Positions 1 through 64,000 of a DNA stretch of 64,000 nt are shown here, one piece after another. A model generated the notes under the pieces. The model saw only the letters and a list, made by a program, of their open reading frames with translations. It was not told the DNA's origin and did not search any database. A program made the position numbers and the translations under genes. Origin of the DNA: Helicostylum pulchrum (Eukaryota; Mucoromycota; Mucoromycetes; Mucorales; Mucoraceae). Each line of letters starts with the position of its first letter. Within the stretch, counting starts at the first letter, position 1. Location of the stretch: NCBI GenBank assembly GCA_025677825.1, contig JAIXMO010000062.1, positions 62,001 to 126,000 of the forward strand. Direction: 5' to 3'.

Positions 1-957
1 ATCCTCAGCATACTTTACCGTCTTGAACCACCTACGCACATCTTCTTCAGGGTACTCCAAAATACGCATAACATGCTTCACGGACTCATCTTCCTTTTGC
101 TCCATAAAGATCTTTGTTGCCTTTTCCACCGCCTTCAACACCTTGACCAACTCCTCAACATGGTCCTTTAACAAATCCACATGCGCCGCAAACATAAATG
201 CAGGCCAAGGTGGTGTAATCTGTCCAATGCGCTTGATTTCACCTGAATCGTGGTAAGGCTTGGTGGTAAACGTTTCCCACATAAAGTAATCACAACTGCC
301 ATTGTTGACACCGTCGCGCATGCTTTTAAAGTTGTTCAGTACCGTGAATTGGAAAGGCGCTTGGTCCTTCTTTAACCACTTGCGTTGCTCGGCAAGTACG
401 TACGCCATGATGTGAGATCCGGAGCCGTAGCGAGAGATGGCAACGTTGGTGTTGTAAAGTGTATCGATTGAATCATGCTTGGAATCCTTTGCAGCAGAAA
501 GTGCCCAACCTACATAAAAAATAATAATAATCTATTAGTCATCACCCCAACCCCCCCTTGTTTACAAAAACAATATATATACTTTACAAAGTGGTGCATC
601 AACATAGGTACCAACAATCTTGTACCAGTCTTGTCCTTTACTAATACCAGCAACAAGTCCTTCAGTTAAAGCAATAGCTAAATCAATTGATTTGTCTTGT
701 AACTTTGATGTCATTTCACCCGTACCACCTTGAAGAATAGATGAGTTTACTTTTTATGTATCTTTTTTCTCTTTTTTTTTACCGGGACATAAAACAAGTT
801 CTACATTGACACCGGTATCTTTAAAGAAACCAAGGTCGCGTGCAACATACAAGGGAGTTGAAAAATGTTCAGGTACTAAAAAATAATTAACAAACGTTTT
901 TGGGTTCGCGAAATAAAGCGGTTTTTTTTTACCGTAACCAATACGAATAGTTGTCAT
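1..957 (-). CDS. NMT1/THI5-like (Ca3427-like) substrate-binding-fold protein, 3' end outside window
   Basis: Partial gene running off the left edge; about 256 residues are visible. Exons 957-933, 875-783, 728-588 and 509-<1 join in phase. The mature N-terminus reads MTTIRIGYVPEHFSTPLY, followed by the hallmark CPGGTGEM loop. That is the arrangement of the eukaryotic type-2 periplasmic-binding-fold family typified by Candida albicans Ca3427 and related to NMT1/THI5. There is no signal peptide, so it is predicted to be cytosolic. The family is related to pyrimidine-precursor (thiamine) binding proteins, but the ligand of Ca3427-like members is not settled and I do not assign one. The start at 957 is chosen because the first M upstream (990) adds only a Phe-rich run. 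Introns are 53-79 bp. Confidence 0.85.
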
Positions 958-1210
958 TGCTAAAAAAAATATAAAGAAGAAGAAAACCAAAAAACCAAAA
1001 AATAAACAAGTAGATATCTAAACCGGAGAAATAAAATCCCATTACACAAAACATGGGAATACTTTGTCCCTTTTTTTTTTTCCATAGTTAAAAACCATAT
1101 CACCTTCTTTTTCGTTTAGAAATAAAGTCATTAATTCCTTTTAATTACAAAAAAAAAGAAAAGAAAAGATATACACACATATATATATTTTTTGCATGAA
1201 AAAAATAATT

Positions 1211-1797
1211 TTAACGGTAAGACTTTTGGAAACGAGCACGAGCACCGGGACCACCGAACTTCTTGGGTTCACAACGACGAGGATCGGCAACAAGGAGGGT
1301 ACGATCGTATTGAACGAGGATTTCCTTAATTTCCTTCTTGGCAGCTTCATCGACGAACTTTTGGTAGAAGGCAACAATGGCCTTGGCAAGAGCTTGACGA
1401 ATAGCATAAACTTGAGAAGTGTGACCACCACCGTTAACACGGATTCTGATATCAGTGTTGGCGAAACGCTCCTCACCCAAAAGAAGGATAACTTCATAAA
1501 CCTTGAACTTCAAGATCTCGGGTTCAAGGAGCTCGATAGGTGAACCGTTGATACGGATAAGACCGTGACCACGCTTACAATGAGCGACGGCAGTAGCGGT
1601 TTTCTATGTTATATGTATGTTAGTTTTTTTCTGCTATTATTCTAAATTTCTATAGTATCCAACACGTAAAAAAAAAAAAAAACGTTGTGCATGTATGTAA
1701 AATGTCTAATTCGATTCCATCGTACTGCTAAAAGTCTTTCCCCTTTTTATCATTCCATTCTACTCGATGCTCGTTTTTTTTTCTGCTTCTTCTCTGC

Positions 1798-1833
<36 letters not shown>

Positions 1834-1964
1834 CCAATCGTTCAATGTCTCGTTCCACATTCCACATTCCAATCAATACACATACACAATCGATTTTTTT
1901 TTTACGGGTTTGATACTGTATAAATAAAACCAACCTTGCGACCGAAAGTTTGGACAGCTTCCAT
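1211..1964 (-). CDS. RPS16: 40S ribosomal protein S16 (uS9)
   Basis: Structural component of the small ribosomal subunit. Exon 1 is 1964-1935 ([10 protein letters not shown]); exon 2 is 1603-1211. Together they give 140 residues, close to the usual 140-146. Recognisable family stretches include [39 protein letters not shown], and the C-terminal [13 protein letters not shown], which reaches into the decoding site in uS9 proteins. The 331-bp intron just after codon 10 is much longer than the window average and holds a (TA)15 tract and several homopolymers. Its donor reads GTTGGT, weaker than the GTAAGT typical here. Divergently transcribed from the L28 gene. Confidence 0.97.
1801..1830. repeat. 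(TA)15 dinucleotide tract
   Basis: Thirty uninterrupted bases of alternating T and A inside the single intron of the S16 gene. Simple microsatellite, likely length-variable. Confidence 0.95.
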
Positions 1965-2229
1965 TATCTATATCAATCAACTCTTATTAATAAAAAAAAA
2001 TCGGATGGATTGGATGTATTTTATGCATTTTTTACCTTTAAATTAAGAGAGAGGGGGAAAAATAACACTTTTTAACCAAGCCAAAGCACTTATTTGCACC
2101 CGCCCTTACAAAAAAAAAATCCGTTCCGCTACATACACTTTGTTTCTCATTAACGTCTTCCCCCTTCTTTTCATAGTATATCCGGGCCGGACCAGAGTTC
2201 AAAGTTAGCTCATCTCATTCTACACTACT

Positions 2230-2267
<38 letters not shown>

Positions 2268-2370
2268 TAAAACGCTAAAGCGCAAAAGAATCGGGCCAAG
2301 CAAGCATATACAAAAAAAAAAGCTGGATGGAATAAATACATCTATCCTTTTCAACTGTTGTATCTTTTAA
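1965..2370. promoter_or_regulatory. Bidirectional promoter of two ribosomal protein genes
   Basis: The 406 bp between the start codons of S16 (-) and L28 (+) must carry both promoters. It contains a 29-base poly(A) run at 2235-2263 and several shorter A/T runs, as expected for nucleosome-depleted yeast and fungal ribosomal-protein promoters. I do not see a clear copy of a named fungal RP element, so no specific factor is proposed. Confidence 0.6.
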
Positions 2371-3002
2371 ATGGTAAAATAATTAATAAATAAAACATCC
2401 ATCCATAATTCTAAAAATACGATGTGAACACACAGCCTACTAGATTACATCACAACAGAAAGAAGCGTGGACACGTTTCCGCCGGTCACGGTCGTGTCGG
2501 TAAGCACAGAAAGCATCCTGGTGGTCGTGGTCTTGCTGGTGGTCAACATCATCACCGTATTAACATGGATAAATACCATCCTGGTTACTTTGGTAAGGTC
2601 GGTATGCGTCAATTCCATTTAAAGAACAACGTCAACTGGCGTCCTATTGTCAACCTCGACAAGATCTGGACTCTTGCCGGTGAAGGTGTTCGTGAAAAGT
2701 ACAAGAACACCGAGAAGGTTCCTGTTATCGATACCCTCCAAAAGGTAACTAGCTTATATTTTTTTTTAAAAAAAGGGAAACACCCAAACTAATATATTAT
2801 ACAATAATAGGGTTACGGTAAGGTCTTGGCCAAGGGTACCATTTCTCAACCCGTTATCGTCCGTGCTCGTTTCGTCTCAGCTCTTGCTGAGAAGAAGATC
2901 AAGGCTGCTGGTGGTGGTAAGTTTTTTTTTTATTTATTTAACCTGTCTTTTTTATTGGTAGTAACTAACTCTTTCTTTTTAGTTGTTGAACTTATTGCTT
3001 AA
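2371..3002 (+). CDS. RPL28: 60S ribosomal protein L28 / L27a (uL15)
   Basis: Large-subunit ribosomal protein. Exons 2371-2373, 2436-2744, 2811-2916 and 2983-3002 give 145 residues (yeast L28 has 149). The first coding exon is the ATG alone, with GT following at 2374. Joining it to 2436 yields [18 protein letters not shown], the expected N-terminus. Other landmarks are [34 protein letters not shown] and the C-terminal GGVVELIA. Reading the second exon without the splice would give a spurious longer N-terminus that has no ATG (GTG at 2424). Confidence 0.97.
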
Positions 3003-3888
3003 ATACTTTTTTTTTTTTCATAAAAAATTAAAATAAAGAAAAACATTCAGTCCTGTACATTTTTATATATATAAAAAAAAAATAGCTCTCTTTTTTTTAA
3101 AAAAAGTAACACATTAATGCAAAAAAAAACATTGACAGATTGTGTGTGTTTGATATCTTTATGCTAACGAAGCAGCGTTTTTTTTTTCTTGTCACACCAG
3201 ACTAGGCATAAATTTGGTTAAAATAACTTTTTTCTTTTGCCCTGATCGACAAGTTCCTCCACTTTTTTTGCATTTTAAAATCTACCAGTTTTTTCTTTTT
3301 CGATAAAAAAAAAAGCTGCATAGCGGAGCTTTTTTGATATATACGCTAGTATCAACACTTTCAAAGTAGTACTATACGATTATTTTTTCAAAAAAAAAAA
3401 GCATTTCTATTTAAACTTATCATTAAAAGTACATCATCATCTCTGCCTCCTTTTTAATTAAAGAAGAGTATATCATCGCTGTGTTTACAATCTCAGTTGC
3501 ATAAAAAAAAAAAAAGTCGCGCTTCTTGCTTTACACAGATAGAAATAATATTAACGCTTTCAATTAAAAAAAAGAAACCTGTTACGAGAAAAAGAAAGAT
3601 AGAAACCGTGATACAGTAAATCTATTTTCTATGCGCAAAGTAATATACGCGAGCTACCAAAAGAAAAGTAAAAGTAACAAGCAAAGCTTATTACAACGTA
3701 AAGTTGCGGTAAAACTTAAAAACGCCCCCCATTATCAAGTACAACTCTTTCTCAAGCGGCTATTGAAAAAAAACGAAAAAAAAAAAATCTTTCAGAAAAG
3801 AAATAAATGTTTTTATTTTTCTACAGACTTCTTTTTTTTTTTTATATATATTCAAATTTTTTTAATAGTATTTTGAAAAATATAAAAA
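3003..3888. other. Intergenic, no gene seen
   Basis: About 0.9 kb between the L28 stop and the E2 start. Low-complexity, with many A and T runs, including a T/A-run palindrome near 3,090-3,105 just after L28. The only sizeable open frame (3631-3876) is Lys/Phe-rich homopolymer translation and not credible. Confidence 0.7.
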
Positions 3889-4860
<972 letters not shown>

Positions 4861-5007
4861 ACGAATTGTATTTTGTATTTAAAAAAATAAATAGAAGTTG
4901 CAATTACTTTTATATGGTTTATAAAATTTACAAAAAAAAGTTATTTTTTTACTTTGTCTTTTTTTTTATTTGTCTTTCTTTTTACGTGTGTGTGTGTGTG
5001 TGTTTTT

Positions 5008-6427
5008 TTAGAGATCACAGATCAATAAACCTTCATCATAGAGACTAGAAACAATCAACTTTGAGTTAACCAAGTCAATAAGACCAGTGGTAGAAGTAGT
5101 ATATAATTCACCATTATCCACCAATAACGTCTTTGTTTCACCACTTTCGACATCCCAAACATCTACTTGAGAAGGAGGCTTGACCGCATTGACCTTATCC
5201 TTGACCATCATAAATATCAACGCATCAATACCTTTAGGGTGACCAGCAACCACCACCAAATCCTTTTCAGCGACATAACGAAGATTATCCACGGCCATAT
5301 AAAAGAAGGCTTCCTTGACATAGCTTAAGCTGACTTGAGGAACCTCATCAACAAACGTAATTTGAATATCATACTTTTTGATAGTACCACGATAAGTTTC
5401 TGCAACAAATAAGAATTCATCTGTACCAGTGATACCGTTAGCAAACAACAACCCATTGATACCCTTTTCAACCTTTCCAGTACGAGCATTATAAAATCCA
5501 ACATTACTGAGGTAAAAAAAGTAATTTTCAATCTTTTTTAAAAACCCAGAGGAAAAATAATGATCGTTGGTAAAGAAGAAGGAAGGTGTACCATCATCAG
5601 CTCTTAAACGAACATCATTGATAATATGAATAGAGTTGGGGTTGTAGATTTTAGCGTCACGTACAGTACGTTTATGTGTAAGTGTAAGAGCCTCATCATC
5701 AACAATAAAGAATTCAATAGAGGCATCTCCGTAATGAGCCAAGTTGACAGAAGCAAGTAGTTGTTCATTGGTTTCAGGATGAATATCAAACGTAATACCA
5801 AGGGGATGGAAATCACTTGTAGAATCAAACTCTTTGTTAATCGAGAACTTTTCAATACTAGCAGGTACCTATTTTATTTTTTTTGGAACGAGGGAGGGGT
5901 TAATAAACAAATAAAATAAAGTTTTTTTTTTTGAAGCCTTTCTTACTTCAACATAATTCACTCTCCAGAAATCACTACTCTTTGCTTTTTGTCCTTCTTC
6001 CAAGAAATTATGGCCCATAACCTTATTAAACAAGTGTCTTTCGGGGTCACAAGTAGTATACGCTACGCCAGATACGTTTGATAACACCACGTCTTCACAA
6101 AAGTTGAAATCAGTGGGTCCTAACCGAGAGAAAAAAAGTAATTAAAAAAAAAACATCAAAAAAATGTGAAAGCGAGAGAGGCTTACCTGAAATCTTTTCA
6201 CAGGTATCAACATTATAATCTACCATCTTTCTACCGATACCCATAACGGGACCGAAACTATCTAAAAAAGGGGGGGGGGGGGGTAGTGTTTAGTTTTTTT
6301 CTCGAGTTTTTTTCTTTTTAAAAAAAAAAACCAACGACTTACAAATGAACGAAACGACATAAGCAGCGGGAATAATTAATGCCCAGTACTTTAGATGGAA
6401 CCAATAATCCTTTGGTGGAGGCGCCAT
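5008..6427 (-). CDS. Paraoxonase/arylesterase-like six-bladed propeller protein
   Basis: Exons 6427-6343, 6261-6187, 6119-5947 and 5868-5008 give 397 residues. A short N-terminal hydrophobic segment (about residues 9-28, HLKYWALIIPAAYVVSFI) probably acts as signal or membrane anchor. This resembles the retained signal peptide of vertebrate PON1. Family landmarks: HPLGITFD, FFTNDHYF (the Asn-containing calcium-site strand, PON1 has TNDHYF), and GLLFANGITGTDEFLFVAE. Paraoxonases are calcium-dependent lactonases/arylesterases; fungal members are mostly uncharacterised, so the substrate is unknown. Length is slightly above the 355-residue animal proteins. Confidence 0.85.
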
Positions 6428-6567
6428 AATTATAATATTTTTTTTTATTGTATAAAATAAAAAAGAAGGGGGAATAAAAAAAAAAAAAAAAAGGGGGTTT
6501 TCTCTTTATAAGTAAAACAAAAATTTGACATCCGATTTATTATCTGCATGTCGCTCCATAATTGTAA

Positions 6568-7676
6568 TCAAACTTTGGGTTTGAAATCAGCTGCATTTTC
6601 ATAAAAAAAGTCTTGCATTGTCTTTGGAGACTGAGAGAACAACCTGATATGATCTACCGGTATACTTGAACTTGTCTTTAACACCCAATCAAAATAATCT
6701 AGAAAAGTTTGTACTTGAACATCTAATTTTAATTTATTTTTTTCCAATTAGTAAATAACACAAGATAATTAAAAAAAAAAACTACTGCATTACCGTTGGG
6801 TACCACAAGTACTTTTGTTCTGTAACTATTGGTCTCCAATAAATCATGATAAACTTGATTTTTTTCATTTTTAATACGAGCGTCAAACCATATATCACGC
6901 CCTAAATTATTCAAGTAAAATTGCGTATCCATAGCCCGAGCCATGAGGTACTTGTACGAAGGGTAGTTAGTTGCATTAGACATCATTTGCATCAAATCTT
7001 TGCTTGTCAAGGCCTCGGGACCAGTACACGTATACACCTGTCCAACATGGTCTTCACCCAATCTCGACAACAACTTTTGGTCACCGTCCAACACCAATTT
7101 TTCAACCGCCAAACAGACATCTGTAATATCAATGGGACAAATCTCCGTATCGGATGATAAAGGTAACGACATCACACGCGTTTGGTCTACTTGCGAGGCC
7201 CATAAATGAAAGTACTGTTGGATCCAATCCAATCGAACAATTGTCCAGCTCATTTTTTCTCCTCCTTCTTCTTGTTCTTCTTCTTGCTGCTGAATTAAAT
7301 AGTTTTCAATCAAACCGTAATCATACAATAAACTATGGCTCTCTGATCGAGCACCTTGATGAGATAAGAAGACAATGGATTTGACGCCTGATTTTAAAGC
7401 AACTTTACAAATTTGTTGGCATTGTAAAACACGTTCTGAATGTGATCCTAGTGTTAAAATTAATTGGTCGACGTTACGCATAGCTTGTGAAAGTTGGTGA
7501 GGGTGTGTGTAATCCACAATGGCTTGTGCTTCAATTCCTTTAGACTCAAAGTTTCGGATCCATGGCGATTTGGTGCTGTACAACACTCGAATTTCTGCAC
7601 GAAGTGATTTTATTTGACAAAGATGAGATGTAATACAATAACCAAGATAATCATCAACAAAAGGAATAAGAAGCAT
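6568..7676 (-). CDS. NmrA-like / atypical short-chain dehydrogenase fold protein
   Basis: Exons 7676-6794 and 6722-6568 give 345 residues. The alternating strand/helix pattern, AMRNVDQLILTLG, KSIVFLSHQGA, and the C-terminal proteolysis of the Rossmann core into SWTIVRLDWIQQY and GPEALTSKDLMQMM match NmrA-like NAD(P)-binding proteins, many of which are redox sensors or quinone/isoflavone-type reductases. The usual glycine-rich loop after strand 1 is degenerate (IPFVDDYLGYC instead of VTGATGxxG), so cofactor binding may be lost or altered. A Glu/Gln-rich insertion (QQQEEEQEEGG) sits near residue 165. The start at 7676 is preferred over 7778, which would add a Phe-rich stretch. Confidence 0.7.
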
Positions 7677-7828
7677 TTTTTTTTTGTTTGAAAAAGAAAG
7701 ATAATAAATAAAAAAAAAAGAAGGAACTCCATTCATACCATATTTTATAAGCAAAAAAAAAAAAAACAAGACTATCAACCTGTTTCTTTGTTGTTTATAT
7801 ATGTATTTATATCACAAATTTTATTTTT

Positions 7829-10800
7829 TTAAAAAATCTTGACAATGTTTTGATATTGGATAGGTAACTTTGGAGCCAATATAGGCGGTAAAATAATCAA
7901 AGCGGCAAACGAAAACAAGATAAAAATAAAAAAGGGGCCATAGACATAGGCTATCCTTCTACGTCTTCTTCTTTCTTTTGTGGGTAAAACCGACGGTCTA
8001 ATCTGCTTGGACGGTCTCAACCAAAACAAAATCAGCGAATGGATCCGATCGATCGACGGTATTAAAGTAAAGGGAAACAACCCAAACAATATCAAGTGTC
8101 CCAAAATAAAATCCGTTGTAAACAAAGACATTTCAACAATCTTACAAACATATTCTCTTGCCGCCAAATTCCCGACCTATAAATAAAAATAAAATAAATT
8201 CATTACTACAAAGCAAAGTCTCTTTTTCGTTTTTACTTGTAATTTACCTGACTTGATTTCCATTTACCTGTCCACCAAGCTCGATTTGTTGCATCGTGAT
8301 GAAGTTCTCGAGTTAAAAATAACGCAACAAACGTTTTAAAAATAAACCTTTGAATTGCAAATATAGACAAAAGACCCAGCAACGTCGATCTAACCTGAAA
8401 TTTCTCTAGCGTCCAAAACACTTCGTAAAACAGCACGAATCCAAATACTGCTAAACCATGTGCAAACATAGCCATATAAAATCCGGTTCGTTTCAACCTC
8501 GAAAATACAAGTGACATCAACTGCACAAACAACAACATGATCGAGTTCCAGACAATAGGTGCGACCGAGATAAACAACAATCTACCTAAAGCGCCCAAAG
8601 GACCCAACGAAGTATTTACCGGAGACTTTAGCGTACCATAGACATCCACCTGTTCACGACTCTTGTAAAACGTATAGCAAGCTGCGCACAGGACCGCTTG
8701 CACCATTGGCATCACAATCTCGGCGAAAAAGATACTTGAAAGATGCGCCCGCGGTACGGCCACAATGGGTTTATTTTCAAACTTTTGTCTTGCCTTCTTC
8801 TTGTTTCCTGTCACCTGCGTGCGAATCTGACGACAAAATGCGATCCACGAATGCTCGTAGCTCTTATACGAGTTACCTCTACTCAGCCAGCCTAAGAACT
8901 CTCTGTAGTCATAGATGAAATCCGTCAACACAAACTGGTGCGGATTAAACACAAACGGCGATATCAAAAGCGACGCCACCGTGGCCCAAAAATAAATCAA
9001 GTGCGGTATCCACAGCGCCAGCGAAACAAAGAACAGCATAAACACCGTGCGTGCGCCAAAATAGATACTGGGGTGCGCAAACCGCGAGTAAAGCACCGAA
9101 AACGGTAACCGGGACGTTGCAAACCCTCTTCCTGTTGCAATATACCTCGCACCTCCAAAACTTAAATTCGACAACACGGAATTAGCATAGATTTGTGTCA
9201 CAAATACTTCAAATAACGGAGAAAGCGACAAGAACTGTTTTATCAGTCGAAGAATAGACCGACACGTTCCCTTTTCTGTCAACTCTTGTAAGAACAACGG
9301 TAAGAAGGCAATAAAGAAAACCATAAAGATGGACAAGATACACCGTTGCAACCAGTCATACACGGGTCGTACATCAAAGCAGTTGGTCCCTGTACAGTGA
9401 GGCAAACCTGCTGCCATTGTACCCACAAGCGTCATACAGAACAAAAACACCTGCACTGCAAATATAATCATAATGTTGTTCATGTGGAACCCCGGGTGGG
9501 CGTAATAAAACGTCAAGAATCGGTCCAACGGTAATTGTGTTCCTAAGTAATAATACTCTCTTGAAAGCAACTGTTCTCCCATACCCGTACCAATCTTTGT
9601 TGTAAAGTTTAAAATAGAGCAAAACCCTAGATCACGACCTTTACCACACTGCAGGTATTCAGTGTGCTTGATACGGCCACCGCGTAAGAGTGCGTTCATA
9701 CCTGCATAGATATCTTCGTTTAAATGCAACCCTCGTTGAGCTTTACTGACTCCACCACGCGTGGTCATAAACACACCGTTTAAAAAATCGGGATGTCCGT
9801 AATGTAACCGACCGCCTGTCTTTGCCATAATACGTTGCGTCAAGGTACCAAACGTTTGTTCTTTACCAGCCGCTACATCACCCAGCATGCCAACATTTTC
9901 CGAAAAGATGTACTCTCTTGCACCTACAATTGCCACAGGAGCTGTGCTTGCGGGTGTACCCTTTTCATGCGCGCCGCTGTAAAGCCCGTACACCTGATCC
10001 AACTCAATGTCCTGATCTTGCTCAAACTCACTAAAGATACTTCTGATCTTGAGACACTCTTCCAAATAATTATCTTGGTTGGCATCGACCAGCTGTAAAT
10101 ACTCGCCGCGATAAAAGATCAGCGCGTGGTTTTGATTATCGGATTTTCCGTCGCCCAAGATGGGGTTTCCAGGTAAGCGAACACGGTACTTGGGTACTCG
10201 CTTCATATTCGGTAGCAGGCCACAGTGGCCGTCAATCAAGACTGAATAATACACGACGTTGTTATCAGCGTCGATCTCTTGGTCAATGTATGCGATTTGC
10301 AGATGCGGGTACTCGTTCAGCAAGAACTCACAGTTCTCGGCTTCTTCTTTATTGAACTGAGCGTAGCGTTGCATGGCGACCAAAAACCTAAACTTCTCAT
10401 GGGAGATACTATCCAATAGATTTTCGGTTTCGATTTTTGTTGTACTGGCGTCATCTTTGGGTTTAGCGTTCAGCTCTGGATTTTCAATGCGATGCAGGAT
10501 CTTCAATGCCCGCGAATAGTTCATAAATCCGTTTATGGTACGGTACAAGGTTTGTGCGCGTAGCGAGGCCCACACACGGGTTCTGAGTGTGTATTCAGGG
10601 GCCGCAGATTTAAACCCGATGCAGTAAAACGGTAAATCGTCCTTCTCAGAACCCTTGGTCGGTGTTTCGTCAGCAATAAACATGGTGTCCTTTACAAAGT
10701 TGTTCCATTCAGCCGGGTGCAGTTTTTTTAGGTACTCCAGCAGCGTGACTCTTGTCGTCGTGTCTTCTTCTCGAATGATCTCTCGTAACGACAGCAACAT

Positions 10801-13132
10801 CTTTTCTGAGTAGTGAGGTGTGAATACGGTAAACGTTGGCATGGCCTTGACCGAACAAGGTAACGGGAAATCCGTGGAAAGACTTTGGGCAAAGAAGGAT
10901 AATCTTCGCTCCGCTTCTGATTGTTTAGGAAAATATTCATCCATATCGACGGATAATGCAGGGTCAAAAATGGGTGGCGCATGTAGTTCACGGATCGTTT
11001 GGCCTTGATCGTCTTGGTCAACACGAACCTGATAAAGTAAAGATTGTAAATTGTCCGCTGATAGCAAGTGGTCTCTGTACATGGAGATAATAATTGCATT
11101 CCACATTTGAGAGCACGCCATACGTCGTAAATGTACCGAAACAAAGTCTTTGGTGGCTGTGATTTTGGAAAACATGTTGTGAGGTAGTCTAGCAAACAGT
11201 TGCTTCCAAGACGTCATGATCGAGATACCCATACGCATGGACTGCGCTACAGAAAACACCGTGTTCCAGATAACAAACCAAAGATACGTGTCTAAAAAGA
11301 ACAAGACCAGCTCGACAGAGAACATCAGGACGGTTGTCAAGATGGGCATGGCCGAGCACAGCCATCTGCCCAACAATGGATCTGCGCTACAGTTATTCAG
11401 TTGCATCAATGTTGTTACAGATAGAGCATCGCGAAACGAAAGGGCTAAAAAGAAGTAGGTCTCTAAAAACTTGCAGCTGAAAACACAAAGCCATAACAGA
11501 ATCGACAAGAACCGGTCATCGTCATTCATCTTTGGGAAATTATCTGTAAATGTTTTACAGGTTAAATGTCGACTTGATTTACGATGATGGAATAAACTAG
11601 CTGACGGTATAATTGCAATTACAATGGATACGATAGCGCCTAAGCCCAACTGGCAGGATGAGAGAATCAAGGCTAGTGTGCTTGTTTGATCATATTTTAA
11701 AATATACACGGAGCAAGCGACATGACAAGCGGCCAAAAGGAACAAAACCATCAACCTGGTAATTAAAATACTTGAGGTTTGAACCGAGACCCTCACATAC
11801 TTGAATTCAATTAAGGTCGCCAATACCATCAACAGGATTGCCACCAACCCACCTAACCCCACTACAGATAATTTCACCGGTAAATCAATAGACGTTGCAT
11901 TCGCCACACCACTTCTCTTCTTTTTATCTAAATAAATAAAGTCTACACTTGCCGCCATATAATACCAAAACGAGGCAGCATGAATGATCCAAACTCTTGA
12001 AAAATTAGACACGATATGAAACCAAGATCTCGTTTCGTAAAAGGTCTTTTTAAAGGCAATTTGCCAGTCGACCTGACCAAGCAAAAGGTACCGGTTTTCT
12101 TTTGGTATTTCTTTAAATAAAACATCGGATTTCAAGCGTAGGTTGGAGATAGCACCTTTATCCCAAAACAACTGGTTGATATCGTCGTAGCCAATAATCT
12201 CATCATGGTCTTTTTCACGCCGTACGTAGTGCCCGCGTATACTCTGATAGGTTTGATCGCGCATGTACTGGTAGAGCGGTGAAACAATATCGTCTAAAAA
12301 GCAAGGTGGAGGCTGCGCTTCTTCATTGTAACTTTCTCTGTAGCCTTCCGCTATATAAAATATAAAACAAAGCAATTCGGGAGTATAGCGAAGTGTAGCA
12401 GCTTCACCCCAAATCAACAAATATAATGCCAAATGTGATATCCGTTCACAATCAGACATGTTCTCCATACGTTCTTTCCATTCTCTTTTTGCTTCCTTTA
12501 AAAGCTGACCGGTGGGACTGGATTTGGGTGTACGTTTATCGTCTAGATCAAGATGGGCTGCAAAGTACCATTTTCGATAGTTGGCGTGTTCACCACCGAT
12601 ATAATCAGCGTGTAAGGTCCAAAGGGCTAGCTGTGTTGACATACGAGCTGATCGTGAGTTCAACATGGTTAAGAGGTGGTCGTACATGTTGCGCATATTG
12701 TCATGTTGAAAGCCGTATTTTCTTTCATAGTTTAAAAAGATGTCGTGAATTTCGTGGCATGGAATGGTGGCTTCTGTGTACCAGTTTGGGTAGGATTTTT
12801 CATCGTGACTTATACTGTTGGCAAGTGTAGAGTCACTAATTGATTGTTGTGTACTAGGTATCTCTTGTCGTAAAGCCGAGTAAATAGAGTCTGCTGTTGG
12901 TTCTGCGTGTGTTTGTCTTGAAGCATTTTGTATTGGAATAGATGCTACAATTAAAATTTTATTAAGTATATATTTTATTTTTTTATTTTAGTGTGTGTGT
13001 TTGTGTATGTTAGTACCAATATTGGAATGATTGTCATGACTATAAAAATGTTTCTAGTTAGATTTATTTTAAGCGCGGCAAAATTTTTTGCATAAATTTT
13101 GTTAAAACTTACAATGAATTATTGAAAGACAT
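7829..13132 (-). CDS. FKS1: 1,3-beta-D-glucan synthase catalytic subunit (GT48, FKS family)
   Basis: Polymerises UDP-glucose into the 1,3-beta-glucan of the wall at the plasma membrane; target of echinocandins. Exons 13132-13113, 13039-13017 (23-nt microexon), 12944-8248 and 8176-7829 join in phase to 1,695 residues, somewhat shorter than the 1,800-1,900 of ascomycetes, mainly at the N-terminus. Order: soluble N-terminal FKS domain (DNMRNMYDHLL, LYLLIWGEAATLRYTPELLC), a first membrane block, the cytosolic GT48 catalytic region (LNEDIYAGMNALLRGG, EYLQCGKGRDLGF, KIGTGMGEQLLSREYYYLG), and a second multi-pass block ending SLILFWLRPSKQIRPSVLP. Hot spot 1 (residues 513-521) reads FLALSFRDA and hot spot 2 (1211-1218) DWLQRCIL; both differ from the Candida sequences. 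Confidence 0.98.
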
Positions 13133-13444
13133 GGTAAGGTAATAATAATATATATGATTTAATGATTTTTTTTTTTTTTTTTGGTTTTTCTTTACTTCAT
13201 ATGATTTAATTTATATGAAAGAAAGAGAAAGAAAGAGAAAGAAAAAGAAAGAAAAAGAGAAAAAAATACTTTCAAAAATGTAGAAAAGAGAAGGATGTAA
13301 AAGAAAAGTTCCGTTCACAAACACTTGTTAAGGAAACATAAATGTTAAGGGGAATCCTTTTTTTTTTTTTTTTTTTTTAGTATATTAATTTCTCGAAAAT
13401 ATACAAACGAAAAGATACTCTTTTTTTTTTTTCTTCAGTGTATC

Positions 13445-13482
<38 letters not shown>

Positions 13483-14212
13483 CTCTCTCTCACTATTTCG
13501 TTGATTTTTATTACCAAATGCTTTTTTTAAGAGCCCACAGTTTAAATTATAAAAAAGTCAAAAAATCTTTTAAACGCGTATCAATATAGTGCATCACATT
13601 CCAATCATCTGTGCTAATAACAAGGAATTTTAAGCTACTCCAATTAAATTTAATCTTTTATCAAGGGTGAAAAGGGGAATAAATACATTTCTTATCCTTT
13701 TTACACTATTTTGTTTTACTGGTTTTTGCCTCCGAACAAACAAAAACAAAAAAAAGCTCCCCCTTTTTTTTTTCTTTTCTCTCTTTTTTAGTGCATGTAT
13801 ACCATAAATGAATAGACTCGAATAAAAACACGTGGCTCAAGATCTCAGCTCGGTGTGACTTGAAGCTATTTACCATCTTTGAACCCATTCAATCATGTTA
13901 TACTCGCTACAAGATACAATTGATACAAGTTAATATCTAACTTATCCCGAAAAAAAAAGTACATTTACCAAGCTAAGTTTGAAACGATAAGCGTGTTCTA
14001 TTATGTACAAAGAGTCCCAAAATCGGAGTAAACAAATGCTTAAAGTTATGAACAACACTCTTTCTTATTGGCGATATCTAAAAATACAAGGACTGATTTG
14101 TGCACGGTTTATGTTACACTAAATAATTTTTTGATTTATTACTAGAAAAAAGCTAAAAAAAAAAACTTTTCATCTCTTTTATACTATCCTTTTATAACTT
14201 TTTAAAAAAATA
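13133..14212. other. Intergenic region with homopurine and poly(T) tracts
   Basis: About 1.1 kb between divergent FKS and GPI-protein genes. Contains a GAAA/GAGA homopurine tract at about 13,215-13,266, a T run of 31 at 13,449-13,479 and shorter T runs. No credible coding exon; the 60-codon frame at 13706-13888 is Lys/Glu-rich noise. Confidence 0.7.
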
Positions 14213-14988
14213 ATGAAGTTCACTATTGCTGCCGTTATCTCTGCTGTTGCTGCTTCTGCTTATGCTCAAGTTGCTACTGGTCCTACTGCTGGTGTTGGTT
14301 TCGCTCACCCTTCTTATAGTGTAAGTCTTTTTTTGTTTGTTAGCAACAACTACAAAAAATGTCTAATTTTAAAAAACTTAATAGGACGTTGTTTCTGCCG
14401 GTAACACTTTCAACATCTCTTGGTAAGAGAAGAAATAATTGAATTGAAAGAATTTAACGAATAAAAACTAAACATTTACTTTTTTTTTAGGTATCCTATC
14501 GCTGGTGCTGTTGATGCCTCAAAGAACATTAACTCTATTGCTTTAATGAGTGGTAGTTCTAATGCTTTGGATACTGTCATCCCCAACATTCTCCCTGGCC
14601 CTATTCCTACCAGCCCTAGTTGGTACATGTGGAACATCCCTCTTGATGTTGCTACCATGCCTTCTTGTAAGTCAATACAACTCTAAAAAAAAAAAACGTA
14701 CGACTAAATATTTCTTTTTTTTTCTGTGTAGACTCTCTCGCTTTAAAGGGTGATAACGGTGCCGATTCTTACTCTACTTACTTTGTCATTATGGCCGCTG
14801 CTCCTGGTGCCAAGACCAACTACACTGCCGCCCCTCCTACTACCTCTTCTCCCGGTGCTGGTTCTGGTAACGGTTCTACTTCTGGTTCTGGTTCTGCTCC
14901 CTCTACCACCGAGGAGAGTGCTGCTACTAGCCTCAAAGCCGGTCTTTTCGGTGCTGGTATTGCCGGTGTTGTTGCTCTTTTAATCTAA
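14213..14988 (+). CDS. Small Ser/Thr-rich secreted protein, predicted GPI-anchored (Kre9/Knh1-N-like)
   Basis: Exons 14213-14320, 14385-14422, 14491-14666 and 14732-14988 give 192 residues. Signal peptide MKFTIAAVISAVAASAYA is followed by a single Ig-like domain of the fungal Ser-Thr-rich GPI-anchored/Kre9-N type (AGNTFNISWYPIAGAV, SWYMWNIPLDVAT, YFVIMAAAPGA), then a Gly/Ser/Thr-rich linker and a hydrophobic C-terminal tail (AGLFGAGIAGVVALLI) typical of GPI addition. Codon use is strongly biased (GCT, TCT, ACT), suggesting high expression. Likely wall or membrane surface protein; precise function unknown. Confidence 0.8.
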
Positions 14989-16425
14989 GTTGCAATCGTT
15001 TTCTTTGTTTTACATAACTCCTCTCCCTTTTTTTCTGTACGAGTTTTCTTATAACCTCTTCTTCTCTCCTTATATAATATTAACTTAATAGAACTTTAAT
15101 TACTACTTTTTTTTCTTTAAAAAAAATACATAAGAAACATTAGTTTCAACATATTAAAAAATTGACTTTTTTTTTAATTGTACAACTGGGGGGAAGGGGG
15201 GGATGTCTAATAATTAATGTGTAACTGTACATCAGCGAAAATAAATAATGAAAAACTCAAATTGTTACACGGTCTATTCAACACCGATAAAAATTCATTT
15301 GATTGGTAAAAGGGTTTGTGTCTCAAACACTTTTTAATTGTACGGGGTCCATCACATGAAATAACGTAAATAAAAAAAAAGAGAACCAATTGATTAAAAT
15401 GAACAAGTAAATATCATCGGTTATGAATCCACTAGATTTTCTTCTCCCAAAAAAGAGCAAGTTATTTTAAGATTATCGGGAAAGTAACACCAGCTGATTC
15501 CTTGATTTCTGAACCTATCACTAAAAAACGAATACTTTTTACTCCGTATTGATTGATTTTGTAAAGAAACCACGAGTATTTATGTTGTTGTATGCATAAG
15601 GAAATAACAATCTTAAAACATGAATAACATTCGTATTACTTTATAATCGAACAAAGATACATTTCCAAAATTAACCATTACATTATCGTTTCAACAACAA
15701 CAAAAATAATCTATACATGTCAAACACAAACACACTTGTAAGTTTTTTTTTCTGTTAAATAAAGAAAACACAATAGTGTAACTTATGCAAAAATAATAAT
15801 CGCTTCTGTTACTCAGTAATGTGTCACACCCAGAATGTACCCAGGGTACGGTATTATAAACTTCCCAGGTTACAGCGTATATTTTGTCGTAATCACATCA
15901 GTTTAGAAGCCTTTTACTTGTATACCGAATCATGTCATAATCTTTCTTTATGCGTATCGCCGAAAGCAAAAAAGCGTACATAACATATTACTCGCACTGC
16001 ATATATATTTTTTTGTATGGGAACCGAAATTCCGTTTTTTATTTATAGTCATTTCACATTGCATAAAACGATGCAATTAGTTTTTTTTTTTTTACTGTTT
16101 TAGTAAGCATTCCGTGTTTTATAAAAAAAAAGTACTAATAATACAGTAATTCTATAATTCCCAATTTAAAATAAATGTGCGGTTAAAAAAAATAATTAGT
16201 AAAAAAAAGACAAATGAGATTTTTTTTTTCAAAGGTGATAAAACCCAAAGCAATAGAGGAAAGATGTCTGTACGCGGAGGCTTCACCCTTCAATAACCAT
16301 CAGCTTTTCTCCTTTTGGGAACTTGCCACCCAAAGTCAAACAAGTGGTTAGCCGAGCAGCTCAAAAATATATATCACACGTAAGCTTAATCCCTCTTTTA
16401 ACTGTCACTAACCAAAGAGTAATTT
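14989..16425. other. Intergenic, no gene seen
   Basis: About 1.4 kb of AT-rich sequence downstream of the GPI-protein gene. The 15207-15389 frame is short and lacks recognisable features. Adjacent to the gene relic at 16.4-17.2 kb. Confidence 0.6.
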
Positions 16426-16429
16426 ATTT

Positions 16430-16957
16430 ACCAATGAGCAATTGAGTATTTACTTCTAAGAATTGTTTCAGCCGGATTAATTAAGCTGTTAAAAATAAAA
16501 TGTGTTGTCAGAATCCTTTCAAAAAAAAAAAAATATTCATTATACTTACAGCATTTCATTCAAAGAGGTTTCTATGACATTTCCATTTTGATAAAGGTTT
16601 ATCTGTTCCTTTGATGATAGCATAAAGGCATACAACAAGTTTTGAAGTGTTGATGCCATTAATTATTAGACATCTTCCATTTGGCGGTATTATGGTCCAG
16701 TCAGTTACGCCTGCACTCCTTTCTTTTCTTTTTTGACATTCTTTTGGTCGATATGTGGGTAACGTACAGCAAGATTCTCCGCCAATTTTTTTCGCATCTC
16801 TTGAACTAAGCTGTACCTCGACTACAAGTTTAGCGAGCTTACTAAAAGTCCCGACAAGGCGACCAACTTGTCTTGGTAATATCGTAGTATCAGAATTGTC
16901 ATTCTCTGAAAACGATAAAGTCAAAGACCTTGGGAGAAAATCTTGATGCACGGTCAA
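16430..16957 (-). pseudogene. Relic of the dispersed modular gene family (copy H)
   Basis: Lies directly downstream, on the minus strand, of a copy of the shared leader. The first open stretch (16957-16556) is followed in another frame by a coherent exon (YQNGNVIETSLNEML) that splices in phase at GTAAGT to a second one (NPAETILRSKYSIAHW). A frame change near 16,655 is needed to connect the parts, so it looks decayed or incompletely resolved. No recognised domain. Confidence 0.4.
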
Positions 16958-16959
16958 TT

Positions 16960-17170
16960 TACGCGGTCGATTAAAAAAAAGTGTACCATATTACGTTTTC
17001 ACTTACCAAGAAGAACCGTATCGGTTCGCACGAAAACAAAAAAAAAAAAAACGAGCAAAACGAAGAAAAAAAGAAAAAAGACGTCTGTTGCAAAAAAAAA
17101 AAGAATGATAAAATAGGTAATCTATTTACTATTTGTCTGGTTTATGACTAATCAATTAATAGAGACTTTA
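16960..17170 (-). repeat. Shared 5' leader, copy H
   Basis: Minus-strand sequence matches the leader at 63,410-63,670 over the blocks reading CTATTTTATC, CCGATACGGTTCTTCTT, GGTAAGTGAAAA and TTTAATCGACC..GTAAATTGACC. About 22 bases around the leader ATG are missing in this copy. Confidence 0.75.
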
Positions 17171-17291
17171 TGTTAGTAAAAATATACATAAAAAAAAATA
17201 CACTTATACTAAAAGTATGTAGTTTATTAATAAAGGTTTTTTTTTTCTGAAAAAAAAAAAAAGTTAAAGAAACTTATTGATCTTTATCATC

Positions 17292-18212
17292 TTATTCTTC
17301 ATTTGAGTTAATGTCTGCAATTGATAACTTTTCCAAAGTGAGATCTTCTGCTGTTTCATTACTACCGGTAGATTTGCAATCTTCTTCAGCTGCAACAGGC
17401 GTAGAATGTTTTGAAGTACCATTATCCGATGCTGATTTTTCCTCATCACCAGATGATTCATTATCAGTAATATTATCAGCGCAATCAGCATCGATATCAT
17501 CAGTACCTATATTTTCATTGCCAATATCTTCATTACCATTATCAACATCATCGCAATCACCAGTATCAACGGCAGTTTCGTCTTTACCAACAAGCTTTGG
17601 TGCTACGTTTTCTTTGTTACTGGTAGATGTTTCTTCTTTATCTTCAGATTTGTTTTCATAAGATGCTTCTTCTTCTTCATTGACAACTTTTTGAATCACT
17701 TGTTCTTTAGATTTATTATTTTCTTTTACTACGGGTTTCTTCTTTCCTGCATCCATCAACGCCGACCACGCCTGATTATCTTGAAGTTGTTGCATTTTTT
17801 TACTGATGATAGGTTTCTTTTCCTTGGGTTTCTTTTTTGTTGTAAGAGTAAAATACCTAGAGAAATCTTGACTATCGTCCAATGTTACAGATTCACCTTC
17901 AAAGTTACTGACAACTCTGTTAGGCCTCTCAAGTCCAATTTCTTCCATGCAAGAGCGTCCTAAGCGAATACATTTACCACATAATTCAGTGTTGTGTGGG
18001 ATGTATGTCTCCGGGTTTTGGTTTCCTTTTTTGTTTGGCGCTTGATACTTGTAGGGACCAGGATAACACTTTTCATAACAGTTTTTACAAATTTGGTAGT
18101 CATCAAGATTTCCGTTGGCACTATGCCATCTACGACAGCATGTTGGACATGTGTATCTGACAATAAGCACCATGAAAGGTGGTTTATCGTAATTTTTACT
18201 TGCTTTACCCAT
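17292..18212 (-). CDS. 3CxxC-type zinc-finger protein with acidic tail
   Basis: Single-exon gene, 306 residues. The first about 95 residues carry spaced CxxC pairs in the zf-3CxxC (ZAR1-like) arrangement: YTCPTCCRRWHSANG, then CKNC, then LCGKCIRLGRSC. Such domains bind zinc and, in ZAR1 proteins, RNA; for fungal members this is only inferred. The rest is low-complexity: a Lys-rich segment (about 125-165) then a long Asp/Glu/Asn/Ser-rich tail with short GNEDIGNENIGTDDI repeats. Start at 18212 is the first ATG and immediately precedes the domain. Convergent/tail-to-head with sulfite reductase, 317 bp away. Confidence 0.75.
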   Translation of the reverse strand: MGKASKNYDKPPFMVLIVRYTCPTCCRRWHSANGNLDDYQICKNCYEKCYPGPYKYQAPNKKGNQNPETYIPHNTELCGKCIRLGRSCMEEIGLERPNRVVSNFEGESVTLDDSQDFSRYFTLTTKKKPKEKKPIISKKMQQLQDNQAWSALMDAGKKKPVVKENNKSKEQVIQKVVNEEEEASYENKSEDKEETSTSNKENVAPKLVGKDETAVDTGDCDDVDNGNEDIGNENIGTDDIDADCADNITDNESSGDEEKSASDNGTSKHSTPVAAEEDCKSTGSNETAEDLTLEKLSIADINSNEE

Positions 18213-18529
18213 TGAGAAAAAAAAAAAAGTATGAGAAAGAAAAAAACAAGTATGAGAAAGAAAATATGTTTATTGACGAGGTTTGTTTAATCGCTTGTAA
18301 AAAAAATCCGCCAAATGACTTAAAAGTTGTTTGGGCGTTGATTTGTAATATGGGAAAACGCCCAGTTAGAAATATAAACATTTTTTTTGGATGTTAAACT
18401 TAAAATAAATATTTATCTGTAATTGTAAGTTATAGAAATATGCAAAAAGATTTAAAGGATATGATAAAATGTTTTTTTATTATTATTGTTTCTAAATATA
18501 ATATGATGGGGGATGAAATAAGTTTTTTT
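18213..18529. promoter_or_regulatory. Short spacer between sulfite reductase and zinc-finger genes
   Basis: 317 bp holding the terminator region of the upstream minus-strand gene and the promoter of the zinc-finger gene. It contains two close direct copies of AAGTATGAGAAAGAAAA near 18,228-18,262. Nothing else identifiable. Confidence 0.4.
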
Positions 18530-21500
18530 TTAATATACTTCAAGGATGTAAGTTTCCTTTTCCTTCCACTCTTCAATAAGTTCAGAAGCTCTAGCAGCAG
18601 TGATACCACTATACTTGGTAAGACCGTGAACGACAGCATCTTTAACATCAGGAACAGGCCAGGTAGGGCCACACAAGTAGAAATGACCGTTTTGATTCAT
18701 CAAGTATTCATTCAACATTTCAGCATCTTCCATCATCTTGTGTTGAATATAAACCTTTTCCTTTTGATCACGAGAGAAGGCAAGACCCATATGAGACAAG
18801 ACACCATCAGCATGATAGGCTTCTAACTCTTCACCATAAAGATATTCCATGGAACGATTACGAGAACCAAAGTAAAGCACAACAGGACCAACCTTCTTAC
18901 CAGCAGCCTTAGCCATAGCACGTTCTTGGATGAAAGCACGGAAAGGAGCCATACCAGTACCGAGACCAGCCATAATGACAGGTTGAGAATCAAGAGGAGG
19001 TAACTTCATGACAGATGGCTTGATAGAAACAGTAACATTATCACCAACTCTCAAGTTTGTTAAGTAACGAGTACATTGACCATAACGTTGTTTACCAGCA
19101 GCGTTGTTCCATTCAACAGCAACAATTAATAAATGAACAGAGTTGTTGAACATCCTTTGAGAAGAGGCAATGGAATAATGACGAGGCTTGATAGGAGAAA
19201 TCAATTGAGCGAGGGCTGCAACAGGAGGCTTAGCAGAGGTGAATTCACGCAAGAGTTCTTCATAAGTGGCAGTATCATCGACACGCTTCTTAAAGTCTTC
19301 TTTACCTTCAGCAGAGACCAAATACAATAATTGTTCCTTTTCTTTGGGATCAGTAGCAAATTCAGCAAGACGCTCATAGAATTTCTTGGAGGGACGACCA
19401 AAGATATCCAAAGTTTGAGAAAAGTATTGAAAGATGGTACGGACCTCTTGAACACCAGTATCACCGTTGTTAACAGAGATAATGTCGGTGCCGTTTAATT
19501 CATACCAGTCCAAAAAGTCTTGCACGTCCTTGTAGTCGTTATGACCGTGAACACCCAAGGCATCACCGAGCTCGTACTTGAGGTTGGAGTTGGTAGTGTC
19601 GAACTCGATATGGAACACGTTACGATCATAAGAGTCAGGAGTCAATCTGCGGTTCTCGCCTACGCGGATCACATAAGTGGATTCATGCAAATCAGGACGG
19701 ATAGCAGTTTGAGTCTTGTATGCTTCGTTAAACATTAATTGCCAGGCAGCCTTATGCCACTTACCAGACTCAGCACCGTTTCCTCCTTCTTCTTCTTCTG
19801 CACCAGAGCCAACAGCAGTTTCCAAGTCTTCTTCATCTTCTTGTTGTTGTTGAGAGACACCACGATCCAAAGGTAAACTAGGTAAGACATCGTCACTGAT
19901 TTCAAGAATGGTCCAAGGAGGCAATAATTCAATAGGAGTTAACTCCTTCTTGACAGTTTCAATAATGGTGTTGATTAAAGAGTTAAGAGTGTATTGAATT
20001 TCGGCTTCCTTGGGTACTTGTAACTCATGATAAAGTCCAGCAAGGTATTGAGCAGGGTTAGCAACGTTGTTCTTTTGCAATACCAAGAAGACAGCTTCCC
20101 AAATAATATGAGTGGACTTGATGTTCAAACCTAATTCTTGAGCAATACGAGCAGCATCAATAGTATACAACTTGGCATTAAGCTCAGTCAATCCAAACTT
20201 AAATTCACTGGACAAAACACCTTCGATTTCATCGCCGTGTTTCCAAGGACCATGAAGAACGACAGTTGCATCCTTTGAAGCGTTGGATAAAGTGTTGTAT
20301 TCAGAGACGACAGCAACGTTATGAATAGCAATGAACTTGTGAGGAGCAGTAGATGTAGACCCGGTAGTTAAATGAGTATGGGTTACAGCGCCACCAACTC
20401 GATAAGCATCTTGAGTTACACGAGCAGTGATGTTGGAGTTAGGTTCAATGGATTCAATAAGATGAGCAGTATGGATGGCAGCAGTTTCAGTCTTGTCTTG
20501 TTCGACGTCCCAGAAGATAGCACTCCAAGCAGCATCACTCTTTTCAAGCGCAAGGGTTTGGTCAGAGACAGAGACAGTGAAAGGTTCAGCGGCAAGGTTG
20601 ATGAATTTCTCTTGTTCAGATTGCTTTAAAAGAGATGGGATATGAGTTGCATGAAGGTGAGAGAAATCAGTTGCTTGGGCGCTGATTAAACTAGGGCGTT
20701 GAGAACGAGCCAAGGGACCAAATCGAATAGAGGCAGCAATATCCAAGTAGACAGGACCGTTGAATGCGTATAACCCAGCACCTTCTTCTAAAACGATCAC
20801 ACGACGTACTGATGTGGGCAAAGCAGCAATGAAATCAGCAGTGGACCAAGGACGGAATACACGAACACTTAATAAACCTACACTGGCATTTAAATAAGAT
20901 GCAGCACGAGAAACAGCTTGCTCAATACCGACAGTTGAAGCGCTCAATGTAACCAACACGGTCTCAGCGTTCTTGTCACCGGTATATTCAAAAGGCTTAT
21001 AGTTGAGTTGACCAAGAATGGTTTTGGTGATTTGGTAAGGCTCAACCAAGTTGGCGATGGAAGTTGGGATGGAGCTAGATAATTTAGCAAGTTGAGAGAA
21101 AGTCGTCAAGTTAACACGCTCAATTTGTTTGGCGGCAGTGACACCGTTGAAGAAATGGATGACGGGCAAACCGACAGAACGAGCAAGTAAATGAGCAACA
21201 AGACCGATATCATGAGACTCTTGAGCGTTGGCAGAAGATAATAAGATGGCGCCAGTATTACGAGCAGCAAGAACTGCTTCGACGTTAGCAGAAGCAGCCA
21301 AGTCTTGATCAACAGATTGGCAAGCAACGTGGAATACTACAGGTTGACGTTCAGCAGCCAAGACGTGCAAATTGGGAATCATGGATAACAGTGCTTGAGA
21401 AGAAGTCAAGACGGTCAAGTTCTTATCAGAGCTATCGCTAAGTGCGCCTTGAACTGCTTGCAAAGCACCATCACGGGTCTCCATATCGACTACCTTGACA

Positions 21501-21910
21501 AGTTCTTGACCGGCGTTACGGATAGCCAACTTGGACCAAGAGGAAAGATCTTGACCGAGGTTACTGGATCCAGCATACACAAAGACAATATCGGATAAAG
21601 CATAAGCGATATAGTTGACAGCATGATTGGCGTCGACCAAGTGCACTTGAGCGTGAGGTGTATCGGAACGCAAAAGAGACTCAAGGGCTTGTTGGACTCG
21701 AGATTCAATTAAGATAGAGGCATCTTCGTCAACAATGGTGGTTTGACTACCGGCGGTGGAAACTGCATCAATCTCCTTTTTTAACTCGGCAGTGACGGAT
21801 TTTACAAGTTCAGGGGAAATTACTATCTCTCTTGTGGTTTGGATAGGTTTGTTAACAGGTAAAATGTTGGATTTTACAAGTGAGGCAACTAGAGCTACTG
21901 ATGCGAACAT
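18530..21910 (-). CDS. MET10: Sulfite reductase [NADPH] flavoprotein (alpha) subunit
   Basis: Transfers electrons from NADPH through FAD/FMN to the hemoprotein subunit, reducing sulfite to sulfide in sulfate assimilation. Intronless, 1,126 residues (yeast Met10 is 1,035). The N-terminal half has the pyruvate:ferredoxin-oxidoreductase-like regions seen in Met10 (VNYIAYALSDIVFVYAG, VVFHVACQSVDQDL, EEGAGLYAFNGPVYLDI). The C-terminal half is a cytochrome P450-reductase-type FAD/NADP module: DALGVHGHNDY, the FAD-binding RHYSIASS, NADP-binding GLGTGMAPFRAF, YFGSRNRSMEYLYGEEL and FYLCGPTWPVPDVKDAV. An acidic linker (QQQQEDEEDLETAVGSGAEE) separates the halves. Confidence 0.97.
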   Translation of the reverse strand: MFASVALVASLVKSNILPVNKPIQTTREIVISPELVKSVTAELKKEIDAVSTAGSQTTIVDEDASILIESRVQQALESLLRSDTPHAQVHLVDANHAVNYIAYALSDIVFVYAGSSNLGQDLSSWSKLAIRNAGQELVKVVDMETRDGALQAVQGALSDSSDKNLTVLTSSQALLSMIPNLHVLAAERQPVVFHVACQSVDQDLAASANVEAVLAARNTGAILLSSANAQESHDIGLVAHLLARSVGLPVIHFFNGVTAAKQIERVNLTTFSQLAKLSSSIPTSIANLVEPYQITKTILGQLNYKPFEYTGDKNAETVLVTLSASTVGIEQAVSRAASYLNASVGLLSVRVFRPWSTADFIAALPTSVRRVIVLEEGAGLYAFNGPVYLDIAASIRFGPLARSQRPSLISAQATDFSHLHATHIPSLLKQSEQEKFINLAAEPFTVSVSDQTLALEKSDAAWSAIFWDVEQDKTETAAIHTAHLIESIEPNSNITARVTQDAYRVGGAVTHTHLTTGSTSTAPHKFIAIHNVAVVSEYNTLSNASKDATVVLHGPWKHGDEIEGVLSSEFKFGLTELNAKLYTIDAARIAQELGLNIKSTHIIWEAVFLVLQKNNVANPAQYLAGLYHELQVPKEAEIQYTLNSLINTIIETVKKELTPIELLPPWTILEISDDVLPSLPLDRGVSQQQQEDEEDLETAVGSGAEEEEGGNGAESGKWHKAAWQLMFNEAYKTQTAIRPDLHESTYVIRVGENRRLTPDSYDRNVFHIEFDTTNSNLKYELGDALGVHGHNDYKDVQDFLDWYELNGTDIISVNNGDTGVQEVRTIFQYFSQTLDIFGRPSKKFYERLAEFATDPKEKEQLLYLVSAEGKEDFKKRVDDTATYEELLREFTSAKPPVAALAQLISPIKPRHYSIASSQRMFNNSVHLLIVAVEWNNAAGKQRYGQCTRYLTNLRVGDNVTVSIKPSVMKLPPLDSQPVIMAGLGTGMAPFRAFIQERAMAKAAGKKVGPVVLYFGSRNRSMEYLYGEELEAYHADGVLSHMGLAFSRDQKEKVYIQHKMMEDAEMLNEYLMNQNGHFYLCGPTWPVPDVKDAVVHGLTKYSGITAARASELIEEWKEKETYILEVY

Positions 21911-22860
21911 GATATATAAGTAAAGAGAAGTTGCAAAAAAAAAAAAATATGTAAAAAAAAAAAAAGGGAATTAATAAATGATAGACATTGAAAAAAATTT
22001 GCCCACTAAAAAAAGAAACAAATTGCGCCATTGTTTCTCCGTCGTTGCTAATTTTCGAATGTTAAAGCGTAATTAGATGTAACCTTTTCATTGGTTAAAT
22101 GTCTGCCTCTTTTTTTTTCTTTACTTCTTATCACTTGTTCTTTTTTAATTGTGTATTGTTGAAAGTTTTTCTTTTTTTTTTGCTGCGTTTAATAAGGGTG
22201 AGGGTTGTTTGGGAACTTAAAATTTAAGGATTTTTTTTTGTGCGTGTTACACAAATCAAGATATCTCTTATATATATACTTCCGAGATTTTTATTATGAC
22301 TGTAATCTCTCTTGTAATAATATTGCGTCTTCATCTCGACATTGTTTTTTTTTAGAGTAGATTTGGTTGACTTTGTGGTGTACGAATATAAAAATATGCC
22401 GTATATGTGTACACGTATAGAAAAAAAAAAGAGATACACAAGCTAGAAACATGTATGATGGATTAGCCAGCATTGTGATGGGCAAAATGGGCGTAATTTA
22501 ACTTTTATGCTAAAGACAGGATTTATTAAAGATCTGATAAGACACTACTTCAAGTTTTGCCTTGTTTTTTTTAATAGAGCTTTTTTTATGTCTGGTTTTT
22601 AGAGTAAAACCCGATCATTAGATTTTTTCCTTGAATTAGCACTACTGGTGAATTTCTTGGTATGCCAGCAGAAGGGTAAACAATTTTAAAGCTTGTGCAA
22701 CATGTCAGTTCTTATGTTTTACCGAAATTGGGAAACACAGCGTACACTTATTTTAATATATTTTTATTTTACTCCCCCCTCCCCTCCTCCTTTCTATATA
22801 TATACGATTAAAATAAAACAAGTAGTCTAGTAAACGAAAAAAAAATAATAAATAATGGTA
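21911..22860. other. Intergenic, no gene seen
   Basis: About 0.95 kb between the 5' end of sulfite reductase and the 3' end of the carrier gene, both on minus. AT-rich with poly(T) runs; open frames here are short and low-complexity. Confidence 0.6.
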
Positions 22861-23958
22861 TTAATCAAAGTGTTTGGTGTACATCTTTTTCAATTGTTCC
22901 ATAAAGACGAACATAAAAGTAGTATGAGGACTAAGAGAGAAAAATAAAATTAAAGTTAGTATAACGTGCTACTTGATAAATAGTCGAGATAGTTTACCCA
23001 ATGCGAAGATAATGAGCCAAGAAACCTTTATAAAGACCACGAACACCTTCAATCTTTACAATTTTAACAGCACAATCCACCGTGTTCTTATACAAGAGAC
23101 CCTTACCGGAAGCATCCACACCTTGATTATACATACGAGTAGAAATAACATCAAATGGATTCATTGCTAAACAAACCAAAACACCAGTAAACATTGAAGT
23201 AGCAAAGTGAGTACTGAATGTATCAGCGAAGCCATTCTTTAATAAAAGATCCTTTCCGATCATGTAAGTAGGCATCTGTACAGCGGAACCTACACCTGCT
23301 CTTGCCATGGCAGCATCAGCGCCACGGTAAAGACCTCGAATACCTTCGTTTTTATAGATTTGAGATAATGCACTCAATGCAGATTTCATTTCATGTTGGT
23401 GACCAATGTTGTTAAAGACGGGAGAGAAGGCTTGACGACGAGTCTTGATCAAGTATAATGGAGAACCTAATACGGCGCCCACTACACCAGCAAATGCACC
23501 TGAAAATACACCAGCGGCCAAGATACTGGAATCAGATTTTAAATGGAAAGTTTGAATGATTTTGGTGTGGACAGGTTCGTATAATCCTAAACGACTACCA
23601 TTTAAACAGATTTGGTAAAAGTAAGCTACACTTAAACCTCTTTGAGCTCCTCGGATACCTTCATGTTGGAATACAACCTTTAATGCTTGGAAACTGTTAC
23701 GGTATGGCCTATCTGCTTTGGAAAGAGTACCTGCTCTAACCAATTCTCCTTGTAATTGAAGACGGGTTTTTACTACCTTTTTTTTTTTGGATTAAAAAAC
23801 CTTATATCGTTTTAGCGTTTTTTATTTATTTATGAAACTCGTACCTCCCAGGGGTTAGTGAAAGTAACTGCACCACAAGCGGCGAGACCCCCAATAACAA
23901 AGCCAACTGCTGTGTTCTTGGCCTTGCTATTTACTTTTGTTTCTTGCGATGAAGACAT
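22861..23958 (-). CDS. OAC1: Mitochondrial carrier, oxaloacetate/sulfate (Oac1; SLC25A34/35) type
   Basis: Inner-membrane antiporter of the SLC25 family. Exons 23958-23845, 23776-22998 and 22930-22861 give 320 residues. The three carrier signatures are NPWEVVKTRLQLQGEL, SPLYLIKTRRQ and NPFDVISTRMYNQG. The non-acidic residue in the second signature and the NGSRLGLYEP stretch are characteristic of the Oac1/SLC25A35 subgroup rather than of ADP/ATP or dicarboxylate carriers. Yeast Oac1 moves oxaloacetate, sulfate and malonate; substrate here is by family. Transcribed away from BCAS3. Confidence 0.9.
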
Positions 23959-24464
23959 GTACGATGAAGAAGAAAGAAAGAAGAAGAGGGAAAAAAAGAA
24001 GAGGAGAAAGAAAAAAAAAAAGGTCCAGTTAAAAAAACTTAATTGGTATTACTCACACAGGTCGCAATTGGAAGTTAGGGTTTCCTTTTATTGGTTAGTA
24101 CATAGTAAGTGTGATAGATACAGGTGATTGGTCAATCGAAGCACAACAGTTATAATGCAAAAGTACCATTTTCTTTTTTTTTTTTGCTCCTTTTTTTTCC
24201 TTCCATTTTTATTTACCTATCTTTTTTTTTTTCTTTTTACTTTAGCGTAAAAGCTCATTGACGACAAAACTCAATCCTTTATATTTTTTTAACTTTTTTT
24301 CTAGTACCTCCTTATTTTTTTATTTATAAACTAGAAAACTTGATAAAAAAAACACAACAGATAAACATACACTACACACACATATATATATAAAAAAAGT
24401 TAGTAAAAACTGGTTTTTTTAAAAAAAGTGTTGAATTGCAAAGTAACTGATCTAGATTAGAAAT
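23959..24464. promoter_or_regulatory. Divergent promoter region, carrier / BCAS3 genes
   Basis: 506 bp between two divergent start codons. Purine-rich near the carrier start and pyrimidine-rich in the middle, with a T7A7 palindrome about 40 bp before the BCAS3 ATG (24,415-24,428). No other element recognised. Confidence 0.5.
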
Positions 24465-27400
24465 ATGGATGCCAACGCATATACTGGAGTTCGAGCAGAA
24501 CCAAAGTTTTTAAGGTAGTTCTTTTTAAATACTATTTTACAAAAAGTTGTAATTATTTATACGTAATATAAAAAAAAAGGGATCCTACTTCACTTGAATC
24601 TATTTCGTCCGGTATATCAAGAATATCATCATACGTTACGTCTAATTTACCCAAGAGAAAATCAAGTATGACATCCGCTTTTGACCCACAATTCCAACAA
24701 CAATACCAGCAACAACAACAGATACAGCAGCAACAACAACAAAGGAAAGAAGAAGAAGAAGAAGAACTGAATGACATGGAAGGATATGACACAATTACGT
24801 ATGCTTCATTTGATAAATTAGAATATATGAATATATCTTGTTTATTACTTGGTTATCATGACGGATTTCAGTTATGGGATATAACGAATCCTGATAATGT
24901 ACATGAATTATGTTCTATTAGAGATAAAGATTTGTTTGGTACGGTGTCATATATTCATCTTGTAAAGTCAACAGATGAGGGACCGTTATTAGCTATCATG
25001 TAAATAAGAAATAATTTTTCTCACACTCCTTTTTTTTTTACTTACTTTTTTTGTTTTGATAGATCGGAAACAGTTGTCAAAGATGCGTCAAGTAAAGATA
25101 ATACGCAACAACATAATAGAACAGAGTCAAATAATTCTACTATTCCTTGTTCAACTAGTATCATTATTTATTCGTTAATGTCGCAATCAATTATCAAGGA
25201 AATAAAGAATTTTAGTGATGAAGAGGATGATACGACCGTAGTCACATGTATTAAAAGTAACCACAAGGTCATCGTATTGGTAATTTAAATACTTAACGTT
25301 TGTAAGCTTATCGTTTTTTTTTGCTAAAATAAATTCCTCCAGGGCTGCTTATCACGACTCAAGTCTTCTATTCATATACTATCTACAACAGATTTCGAAC
25401 CATTCGCTAGTCCTTTAACAGACATCTATCATGATTCAACAGCAGGACCTATTTTCACTTTAGGCACTAGGTTAATAGCTTATGCAACAAATGCTGCGGT
25501 TCTAAATTCAGATCCAATTATGACATCATTAACGAATAAAAGTATAAGCTATACAGGTTTTGGTGTACTGCAAGGTGAAAAAGATGTGAAGGGAGCAGCT
25601 AAAGATATTGCTAAAGAAGTTGTAAGCGGTATGAAGACACTCGGCGGATTCGGGTACACTACGTTATCAAACTATTTTGGTAATACCAGTCAATCTACTA
25701 CTAGTACGCCACAAAGTAATGTTGAGTATGGGTCTAGTCCAACTACTGCTAGTACGAGTAGCAATAGAAGAACAAGCAGCCATTCTTCCCCTCAGGATTT
25801 GTTTAATACGTCCGTGAATACCAATACAAATACCACTACTACGGCTAAAAAATTGATACCGTCTGGTATGATAATGATTAGAGATATTTTAAAGTTACCA
25901 ATTACACCCACCAGAAATTTATCTGTGTCCACTGTAGCACATTTTAGACCACATACGCATCCTGTTACTTGCTTGAATTTTAATCAGGCAGGTACGTTGA
26001 TGTTATCTGCTTCCAAGCAAGGACATACCTTTCATGTGTTTTCTATATTGACAAATACAACAGCGGTTGCAAACGCATCTCATTTATACAGTCTGTCAAG
26101 AGGTATTACAGACGCACAAGTAGAAGATTGTCAATTCTCTACTGATTCTACGTGGTGTGCTATTAGTACAGCAAGAGGTACGACACATGTGTATGCTATT
26201 AATCCGTACGGTGGAAAACCAGAGATTTCAGGTCATGTTCATGGAAAAGTAAATAATCCTAGTTTTCATCCGTTTATGGCAAAGTCTAAATCAAAGGCGA
26301 CTACACTAAGTTCAGTGGTTCGTATTAAACAACGAAGAAAGATGCCGGGTAATTTAAGTGCGTCGTCACAAGATGATGGTGCAAAGTTTTCTACAAACGG
26401 AACAAATTCATTTGCGTATTATGGACAGCCTCATTATATACCGGCTATACCTCCAATTACTTCTTCAAGGTCTACAATCAACAAGGAACGCAGAGCAAAG
26501 ATTACGTCCATGTTTGTCTCGGCTACAAAGGTACCTTATTTGATGAACAATAGTCATATTTATAATGCTAAAAGCATGAACGAGAATGCAAATAATGCTT
26601 CGGTGGGCTCAATTAAACAACAAGCAACTAGTATGTTGTCGTCATTTGGGTCAAGTATGAGTCATTTATCTTATTCGCCAAGTCAAGGTCAAGCACAGAA
26701 ATCAAAGTGGAATGATAAGAGCGATACGTTGATGTTTGGGTTTGATGAAGAGTATGACGATTCAGCTAAAATGATTAACGATGAAATTGGATACCAAGAC
26801 CTATACTCTTTTCACCCTGACGGTATATTGACTTTACATCGATGCTGGGTTGTAAAGACAGTGGTTAAAAAGAGAGAAAATGGCAGAAATTTGGAAAAAT
26901 TGGATTTATCGCTAAGAGAAGAAGATGTTGCGGAATGGCGAGTAGCTAGAAACTCTGACTGGGATCAAGTCAAGTTACCGCTGGAACCTACAACGAAGAA
27001 GAAGAAGCCGGTGTATAAAAAGAATTCGAAAAAACTTTGGTTATCCAATGCGGAAATTACAACGTATGCTAGTGTGCCTGACGATGCTCCACTTTGGACA
27101 CAGCATCAGTTTAAGTTTCAGACGTTTAAAGAAAAGGATTTACAAAGGGTGTTGAATGCAGGGATTATACCTGCGACGGAAACGATGGTGATGTTGAAGG
27201 GAATGCCGGAGCCTGTGTCAAGTAGAATTGATCGTGTGCGAAAGACGACAACGCGTATTGCTAATGATAACGTAGAAGAGAATATGGAAGATGCTTTAGC
27301 TGAATTAGAAGGTATGGAGTGTTCTTTGTTGTTGTTGTAAATTGATTTATAAGACTTATTTTTTTTTTATATGTGAATAGATAATATATCAAAGGCTATG

Positions 27401-27847
27401 CAAAGTTCATTTTCACCATCATCAAATTCTATCAGTAACAGTCCAGCAGCAACTAGCTTAAAATGGCTCTCGTCTAGCGCTAATGCAGCTATGAATGCCG
27501 GTGTACCGTCACCTTCCTCTGTCAATAATAAATCTTTTCTCGATAGAAATTCGTCGGTTTCATTTGAAGATGCTTATTTGATTCATATGGGAAGTGGTCC
27601 AAGCCCTGAACCGTCGATGAACGGATTGCAGCACAGTTCATTAATTCAGTTTGAAGAAGATATGTTAAATGAAGATATTATTCGGTTGGAGGATGATGAA
27701 AGCGATAGTGAGGGCGAGTTGAGTTCAGAACAGAAAGACGTTTATTCCCCTGACGGTGATAATGAAGTAGCTCATCCTTCCGAGTCTATGTTTGTCGAGA
27801 TTAGAGAAAGAAAAGATAGTGATGGTGAATCAAGTACTTCTTGGTGA
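24465..27847 (+). CDS. BCAS3-domain WD40 protein (autophagy-related, PROPPIN-like)
   Basis: Exons 24465-24514, 24580-24999, 25063-25279, 25343-27311 and 27381-27847 give 1,040 residues. After a Gln/Glu-rich segment (about residues 75-105), WD-type repeats are seen (LLLGYHDGFQLWDI; HPVTCLNFNQAGTLMLSASK). A BCAS3 domain follows (FHPDGILTLHRCWV, LWLSNAEITTYASV, LWTQHQFKFQTF). The C-terminus is Ser-rich and disordered. In animals BCAS3 acts with PHAF1/C16orf70 at the phagophore through phosphoinositide-binding propellers; the fungal role is inferred. The last intron was identified because the open frame otherwise ends at 27340 and the downstream frame (27381-) continues in phase after GTATGG. Confidence 0.85.
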
Positions 27848-28125
27848 TTTTACTTTTTTTTTTTTTTCTTTTTTTTTTAAAAAAAAGTGTAAATAAAATA
27901 TATGGGGTAAATTATTATTTTTTCCGTGTTTTTTGGGGGAGAAAAAAAGGAGGAAGCCGTGGTTGCGCTTTGCGTTTTAGAAGAAAGTTGTATCCATCTA
28001 GAGAAAAAAAAAACTGCATAATATTTATAACAAATAAAAGTACTGTGTATATTTCCTTTTTTTCTTAAAAAAAAGGTACGGTAAAAGTCGGGTTTATGTG
28101 TACAAAATTTTTTGTCTTTCTCTCT

Positions 28126-28678
28126 TTATTTTTCCTTATTTTCTAATTGCTTGTGCTTGTATTCCTCGGATTGACGATACCTATAATAACATATACATTA
28201 ACATTGTATCCTCTCTCTCTTTTTCTTTTAACTTACTTCCAAATACGACCACATTGAATTGAACTAGTACCGAAAATAAACACGTTTACAGCTAATAAAG
28301 AATAATTCTTGGGAATAATAACCATGGAATAACGGGACCAAATAAGACCAGTCAACATCAAGGCTAAAATGAAAATTATTACTAAAAAAAAAATTGTTGT
28401 TTGCTTTTGTCTACAAATACTTACAAACGTTTTGACTAACACTCAACTTTTCGGCAGGACGTTGCATATCTCCAATACCAGCAAATACCAAACACTACGT
28501 ATAAAAAAAAAAGTTTAGAAAAAAAAAAGTATTATTTTGTTGTTGTTGGGTTTTTTTGTTGTTGTTTTACCCATTTCATGGCAGGTGCCCAAAAGTGAAT
28601 GGTTTTGGGACCGGCGGGTGAGTCCATAAATTTACGGAAAACACTCTTTGTTACTGCAGTTTGGGTTGGTGCAGACAT
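28126..28678 (-). CDS. MPC2: Mitochondrial pyruvate carrier subunit 2
   Basis: Inner-mitochondrial-membrane partner of MPC1, importing pyruvate into the matrix. Exons 28678-28571, 28494-28425, 28363-28237 and 28180-28126 give 119 residues (human MPC2 has 127). Landmarks: GPKTIHFWAPAMKW, FAGIGDMQRPAEKLSVSQN, LTGLIWSRYSMVIIPKNYSL, and VNVFIFGTSSIQCGRIWK, covering the three transmembrane segments. An alternative acceptor in intron 2 (after the TTTTTTTTTAG run) would break the frame, so the later one is used. Confidence 0.93.
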
Positions 28679-28962
28679 TTTTTCCTTTTTTTTTTAAAAA
28701 AGAGAGGGGAAGGGGTTAAGAGAGAAAAAAGAGCGAGTGTAAAAAAAATTTCACTTTTTTCTAAAAAAAAAGTCATTGTGTGTAATGAAGATGAGCTTCA
28801 TTGATTGGATAAAACGTCAGTCTAAAAAAGAGAAAAAAAAAAAGTATTTTTATTTGAGTAAAAGATATAGGGTATTTTGATAGGAAAAAGTGTGGAGTAA
28901 ATATATGTACAGTTATATAAGGGATTAAAAACAGTTTTTTTTTTTTTTTTTTTTTTTTTGGT

Positions 28963-30588
28963 TTAGTTTTCTAGGTCAAGAATATTTGATATCATCTTTT
29001 GCTTTTGTAAACTTAATAATGCGATTGAACACTCTTGTTTAACATGGTCTGCTTTCTCTGTATCAAAGACACCGTACTGATCAAATTGTCTTGCATAGAA
29101 TACACATTGTTCTATACGATACTTTCTTGCAATTTTATTTTGATTTTTCTTTTGCTACACAACACATAATGTTATTTTTCTTTTTTCCTGCTCTTTTATC
29201 CCTTCCCTCAAGTTACTTACTTGTAATGATTCTAAGGTATCAGAAGGTTCCTGCCCAGTTCTTATAGCATAATCATTTGGCATGACCCATAATTTAGCAC
29301 CAGCAAGATACTTTGTATAGATACACGACGGTAAATGGTCTTCAAACCTTTCTTCACACCAAGGATGATTTAGTCGTGTCGAGATAAAGATGGGACCGTA
29401 GTTGAAATCGTAGGTTGGTACAGGATAAGGATCCTTGGCGTCTTTCCATGTTCCGTAGGAACTGGGACCATTATTTAATTCGTAATTGTAATCTAGTAAG
29501 CCCAATTGGCCTTCCTCTACCCATTCGATAATGGATTGTTTATCAATGGGCCACAGGTCGGTTTCAACACCTTCGTAGTTGGGGAAACCAAAGGTGGGGA
29601 GGATCAGTAAATCGCCAGAACGTAAAATGTCATGGTGCTTTTTGATAGAGTCCATGATATCCGTCATCCATAAGGTGGCGACAGGTACCAGAGCTACAAA
29701 TTCTGTACGACTGAAGAGACGAGCCAAGTTACGCGATGCTTGGTAACTTCCGGTGGCGATGGTGATGCCTTCTTCGGTTAACCCGCCTGGTTGAAGTATA
29801 AGGTGGATATCAACGTGTCTTCGTAAGGCGACAGTGGTTTCGTAATCGTTTCGGATATCTGTCAGTTGTTGAATTAACATTTCGTTATTAAGGTTTTCGG
29901 TGGAAGGTAATAATAAGGCAGCTGAAATTGGACCTATATATATTTGTGTGTGTGTGAGTAAATATATATTAAGAAAAGGGGAAATGTTTTTACCTTCGTA
30001 TAGTTCAGCTAATTGGATTAGATAATCCCAATCTTTTAAGGTTAATACGGTATTTAACGTTAAAGCATCTTTACTTGGTTTGATTGAGGCAGTAAACCAG
30101 TAAGGACGTATAAAGTCATTATTGGCTGCTGATTTACTAAACATTTTGGAAGATCTCATTTCTGGTGATATCTCTTCTAACGTAGACCATGATTGATGTT
30201 TTTCTAGTAATATCTTGTCCCAATCTATTTTAGGACCTCTCACTTTTTCTTTTTTTAGTGTATGCAATCAAATATAAAATGTATTTTTTTTTAAAAAAAA
30301 TATACCTGCGTTGGGATCGAGTGATGAGAATGAAGTTATAAGATGAATGGTAGAAAGACAAAAACAGATTATAATATATGTCCAACCGACAAGTTTTATA
30401 ACGGGCATATTAAATATTTTGGTAAACCATGCTTGTTTAAAACTGTTGGTTCGAAATATTGTATATTGGCTACTGTTTCTTCTCTTCTCGAGTCGTTTGT
30501 CCGGTGGTGGGCATATGGTGGTTAACGAAGGTTTGCGTTGGTGAAATAAACTGCCACGAGATCTTGGTTCGGTCGTTCGAGTACTCAT
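28963..30588 (-). CDS. GT49 (LARGE/B4GAT1-like) glycosyltransferase-type II membrane protein
   Basis: Exons 30588-30306, 30248-29994, 29933-29221 and 29154-28963 give 480 residues. Short cytosolic N-terminus, one membrane anchor (about residues 66-87), then a luminal domain resembling family 49: FTASIKPSKDALTLNTVLTL, ISAALLLPSTENL, YQASRNLARLFSRTEFVAL, and the late YGPIFISTRLNHPWCEERF / AGAKLWVMPNDYAIR. In LARGE-type enzymes the segment after ARN..A...T.YV holds a DxD metal motif; here the position reads VPVATLWMTD (29668-29706), without DxD. It may therefore be inactive or use other ligands. Golgi location inferred. Confidence 0.75.
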
Positions 30589-30824
30589 TAGTAAATATAT
30601 GTTCTCTTATTTAAAAAAGGAAAAAAACAAATATAATTCATGTAGTAGATCCCCCTCTTTTTTTTTCCACTCTCTGTTGTACAATATTGTAGTTTACACG
30701 TGTAGTAATTACCTTTGTTGATTTATACTAGAAGCGGGTTCTTTTTTTTTAAAAACCCGAGTTCTTCGCTAACAACCCTGGTTTTCGCTCTTCTCTCTCT
30801 TTTTGTTTTTTTTAAAAAAAAAAT
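30589..30824. promoter_or_regulatory. 236-bp divergent promoter
   Basis: Separates the GT49-like (-) and hydrolase-like (+) start codons. It ends with a T8A10 palindromic run (30,806-30,823) directly before the plus-strand ATG. It also holds a self-complementary-looking pair of blocks (CCCGAGTTCTTCGCT and CGGGTTC at 30,738-30,775). Confidence 0.5.
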
Positions 30825-31542
30825 ATGTTTAATATCTTGAAACCAAGAAGTTTATTAAAGTATCAGTTATATCAATTACGAAATAAAATCACTATTAGTA
30901 AATTAGATGCAGCAGAAAGTGCAGCTGTCAAAAGACCAACACCTGTTCTTTTGCTAAGGACAGTATTAACAAATCAAGAAGAAAAGAGTTCAAAGTAAAA
31001 TAATAAAAAAAACTGCAACAGAGAATCTTATACTGACGTTAATTTAGTGAGTGGGCTACAAATATACAAAACGAATTTAGCAAGTTGGGTTACTTTACTG
31101 TGGATGCTAGTATAACGTTACCCCCAAAAAAGGACGAATTATTACTTCAAACGTGTTATCAAGGTATACTGAAAAAAGCTGCATAAAAAATATTTGTATT
31201 TTCTAAATTCAGTAAATAGAATTAAGTAAAGCAACTTCAGATTTATCTTTTTTCCCACCTTTACTTGTTAGTCATGGAGAAGTAGCAGCACGTATATGTC
31301 AAAAGTTCGTATCCAATAAACCTGTATCTGGATTAGTGATGATTGATGAACCTGGTGAAGAGAGCACAGAGTTATGTCAAAGTGAGTTCCCGGTTAGTGA
31401 GTTTGAACCACGGTTTCCTATTTGTATGATTTCAAATAAACAAGCACCAGAGTTTTTAGATGGGTGGATTGATACTGTTGAATTGGAAAAAGGGAATGAG
31501 TTTAAGCAACTTACTGAATGGATGGACGATATTGGTATGTAG
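30825..31542 (+). CDS. Uncharacterised protein with alpha/beta-hydrolase-like segment, possibly mitochondrial
   Basis: Exons 30825-30994, 31048-31163 and 31220-31542 give 202 residues. The N-terminus (MFNILKPRSLLKYQLYQLRN) is basic and amphipathic, consistent with a mitochondrial presequence. The body has a strand-nucleophile-elbow-like run, PPLLVSHGEVAARICQKFV, followed by KPVSGLVMIDEPG. The final part, RFPICMISNKQAPEFLDGW, resembles the last strands of small alpha/beta hydrolases. The canonical GxSxG is not present (VSHGE). I do not recognise an orthologue; function unknown. Confidence 0.65.
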
Positions 31543-33320
31543 TTGATGATGTAATTTTTTTTTAAAAAAAGAAATAAAAACCTATATATTACATAAAACT
31601 AAATACATGACATTATAAAGGGGGGGAGAAAATATGCAAATTAAAGTATAAAGTTTTTTAGCAATGGTTTGCATTTTAACCTTTTTGTATCAATTTGGTT
31701 TTTTTTAAAAAGAAATATTACATTTAATTTGCGTGGTTGATATAGGAAACGGTGGATATTAAAATTAAGTTATACTACTAATGTCCCACCACAGAAACGA
31801 AAAAAAAAAGTGCGTGTAAGGTGAAGTAAGTATGCATTAGAAGAAAAATGATTTTACTTTGAATGATGTGTGCTTGATATCTCATGTTCGCGCTCTTTTT
31901 TTTTCGTATAGGAGGTTAACTTTTTATTATGCAGCTGATCAAAAAGGAAAAAAAAAAGGATTTGTTGATTTACAATGCAATCTTAATTGTAACTGCCCAT
32001 CGGATTTGAATTAAAATCCTAATTTTTATGCTGTGTAAAAAAAATACAGAATTGTTTATTTGAACATATTTTCTGGGTCTAATAAGACTTTTTTTTTTTT
32101 TTTTTTTTTTTTTTAAGCTCACCTTTATTTAAGAGTCTTTTAATGTTTTTTCTTTTCTTTTTTTTCACGAAAAGAGTTTGATGAGGGGTGTTGTCTTCTA
32201 TACCTGCGATTACGACAAGGAAAGTTATAGAATAAAATAAACGTTTTTGATGCGTGCAGATTAAAAATGGTCTAGTCTTCCAGCCACACACATACAACTT
32301 CAAACCATCACGGAGACTTTGCACCCTTGATCAACTGTTATCGATCTTATAAAAAGACCCCTTTTCGTTTGAATTTTTTTTTTGAGCGGGCGTTTCTTCT
32401 TTTGTACAGGGGATATGAATTCTATTTTATGCATGTAATCATGGTTCAATGTTTGTTGTATAAATGCAAAAAAGAAAAGAAAAAGAGAAAGCGGTGGCTG
32501 TAAAAAAAGTAGTGCGTTATCCACATTTTTTTTTTTTATAGTTTTTGTCGTTGCGGGTCAAAGCTTTTAGGGTACTCAAGGAAAGAAAATAATGGATTTG
32601 AAAGGAAAAAGAGAAATAATTTATTCCAAACATCTAATAATCTATAATATTCTATAAGGTACACATTCTAAACGTATTTAGATTAGCAAGAAATTTGTTT
32701 TACTTTTCAAACTAAAAAAAAAAGAAGCTCATCGATTCAAACTAATGTAAATAATATGTATGGGAAGTACTATAAAATAGCTTATAATCTAGATTACACA
32801 ATTTAAGAAAAAAAACCTTTTTTTAATTTTTTATTTTAAGCGACATACTTCCAAGAACCTTTTTTTTATATTAATAATGCGATTCTAATAGACGTGCCCA
32901 CCCCCTTTTTTTTGTATAGTAGATGCGTAATACTTAGTCTGCATTATTTTCTTTATAGCATATGGTCATAAGACAATCCTTTATACCGCGCGTTTTTTTT
33001 GTGAAAAGAGAGAGAGAGAGAAAGCAAAAATAATAATTGTTTTAAATATTCTTCTATATGTCTTAATAGTAAAATCCTTACCAAAAAAAAATATATAGAT
33101 TAACCGCTTCACATAAACCCCTACATTGGGAAAAAAACTTTAATCAGTTCTTAATTTGTGTTCTGCATAATTTATCTCAGTAGTGACATAATATTTTTTA
33201 TACATAAGACAGAAAATCATATAAATAGCCTCATCTTTTTATTTTCATTTTTTTTGAATTTTTTTTTTCCCCTTTTTTTTTTATATATATATCTCTCTCT
33301 TTTTTTTTGACATTACACAT
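31543..33320. other. Long intergenic region upstream of the WOPR gene
   Basis: About 1.8 kb with a T/A-run palindrome just after the hydrolase-like stop (31,556-31,570), a 25-base T run near 32,090, and a pyrimidine-rich stretch right before the WOPR ATG. Minus-strand frames at 32,079-32,524 look spurious. A long upstream region is usual for WOPR regulators, which are heavily regulated. Confidence 0.55.
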
Positions 33321-34115
33321 ATGGAATCATTTATTGGATATATTAAGACGCCACAAGATGCACTTCTTATTTTTGAAGCATGTAGAAGAGGTACCTTAAA
33401 TAGAGTACAGAGAAGATTAACAACGAAAGAACGTATGGATATAAAATCAGGATCGGTGTTTGCTTGGGATGAAAGAGAAGCTGGTATGCGACGTTGGACA
33501 GACGGCCGTACCTGGTCTCCAAGTAGAGTACTGGGTAGCTTTCTTACTTATCGAGAACTAGACACCAAACGTAGGCCTAGACGACCATCGGTCATGTTAC
33601 CTGGAGTTAAACAAGTCGCATTTTCATATAAACATAATGGGCTTATCAAACAAAGTTTTTCTATATGCACGGCATCAAACCAAAAGATCCATTTAATATC
33701 TTATTACGCGAAATCGGATGTGATGTCTGGTAGATTACAAAGACCTATTAATGATACGATGCTAAATACGATCGAAATTCCCAAAGGGCTATATCCTGAA
33801 TTGAACCCACTTGATATTGGAGGTGGTCATTCGGCTTCTATGCATTCCATTCACGCTAATAGACATAATTCATTCGATTCTAGCTCTCAATGCTCCGATA
33901 CTTCTTCCCCTCCGCCGTTATCTTCTTCTTCGCCTCAAACTTCTGAGGATGATTTTCATGATAATTTACTGTCTCCTCTTTCAAGTTGGAGTCCTGGACC
34001 CGCCATTCGTTTACTTGCTGATTTATTACCCGTGCAGGATATTCCTTGGGAAAAGTTACCTTCTTCTGAAGATAAAAGACAGTTAAATGCTCTTCGGAAT
34101 CAAGTTAAGATTTAA
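33321..34115 (+). CDS. Gti1/Pac2 (WOPR) family transcription factor
   Basis: Single exon, 264 residues. The whole N-terminal 170 residues are the bipartite WOPR DNA-binding fold: MESFIGYIKTPQDALLIFEA, RLTTKERMDIKSGSVFAWDE, RRWTDGRTWSPSRVLGSF, then after a short linker GLIKQSFSICTASNQKIHL and SYYAKSDVMSGRLQRP. Family members (Wor1, Ryp1, Sge1, Gti1, Pac2) control morphological switching, conidiation and virulence-related programmes. The C-terminus is Ser/Pro-rich and short. Distinction between Pac2 and Wor1 subgroups is not made. Confidence 0.95.
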   Translation: MESFIGYIKTPQDALLIFEACRRGTLNRVQRRLTTKERMDIKSGSVFAWDEREAGMRRWTDGRTWSPSRVLGSFLTYRELDTKRRPRRPSVMLPGVKQVAFSYKHNGLIKQSFSICTASNQKIHLISYYAKSDVMSGRLQRPINDTMLNTIEIPKGLYPELNPLDIGGGHSASMHSIHANRHNSFDSSSQCSDTSSPPPLSSSSPQTSEDDFHDNLLSPLSSWSPGPAIRLLADLLPVQDIPWEKLPSSEDKRQLNALRNQVKI

Positions 34116-34369
34116 CCGAGATACACACGCACACACACACAAAAGATAAAGAGTCATTTACTCAGAATACGTAACCTTAAAAAAAAAATCTTCATTTGTA
34201 GTATTTATCTGTATGTTCTCTCTTTTTTTTTTTTTTCTCATTTATGCTGTTTAATTAATATAACCGACTTTTCTATTCATACCAAACTTATTTACTATAT
34301 TGCCCATCATTCATTTCATTTCTTTTTTTTATCAAAACTTTAATACGTAATAAAACCAATCTTAGAATA

Positions 34370-34405
<36 letters not shown>

Positions 34406-35150
34406 GGTCAATCCAGATAGAATTGAAACATGTTTCTTTTTTTGTACTCATGTAAACATCCTTGGGAGAAAAAAAAAAGGAGTACAAAACTATCCAGGGC
34501 CTATTTTTGAACATTGTTACCGCATCATCGGAAACTCAAACTCTTTTGTTACCAATTACCGTTTATAGCTTCAATGACCCCAAAAATTCATTATATTTAT
34601 CAAAATAAGAAATAGGATTGACAGATTCTTTATTCTGAATTTATTTGCAAATGAGATCATTTATTTGGGGGGTTCGAGTTACCGTTTCAAGTTAACTGTT
34701 TTCTAAATGGAAAGTTAAGCTTCCCTTCTGTATATGCATTTAAGCAAATGTTCTCATTAGTGATGTCTTGCAATAATAGGAGAGATATGTGTAATTATGT
34801 CGTAATTCGCGGCAACTTTTACAGCCGCTGTTTTAGTTTTATCCTTTTTTTTATATACGCTCAGGAACTGGTCATGTACTTGGGCGCTAACTCCCCATTT
34901 TTTTTTATATTACTTTGGTAAATATCGAAATTGAGATCTTAGCTATCCACACGTTTTTTTCTTCTGTACTATTCTATTTTTTACGCTAAATAAACGAAGA
35001 AAAAAAAACTTTGTTATGATGTCGTCCTGAATAGTATAATTTTTTATCTGTGCAGTTGCTTCCTCTTTCAAATCGAACATTTTTTGGTGGCACATTTCTC
35101 AAAAATAAAATAGACCATTCCACTAATTGAATTCAAAGCTCCCCCCCCCC
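34116..35150. other. Intergenic, no gene seen
   Basis: About 1 kb, beginning with CA repeats (34,127-34,140) and containing a 32-base T run at about 34,373-34,404. Marks the transition into the gene-poor part of the window. Confidence 0.6.
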
Positions 35151-35154
35151 CTTT

Positions 35155-35445
35155 TATCTGGTCTTTATTCCCATAAAAAGGAGCTTGTATGAATCAAGTT
35201 GGACCAACAAGTATCTACTATACGTATATAAAAATGATTAACTAACAAGTACGAGTATATAAAACAAATACACGCGTAAAACTGGGTTCTATTTTATCTC
35301 AATTTTTTTTTACGAGTCTTTTTTATTCTTCTTCATTTATTATTTTCTCACAGACTTATACGGGCCCTTCTTGGAGAAACTGGTATCCGTGATCAGTCGC
35401 CTCTTTTTTTTACTGGGCATGTAAACCGAACGCGTACCAAGAATC
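35155..35445 (+). repeat. Shared 5' leader, copy A
   Basis: Contains CATAAAAAGGAGCTTGTATG followed by AATCAAGT, then the spaced blocks TACGTATATAAAAATG and AAGTACGAGTAT, the CTTATACGG..CCCTTCTT..GAGAAACTGGTA block, and GTAAACCGAACGCGTACC. The closest relative is copy G at 53.5 kb. Confidence 0.8.
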
Positions 35446-35521
35446 CCGTCTACTTTTTATAATAATTTGGTAAAGATCACGAGACAAGAGGTACAAAAAG
35501 GTCGCCTCCAGCGTCTAAAGT

Positions 35522-37062
35522 ATGAAACAAAGGCAAAAAGTCCAATCAGGTCGGACGTATATGGTATCTACTCTCAGTAGTAAGTTGAACTCTACTTGAA
35601 CGCCACCAGAACATCAATGCTTACTTATTTATCTATTTAGCCTCGAACTTCTTAGCCCGTACCTCTGCTAGAGTGGCCAGTGAAAGGATTCAACAAATAC
35701 TGGCCAGCTCTAAGAAAGGAAAAACTCCAGAATCAGTTGCAGACGTAACGACTTATTTTGTTTCTTTCAAATTGAAGTAGTTGTTTTTTTTTACTAACAT
35801 ATCGTTTTGATAGGCTACTGAAGCTGACAAAGTTTTCGTATCTGGAAGTGATAATTCTGTGGGGACCTTGGTCAAGAGAGAAGCCTCGCGGCTTTACGAT
35901 CAATATAACTGCTTCGAATACAAGGGCAAGTCAATTACTGCGTAAGTAGATTGAGGGGGTTTTTTTTTGTAAGCAGAACGTTTTAGTTGTCTGACAGTAG
36001 CGACATTAAGTCTAGGGCTCAATTCTATTTTAGACTTATCTAGTAAGGACTCTCTTCAAAAAAATAATATTTAGCAAAGAAGACTGGCGCTCTCTCCGCG
36101 ATACTTTTCCAAAGCAGTTTGATAAGTATAGCTTCGTGTTGAACAATAACTTGGAAACTAGTATTTCCATAATCGAAAAGGTTCGTGGTAACACGTCGAT
36201 TATTGACACTGAATCCATACTTATAAAAGATTACATAGGGGAGAGAGTGCTGGAGATTCCGATGACATAACTGGAAGCTCAGGCTTCAAGGTTGACCTGA
36301 TAGTGTTGAAAAACACTTTATGGCGAAGACGAAAAGAAGCTGGCAAGGCTAACGATGAGATTGCCAAAAACAATCCAAGCTTAAACAAAGTAACTTCGAT
36401 CGAACGAAGTTACATATCGAGTCTAAAGTAGTGCTGGATAAGCCAATTAAAGAAGTCTTAAAAAAGGACCGAAATGTCTGTATTCCAAGTCTGCAACTCG
36501 CAGGTACGTCAATTTTTACAAATCAAAGCAAAACAGTATCTCTAATTTTCAATAATTTGTAGGTACAAAAGTAACGCTCTACTCGCTTAGACTCGGAGCT
36601 AATGGTTTATACATAGCTGCAAAAGAAGAGTCTGCGGTAATTCCGAACCATGCTTCGAAGATAGGTCATTTTAAAAATGTTTTAAAGTTGCTTTTCAAGT
36701 TTAAGGTAAGGTCAAGAAAGCTATTTTATTGAAAGAAACGTTCTGATAAATACAGAAAAACATTATTATAAATCTGTCAAGTTTGAGCTTAATAGAGGTC
36801 GATGACAGTAGCGATAGTAGCAGCGATAGTAGCGGCAGTAGTAGCAGCAGCGTATCTAATTCTTGGGTGCGAGGTGCTTGGATCCCTCAAAACCCCACTA
36901 AGAAGACTAGGCTATCTGACATACCACATGTCGAGAAGTGTTCCAAACTCTGTTGGAGAAATGTACCACCAAGTTCAAAAAATGTTCGATTTGAAAATGG
37001 AAGCACTGTACTTTTTAATAAACTACTTGTTGTACCAAAATTAAGATTTTCATTGCTGTAGA
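35522..37062 (+). pseudogene. Modular-family gene, copy A (type-A body), frameshifted
   Basis: The 5' half is well preserved. Exons 35522-35579, 35641-35744, 35814-35941 and 36075-about 36240 join in phase and read MKQRQKVQSGRTYMVS, ARTSARVASERIQQILAS, EADKVFVSGSDNSVGTL and KEDWRSLRDTFPKQFDKYSF. After 36,240 the frame shifts; the continuing frame carries GSSGFKVDLIVLKNTLWRRR and KEAGKANDEIAKNNPSLN, then a TAG at about 36,429. Later exons (from about 36,561 and 36,763) encode LYSLRLGANGLYIAAKEESA and an Asp/Ser repeat tail ending at 37062. The KVDL...E..K spacing is loosely nuclease-like (PD-(D/E)XK); that is inference only. Confidence 0.55.
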
Positions 37063-38480
37063 ACGTCGAGTGTTTTTTTTTATTTGCAGAAAGAGAATCA
37101 CATTGACGCTAGTACTATTTAAATGAAGTGCATTTAAAAATACACGATGAGTCATTATAGCTACAAACAATAGATTTTGGTTCTGTCTTCTTTTTTAAAA
37201 TAGTTAATACATACCATAAAATATGTAAGCGTTCCTAATTTCGTAAATAGTTTCTGTTTTTATCGTTCTTGTAAAGATTTTAGTTTATAATATTTGAACG
37301 TAGGGGAGAGTTCTCATCAAGTACCCAGAAAAATAGATTGTTTTTTTTTCATTTAAGAAAAAAAAACACATTTCTCTCTCCCCCCAATCGGTTGTATCAC
37401 TTTCTCTTTTTTTTTTAAAAAAAAGTAATGGCATTATGTTAAAATTGAATGCAAAATAATTCTAAAAAAAAAGAGAGCTAGTCATTCATACGTCGTTAAT
37501 ATTTTTTTCCCAAGTGACTTATCATATGCTACTTTACATTTCATACGAACCTTGTCTATCCGAACAAAATGAACGGGTTTCATTTTAAGCTATTACAGGA
37601 ACGTCGGACAAAAATGACGTTTTATTTTTATTTTCTCTTTGAGAAACATTTGATTACGATCGATTCAATATTTGTTTTTTTTATTGTAATTTTTATCGTA
37701 TTTTTTTTCAATTGTGAATCGAATATGGTAAGACAAATAAATACATGTAATAAAGAATTAAGGTATTTAATTTTATCGTAAAGTTTTTTTTTTTTTTTTT
37801 TACATTATCCCTTAATAAAAAACAAAACTTCTTATTAATGCCATCAAGCGTTTATATGCCGTATATAATAAAAATCAAAACAAAATTCTATTTTCTTCTT
37901 ATTTCAATCTAAAGTTACATATATATGCAATCATGTATTAAACAGTTGATACTTTTTTTTTGGGGGATTGTTATTTATCTACTAGCGCCTTTTGCATTTG
38001 CTTAGGATGGAACCAAAAAAAGCGATTTTTGTTTTCCAGAAGGGATTACTTTCCTTTAGGGGTATTATTTATTTTGAAATATTACATATCTGATAGGTTA
38101 TCCACAAAAATAATGGTAAAAATAAAGGATCCTTTCATAACGGAAGGTTATTTTAAGCAATTTTACTTATCACGATTGTCGTAAAATAAGTGTAACCATA
38201 ACAGTCATTCCCTCTTTTCGATAGGACAAAAAAAAAAAAAGATATTTTTTTGGTGTTCTTTTTTGCCAAGTGTAGTATGCAATTACTGGCTGCCTTTTTT
38301 GCTCGTAGCGCTCACGAAGCAGCGTTGCCCTGCGGGTTTGGAGACTTCCAATATTTTACGAAATCTCTCTTTTTCTCATAGGATCCCCTCGAAGAGAGGA
38401 TATAATGGTGATTACCAGACGTCAGTTGAATTTCAATAAGAAGGTTCAATGTTTTAAAGCTCTGTAACTTTTGATTTACG
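37063..38480. other. Gene-poor spacer
   Basis: About 1.4 kb of AT-rich DNA between copies A and B. It includes a T10A8 palindrome at about 37,407-37,424 and an 18-base T run near 37,785. A more GC-rich 100-bp patch at about 38,280-38,420 may be an unidentified coding remnant. Open frames at 37,569-37,781 and 37,960-38,184 lack any recognisable signal. Confidence 0.45.
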
Positions 38481-38559
38481 GCTGATTATGTTCTTGGTAA
38501 GAGATAGATCCGTCTCGAAAAAAACGCACCTTAAAGCGTACCCGTACCCGTACCCATGT

Positions 38560-38721
38560 CAATTAACTCCTTCTTTCTTCAAAAACCAAAGAATCGAAAA
38601 AGGTTTAAGAATAGATTGGAAGTTGTGTTGGAAAGAAGGAAAAAAGGCTCTTGGTTGGAGGTATAAAAACTCGGAAAGCCTTCGATCCCAGTTTTATAAT
38701 TATCAAAATAAAAATAAATAA
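38560..38721 (+). pseudogene. Modular-family tail fragment, copy B
   Basis: Truncated copy retaining only the C-terminal tail module: KNQRIEKGLRIDWKLCWKEG then KKALGWRYKNSESLRSQFYN, ending at a natural stop at 38719-38721. Directly comparable with tails at 39.6, 46.1, 54.8 and 59.3 kb. No leader or body is attached. Confidence 0.65.
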
Positions 38722-39029
38722 TAAATAATATTCATTTTATATACTACAATAAATGAAGGAACTATCGGCAGTATATCTATTCAAATTTTAATGCTTTTCA
38801 TAACAGAAACCTGCCAAGAATTTTAATAAGTAATAGCCCAAACGTGAATAAACAAGTGTATTAACCATCACTTTTCGACTAAAATTTTTCACGTGCCTGG
38901 GAATACACCTTCTTTTTTATCCTACAGACTATTGAAAAGAAGGAATGACATTTAAAATACAAAAAAAAAATATCAGGTCTCTTCGTTATAGGGCTGTATG
39001 TGAGTATTATTGGGTGCATGATTTTATTT

Positions 39030-39375
39030 ACACGTTCAGCTTGATTTTATCCGTGTAAAAAGAAAACTTGTACGAATTAACTAGTACGAGTATTATGAAG
39101 CAAATGGCAGGTCATAATTACGCCACGACGAGGAAATAATTGCATCAGTAAATAGACACCCTATTTTATTAGCTATTTATTTCCTTTTTTTTCTTTTTTT
39201 TTTCTTTTTCTTTATTTTGCTTTAATTTCATGTTTTTCGTTTTTCTTTTTTTCTATGTACGTACGAACTTATATAGTTCTTCTTAGGGTGATGGTTATTT
39301 ATAAAGGTAAGTGAAAAGTAATATGGCACACTTTTTTAATCGATCTTGTAAATTGGCCCTTTTTTTTCTTTTCAG
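39030..39375 (+). repeat. Shared 5' leader, copy C
   Basis: Blocks AAAACTTGTACGAATTAACT, ATAATTACGCCACGACG, CTATTTTATT, TATAGTTCTTCTTAGGGTG, ATGGTTATTTATAAAG and the donor GTAAGTGAAAAGTAATATGG, ending with the acceptor CTTTTCAG at 39,368-39,375. Confidence 0.85.
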
Positions 39376-39381
39376 TTAAAA

Positions 39382-39690
39382 ATGACCACCACGTCAAATC
39401 GTATTTCAAAAGAAGTAACACGGTACCCTGATATTACAAACATCATCAAAAAATCATACAATAATGTATTACAAGAAAAGAGGAAATTCGAAGAACTTGT
39501 TAATGATGGGAGTAATGGGGAGAATGATGATGATGATAATCCTCCGGAAATAACAATGGATTTCGTTGCCAGCTTTAAGGATCAAATAATCAAAGGCGAT
39601 TTAAGAATGAGTTGGAAATTGTGATTGGAAGAAGGGAGAGAAGCACTTAATTGGGATTATAAAAACTCAGAAAGCCAATATTTTATTTCA
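39382..39690 (+). pseudogene. Modular-family gene, copy C (internally deleted type-B)
   Basis: Reads MTTTSNRISKEVTRYPDITN as in copy D (63.4 kb) but jumps straight to KKSYNNVLQEKRKFEELVND. It therefore lacks the central about 130 residues present in copy D, including the D...ExQ region. The tail follows (DLRMSWKL) and is cut by TGA at 39622-39624, exactly at the position where other copies have Cys; reading through, LEEGREALNWDYKNSES continues. One deletion plus one nonsense change. Confidence 0.7.
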
Positions 39691-40008
39691 TACCCACCAC
39701 TTTTATCAACTACGTAACAGAGACCTGCCCAATAATACTTACATACAGCTTTATAACGAAGAGACTTGAAACATATAATGGTCTGATTTTAAGAGTTAAA
39801 ACGTAAGGGGTACGGCACAGGTTCTGAGGTTGGAGAATACAAAAAATATACACAGTCAAAAGTAGATTTGTAACAAATAAAATATTTTATTTTTTATTAA
39901 AGATAATTGCATTATGATATGCCTGTACACATGAAGTTTTTTTTTAGAAAAAAAGACACTGGGGAGCTAAAAAACTGTCTTTTTAAAAAAAAATGATATA
40001 AAGCTTAT

Positions 40009-41826
40009 TTAAAGCTTGGGACCAGCATTGATAGTGGCTTCGGTACTTTCAGACTTGTAAGTTTGGAAGTTGTCGTTGAACATCTTACCAACGTTACGAA
40101 GGGAAGCATTGAATTCAGAAGCGGTACCGTTCCAAGCAGTCTTGGGGTTCAAAAGCTCAGCAGGGACACCAGTGACGGTCTTGGGAATACTCAAGTTGAA
40201 GATTTCAAGTTGATCGTATTTGGCGTTGGCTAATTCACCGTTGTGGATAGCATCGAGAATGGCACGAGTGTACTTGAGAGGACAACGCTTGGAGGTAGCA
40301 GCAGAACCACCAATCCAACCAGTGTTAATCAACCAAGCATCAGCCTTGTGAGCAGACATCTTCTCGGCCAACATGGTAGCATAACGTTGAGGATGGAGAA
40401 CGAGGAAAGGAGCACCGAAACAGGCAGAGAAAGTAGCTTGAGGTTCAACAATACCATCTTCAGTACCGGGAACCTTTGTGGTGTAACCTGAAATGAAATG
40501 GTACATGGCTTGTTCAGCGGTCAATTTGGAGACAGGAGGCAAGACACCAAAAGCATCACAAGTCAACAAGATGATGTTCTTGGGGTGACCACCCATACAA
40601 GGAATCTTGGCGTTAGGGATATGGTAAATAGGGTAAGCACAACGGGTGTTTTCAGTTAAGAAATCGTCAGAGTAATCAACTTCACGGGTCTCTTCATCAA
40701 GAACAACGTTTTCAAGAATAGCTCCGAATTTAATAGCGTTGAAAATATCGGGTTCCTTTTCTCCAGATAAATCAATACACTTGGCGTAACAGCCACCTTC
40801 AATGTTGAAGACACCTTCATCAGACCAACAGTGCTCGTCATCACCAATCAACATACGCTTAGGATCAGCAGAGAGTGTAGTTTTACCGGTACCAGAAAGA
40901 CCAAAGAAGAGAGAGACATCTCCATCAGGACCTTCATTAGCAGAAGAATGAAGAGATAATACACCAGCCTTAGGCATAAGATAATGCATAACAGTAAAGA
41001 TCTACAATATAGAATTCTATATTTAGTAATCTTATTTCTCTCTTTTTTTTTTCCTTTTTTTTTTAAATCCCTTAAAAATACTTACACCCTTCTTCATTTC
41101 ACCAGCATATTCAGAACCGAGAATAACCATTTCACTACGCTTGAAGTTGATGGAAACAGAAGTAGTAGAAGACATACCAGTGGTGTAACGATTGGCAGGG
41201 AACTCACCAGCATTGAAGATAGTGAAATCGGGAGTACCAAAGTTCTCGAGTTCTTCCTCAGTAGGACGAATTAACATGTTACGCATGAACAAGAGATGAT
41301 AGGCACGAGAAGCGACAATACGGACCTTGATACGGTACTTGGGATCCCAACCAGCATAACCATCGAATACAAAGAGACGAGGACGGGTGTTGAGGTAATC
41401 AATAGCACGTTCACGGTTAATCAAGAAGACACGTTCACTAATAGGGGTGTTGACAGGACCCCACCAAACATCCTTAACGGAAGAAGGCTCTTCAACAATA
41501 CGTTTATCCTTGGGAGAACGACCGGTCTTCTTACCAGAGTAGGCACAAAGTGCACCAGCAGAAGAAATAACAGTACCTTGTTCATAAGTTAAAGCTTGTT
41601 CGTAAAGAACAGCAACTGAAGGGTTACGCATAATAGTGACCTAAGAGGGGGGCAAATAAATTAGTTTCTAATCGATTTATCTGCTATACCGTATTTTTAT
41701 GTTTTTTACCTTGTCATAGTCAATACCAGCGAATTCATAAAGATCTTCTTCGAGCTTGGTAATAACTGAGTTAGCAGAAGAAGGTCTACCACCACTATAA
41801 GGAGATCCGGGTCTTGAGGCAACCAT
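40009..41826 (-). CDS. PCK1: Phosphoenolpyruvate carboxykinase (ATP)
   Basis: Cytosolic ATP-dependent PEPCK, converting oxaloacetate to phosphoenolpyruvate, committing step of gluconeogenesis. Exons 41826-41710, 41640-41086 and 41001-40009 give 554 residues (yeast Pck1 549). Landmarks: [39 protein letters not shown], the kinase-1a P-loop [16 protein letters not shown], the kinase-2/metal site [20 protein letters not shown], and [14 protein letters not shown]. The third exon ends at a TAA at 40009-40011. Likely glucose-repressed as in other fungi; no specific element identified in the 5' region. Confidence 0.98.
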
Positions 41827-43393
41827 TTTTGTTGTAATTTATAAAGTGAGGGGGGGAAAAATAACTTAATAATAATAAAAAAAAAACTGCTTTATGTTTT
41901 GCTTTATATATACAATAAAAAATTGTGTTCCTCGGAAGGAACGGAGTTAGACCATGACTTTGTTATTTACTATTCGTCCAATACCGGAAAACGTACGTTA
42001 AAGGGGGAACAGAGAGAAGGACCCCAATATAGAGTTACGTTTTTTTGAATGTCCGTAGCATGTGCGTTTTACACCTTTGAGGGCGGGATATGACGGAAGT
42101 GTTGAAGGTCCGAGTTGCTCCTAAAAAAATAAATTGTAATAGTTACCTGTACAAAACGAAAACCGAATGATTTGTTTAAAATTGATGAGGGGACGTTTGT
42201 TTTCTTTGTAGTAGAGTTCAATTTAAACAGTGTTTAGACTACTGGTAGAGTATAGACAAGAATGCAGCATTTAGAGAGAATGAAATCAAGGCTTTCCCCA
42301 CATTTTTAATGATCCAATCAAATGTTATGGGACAAGAAAAAGAAATCGTGGGAATTGTATTAGAACTACGCTTTTTTTTTTAGTCTTTTTAATAATTGTT
42401 GTTTGGCTATTTAGTAGCACACACACACACACACACATAAATAAAACTGGGTATGGTGCACCAATACTTTATAAGCTTGTAGTTTGATTTACTAAATGTT
42501 ATATATCAAAAAGTTTTATAAAAAGTAAACAAATATAAAAAATGGTAAATTTCTGAGTCTAGATACTCTTTAAAAAAGACTATTCTTTTTTATGTGTATA
42601 TGACTAATGTTTTGAGAAGGCGTGCCCTAACTATCCCTGACACCATTAAAAAAAAAAAGGCCGGGTTCGATTTGATTTGATTCTTTCACATGAATTATAG
42701 GAAAGGGGAGGGTAGGGCACTGGTCACTTTTCTCTAATTCATAAGCTGAAATAAAAAAAGGGTTTTACAGATGTAACACTAATTACTTGAAATAAAAAAA
42801 AAGATGAAGGTGCGTCATATCATAATCCTGCAAAATACAGGTGCCGAAAAATTGGGACACTGGCAGATTCAAATTGACTCTGTATAATAGTATCTAGATA
42901 GTGAAAACTCTTCTTTTACCAGTTACGACATTATCATTACAAAATTAGTATGAGTGCAGCTACAAAATAAAATAAAAAAAGAGAGGTATAAATTATGTTT
43001 CCGATCTATTAGAAACAAGGGTTTGTGGCTGCTAAAGATACCTGAAACCATTCTTTCTATAGTACTGGGGATTATGTTCCAATACGAATAGTATAGTACA
43101 TGTAAAAAAAGTGTCTCTAGGTCAATTGTCAGGATAGAATATCGTTCAAAGGCATTAAACAATATATCATTTTACTCCAAGAAAAAGTGATACGAAGCTA
43201 ATTCATAGTCAGTTAGCATACATCACTACGTATGAGACCATTCTTTAAAATATTACGTAACAAACCAACGTAATAATCCGAGTCTAGGCCAAATCGTATT
43301 TATCTACGACGTAATAAGTATTTTTTTTTCCTTTGCATACTTGGTTTTTTTTTCCTTTTTTTCTTTCTGTAAACTTTTTTTTTAAAAAAAAAA
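41827..43393. other. Intergenic between PEPCK and BAG genes
   Basis: About 1.6 kb divergent upstream region. Includes a (CA)10 run at about 42,418-42,437 and ends with T9A10 just before the BAG-gene ATG. The minus frame at 42,923-43,162 has no coding signature. Confidence 0.6.
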
Positions 43394-45613
43394 ATGATTA
43401 TAGTGAACGATAAAACGTTAACACTTGACGACTTTATTCAATTACAAGCGTTACTTAATTACGAACATGCTGAACGTGATCGTCATATTTGGGAATGTCA
43501 GAGTAACAAAGAACCCGCTATTTATATTCAAAAAGCGACACCTCCTCCTCGTTACGTTCAGTTTCGTCGTGATATCAATGCACAAGCTAGCTTACAGTCT
43601 AGTCTTGAAAGAGCGCGTTTGGCTGAGGCATTAATGCGACTCAAGTGGTTAAAAGATCAATACAGACGTCAGCGTGCTTTAGAAGTTCAATTGTATTTAG
43701 AAAACTACCGTCGACAAGCTTTAATTCGTAGTGTGTTGGAGGAAGAAGAAGAAAGGTACTATCGACAATGTATTGCTGCTGCCGTTGAAAAAGCAAGAAT
43801 TCAATTGTGTTTGCAACGCTTTTTAGAGAGTAAACAACAGCAACAAGAAGAATGGAATGAACAGCCCGCAGAAGTGTATCAGCAGCCAATTGAAGCGTAC
43901 GGACAACCTGTCGAAGCGTACGAACAACCTGTCGAAGCGTACGAACAACCTGATGAAGAGCACGAACAATCTGATGAAGAGTACGGGCAACCCGTTGAAG
44001 GTTATGATGCTTCTCGTACTGAAAGACTGGAAAATTTGTTACAATACATTTTTGATCACCAAAATTTAAGAGAAGTTGGGTACGAAAAACAAGAACCAAC
44101 CGAAGAAGAACAAGCTAAAGATATGGCTCAAGTATGGAAGTTCTTATCGGATCAAAGAGAAAATGAAGATAATGATGAGCGTATGTCGTCTGATGAGGAG
44201 TACGAGGGGGAGTATGATGATGACGAGGAAGATTCAGAGGATCATGCTATAGATGATGATATGGATGATGGTATGGATGAAGAAGATGCTAGCCCGCCTC
44301 CTTCATTGGTTGAGCAGTTGCGATATTTGCAGCAGCAGCATCAGCAAGAGTTGCAACAACATCAGCAAGAGCTGAAACAGTATGAACAACAGGAACAACA
44401 GCAACTCAATCAGCAGCAAGATGAGAGAAATGGGCAGCAGCAAGATGAGCAACAGCAGCTTGAACACTTGCAGCAGAAACAACATGAGAAGCAACATCAT
44501 GAACAAGAACAGCTGCAACTCGAGCAAAATCAAGAAGGACAGAAACCTGATCAACATCAACGTCAACTTGAGCAACAGCAGCAACAACTCGAGCAACAAA
44601 AAAAACAACTTGAGCAACAACAAGAAAAGCAACAAGAACAGCAGCCGTCTCAAGAAGAAGAATCAAATCAAGCGTCACAGATGAAGGAGCAAGAAACACC
44701 CCAAGACACTCAGCCAGAAAATGAACCTGAAAACCACCATCAAAAACAACAGGCTATACACAAGAAGCAATACAAACATCAACAAAAGAAAAAGAAGCGT
44801 AAGCACAAGAGAAGACATCAGCATAAACAACATGCTGCATCATCACAAGATCCTAATAAAGAAACCGAGTTTCCTCCTATTCAAGATCACGTCGTACCAT
44901 TGCAAAAATTAATTCAAAGATTAGCATCGGAACCAGTGTTGATTGGAGAACAAAGAACAGAATTCAGTGATGAACCTAAACCATCTGGTATCTGGGCAAA
45001 AGAAGTGCCTGCAAAGAAATCTCCTCCTAGAAAGCAATCACCTACACTAGTACCTGTATCTACCAAAGCAGCGTTTTTACCTCAGCATATATTTACGGAA
45101 GCTGAACCGACACCTACGTTGGAAAATATGCCCAATACACCATTAGGTGCACAGGAAGAAGAAGAACAGGAGCAGGAAGGGTTTGAGCATTTTGTTAATA
45201 CGGTAGCTGCTGAACAAAAGAACGAGGAAGTGCCAACTGATCCCAGAAAAGTAAAGGCGTACCAAGAATTGGAGAAGGTTGCAGATTTGTTATCGGATCC
45301 AGAGAGTGAGATTGTTAAAAGATGGCTGTTTGTTTTACAAGGCGGTAAAGATGGTAAACAAAGATTGGATTTCTCGAAGCAAAAGGAGGGCACTTTGCTG
45401 TTAAGTGCGTCGACGCCGTTTAATAGACAGTTTTTGGGGTCGGAAGATGAATTGTTGAGAACCATGTTGAGGTTGGATGCAGTTGATAGTTTTGGAGATG
45501 CTAGTATCCGCGAAGAAAGAAAGAAGTTGGTAAAGAAGTGTGAGGATATGTTGGAGGATTTAGATAATTATAAACAGTCCCAATGGGAAAAAGCAATGAT
45601 TAAGAATAAATAA
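43394..45613 (+). CDS. BAG-domain cochaperone-like protein, Gln-rich
   Basis: Single exon, 739 residues. Arg/Gln/Glu-rich helical N-terminus (residues 50-150), then a run of seven-residue repeats around EAYEQPV (about 157-205), an acidic block, and a long Gln/His/Glu coiled-coil segment (about 310-420) from CAG/CAA repeats. A basic patch (KKKKRKHKRRHQHKQH) follows. The last about 60 residues (LLRTMLRLDAVDSFGDASIR, EERKKLVKKCEDMLEDLDNY) match the BAG domain, which binds the Hsp70 nucleotide-binding domain as an exchange factor. Role beyond Hsp70 binding is unknown. Confidence 0.8.
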   Translation: MIIVNDKTLTLDDFIQLQALLNYEHAERDRHIWECQSNKEPAIYIQKATPPPRYVQFRRDINAQASLQSSLERARLAEALMRLKWLKDQYRRQRALEVQLYLENYRRQALIRSVLEEEEERYYRQCIAAAVEKARIQLCLQRFLESKQQQQEEWNEQPAEVYQQPIEAYGQPVEAYEQPVEAYEQPDEEHEQSDEEYGQPVEGYDASRTERLENLLQYIFDHQNLREVGYEKQEPTEEEQAKDMAQVWKFLSDQRENEDNDERMSSDEEYEGEYDDDEEDSEDHAIDDDMDDGMDEEDASPPPSLVEQLRYLQQQHQQELQQHQQELKQYEQQEQQQLNQQQDERNGQQQDEQQQLEHLQQKQHEKQHHEQEQLQLEQNQEGQKPDQHQRQLEQQQQQLEQQKKQLEQQQEKQQEQQPSQEEESNQASQMKEQETPQDTQPENEPENHHQKQQAIHKKQYKHQQKKKKRKHKRRHQHKQHAASSQDPNKETEFPPIQDHVVPLQKLIQRLASEPVLIGEQRTEFSDEPKPSGIWAKEVPAKKSPPRKQSPTLVPVSTKAAFLPQHIFTEAEPTPTLENMPNTPLGAQEEEEQEQEGFEHFVNTVAAEQKNEEVPTDPRKVKAYQELEKVADLLSDPESEIVKRWLFVLQGGKDGKQRLDFSKQKEGTLLLSASTPFNRQFLGSEDELLRTMLRLDAVDSFGDASIREERKKLVKKCEDMLEDLDNYKQSQWEKAMIKNK
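43863..44007 (+). repeat. 21-bp in-frame tandem repeat (heptapeptide)
   Basis: About seven degenerate copies of a 21-bp unit such as CAACCTGTCGAAGCGTACGA within the BAG gene, encoding Q-P-V-E-A-Y-E variants. Two central units are identical at DNA level, indicating recent expansion. Confidence 0.85.
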
Positions 45614-46069
45614 AGTTTCTTTTTATTTTTTATTTACAGTGGTGCTTTTCTAATTGTTGTATGTAGACACTTTTGGATCTCTCATTAACAAAATTAATTT
45701 TAATAAACTGTTCTCTAGTTATTAGTTTTATATATCTTATTAAAGACATTTCAAGTATACATTATCTACAAGATAAATAATTCTTTTTAATTTTTTCTTT
45801 AAACCAATTTTCAGCGCTCAAGAAACTAGAAGACTAAATAAAAACCTAATAAACAGTAAAAACTAACAACAATTAATACTAATAATAAAGAACTTATACG
45901 TAGTATAAATTGTTTAAAATAAATAGGAGGTGGAACACTACATTAATCGCTTTTATTAATCTTGTCTTTTAACTTCAATAACGAAAATAAATATTTTTTA
46001 TTTAGCTGCTTTTTTATTTTTGTACTTGGTGAATTGAACTCGAAGGCTATTAGTATTTTTATATCCAAA
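45614..46069. other. AT-rich spacer
   Basis: 456 bp between the BAG stop and the convergent copy-I gene. Very AT-rich, no feature seen. Confidence 0.6.
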
Positions 46070-46904
46070 TTAAATTCCCTTCTTCAATCCTTTAGAAAGA
46101 CATAATCTCCAATCCATTCTCTTTCTATTTTTGACTCTTTCCTTTTTAAATGTATCTACAGATTCCATTCCTTCTTTATACACATCTCTTGATGAAATGG
46201 TAGTTGTAGGTGCGGTTGTAAATGTGTTTTCAGTGCTTTTTTCAGTCATCATATCATCATATAGTTGTTTCTTTTGATTAATTTGATTAATGTTTTTTTG
46301 GATTTGTTCAGTAATGGTATGGAGTGGTTCTCCTTCGGTTTGAATAGAAGACAACATATTTTTGTGAGAGGGGTTGTTTTTCGATATTTTGACAAGAGAC
46401 AACACTCCGAAATATTTTCCCATTATCTTCGATTGAGTAAAGTAAAGTTTCTTGTTCTGAATGATCGTCTTCATATTCAGAATGAGCGTCTTCATCTTCT
46501 GAATGAGTGTCTTCATCTTCAGAATGAGCGTTTTCAGACAAACCACGTTCACCATCGTCTCCGTCAGCTACTACCTGTATTTTGATAATAGTATAATTGT
46601 TAGTGTAAGCACATACATCAAATTGCTTTTTTTTTTTCACCGTTATTTACCTCCAACTTGTTTGTAAGTTGTTTTCCGCTGGCCCTGACCAGCTTGACTC
46701 AATATGACACCATCTTGAGTGAAGAATGTGCATCCCGCACTACCGCCGCTGTCCCCCCTTCCAAGTCGTCCTCTGTTGAAGAATTGGCCGCCAAAAATTA
46801 ACGCCTTAATTTTCTAGGTCTTTTACTTCATCATGATAAGGAAACAGCCTCCTTATTGGCTTATGATACTCCTCTTGTGGATGAAGATGCGATGTTGGAT
46901 ACAT
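46070..46904 (-). CDS. Hypothetical modular-family gene, copy I, with family tail
   Basis: Proposed exons 46904-46827 (MYPTSHLHPQEEYHKPIRRL...), 46804-46651 (GGQFFNRGRLGRGDSGGSAG, ending GQGQRKTTYKQVG) and from 46570 (VADGDDGERGLSENAHSEDE...). The first two junctions are in phase with GTAAAAG and GTAAAT donors. An acidic heptapeptide repeat (SEDEDTH) follows. Near 46,4xx a frame change (intron or frameshift, not resolved) leads to the frame ending MDWRLCLSKGLKKGI at 46070, which is the family tail. No shared leader is seen upstream. Unrecognised function; could be live or recently broken. Confidence 0.4.
46459..46521 (-). repeat. 21-bp tandem repeat in copy I
   Basis: Three adjacent 21-bp units (plus-strand GAATGAGCGTCTTCATCTTC-type) with a fourth partial one, encoding SEDEDxH on the minus strand. 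Confidence 0.85.
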
Positions 46905-47254
46905 AGTATTCGTTACTTTTTTTGTCGTGTGATCCATCATTTGTATTTCTCAAATCTGTTCTCTGTCGTCTTTGTGGTTTTGCTACTTTATCCTTTTTTT
47001 GTTCCGTGCTCTCTTTTTTATCTTTTTGTGTTTCTTGGTTGTTGTCTTTTGTTTTTGTGCCTGCTCGGATTGACTGTCGAGGCATCCTCTATGTACAGAC
47101 CCTCTCCCAAGCCGTTCTCAATTTACTCTTCCTTCTTTTCCTTTGTTTTCTCTTTTCTTTCCTGATAATCTTTTATTTCTTTTCAACCTTTATATTAGTA
47201 TTTAAATAGTTTTTTTTTTGATTATCTTGCTACACTTGGAATATGCTATTATAT

Positions 47255-47713
47255 CTATGGATCAGCCTTTAAATTCCTCATTAATAGCTTCCCTATTAAT
47301 AAAAACCTTCTTCTTAACCTGACCAGCTTGACGGAAACCTCATTTCGCTCGAGAATAACGGCCCTTTTAACTTGTGCCGACGACCAAAGTGTTTCGAAGT
47401 CAAACTTCATTGATGGACATCTTTTGCTGTTGGCTTTAAACTTTTTTGTCAAATTATTTTTCGCGTCAGACGCTCTTGAGAACTGAGCAACAAAAGTCTC
47501 CACCGAAGAGTTTTTTTCCGTGATAAACTTTTCCATAGTTTTAGACCCTTTTCCAGTCTCGAAAAAAGCTTTTAACGCTTCAAAAAAATACAACTTAAGA
47601 ATTTTATACAAAATAGTTTTCAAAATATTCTTACCATTTGAGATGTCGGACATCCGTATTGAGCCTAAAGTTGGGAGATAAAACAAAATGAGTAAGAATG
47701 AAACAAAAAGCAA
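47255..47713 (-). pseudogene. Unrecognised coding remnant
   Basis: Minus strand. An exon-like segment after an acceptor near 47,665 (SIRMSDISN) splices with a GTAAGAATAT donor to ALKAFFETGKGSKTMEKFIT. It continues through FVAQFSRASDAKNNLTKKFK and MKFDFETLWSSAQVKRAVIL before running into a stop at 47255. Composition and setting resemble the modular family bodies but I see no shared module. Upstream exons (to about 47,965) could not be joined without a stop. Confidence 0.35.
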
Positions 47714-48214
47714 ATATGTGACATTTTTTTTTGGGGGGGATATACATACCTTTACAGCATTGTGTTAAGTAAAACCCACAAAAAAAAGTAGCTCATCACA
47801 GCCTTGTGCTAGCTTATGCCTGATAGTTGCTTTAAGGAAAACTGTGTCCTTTTGTGCGAACACAAAGAAAACAAAAATGCTAAAAAAAAAAAAAGGCAGA
47901 GTAATAAATATGAGCTCCTTTAAAAGGGAAACATATAAAAAAAAATACTTACAGGTGTTATACATTATTGCAAAGGAAAAAGAGATTTGTCTATACTAAA
48001 AAAAAAAAAGACTGAATAAATACACCTTGGGCTGATAAAATGGGTAGTCACTTGTACTTGTGTGACCTATTTAATCATTTTGTTTGTTCCACACTTATGT
48101 CATACAAGAAAAAACGCTGCTACAGATGATAATATTTTAAAAAGAAAAAAATTGACAACAAAAAATCTAGCCTGCTTAAATTTAATCCAGATGCACCTTA
48201 ATTAAATAACTAAC

Positions 48215-48475
48215 GCGAATATGAAACAAATAGTGGTATAATTACGCCATGATCGCATGAGTAGCGGAGGCCCTATTTTATCTTTTTTTTTAAAACAAGT
48301 CTTTTTCAGTTGTTAATTTATTTTGTTATTATGTTTTGTTTTCGTGTTTCTGTTGTCTGTTCGTATAAAGCGATATGGTTTCTCTTAGAGTAATGGCCGT
48401 CCTTAAAACGTAAGTGAAAATAACATACTTTTTTTAACCAACCATGTGTAAATTAACTGTATATCAAGGACTTCT
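48215..48475 (+). repeat. Shared 5' leader, copy E
   Basis: Blocks ATAATTACGCCATGATCGCA, CCCTATTTTATC, the upstream ORF at 48331-48393, GCGATATGGTTTCTCTTAGA, ATGGCCGTCCTTAAAAC and the donor GTAAGTGAAAATAACATAC. Confidence 0.8.
48331..48393 (+). other. Upstream ORF in leader copy E, stop overlapping next ATG
   Basis: 20 codons (MFCFRVSVVCSYKAIWFLLE) ending in TAA, whose last A is the A of the next ATG (TAATG at 48391-48395). The peptide resembles the one at 63,477-63,536. Confidence 0.55.
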
Positions 48476-48479
48476 TGAG

Positions 48480-49640
48480 GACGCAAAAACGCTTCAATCG
48501 TTTTATCAAACAATTCAATGATATTACGAAATGCAGGAACAGTAGTTGCAAACGGTTTGATAACAAACTCGGATGTAAGTAGTATATTGAAGAACTATAC
48601 ATAAATCAACGCTAAAGTGATGATGATCACCAAAACTTTTTATTCTCATGAAACATCTCTTTCGCCATTAAAATAATATGTTGCCAAAGAATAAAGGAAA
48701 AAGAAAAAGATGTTCCCAATACCACTGACTCTGTTTCTGTATCGAATTATATAAAAAATCACGCTTTATATTCTACATTTAAAATTTATGAATTTCTAAA
48801 CATTTTCAATTGTAACGGACCTGAAGAGGCGAAGATAGAAATCAAACAACAACTAAATAACATGCTCGCCTTCTCGAATATTAATTCTACTGTTAAATCA
48901 TTTATTGGAAGCTTGTTAACAAATAATCTTCAATTTCTATCTGATAACAATGCGAAGATATATTGGAAAGAAAAGGAAAACATTGAAAACTTGCACTTGA
49001 ACGCCCACGAACAGTTTTCTTTATTCACTTCTATTGCTACCGAAACGATACAAAAGGCAAGTAACATGTATTGATTTGTTTATTTTTAACTATTTCACTA
49101 ATCAGAGATTATTATTTTTTTACCTCAGGCTCGTAGTGTTAATAATCCTAATAGTAGTAACGAGACCCAAAGTGCAAGTTTTTTTTTTGCAGAAAGCAAA
49201 TACCTTAAAGTACCTAATTACTTTTGTTTTGTGTAGAATAATAATGATGAATCTGTACCTGCAACAATAAATCGATACTGGTTGGAATTGTTGAAACAAT
49301 CTAAGAATGCCGATTCGTTACACAAATACAGGTAAAATAAATGTTGTTAGGCTTAACTTTATATTTACTAACTTGTCACTTATAGTAATCTTAACAATCA
49401 ACAAATTAAGAAGGAACATACCACGTTCATGAGTTGTGCGTTATTTGGTATAAAATAAAAAAGTGATCGAGTTGACCTTCGAGAAGTTATTAAAATGACT
49501 ATTTTCAAACTAACTGAAGCGACTGATAGTGCTGATCTTTTTGACACTGATCCTATTTCGTTTGGCGATTTCAACGAAGACACTTTAGGTACTCTCATAG
49601 TAGGTAGGACTGACTCTGGGGACCGTTCTGTATCCTAATT
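48480..49640 (+). pseudogene. Modular-family gene, copy E (type-C body), decayed
   Basis: Follows leader copy E. Coding-like exons include TTQKRFNRFIKQFNDITKCR (48.48-48.57 kb), DVPNTTDSVSVSNYIKNHAL and YSTFKIYEFLNIFNCNGPEE (48.70-49.06 kb), and later SVPATINRYWLELLKQSKNA. In-frame stops appear after MSCALFGIK and before the later exon RVDLREVIKMTIFKLTEATD. Acceptors and donors are partly preserved. The body is not similar to types A or B at the level I can see. No known domain. Confidence 0.45.
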
Positions 49641-50287
49641 AGGATTATGTAAAAGGAAATCAACCCAAAAGAAAGAGGTCGACCACCTACTATGTGAGTA
49701 CCTTTTATATTTCCTTGAGACTTTATAATTTCTCTTATTATTCTTTTTCTGAAAAAGATTACTTATTTAATAAGCTTATATTGATTATCAAGTTAAAATT
49801 AGCTAGTATTTGTATTTAAAATAATGTTTTGATTTTGATAAACGTATTACTACAGTGATTCCGCCACCAATTTAAGCACATATTTTTTGCAGAAAAAAAT
49901 AATTAGTAAAAGACCAATTAGAAGAGACTTTTTTTTATCTGTAATGATCTAAATTCACTCTTGCGAGCAAAGCAATAGGGGTTTGCATACCGGAGTAACC
50001 TCCCCAGCTGTAATTATGTATGTTGCCTTAACCCAAAACGCACGAATTAATGGAATAAAGCCAATAAGTAGGAGAGGTATCAGACCCAAAAGATGCGTAG
50101 CATGAATAGCGTATACGGTATCTAGTTTTGTCCAGATTTTTAATTACATTATCACGATAGAATATATTTTGTAGCTACTGAAGATCCATTTGATTCCCTA
50201 ATTTTGGCGACGTGTTTCTTTTCTGTCTCTATACGTTTATTTCAAACTATTTTCTGGAAGTACTGCTTCAATTTTTTTTTATTAAAA
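49641..50287. other. Spacer upstream of HPP gene 1
   Basis: About 650 bp, AT-rich, no feature beyond possible decayed 3' sequence of copy E. Confidence 0.5.
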
Positions 50288-50449
50288 ATGCCAGGAGTAT
50301 CATGGTCCACTTCATCAGGTTTCTTTCAAGTAGTGTTCGAGCAGATACCCTATTTTAGTGACTACATTAAAGTACGAGACTCAGATCGGAAGGGAAAAAA
50401 AACAATCTCGTTTTTCTTTTTCTTTTGTTTGTTTGTTTGTTAATCGGAG

Positions 50450-51500
50450 ATGACCAGGTTGTTAAAAAAGTTCCCATATTTTATATCTCATTTTTTAGGT
50501 TATCGTAAACCGAATTATGTACCAAAAAAATTACCACAATGGAGAATATATTTCTGGTCTTTTTTAGCAGCTTGGATTGGTATTGGATTATTAGAGATAA
50601 TATTTATTTACTCTAAATCTTTTCAGGACCATCACACACCCATGATTATTGCATCATTTGTAAGTAAACATTCGCAACGAACAAAAAATTGATTGCTTTA
50701 TATAGTAACAAACAAATAAAAAATTATAGGGTGCAGGTGCTGTCTTACTTTATGGTGTTGTAGATTCTCCATTAGCTCAACCTCGTAATGTCATTTGTGG
50801 TCAACTAGTTGGTTCCGTAGTAGGTGTCATTATTGCACAATTGTTTCTTACTGTTGAACAAAACTGGGCTTTTATTGGACAAAAACAAGTGGTAGAATGG
50901 GTAGGGGGAGCTACAGCTATGGCACTAGCGTTAACAGTTATGCAGCTAACTAAAACTGTTCATCCTCCTGGTGGGGCAACTGCATTGATTGCAGTGATTA
51001 CACCAACTATTGTGGATATATCTTGGTTTTATATTGCTATTGTGTTGGTATCTTCAATTACGCAGGTCGTAATTGCATGTCTGATCAATAATATTGAACG
51101 TAAATACCCTCTGTATTGGTGGAGTCCTTATGAAGCTATTAAATTAGATCCCGCTACATTGGTTACACTTATGCCAAATACAGATGATAACCAAAAAGAA
51201 GAAGTGGTAGCGAATAATTTGACGGCGGCAGAAGAAGGTATTTTAAATAACAAGGTGGATCTACCTGCATTTAAATCTAGTGCAATATCGTCTTCAATCA
51301 CTTTGCAGACAACAGGTGCTGTTGATGGGGCACTAAGTGTTTTACAAAAACATGTAGAGAGTTCTCGTACTCCGTATCTTGTGATATCGCAAAGTTTAAT
51401 CGTTACGGCAGATATAGAACTGGATGAAAAAGAAAGAGATGTGTTGCAGGGTTTAGTTCAGAAATTGAATGCGGCTACACATAATATGGAAAAATATTAA
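50450..51500 (+). CDS. HPP-family integral membrane protein 1
   Basis: Exons 50450-50659 and 50730-51500 give 326 residues. Four hydrophobic segments follow a short cytosolic start (WSFLAAWIGIGLLEIIF; GAGAVLLYGVV; LVGSVVGVIIAQLFL; FYIAIVLVSSITQVVIACLI) with the family signature TVHPPGGATALIAVITP. HPP proteins of cyanobacteria and plastids have been linked to nitrite transport; fungal members are uncharacterised. A C-terminal about 150-residue soluble region is shared with the downstream paralogue. An in-frame alternative first exon (ATG 50288, reading MPGVSWSTSSGFFQVV..., spliced at GTACGA to 50470) is possible. Confidence 0.88.
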
Positions 51501-52067
51501 TACATATATACTATTTGGTTTAAGTAGAGATGTCCTTTTTTAAAAAAAATAAATAGATTAGATTATCATTAATGTTTTCTCGTTTGTGTTGCATTCTGTA
51601 TTCATCTTATGACTCGATTGTGACATATAGACTGTAAAATAGATTGATTTTTTTTTTTCGAATGTATAAGGGAAAATGATATAGTTTACCCATTACCCGT
51701 ATCGTTTTTTTTTTTTTTTTTTGATATACCATTACCCAAACAGGAGTTAAAACAATCAATGTGGCTCCATACACCCCTCTTTGTCTCACATATTTTCAGT
51801 TATACCTGTAAAAAAAACGTTTAAAAAAATTAGTATTTTCTTTTTTTATTAGATATAAAAAACAAAACAAAAAAGGTCTTCATAGTAAAACTGTTCCTGA
51901 CAATATTAAAATAACACGGTTATAATCTGATTAATTTTGACATGGGCGGATACGAAATAAAAAAAAAAGGGAACAATGACCAATCAATACAGATTTGTTT
52001 TTGTACATAAATTATTTATTTTTTCGTTTTTTATATTTTTCGTTTTTTTTTCCCTCGTTTCATATAA
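51501..52067. other. Intergenic between tandem HPP genes
   Basis: 567 bp with a T6A8 palindrome just after the first stop (51,536-51,549) and poly(T) runs. Promoter of HPP gene 2 lies here; nothing else seen. Confidence 0.55.
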
Positions 52068-53072
52068 ATGACTAGATTAGAGAAATTTCCATATTTTATA
52101 TCATACTTTTTAGGTTATCGTACACCCAATCACAATAAAAAACCTATACCGCAATGGAGAGTTTATGTTTGGTCATTTTTAGCAGCTTGGATCGGTATTG
52201 CTTTATTAGAAATCATCTTTACTTACTCTGAATCATTTCAAAATCACGATACACCTATGATTATTGCCTCCTTTGTAAATATTATACTTCTATTTTCTGT
52301 ATACCTGTATATATTTACCGATGTTTTTTATTTCTAGGGTGCTACAGCAGTTTTAGCTTATGGTGTGATTGAGTCACCGTTAGCTCAGCCTAGAAATGTT
52401 ATTGGTGGACATACGATCGGATCAGTAGTAGGAGTGATTATTGCTCAGCTTTTTCTTAATATACAACACAATTGGGTTTCAGAATCTCAAAAGATGGCAG
52501 TGACTTGGGTTGGTGGAGCAACAGCTATGGCACTAGCTTTAAACTTGATGCAATTAACAAAGACTGTTCATCCACCTGCTGGTGCCTCTGCGTTAATTGC
52601 AGTTGTCACTCCTAATATTGTAGAGATGGCTTGGTTTTATATTGCTGTGGTGATAGTATCAGCTATTGTACAGGTTACGGTTGCTTGTTTGTTGAATAAC
52701 GTTGAACGTAGATATCCTCAGTATTGGTGGACGCCTCATGCACCGATCAAGATTGATCCACTGACAGTGCATACACTTATGCCTTCGTCGGATGAGAAGG
52801 TGCCAGAGGACGTTGTGTCGGATAATTTAACGCAAGCTGAAGAAGGTAGATTGCAAAATAGATCTATGTCTAGTCAAGTTTCGACGTGCACTTCAGTAGG
52901 CGTTGTTGAACATGCGCTACTGGTGTTGAGAAAACATGTTGAGGAATCTGATACTCCATTTGTTTTGATATCACCTGGTTTACCTATTGTTGCTACACAT
53001 GGATTATTTAGCCCTAGTGAATATGAAACTTTAGAATTGTTATTACAAAAATTAAATGCCAAAGCACCTTAA
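52068..53072 (+). CDS. HPP-family integral membrane protein 2 (tandem paralogue)
   Basis: Exons 52068-52274 and 52338-53072 give 313 residues. Intron position is identical to HPP gene 1 (after IIASF), showing tandem duplication. Signature TVHPPAGASALIAVVTP; same four membrane segments and same C-terminal module (HALLVLRKHVEESDTPFVLI, ending LLQKLNAKAP). Begins MTRLEKFPYFISYFLGYR, supporting the equivalent ATG for gene 1. Confidence 0.9.
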
Positions 53073-53489
53073 TTTTTCTCTCTTTTACACCAACTTTTTC
53101 CTCCTTATTTATACGGGCACGACCAAAGCAGAAAATGTATTTTGTGGTGATAGTTTTTTTTTTTCTCACAAAAAGATTATCAATCCCAGATTTCGCATAA
53201 ATAAAGCCATTGGCTGTTCGAATCTAGGTGTAGTACTATCTTTCCTGTTTAAATGTTTGTGACCTAGCTCGTTCTTATGACAAATTGCATACCACACTAG
53301 TATTAGTAGGTTTATTCATACACTATTTCACTACTTTTTATCTTATTTCGACTCGTTTTCACGTCAGGCTCCACTAATGGAGACCTTGCAATCTCTTGTT
53401 TTTTAGTTATGCTGTACTATTTTCAAAAATCCTTTATGCCCAGTTCGTTTTTCAGTCCCGTGATTCTTGTGAGAGGATTTACTTTCAAC
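53073..53489. other. Spacer, no gene seen
   Basis: About 420 bp between HPP gene 2 and leader copy G, no recognisable feature. Confidence 0.5.
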
Positions 53490-53830
53490 TTAATCTTTAT
53501 TCGCATAAAAAGGAGCTTGTATGAATCAAGTCGAAGCAACAAGTACTTACTACGTATATAAAAATGTTTAACCAAGGTATAAGTACGAGTATAATACGAC
53601 ATAATGAGTAAATATATCACATGAATAAAGTGGCTTTATTTTATCACTTATTTATTTTTATCAAATCTCTTTCTTTTTTTTTTCTTCTTCTTCTTCATTT
53701 ATTATTTTTTAACTTATACGGTCCCTTCTTAGAGAAACTGGTACCTGTAAAGGTACGTATGTGAAAATTGATCTATCACACCCCCCCCCCTTTTTTTTTT
53801 ACTGAACGTGTAAATAGAACGTGTACCAAC
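53490..53830 (+). repeat. Shared 5' leader, copy G
   Basis: CATAAAAAGGAGCTTGTATG plus AATCAAGT as in copy A, AAGTACGAGTATAATACGAC, TCACATGAATAAAGTGGC, CTTATACGGTCCCTTCTTAG, AGAAACTGGTACC and GTGTAAATAGAACGTGTACC. Confidence 0.85.
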
Positions 53831-53939
53831 TTTATAAACGAAAGAAAATTATGCCTTAAACAAAATTCAGTTTCTTTAAACAATGTAATTAACCGAAAGT
53901 ATTTCGAGTTTATTTGGATTTTTTTTTCCTTCGTTACTT

Positions 53940-54905
53940 TGCTTAACGAGAAAAATTACTGTACAATGAGGAAGCGGAAAGAGCCATTAACACGGCAATA
54001 TGCAATTTAAAGAGGAGAAATAATGTCAATCTTGATAGCCTAAGCGCGTTTGAAAATAAATGGTCCGAGGTAAGTGCCTATGCAAAAGAATCAAACGCAT
54101 TGTAAGAGCTAGCTTTAGTATAGTTTCTGAATTCTGTTGAAGGTATAATGTACTTTCAAATAAACACCACAAAGCGAAATATTGTTGCTGAAGGTTTGGT
54201 TGAGCATAATTACCGCCTTAGCACAAAACTCTCTTTTTACAATGAACAGGTAGGATAGCTCGTACTAAGCCTTAAAGCTACTTAAGCGCTGATCACTGTT
54301 TGAAATAATAGATTGGGGACTCAAATAAAAGAACCCGAGCCAAATCGCCGGTAAGTGGATATCTACTTTCTATTACGCTAAACTAATGCACATCATAACC
54401 TACAGTGTAAATTGAAGCCACTCATAACATAACCAAAAAAAAAAAAAGGTTCGGTATAAACGAGATTGATTAATGAAGAACAGGCTACTTTATATCTTAT
54501 TTCAAGTCGTGCTTATGCCAGAATTATTGAAAAAGACGCTAGTCTTATTTCTGAATTTAAATGCTTGAGTGACATCCATTTTGATCAGTACAAGCAAATT
54601 CTAAAAGATGATTCGAAGCGAAGAAGTGAAGTACAAGGTTTCGTTTCAAAATCTTATGAAAATATACTTTGATAAAAAAGAAGACTCGATTAACTAATTT
54701 TTATAAAACTGCGATCGAAGACTTTCAGAATTTTTGTAGTCACAACCAAGTGCCTTTTCTCCTTTCTTTAAACATAACTTCCAATCCATTCCTAAATTTT
54801 TTTCGATTCTTTGATTTTTGAAGTTGGCGACGTATTCCATTGATTTTTGATAGAACGTTTCTTCAAAATTAGAGCCATCATTCCCAGCAAGTTCTTCGAA
54901 AACAA
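53940..54905 (+). pseudogene. Modular-family gene, copy G, with internal inversion
   Basis: After leader G, exon-like sequence AERAINTAICNLKRRNNVNL ends at a GTAAGT donor (about 54,070). A later exon (54466-54672) reads YLISSRAYARIIEKDASLIS and KQILKDDSKRRSEVQGFVSK. It aligns with copy D but stops where D continues into KFEEL. The missing continuation is present on the opposite strand at about 54,905-54,697 (FEELAGNDGSN, EYVANFKNQRIEKNLGMDWK, LCLKKGEKALGCDYKNSESL, then TAG). Plus-orientation 3' flank resumes after it. Non-functional as it stands. Confidence 0.65.
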
Positions 54906-56134
54906 AATAAAATTTTTGCTGCTCTTATATAACTATCAAATTCCATTCATTACTATCATTTCTTATTCGTCGTATATAATATAATAAAGGAAGGAACTAT
55001 CAGCAGTTTTTTTTTCTGACAGTGCTCCTATTATGATTCATATTGGTCATACAAAAGAAATTTATTTATAAATATATGTTCCTGATCAATAATAAGTGTA
55101 GCTTGTTAAACAAACGATAATATAGCGAGTTCTCTTCCAAACTCATTAAAGTAAAGTAACGACTAGAGTGTTCACATTACTACATATATGCTTGCGTCCA
55201 CTGATATTATAGTAAATAAGGATAAAATACACGAATAATTGAAAAAGTGAAATAATTAATGCAAGAAGAGTATTCCAATCACAAACAATAGAAAAACATC
55301 AAACTTCAAAATAGGTAATATAATATACTTGTCTACGTGTAATATATCCACAGTAAGATCAATTCTAGATCATAGGCGTATATTAGTGAACTTATATATA
55401 TATATGGTACCTGAACTGGAAATTATGTTGAAGTAACCAATAAATTGTATATAAAAAAAAATGCTTTTTTTTCTATTTTGTAAAACTCTCCATAATATCG
55501 TACGAATATTTTGAACTAAATTTTATAAAAGTTCAAGAATGGTATGGCATGCGTTTTGGGTTTGACAAAAAAAAAAACTGAGCTCAATAGGTCTAAATAA
55601 AGTTAGTACACTATAAAATAAGTTTCGGTATGACCTTTAACTTTTTATTCAAAAGGTTCTTTTTTTCATCTATATTTTTTTTTCAAGATGTTGGGTTTTA
55701 AACGTAGTTAAAATTAGTGTGAGAAATTAAAAAAACTATAAAAAAGGTATTCTGTTTTTATGATTTTATAAACATCATCAGAGCTAAATAAATAAGTAGA
55801 ACTCCATGTGTATGAGATTGACACATAAAAAGTTACGATAAATAAGTGTTACATTTTTGCTCAATTTTAAAATAGTTTTTTTTGTACGCTATTAAAACTT
55901 GGGGCGGAAACTTTTTTTGAGTTCCCATTTACAGCAAAATTGCACTTAAACAGAAAACAAAATAAAAAACCCTTTTACGGGAAAGAACTTTCCCGTCAAT
56001 TGATTATTTTATCCCTTTTTTAAAAAAATAAATATCTTTTTTACCTTTTTCTTTTATTTATCCGTTTTCAGTCTTGTTCTCTTTTCTCTCTCTTTTCTCC
56101 TTTTTCTTTCCTTTTATATATACATATATATAAT
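54906..56134. other. 3' flank of copy G and AT-rich spacer
   Basis: The first about 150 bp (GAAGGAACTATCAGCAG, TCTGACAGTG, GTTCCTGATCAATAA) resemble the 3' flank of copy F at 59,390-59,480. The rest is AT-rich with no gene. A T6A7 palindrome lies about 115 bp before the velvet ATG. Confidence 0.5.
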
Positions 56135-57376
56135 ATGTCTTGTACATATCGATTTATGCATTCTTCTTTATCTGAGTTATCAAATGATAGGTATTCAAGA
56201 TTTATGATCATCAAATTATTATTTTTGACTTACAAAAACCTCGTATGTTTAAACTGCATAGAAGTTACAATGTTATTTTAAGACAACAACCAGAGCGAGC
56301 AAAAATAAGTGTTCCTAATGAACGAGATAAACGATCAATTGAACCCCCACCTATTTTACAACTACAATGGATAAATTGTACCGAAGAAGAAGAAAAGTAT
56401 GTTTTTATCACCACCAAAAAAAGAAGAAAAAAATAACAATTGTTTTTTTTTTAGAAAATCACTTCAAAGCCCATTTTATTTTATGGTTGTAAATATCATT
56501 CAAGTAGAGTCAAATGTTATTTTATCGTCTCAAGAATATTTATCGGGTTCTACAGTCTCTTCTTTATATAGGTTAAGAGATATCGATAATACAGGTACTA
56601 TAAAAAGCCTTTTTTTAAAACTCATTTTTGGAGATGATGTTATCTTGAAATATTAACGTATATATGAATATATAGATGGTGGTTTTTTTGTATTTGGAGA
56701 CTTGGCAGTTAAAAAGCAAGGTCATTTTAAGTTACAATTCAATCTGTTTGAGTTAATAGAGTAAGATTTATATCTCACATGGAAAAAAAAAAGTCATTGG
56801 TGTAACGTTTCTCTCTGTTTTTTTTTCTAGTGAAAAAGTAGAAAATCGTAAAGTAGTTTATTCAAATGAGTTTTGGGTATATACAAATAAACTCTACCCG
56901 GGACCGATCGAATCGACATTTCTATCACGTACATTTGCAGACCAAGGAATAAAGATGAGAATAAGGAAAAATCTCGGTCATACGGAAGAACTAAAAAGGT
57001 ATAAAATGGATATAAAAAGAAAATTTAATTTTTCTTAATAACAAATAACAGTAGGACGAATTTACGTAAACGGAAAGGCGATATACCATCATCTTATAAG
57101 ATTATACCAAAGGATATTGTCTGTCCTCCATCTTATGCCTCAGATAACGTTCATTTCGGTAGATGGCAATCGATACCGACTAAATCTAAAAAGTTAAATT
57201 CAACACTCGCGTCACCTACTTTACTTTATTTACCTCCTATCACTTCTATACAACAAAAGTGGCTAGACGATGATCGGTATAGGTGTAATCGGTTACCTCC
57301 GTTAAATGAAATTGTTAATAATAAGCAAGTTGATTCTTATTCTCCATTTCCTATAGATAGTTCTTTTTTTAAATAG
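56135..57376 (+). CDS. Velvet-domain transcriptional regulator
   Basis: Exons 56135-56190, 56262-56396, 56455-56594, 56676-56760, 56831-56998 and 57052-57376 give 302 residues. The velvet fold (about residues 19-195) shows [89 protein letters not shown] and [12 protein letters not shown]. Velvet proteins are NF-kappaB-like fungal DNA-binding factors coordinating development, light response and secondary metabolism. The sequence places it with VelB/VosA/VelC-type members but I do not separate them. The C-terminal 100 residues are basic then Pro/Ser-rich. Confidence 0.93.
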
Positions 57377-57789
57377 ATACTTAAATGGTTAAAATATTCC
57401 CCCGCCCCCCATTTTGTAAATAAATTTTTTGCGTTAAGTACATGACATCGGTTTTTTTTTGGTCCGCAGTAACACCAGGATCCCGTTAATGCTGTAAATT
57501 ACCTTAACTAGATTCTACCATATTTTTCTTTTTAGTATAGGAGGAGCTAAAAACATGGTGCACCACCACAACTTGGGTCGCCCTTTTTTTAAGAGAGTAG
57601 GTCTTCACATAAGGCCTTCACATAGTCGGTGAATGTTCGTTTTTAGACTTCCTTGGTAAGTTTTTTCTCAAGCAGCCTGTACAGGCTTCGAAGTTTTATA
57701 TTTCCTGGTACACGAAAAAACGTTTAACCGAAAAGCGATAGTTTACACACTTGTTCATTTAGCGTTTGGCTATTACTTGATGAAATTCT
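57377..57789. other. Spacer, no gene seen
   Basis: About 410 bp downstream of the velvet gene; includes a short C-run (57,401-57,410) and no credible reading frame. Confidence 0.5.
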
Positions 57790-58155
57790 CGCTACATGAT
57801 TTAGTTATTCACACGTTCAACTTGGCTTTATCTGCATAAAGAGAAAACTTGTATGAATCAAGTCAGGAAAGCGAGTACACACTTGTATAAGTACGTGAAT
57901 ACTAGTATGTTGATATAATTACGCCATGATTAGTAAATAGATCACATGAGTAAATAAAGTGACTCCTCCTTATTTTATCATCCTTTTTATCATTTTTTTT
58001 TCGCGTTTTTTTTTTTCATTTTTGTTTCTTTTTATGTTTATGCAAATTGATATGGCTCTTCTTAGCGCAATGACCATCCTAAAGGTACTTTAGTGAAAAG
58101 TAACAGGACATTTTTTAATCGGCCCTGCAAATTAAACCAAGCATCTTTTCACAGG
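57790..58155 (+). repeat. Shared 5' leader, copy F
   Basis: Blocks AAAACTTGTATGAATCAAGT, ATATAATTACGCCATGATTA, GTAAATAGATCACATGAGTA, CCTTATTTTATC, TTGATATGGCTCTTCTTAGC and TTTTTTAATCGGCCCTGCAA. The upstream-ORF stop is lost here (CAATG instead of TAATG) and the donor is altered to GGTACTTTAGTG. Confidence 0.85.
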
Positions 58156-58344
58156 TGGTAAGCAACAGACGAAAGACTTGAAAAAAGCTATCGGTTTAAC
58201 ATTTTTTCGTGTATCAGGAAATATAAACCTTCGGGATATGGGTATACGACCGTAAAACTGGCTTCCTTTTCTTTGGCTATTTTAAACGTATAAGGTTTAT
58301 AAAGATACAGCCTGAAAGTTCAAGTTCCTTTGTTACAAGGTTAC

Positions 58345-59472
58345 ATGAATATAACGGAAGAGGAGCAGCTATTACAACTGGATATAAGAACAAACAATAT
58401 CAGAGAAGCTCGAGAGGTAGTAACATTGTTAATTCAATAACATCATTTGAACAAGTATTTGTTAAATTGAGCTTACTCATATTTTTTTCTCAGGCTCTTA
58501 GACAAATGACAAGCTCACCAAAGCGCAAATCAGAAAGAATAGTAGCAAGCCATGTAAAAGAGCATGTCATAGCTGTAGGCGACATACTGATATCCTATTA
58601 CAAGATATTGTTTGAAAACAGATATCAAGTGGCTTTATCGCTATTGTTGGTCTTGGGTGTACATTAGGAACCCCGGATATTAAGACTTGATGAAGAAATT
58701 AAAGTTAAAGACTCCAACTCGAATTATTGCTTATGGTATTTAATCAATTAAGGAGGTATGGTACTCGGTTTATCTGTTATGTTTATTCTAGGCTTTCAAA
58801 AAATTGTATCATTGACCTGGATTTTAAAAGCAAGCAATTAAATCAAGTTGAAAGCCAAGTGTTGTCATTTGTTGCAAGATATCGTAACTCGCCCACTATC
58901 GCTACTATCGATAATACTATATTAATAAACGCGTTGAAAGTGTTAACAATAGCAGGCAATACTAAAGACGCCAAACTAGTATTAAACGTTGTAGAGCAAC
59001 GAAGATTCAATAATAATGAAGAACGGGCCATTAAAATATTTATCGTCATACCTTGAAACATATAATATTTAAAAGTCACACCCTAAGTAATCAATATGTA
59101 CTTAATTGTACAGAGTTGCCTTTGCTTATCAAAACCTGGCCGTATGTCTTTGAGGAATATTTTGGATATAATAACCAGTTATTCATCTTTAAAAGTCAAT
59201 GGGATTCGTTACCAACTTCAAAAATCAACGAACTAAAAAAAGGCTTACGTATGAATTGGACATTATGCTTTGAAGAAGGAAAAAAGGCACTCAATTGGAG
59301 CTATAAAAATGCAGAAAACCTTCTATCTCAATTTTCTAAATATCAAAAAAAAATATTCCAACGCTCTTATACCTCAAATTTCATTCTTATGAAAGAGCTA
59401 TCGGTGTTTTTTTTTTCTTCTGACAGTGTCATACAAGTGAAATTTATACATACACATATTCCTGTTCAATAA
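58345..59472 (+). pseudogene. Modular-family gene, copy F, decayed
   Basis: Exons 58345-58416 and 58494-58667 join in phase (MNITEEEQLLQLDIRTNNIR, then ALRQMTSSPKRKSERIVASH, VIAVGDILISYYKILFENRY) and end at TAG. Downstream frames continue with SQVLSFVARYRNSPTIATID and ALKVLTIAGNTKDAKLVLNV. Then, in another frame, a body piece (VLNCTELPLLIKTWPYVFEE) is followed by the tail (KKGLRMNWTLCFEEGKKALN, YKNAENLLSQFSKYQKK). Several frame changes and stops, so likely broken. Confidence 0.5.
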
Positions 59473-59983
59473 GCGTAGCTTAGTCGGAATATCGAAGAGT
59501 TGGCTCACACTGACATAGTGCTACGTCCAATTAATTTTATCTTACACTTAAAAGGGGCTTCGTGCAGGTCCATCATCTTTCATATTCTCCGGTGTGACAC
59601 GTAGCTCCATCTTCTTTTAATGTAAAACCTCTATCTAAGTAACACCGTCTTCTTTTGGTGAGCTACGTGGCTCACGACATTTACTTGTTATATTTGTTAA
59701 GGGTATATTGTGTTGAATTATGGTATTAATGAGAAAAAAGTTGGTTTTATTGAAAAGGACGTTTGAAAAAACGCATAACCAAAATGCATAAAAATAATAA
59801 CGTAGCCCTGACACACACACACAAAATATTGTTCCAACTTATTTCATGAAAACCAATCGAAAAGACTATATTAGCAAAATGACAATACTTTAATTCAATT
59901 AAAACATGGTCATAAAATAAACTAAAATTCTTCCATCTATTTTTTTTACATTAATAAAACTGTTGAATTTATCTACATATACT
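59473..59983. other. Spacer, no gene seen
   Basis: About 500 bp between copy F and the HERP-like gene. Contains a CA run near 59,811-59,821 and a short inverted motif pair (TAGCTCCATCTTCTTTTAA / GAGCTACGTGGCTC). No coding sequence. Confidence 0.45.
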
Positions 59984-61191
59984 TTATATTACCCCTTCTC
60001 TTTGGTCATTGTTTTCAAACGCTTGTGCAATAAGTGGATCCTGATTATAAGTAGGCCACAAAGATGCAAAAAAAGTATACGCACCTCTCTTAATGATATC
60101 CAAAGTCGTAGGAGGTCTAGCCGGAGTAGTATCTCTTACACTAGCTTCTTGTTCATCATCATTGTCTTGTTGAGTAGGTACAGGTGGTGGTGCTACACAC
60201 ATATAACATTTAATCACACCTTTTTCTTAAAGAATAATTATATACACACTTACCTCTTTGTGCCATAGGTCTAAACCTTTGATTCATATCTTCTACACGT
60301 ACACGTCGAAGCACAAATCTTAATCTACCCGTCTGATACAAGAAAAACACAAACGCAATCAAGTGAAAGATAAAAATACGCTCAATACTAGCACCTTGAC
60401 AAACCATAAATAAAAACACAATTAATTTTAATGCAAGCCAAATAGATGCTGCTCTTTGACCAGGACGATTATTTTGAACTTGTGGTAAAGCATTTATAAA
60501 AGGTTGAATGTTTGGGTCTGCTTGAGGAAGAGGTTGCTGTTGGGTATTTGGTGTAAAGTTAGGTAAAGGTTGTGAAGGGACTAAAACGGGTGCAAGGTAA
60601 TATTGTCCACTATATTGTTAAATAAGTTACTTGAGGAGGGGGTTTTAAATATATTATGCTTTTTTCTTACTTTATAGCAACAACTTGATAACCACCAGGT
60701 AATACGGATGGATATGCTGGAATGTTAACGTCGGGTTGTAAAGAAGGTAAAGTTTCGTTAATAGTAGGAGTGGGGTGAACAATAGGTTGGATAGGTTGAC
60801 TGAAACTTTGAGGTTGATGGAAGGTTTGAGGTTGACTGAAACTTTGACTTGAGCTTTGACTAGGTAAAGTAGGTTTTACAACTAAATGAAAAATGGGTGC
60901 TGCTTCATCTTGAGCCTACACAAGAAAAAAAAAGTTTAAAACATACTCATTTGTTGTCACTTATTATACGTTTACATTCTTAATAATATTACAGAGTAAT
61001 TCCTCATCTTGCAACAGTTTTCCACTATAAATTATTCGCTGGTTATCTGCAGTTGGGTGATGAGGATGAACAGGTTCGATCGATTCTTTTAAATTTAATA
61101 CTGTTGCGTTTAATTTCGTTGTTACTATTAACGTTTCATTAAGCGAAGGTGATCGAACATGAATAATTATATCTGAATCCAATTCTTGCAT
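59984..61191 (-). CDS. HERP-like ubiquitin-domain ER membrane protein
   Basis: Exons 61191-60976, 60915-60671, 60609-60254 and 60192-59984 give 341 residues. N-terminal ubiquitin-like domain (residues 7-80: DIIIHVRSPSLNETLIVTT, DNQRIIYSGKLLQDEELL), a Pro/Gln-rich linker with QPQSFSQP repeats, then two hydrophobic segments (ASIWLALKLIVLFLFMVCQ; IERIFIFHLIAFVFFLYQTG). A C-terminal stretch, GAYTFFASLWPTYN, resembles the FSSLxP end of HERPUD proteins. These organise ER-associated degradation with the Hrd1 ligase. Start at 61191 because upstream codons are a homopolymeric Phe/Ser stretch. Confidence 0.82.
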
Positions 61192-61814
61192 CTTTTGTGT
61201 TAAAGAAAGAAAGAAAGAAAAAAAGAAAGAAAGAAAAAAAAAACAATAAATTCGTGGTCGAATTAGGACCGAGTATTTTTTTTTGGCATAAAGAAATAAA
61301 TGTACCACTTATACTATGCTTATGTTACAATTAAAAAAGTATTGTATTCCATTATAAAAAGAACAATAATAACAATAAATAAAATTAAAAAAAAAGATAC
61401 ACTAAATACGAAATGTAAAAATGTATCAGCATAAAAAACTTCATACGCATGCCAAAAGTCGCCTCAATGTTTATATACATATACACTAATTGAAAAGCAA
61501 CATTGTCGTCTTTGTGTAAATAGTCATATAATTTGTATGCTTCGTGATAGGGTCATCTATTAAAAGGCTTTGTTTCGAAATAATTTTATTGATAGTTACT
61601 GTTTGAAAGGAAAAAAAAAGAACTGCAAAAGATATAAATACTATTTAGTGTTTACTAAAAAAAAAAAAAATCACATTCTCTCGACATCTTCCTTCTTATC
61701 ATCTTCTTACGTCTCCTCTTATGTTTCTTCTTCATCTTCTTCGGCTTCTTCATCCTTTTCATGCTCCTCAACTTCTTCTGCATCATCATCATCGTCTTTT
61801 TCTTGAAATTCCTT
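61192..61814. other. Spacer with acidic-repeat remnant
   Basis: Upstream of the HERP-like gene. The pyrimidine-rich plus strand at 61,680-61,810 reads on the minus strand as Asp/Glu-rich codons interrupted by two TAA stops (EEDEEET*EET*EDDKKEDVE), a likely decayed acidic tail. No intact gene. Confidence 0.45.
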
Positions 61815-61823
61815 CGCAGGACA

Positions 61824-62545
61824 TTATTCGACATCACTTGTCGAACCGCTGGAACTAAGACGTTTTTTGCCTGCTAATGATAATACTAGTATATCAAAAT
61901 GATAAATCGCATACAGATGATATGAAATGAACGGGATACTTTAGGTACTAGATCAGCCTTCTGAATTGTACCAGAGGTGTACTAATAAAGCTTCGGCTCG
62001 AAAACCTTTACTTGTGGACTAGGTCTTGTAGTGGAAATGCTGCTTGGTCTACCGTAGACATTTTTAACCAAATTTATTTCATCTTCAGTGCTACGCTTAT
62101 TGTTCTGATGTAAATCTTTCAACTCATCAATCATATTCTAATGAAAATGAGTGAAGTCAAGTTAGTATCTCATGCACCTCCGATATTTTTCACAATTGCT
62201 TCCCATTACATACCTCTAAGGTAATTAAACCCTTTATTAAAGCGTCAATGTCCCCACCTTTTAATTGCTTGATGGTTTTGGGGTAGGAAAAGCTATATAC
62301 TTCATCAAGAACATAAAGACCCTTGTCGATTAGTCGTAAAGTACTGATATGACAGGTAAATCCCATCAGCTGTACTATCGGAAACTTGGTATTTAGTTGT
62401 CCATTTTGAAGACTCGATATAGTAATTAAGATGGCGTTTGGTCACAAGTACTGATTTTAACTTGCAACAGCAGATGATTTTGCCTGTCATCATATCAAAT
62501 TGTTGTTCGTCAGCCATAGTGACAGTCCGCATATTCAATTTCGAC
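61824..62545 (-). pseudogene. Type-A C-terminal module remnant (copy D, distal part)
   Basis: Minus strand. A readable exon (SSLQNGQLNTKFPIVQLMGF, TLRLIDKGLYVLDEVYSFSY, KQLKGGDIDALIKGLITLE) ends at a GTATGTAATG donor. It is followed after an acceptor (ATTAG) by NMIDELKDLHQNNKRSTEDE and GRPSSISTTRPSPQVKVFEP. Another GT-AG step leads to GKKRLSSSGSTSDVE and TAA at 61824-61826. It matches the 3' part of copy A (LYSLRLGANGLYIAAKEE; KKTRLS). Frames do not join cleanly to the type-B part upstream. Confidence 0.55.
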
Positions 62546-63410
62546 ACGGTACAAACAGGTGACTCCGTCTCACCTGTTTGTACCTCTCTTCTTCAACATA
62601 AGCATTATTATTATCTAAAGAGCTGTCATCATCTGCAAGTTCTTCAAACTTCCTCTTTTCTTGCAATGTATTATTGTACGATTTTTTGATGAAGTCTTCT
62701 ACTTCGCTTCTTGGCTTTGACTCATCTTTCAATAATACAAGAACTTGTTTGGACTGACCGTCGTACATATCCCCCAAGTCCTTCATTCTTGAAACGAAAT
62801 TTCTATCTTTCTCCGTGATTTTGGTATAAGCATCATTAGAAATGCGATACAACTTTTGCCTAGTCGTATCGTCATTTCTAGGAGCTAAATTTATTGATGT
62901 TTCTTGTGAAGTCAAGAAAAGGCAATACTCCGCGAAAGGATCGAGCTGACCAGTTACATGTTCACGGATGCTGTTCTCGTCAGCGATGTAGCAGCAGTCT
63001 TCCCAATAATTATAAATTGTTTTGTAGAGAAAGAGATCTGCGCATTTTGTTAAGTCTGGCGTAGTATCATTTCAAATAGGGTTGATTGAGACGATCAGCA
63101 AAATAGAGTCTCTATCAAATCTTTTATATGCTTGTAAACAATAGTTTACGGCTCTCTTCATAAACTCTTTATCAACAACTTGTTGAAACTCTACGATTAT
63201 TGGTGGGAGGTTATTGTTTGGGCGAGGCTCAAGAAGGATATCCGATTGTGTGCCGTTAGGCCAATCGGTATTCCCGCAGATATACTCGTTTTCAACATTT
63301 ACGAGTGCTTGCGTGATGATGTTTGTAACATCTTTATGTCGTGTTACTTCTTTTGAAATACAATTTGACGTGATGGACAATTGTAACTGAAAAGAAAAAA
63401 AAAGAGTCAA
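62535..63410 (-). pseudogene. Modular-family gene, copy D (type-B body, PD-(D/E)XK-like), broken
   Basis: Follows leader D; the exon begins at 63386 after CTTTTCAG. Reads SITSNCISKEVTRHKDVTNI, WPNGTQSDILLEP, NLPPIIVEFQQVVDKEFMKR, AYKRFDRDSILLIVSINPI, then TGA at 63074-63072. The same frame continues: LTKCADLFLYKTIYNYWEDC, DPFAEYCLFLTSQETSINLA, NDAYTKITEKDRNFVSRMKD, KSYNNTLQEKRKFEELADDD. It stops at 62535 inside a hairpin. D57, E74 and Q76 form a D-x16-E-x-Q pattern followed by a helix, as in Rpn/YhgA-type PD-(D/E)XK proteins; this is inference. One nonsense codon plus a disrupted 3' end. Confidence 0.65.
62548..62584. repeat. Perfect 15-bp inverted repeat, 7-nt loop
   Basis: Left arm GGTACAAACAGGTGA (62548-62562), loop CTCCGTC, right arm TCACCTGTTTGTACC (62570-62584). 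All 15 positions pair. It coincides with the point where copy D stops resembling other type-B sequences. Confidence 0.95.
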
Positions 63411-63670
63411 TTTACAAGGTCGATTAAAAAAAAAAATGGGTCATAATACTTTTTCACTTACCTTTAAAAATGACCATTACCCTAAGAAGAACCGTATCGG
63501 TTTGTACGATAACAAAAGACAAGCAAAACGAAACATAAAAACAAAAAGTAAAGTAATAAATGAAGAAGAAAGAAGAAAAAGGACACATTGAAAAAAAAAA
63601 AGAAAGATAAAATAGGTGACGAAAAAGGGCGTCTATTTACTCATGTGATAAATTTATTCGTTTCAAATAC
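63405..63670 (-). repeat. Shared 5' leader, copy D
   Basis: Minus strand: TTTATCACATGAGTAAATAG, CACCTATTTTATC, CAAACCGATACGGTTCTTCT, TAGGGTAATGGTCATTTTTA, AAGGTAAGTGAAAAAGTATT and TAATCGACCTTGTAAATTGA. The best-preserved leader in the window. Confidence 0.88.
63477..63536 (-). other. Upstream ORF in leader copy D, stop overlapping next ATG
   Basis: 19 codons (MFRFACLLLSYKPIRFFLG) ending TAA; the final A is shared with the following ATG (TAATG). Pattern MFxF...SYKxIxFxL is shared with copy E. Confidence 0.55.
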
Positions 63671-63899
63671 ACGACCGTGTAGAGAGACCGTGTATCAAAA
63701 AAAAATGCCTAATCCCCTTTTTTTTCTTCAGGAATAAAAAACACAAACTTATAATTTTACATCAATTTATTACACAATTTTTGGACACAAGTAATTGGTC
63801 TTAATCAGATTATCAGTATATAATTATATTTTTATATGAAAAAATGGGAATAAATAAAATCGATATTTGTATAATTCGAATTGTATAGGAAGTCGTCCA

Positions 63900-64000
63900 T
63901 TACACTGTATCGAAATAAATCTGAGTTAAGGATTTGAAGCCCGTTAAGTCTAGATTGGGCTTTGTTGCTTCTTCTGAAGCAGCATCAGACAAGAGTCGAA
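63900..64000 (-). CDS. 3' end of an unidentified gene
   Basis: Only the last 33 codons are inside the window (LLSDAASEEATKPNLDLTGF...IYFDTV, stop TAA at 63902-63900). The clean frame and natural stop suggest a real C-terminus, but nothing can be said about the product. Confidence 0.4.
   Translation of the reverse strand, partial: RLLSDAASEEATKPNLDLTGFKSLTQIYFDTV

What the first reader, a model, noticed from the sequence alone, without database searches (positions are those of the whole stretch)
35155..63670. A dispersed 5' leader drives several different coding modules
At least seven places (16.96-17.17 -, 35.2 +, 39.0 +, 48.2 +, 53.5 +, 57.8 +, 63.4-63.7 -) carry related, collinear leader blocks: ACTTGTATGAATCAAGT (itself an interrupted palindrome, ACTTG/CAAGT), TAATTACGCCATGA, CTATTTTATC, GATACGGTTCTTCTTAG, a short ATG exon, a GTAAGTGAAAA donor and TTTAATCGACC..GTAAATTG. 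The sequence after the leader differs between copies (type A, B and C bodies). No terminal repeats or transposase are visible, so this looks like a gene family that shuffles bodies under a conserved promoter/leader rather than an ordinary transposon. Collinearity is seen in the sequence; the interpretation is inference.
Basis: partly seen in the sequence, partly recalled or inferred. Interest (0 to 1): 0.8.

Follow-up and report, generated by a model that had tools for sequence, protein, structure and literature searches.

The report
Jumping DNA heading many fungal genes
The repeated leader is a short mobile DNA element with inverted ends, scattered through the genome of a Mucor-like mould, and it keeps turning up just in front of genes of several families, so it may be a movable gene start region.

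Summary
In detail: all seven window places carry related leader copies and the bodies differ. The reading changes. The leader is a MITE-like, non-autonomous DNA transposon (14 complete copies, 294-776 bp). The 'TTTAATCGACC..GTAAATTG' block is the right inverted end and the 'GTAAGTG donor' lies just inside it; the 'ATG exon' is kept in 7 of 24 copies. The host is Helicostylum pulchrum (Mucorales). The link to genes is nonetheless real: among 138 leader places, 18 leader-gene pairs with three multi-copy protein families lie within 1.5 kb; the gene start faces the element in all 18, and in 15 the leader points at it (expected 0.30 and 0.12 per class). So a MITE repeatedly sits at gene starts, mostly in one orientation, much as mimps do before Fusarium effector genes. 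Whether it drives transcription is untested, target-site duplications are weak, and no transposase was linked.

The parts
63405..63702 (-). Leader element, subtype A; left inverted end near 63686-63702, right end trimmed at the junction with the body
62538..63380 (-). Body of family A (PD-(D/E)XK-like by motif only), broken by an in-frame stop near 63072
62193..62441 (-). Remnant of family B1 behind the family A body
57800..58133 (+). Leader copy, weak, mosaic of subtypes
58709..59352 (+). Body with a B1-like piece (E 0.003) followed by a family A tail
53470..53800 (+). Leader element, subtype B
54490..54696 (+). Fragment of family A (middle part, 49% to the 63 kb body)
54703..54843 (-). Family A tail fragment on the other strand
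48230..48460 (+). Leader copy, subtype A right half
39060..39355 (+). Leader copy, mosaic, right end trimmed, followed by TTTTCAG and an ATG
39382..39675 (+). Shortened family A body: first 29 codons joined to the tail
38578..38712 (+). Family A tail fragment
35155..35452 (+). Leader element, subtype B, with a recognisable right inverted end near 35428-35442
35520..37058 (+). Broken multi-exon body; its last exon resembles the body behind another A leader (L091, 51%, E 2e-11)
16932..17170 (-). Leader copy, subtype A, with right inverted end at 16932-16955

Best explanation
The leader is a family of short, non-autonomous terminal-inverted-repeat DNA transposons (MITEs, at least three subtypes A, B, C) in Helicostylum pulchrum. 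Copies sit at the 5' side of genes, notably of three multi-copy and often broken protein families, and mostly in the orientation in which the pyrimidine-rich interior and a GGTAAGT/GGTACGT site point at the gene. Shown: inverted ends, copy number, no long reading frame in two copies checked, position and strand relative to three gene families. Inferred: movement by a transposase supplied in trans (perhaps MULE-type), insertion preference for gene 5' ends, and use of some copies as promoter or 5' leader.
For: 325 end sites against 1 in the reversed control. Opposite end found as inverted match in 23 of 40 C copies and 9 of 40 B copies; 14 complete copies. No frame above 67 aa in L051 and L037. 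Gene link: 98 A/B leader places against 133 body loci give 11 same-strand downstream pairs, 0 opposite-strand downstream, 0 same-strand upstream, 1 opposite-strand upstream, expected 0.30 per class; 8 without query-source loci, P 1e-9. Replicate with 40 C copies: 4, 0, 0, 2, expected 0.12. First coding-like stretch downstream same-strand in 19, opposite in 1, none in 2 of 22 non-window A loci and 9, 4, 2 of 15 further loci.
Against: Target duplications are convincing in few copies: 3 of 14 against 6 of 182 mismatched pairs. No transposase gene with these ends was found. An inverted-repeat search found end pairs in only 3 of 6 loci tried. Orientation bias is absent in small samples: B loci 2 same, 2 opposite, 3 none of 7; window copies 3 same, 4 opposite. 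The downstream-upstream contrast is P 0.06, and 0.25 with the second sample pooled. One end site lies on the 3' side of a body (C89), and at 1.5-6 kb the orientations are mixed. No RNA data.
Confidence: 0.75

Rival explanations
1. Passive passenger: a MITE that merely prefers or survives at gene 5' ends and near tolerated, decaying genes, with no effect on expression.
For: Upstream neighbours also tend to face the element with their 5' end (10 opposite-strand, 5 same-strand, 7 none of 22); downstream-upstream contrast only P 0.06; deletion of two mimps in Fusarium did not change expression (PMC3599309, abstract and passages).
Against: 15 of 18 pairs with the three families have the leader pointing at the gene; 19 to 1 in the first sample.
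Confidence: 0.45
2. One reading: a gene family whose bodies are exchanged under an inherited promoter and leader, not a transposon.
For: Collinear leader blocks before different bodies; a fixed leader-body junction shared by 63.4 kb, 39.1 kb and, with only the right end left, L010.
Against: Inverted ends bound the leader. Only 17 of 133 body loci have a scored leader within 1.5 kb. Leaders are 66-88% alike in DNA while the bodies behind them are often below 45% alike in protein.
Confidence: 0.08
3. The leader MITE belongs to the MULE elements of this genome that carry a TnpB/Fanzor-like frame.
For: PF10551 has 20 matches; at C108 and at C138/C32 a leader-type end abuts the right end of such an element.
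Against: The elements' own shared termini are GAACSYCCTTATTTACC, with unrelated flanks in the C94 copies; the other half of the MITE is not on the left.
Confidence: 0.12
4. A non-coding RNA gene such as a spliced-leader or snRNA gene.
For: Exon-like block followed by GTAAGTG and a T-rich stretch.
Against: No Rfam match at gathering score in the window and four element loci; no tRNA in the window; the T-rich part belongs to the inverted end.
Confidence: 0.02

Closest known systems
mimp (miniature impala) MITEs in promoters of Fusarium oxysporum SIX effector genes (PMC3599309; abstract and passages seen)
   Same: Short TIR element without coding capacity, within 1.5 kb upstream of genes of an accessory kind, several gene families sharing one element type.
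   Different: Mimps are 200-220 bp with about 27-bp ends like impala (Tc1/mariner). Here 0.3-0.8 kb, ends of about 45-50 bp starting GGG, a conserved GGTAAGT/GGTACGT site and an orientation bias, in a Mucorales fungus; body functions unknown.
Mutator-like elements (MULEs), including the MULE-Mucorales group (PMC6446971; passages and one table row seen)
   Same: Table row: 10-bp target duplication, 40-bp ends; MULEs have 8-11 bp duplications and tend to insert in or near genes. The few duplications seen here are 9-10 bp.
   Different: No transposase linked to these ends; end sequences were not compared with that group.

Membership tests
MITE (non-autonomous TIR element) | Terminal inverted repeats bounding a short unit | tested here: met
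MITE (non-autonomous TIR element) | Many dispersed copies | tested here: met
   138 distinct listed leader places from four subtype searches, capped lists
MITE (non-autonomous TIR element) | No transposase gene inside | tested here: met
   two copies checked: longest frames 51 and 67 aa
MITE (non-autonomous TIR element) | Target-site duplication | tested here: inconclusive
   3 of 14 copies against 6 of 182 mismatched pairs
MULE superfamily | 8-11 bp target duplication | tested here: inconclusive
MULE superfamily | MULE transposase gene between the same ends | tested here: not met
   five MULE elements looked at, ends read on both sides in three; own termini differ
mimp | Impala-type (Tc1/mariner) ends | not tested
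   mimp end sequence not retrieved in any call
mimp | Position within about 1.5 kb upstream of accessory genes | tested here: met
   for three multi-copy families

The most novel reading that the evidence does not exclude
A mobile promoter with its own splice donor: the element brings a transcription start, a 5' exon and a GGTAAGT/GGTACGT site; splicing from that site to an acceptor near a neighbouring start codon removes the element's right end and plugs whatever gene it lands beside into a common expression programme, like a natural gene trap.
Probability: 0.22. Interest if true: 0.75.

Novelty: new variant of a known kind. Interest (0 to 1): 0.5.

Why it matters
It extends the mimp-like pairing of a MITE with accessory genes to an early-diverging fungus, gives an end motif that can be scanned in other Mucorales genomes, and offers a clean test of whether such elements act as movable 5' ends or merely settle at gene starts.

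Tried and rejected
MULE elements as partner: their own termini differ. Rfam and tRNA origin: nothing. Pfam and NCBIfam for the bodies: nothing above cut-off; PDDEXK_2 at E 0.11 for family A. An AlphaFold model of a family A homologue (P0010) had mean pLDDT 46.6, so no fold search was made; 'PD-(D/E)XK-like' rests on a conserved D...E-x-Q pattern recalled as typical, not shown. Fanzor/TnpB-like is recalled from motifs; Pfam found nothing in the 178-aa piece. Viral, phage, plasmid and prokaryote collections were not searched because they do not hold this kind of genome.

Full report
What is there. The window is C128:62001-126000 of a 32.19 Mb genome in 168 contigs. Two family proteins place it in Helicostylum pulchrum: P0018 lies on a 183,686-base contig and P0029 (100% to the C83 body) on a 480,909-base contig, the lengths of C119 and C83 (lineage).

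What the leader is. Aligning 24 A copies showed a right boundary ...GACCGTGTATCAAGATTTCCCC followed by unlike sequence. The reverse complement of that end also opens the left side of complete copies. The pattern GGGRAAWTCTTGRTACACGKTC with up to 3 mismatches has 150 + 175 places, the reversed control 0 + 1 (100 places listed). A complete 424-bp copy of a third subtype C (L051) was searched with 40 of 205 candidates scored; 23 of the 40 show the opposite end as an inverted match, as do 9 of 40 B copies. A general inverted-repeat search found such end pairs in 3 of 6 loci (L037, L030, L045). The 14 complete copies used for testing measure 294-776 bp. Two checked hold no frame above 67 aa. GGTAA is kept in 23 of 24 A copies, ATG upstream of it in 7 of 24; B and C copies have GGTACGT there.

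Target duplications. Of 23 loci listed, ten were left out (duplicates L003 and L051, composites, or one poor end) and L029 was added. In these 14, 3 reach a score of 6 or more (10 of 10 bases in L050, 8 of 9 in L052, 9 of 10 in L080) against 6 of 182 mismatched flank pairs (P 0.01). This hints at 9-10 bases, as in MULEs (8-11; passage of PMC6446971), but most copies show none.

Bodies. Family A (63.4, 39.1, 53.5 kb, and a tail at 57.8 kb) has 47 matches with the window query and 71 with a homologue. 28 homologues at E up to 0.001 were listed for the C165 copy, those with names from Mucorales; that copy is 81-90% identical to eight of them, among them proteins of Phycomyces, Rhizopus, Benjaminiella and Mucor, which is high and may mean that this gene moves too (inference). 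Family B1 has 45 and 58 matches, B2 has 18. The pieces scanned have no Pfam or NCBIfam match above cut-off. The window bodies at 63.4, 39.1 and 35.2 kb are broken or shortened.

Leader and body together. Body matches were merged to 133 loci (65 A, 51 B1, 17 B2). Of 98 A/B leader places (split second pieces dropped), 11 pairs on 10 leaders have a body within 1.5 kb downstream on the same strand, 0 downstream on the other strand, 0 upstream on the same strand, 1 upstream on the other strand; expected 0.30 per class. Three of the 11 involve loci that supplied queries (C128 twice, C83); 8 remain, P 1e-9. The C copies, searched last, gave 4, 0, 0, 2 with 0.12 expected. So in 18 of 18 pairs the gene start faces the element and in 15 the leader points at it (one body, on C109, counts twice). 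Against this: among the 100 listed end sites, 7 lie on the 5' side of a body and 1 on the 3' side (C89), and between 1.5 and 6 kb, for 81 leaders and 47 family A places, five further pairs are in mixed arrangement. Only 17 of 133 body loci have a scored leader nearby, so the leader is not an inherited part of these genes.

Orientation towards any gene. With a codon-usage score trained on 32 long frames, the first coding-like stretch downstream is same-strand in 19, opposite in 1, absent in 2 of 22 non-window A loci; B loci outside the window 2, 2, 3 of 7; window copies 3 same, 4 opposite of 7 (the score misses broken bodies). A second sample of 15 loci gave 9, 4, 2 at the same threshold of 6.26. 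Upstream of the 22 A loci the nearest stretch is opposite-strand in 10, same-strand in 5, absent in 7. Downstream-upstream contrast: P 0.06 for the first sample, 0.25 with the second pooled. The A loci were ranked by likeness to the 63.4 kb leader, so the sample is not neutral.

How it may work. Most likely the element is moved by a transposase in trans and settles at gene 5' ends; in the favourable orientation some copies may serve as promoter and 5' leader. At 63.4 and 39.1 kb the right end is trimmed and a TTTTCAG acceptor follows, 75 and 69 bases after the GTAAGT site; L010 keeps only the right end and the acceptor. An ATG follows directly at 39.1 kb and in L010, not at 63.4 kb. This looks like one leader-gene fusion passed on by duplication. 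It is inference without RNA.

Literature. Mimps lie in the promoters of all known SIX effector genes of Fusarium oxysporum f.sp. lycopersici, yet removing them at two loci did not change expression (PMC3599309, abstract and passages). My searches on MITEs in Mucorales, Helicostylum genomes and MITE promoters listed no title or abstract reporting this element; only the open-licence library was searched and listings were capped.

Noticed in passing
L054-L065 (C108:61.7-69.7 kb, C138:54.6-62.6 kb, C94:130.0-132.7 kb, C94 near 34.3 kb, C32 near 16.2 kb): Five 97-98% identical MULE elements (PF10551) with termini GAACSYCCTTATTTACC; four keep an upstream frame with TnpB/Fanzor-like motifs (recalled), the C94:130 kb copy lacks it by internal deletion. 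Right ends of C108 and C138/C32 abut leader-type ends.
   Followed up: partly
L020 (C165:46666-47682 +): An open 361-aa family A frame is 81-90% identical to proteins of distant Mucorales genera, far above the family's usual likeness within this genome; possible recent transfer or mobile gene.
   Followed up: partly
L046:5008-5574: An A leader and a B leader lie back to back in one 567-bp unit bounded by an A-type and a B-type end, with different frames on the two sides.
   Followed up: no
L050 and L051 (C93:197750-198380 and 235700-236340): The same C element with its flanks in inverted orientation 38 kb apart on one contig: an inverted segmental duplication.
   Followed up: no
window 50467-51175 and 52083-52783: Tandem pair of HPP-family membrane protein genes (TM_HPP).
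   Followed up: no
P0028: A Choanephora protein named Tc1 transposase carries a family A piece at its C-terminal side, as if family A DNA sat next to or in a Tc1 element.
   Followed up: no
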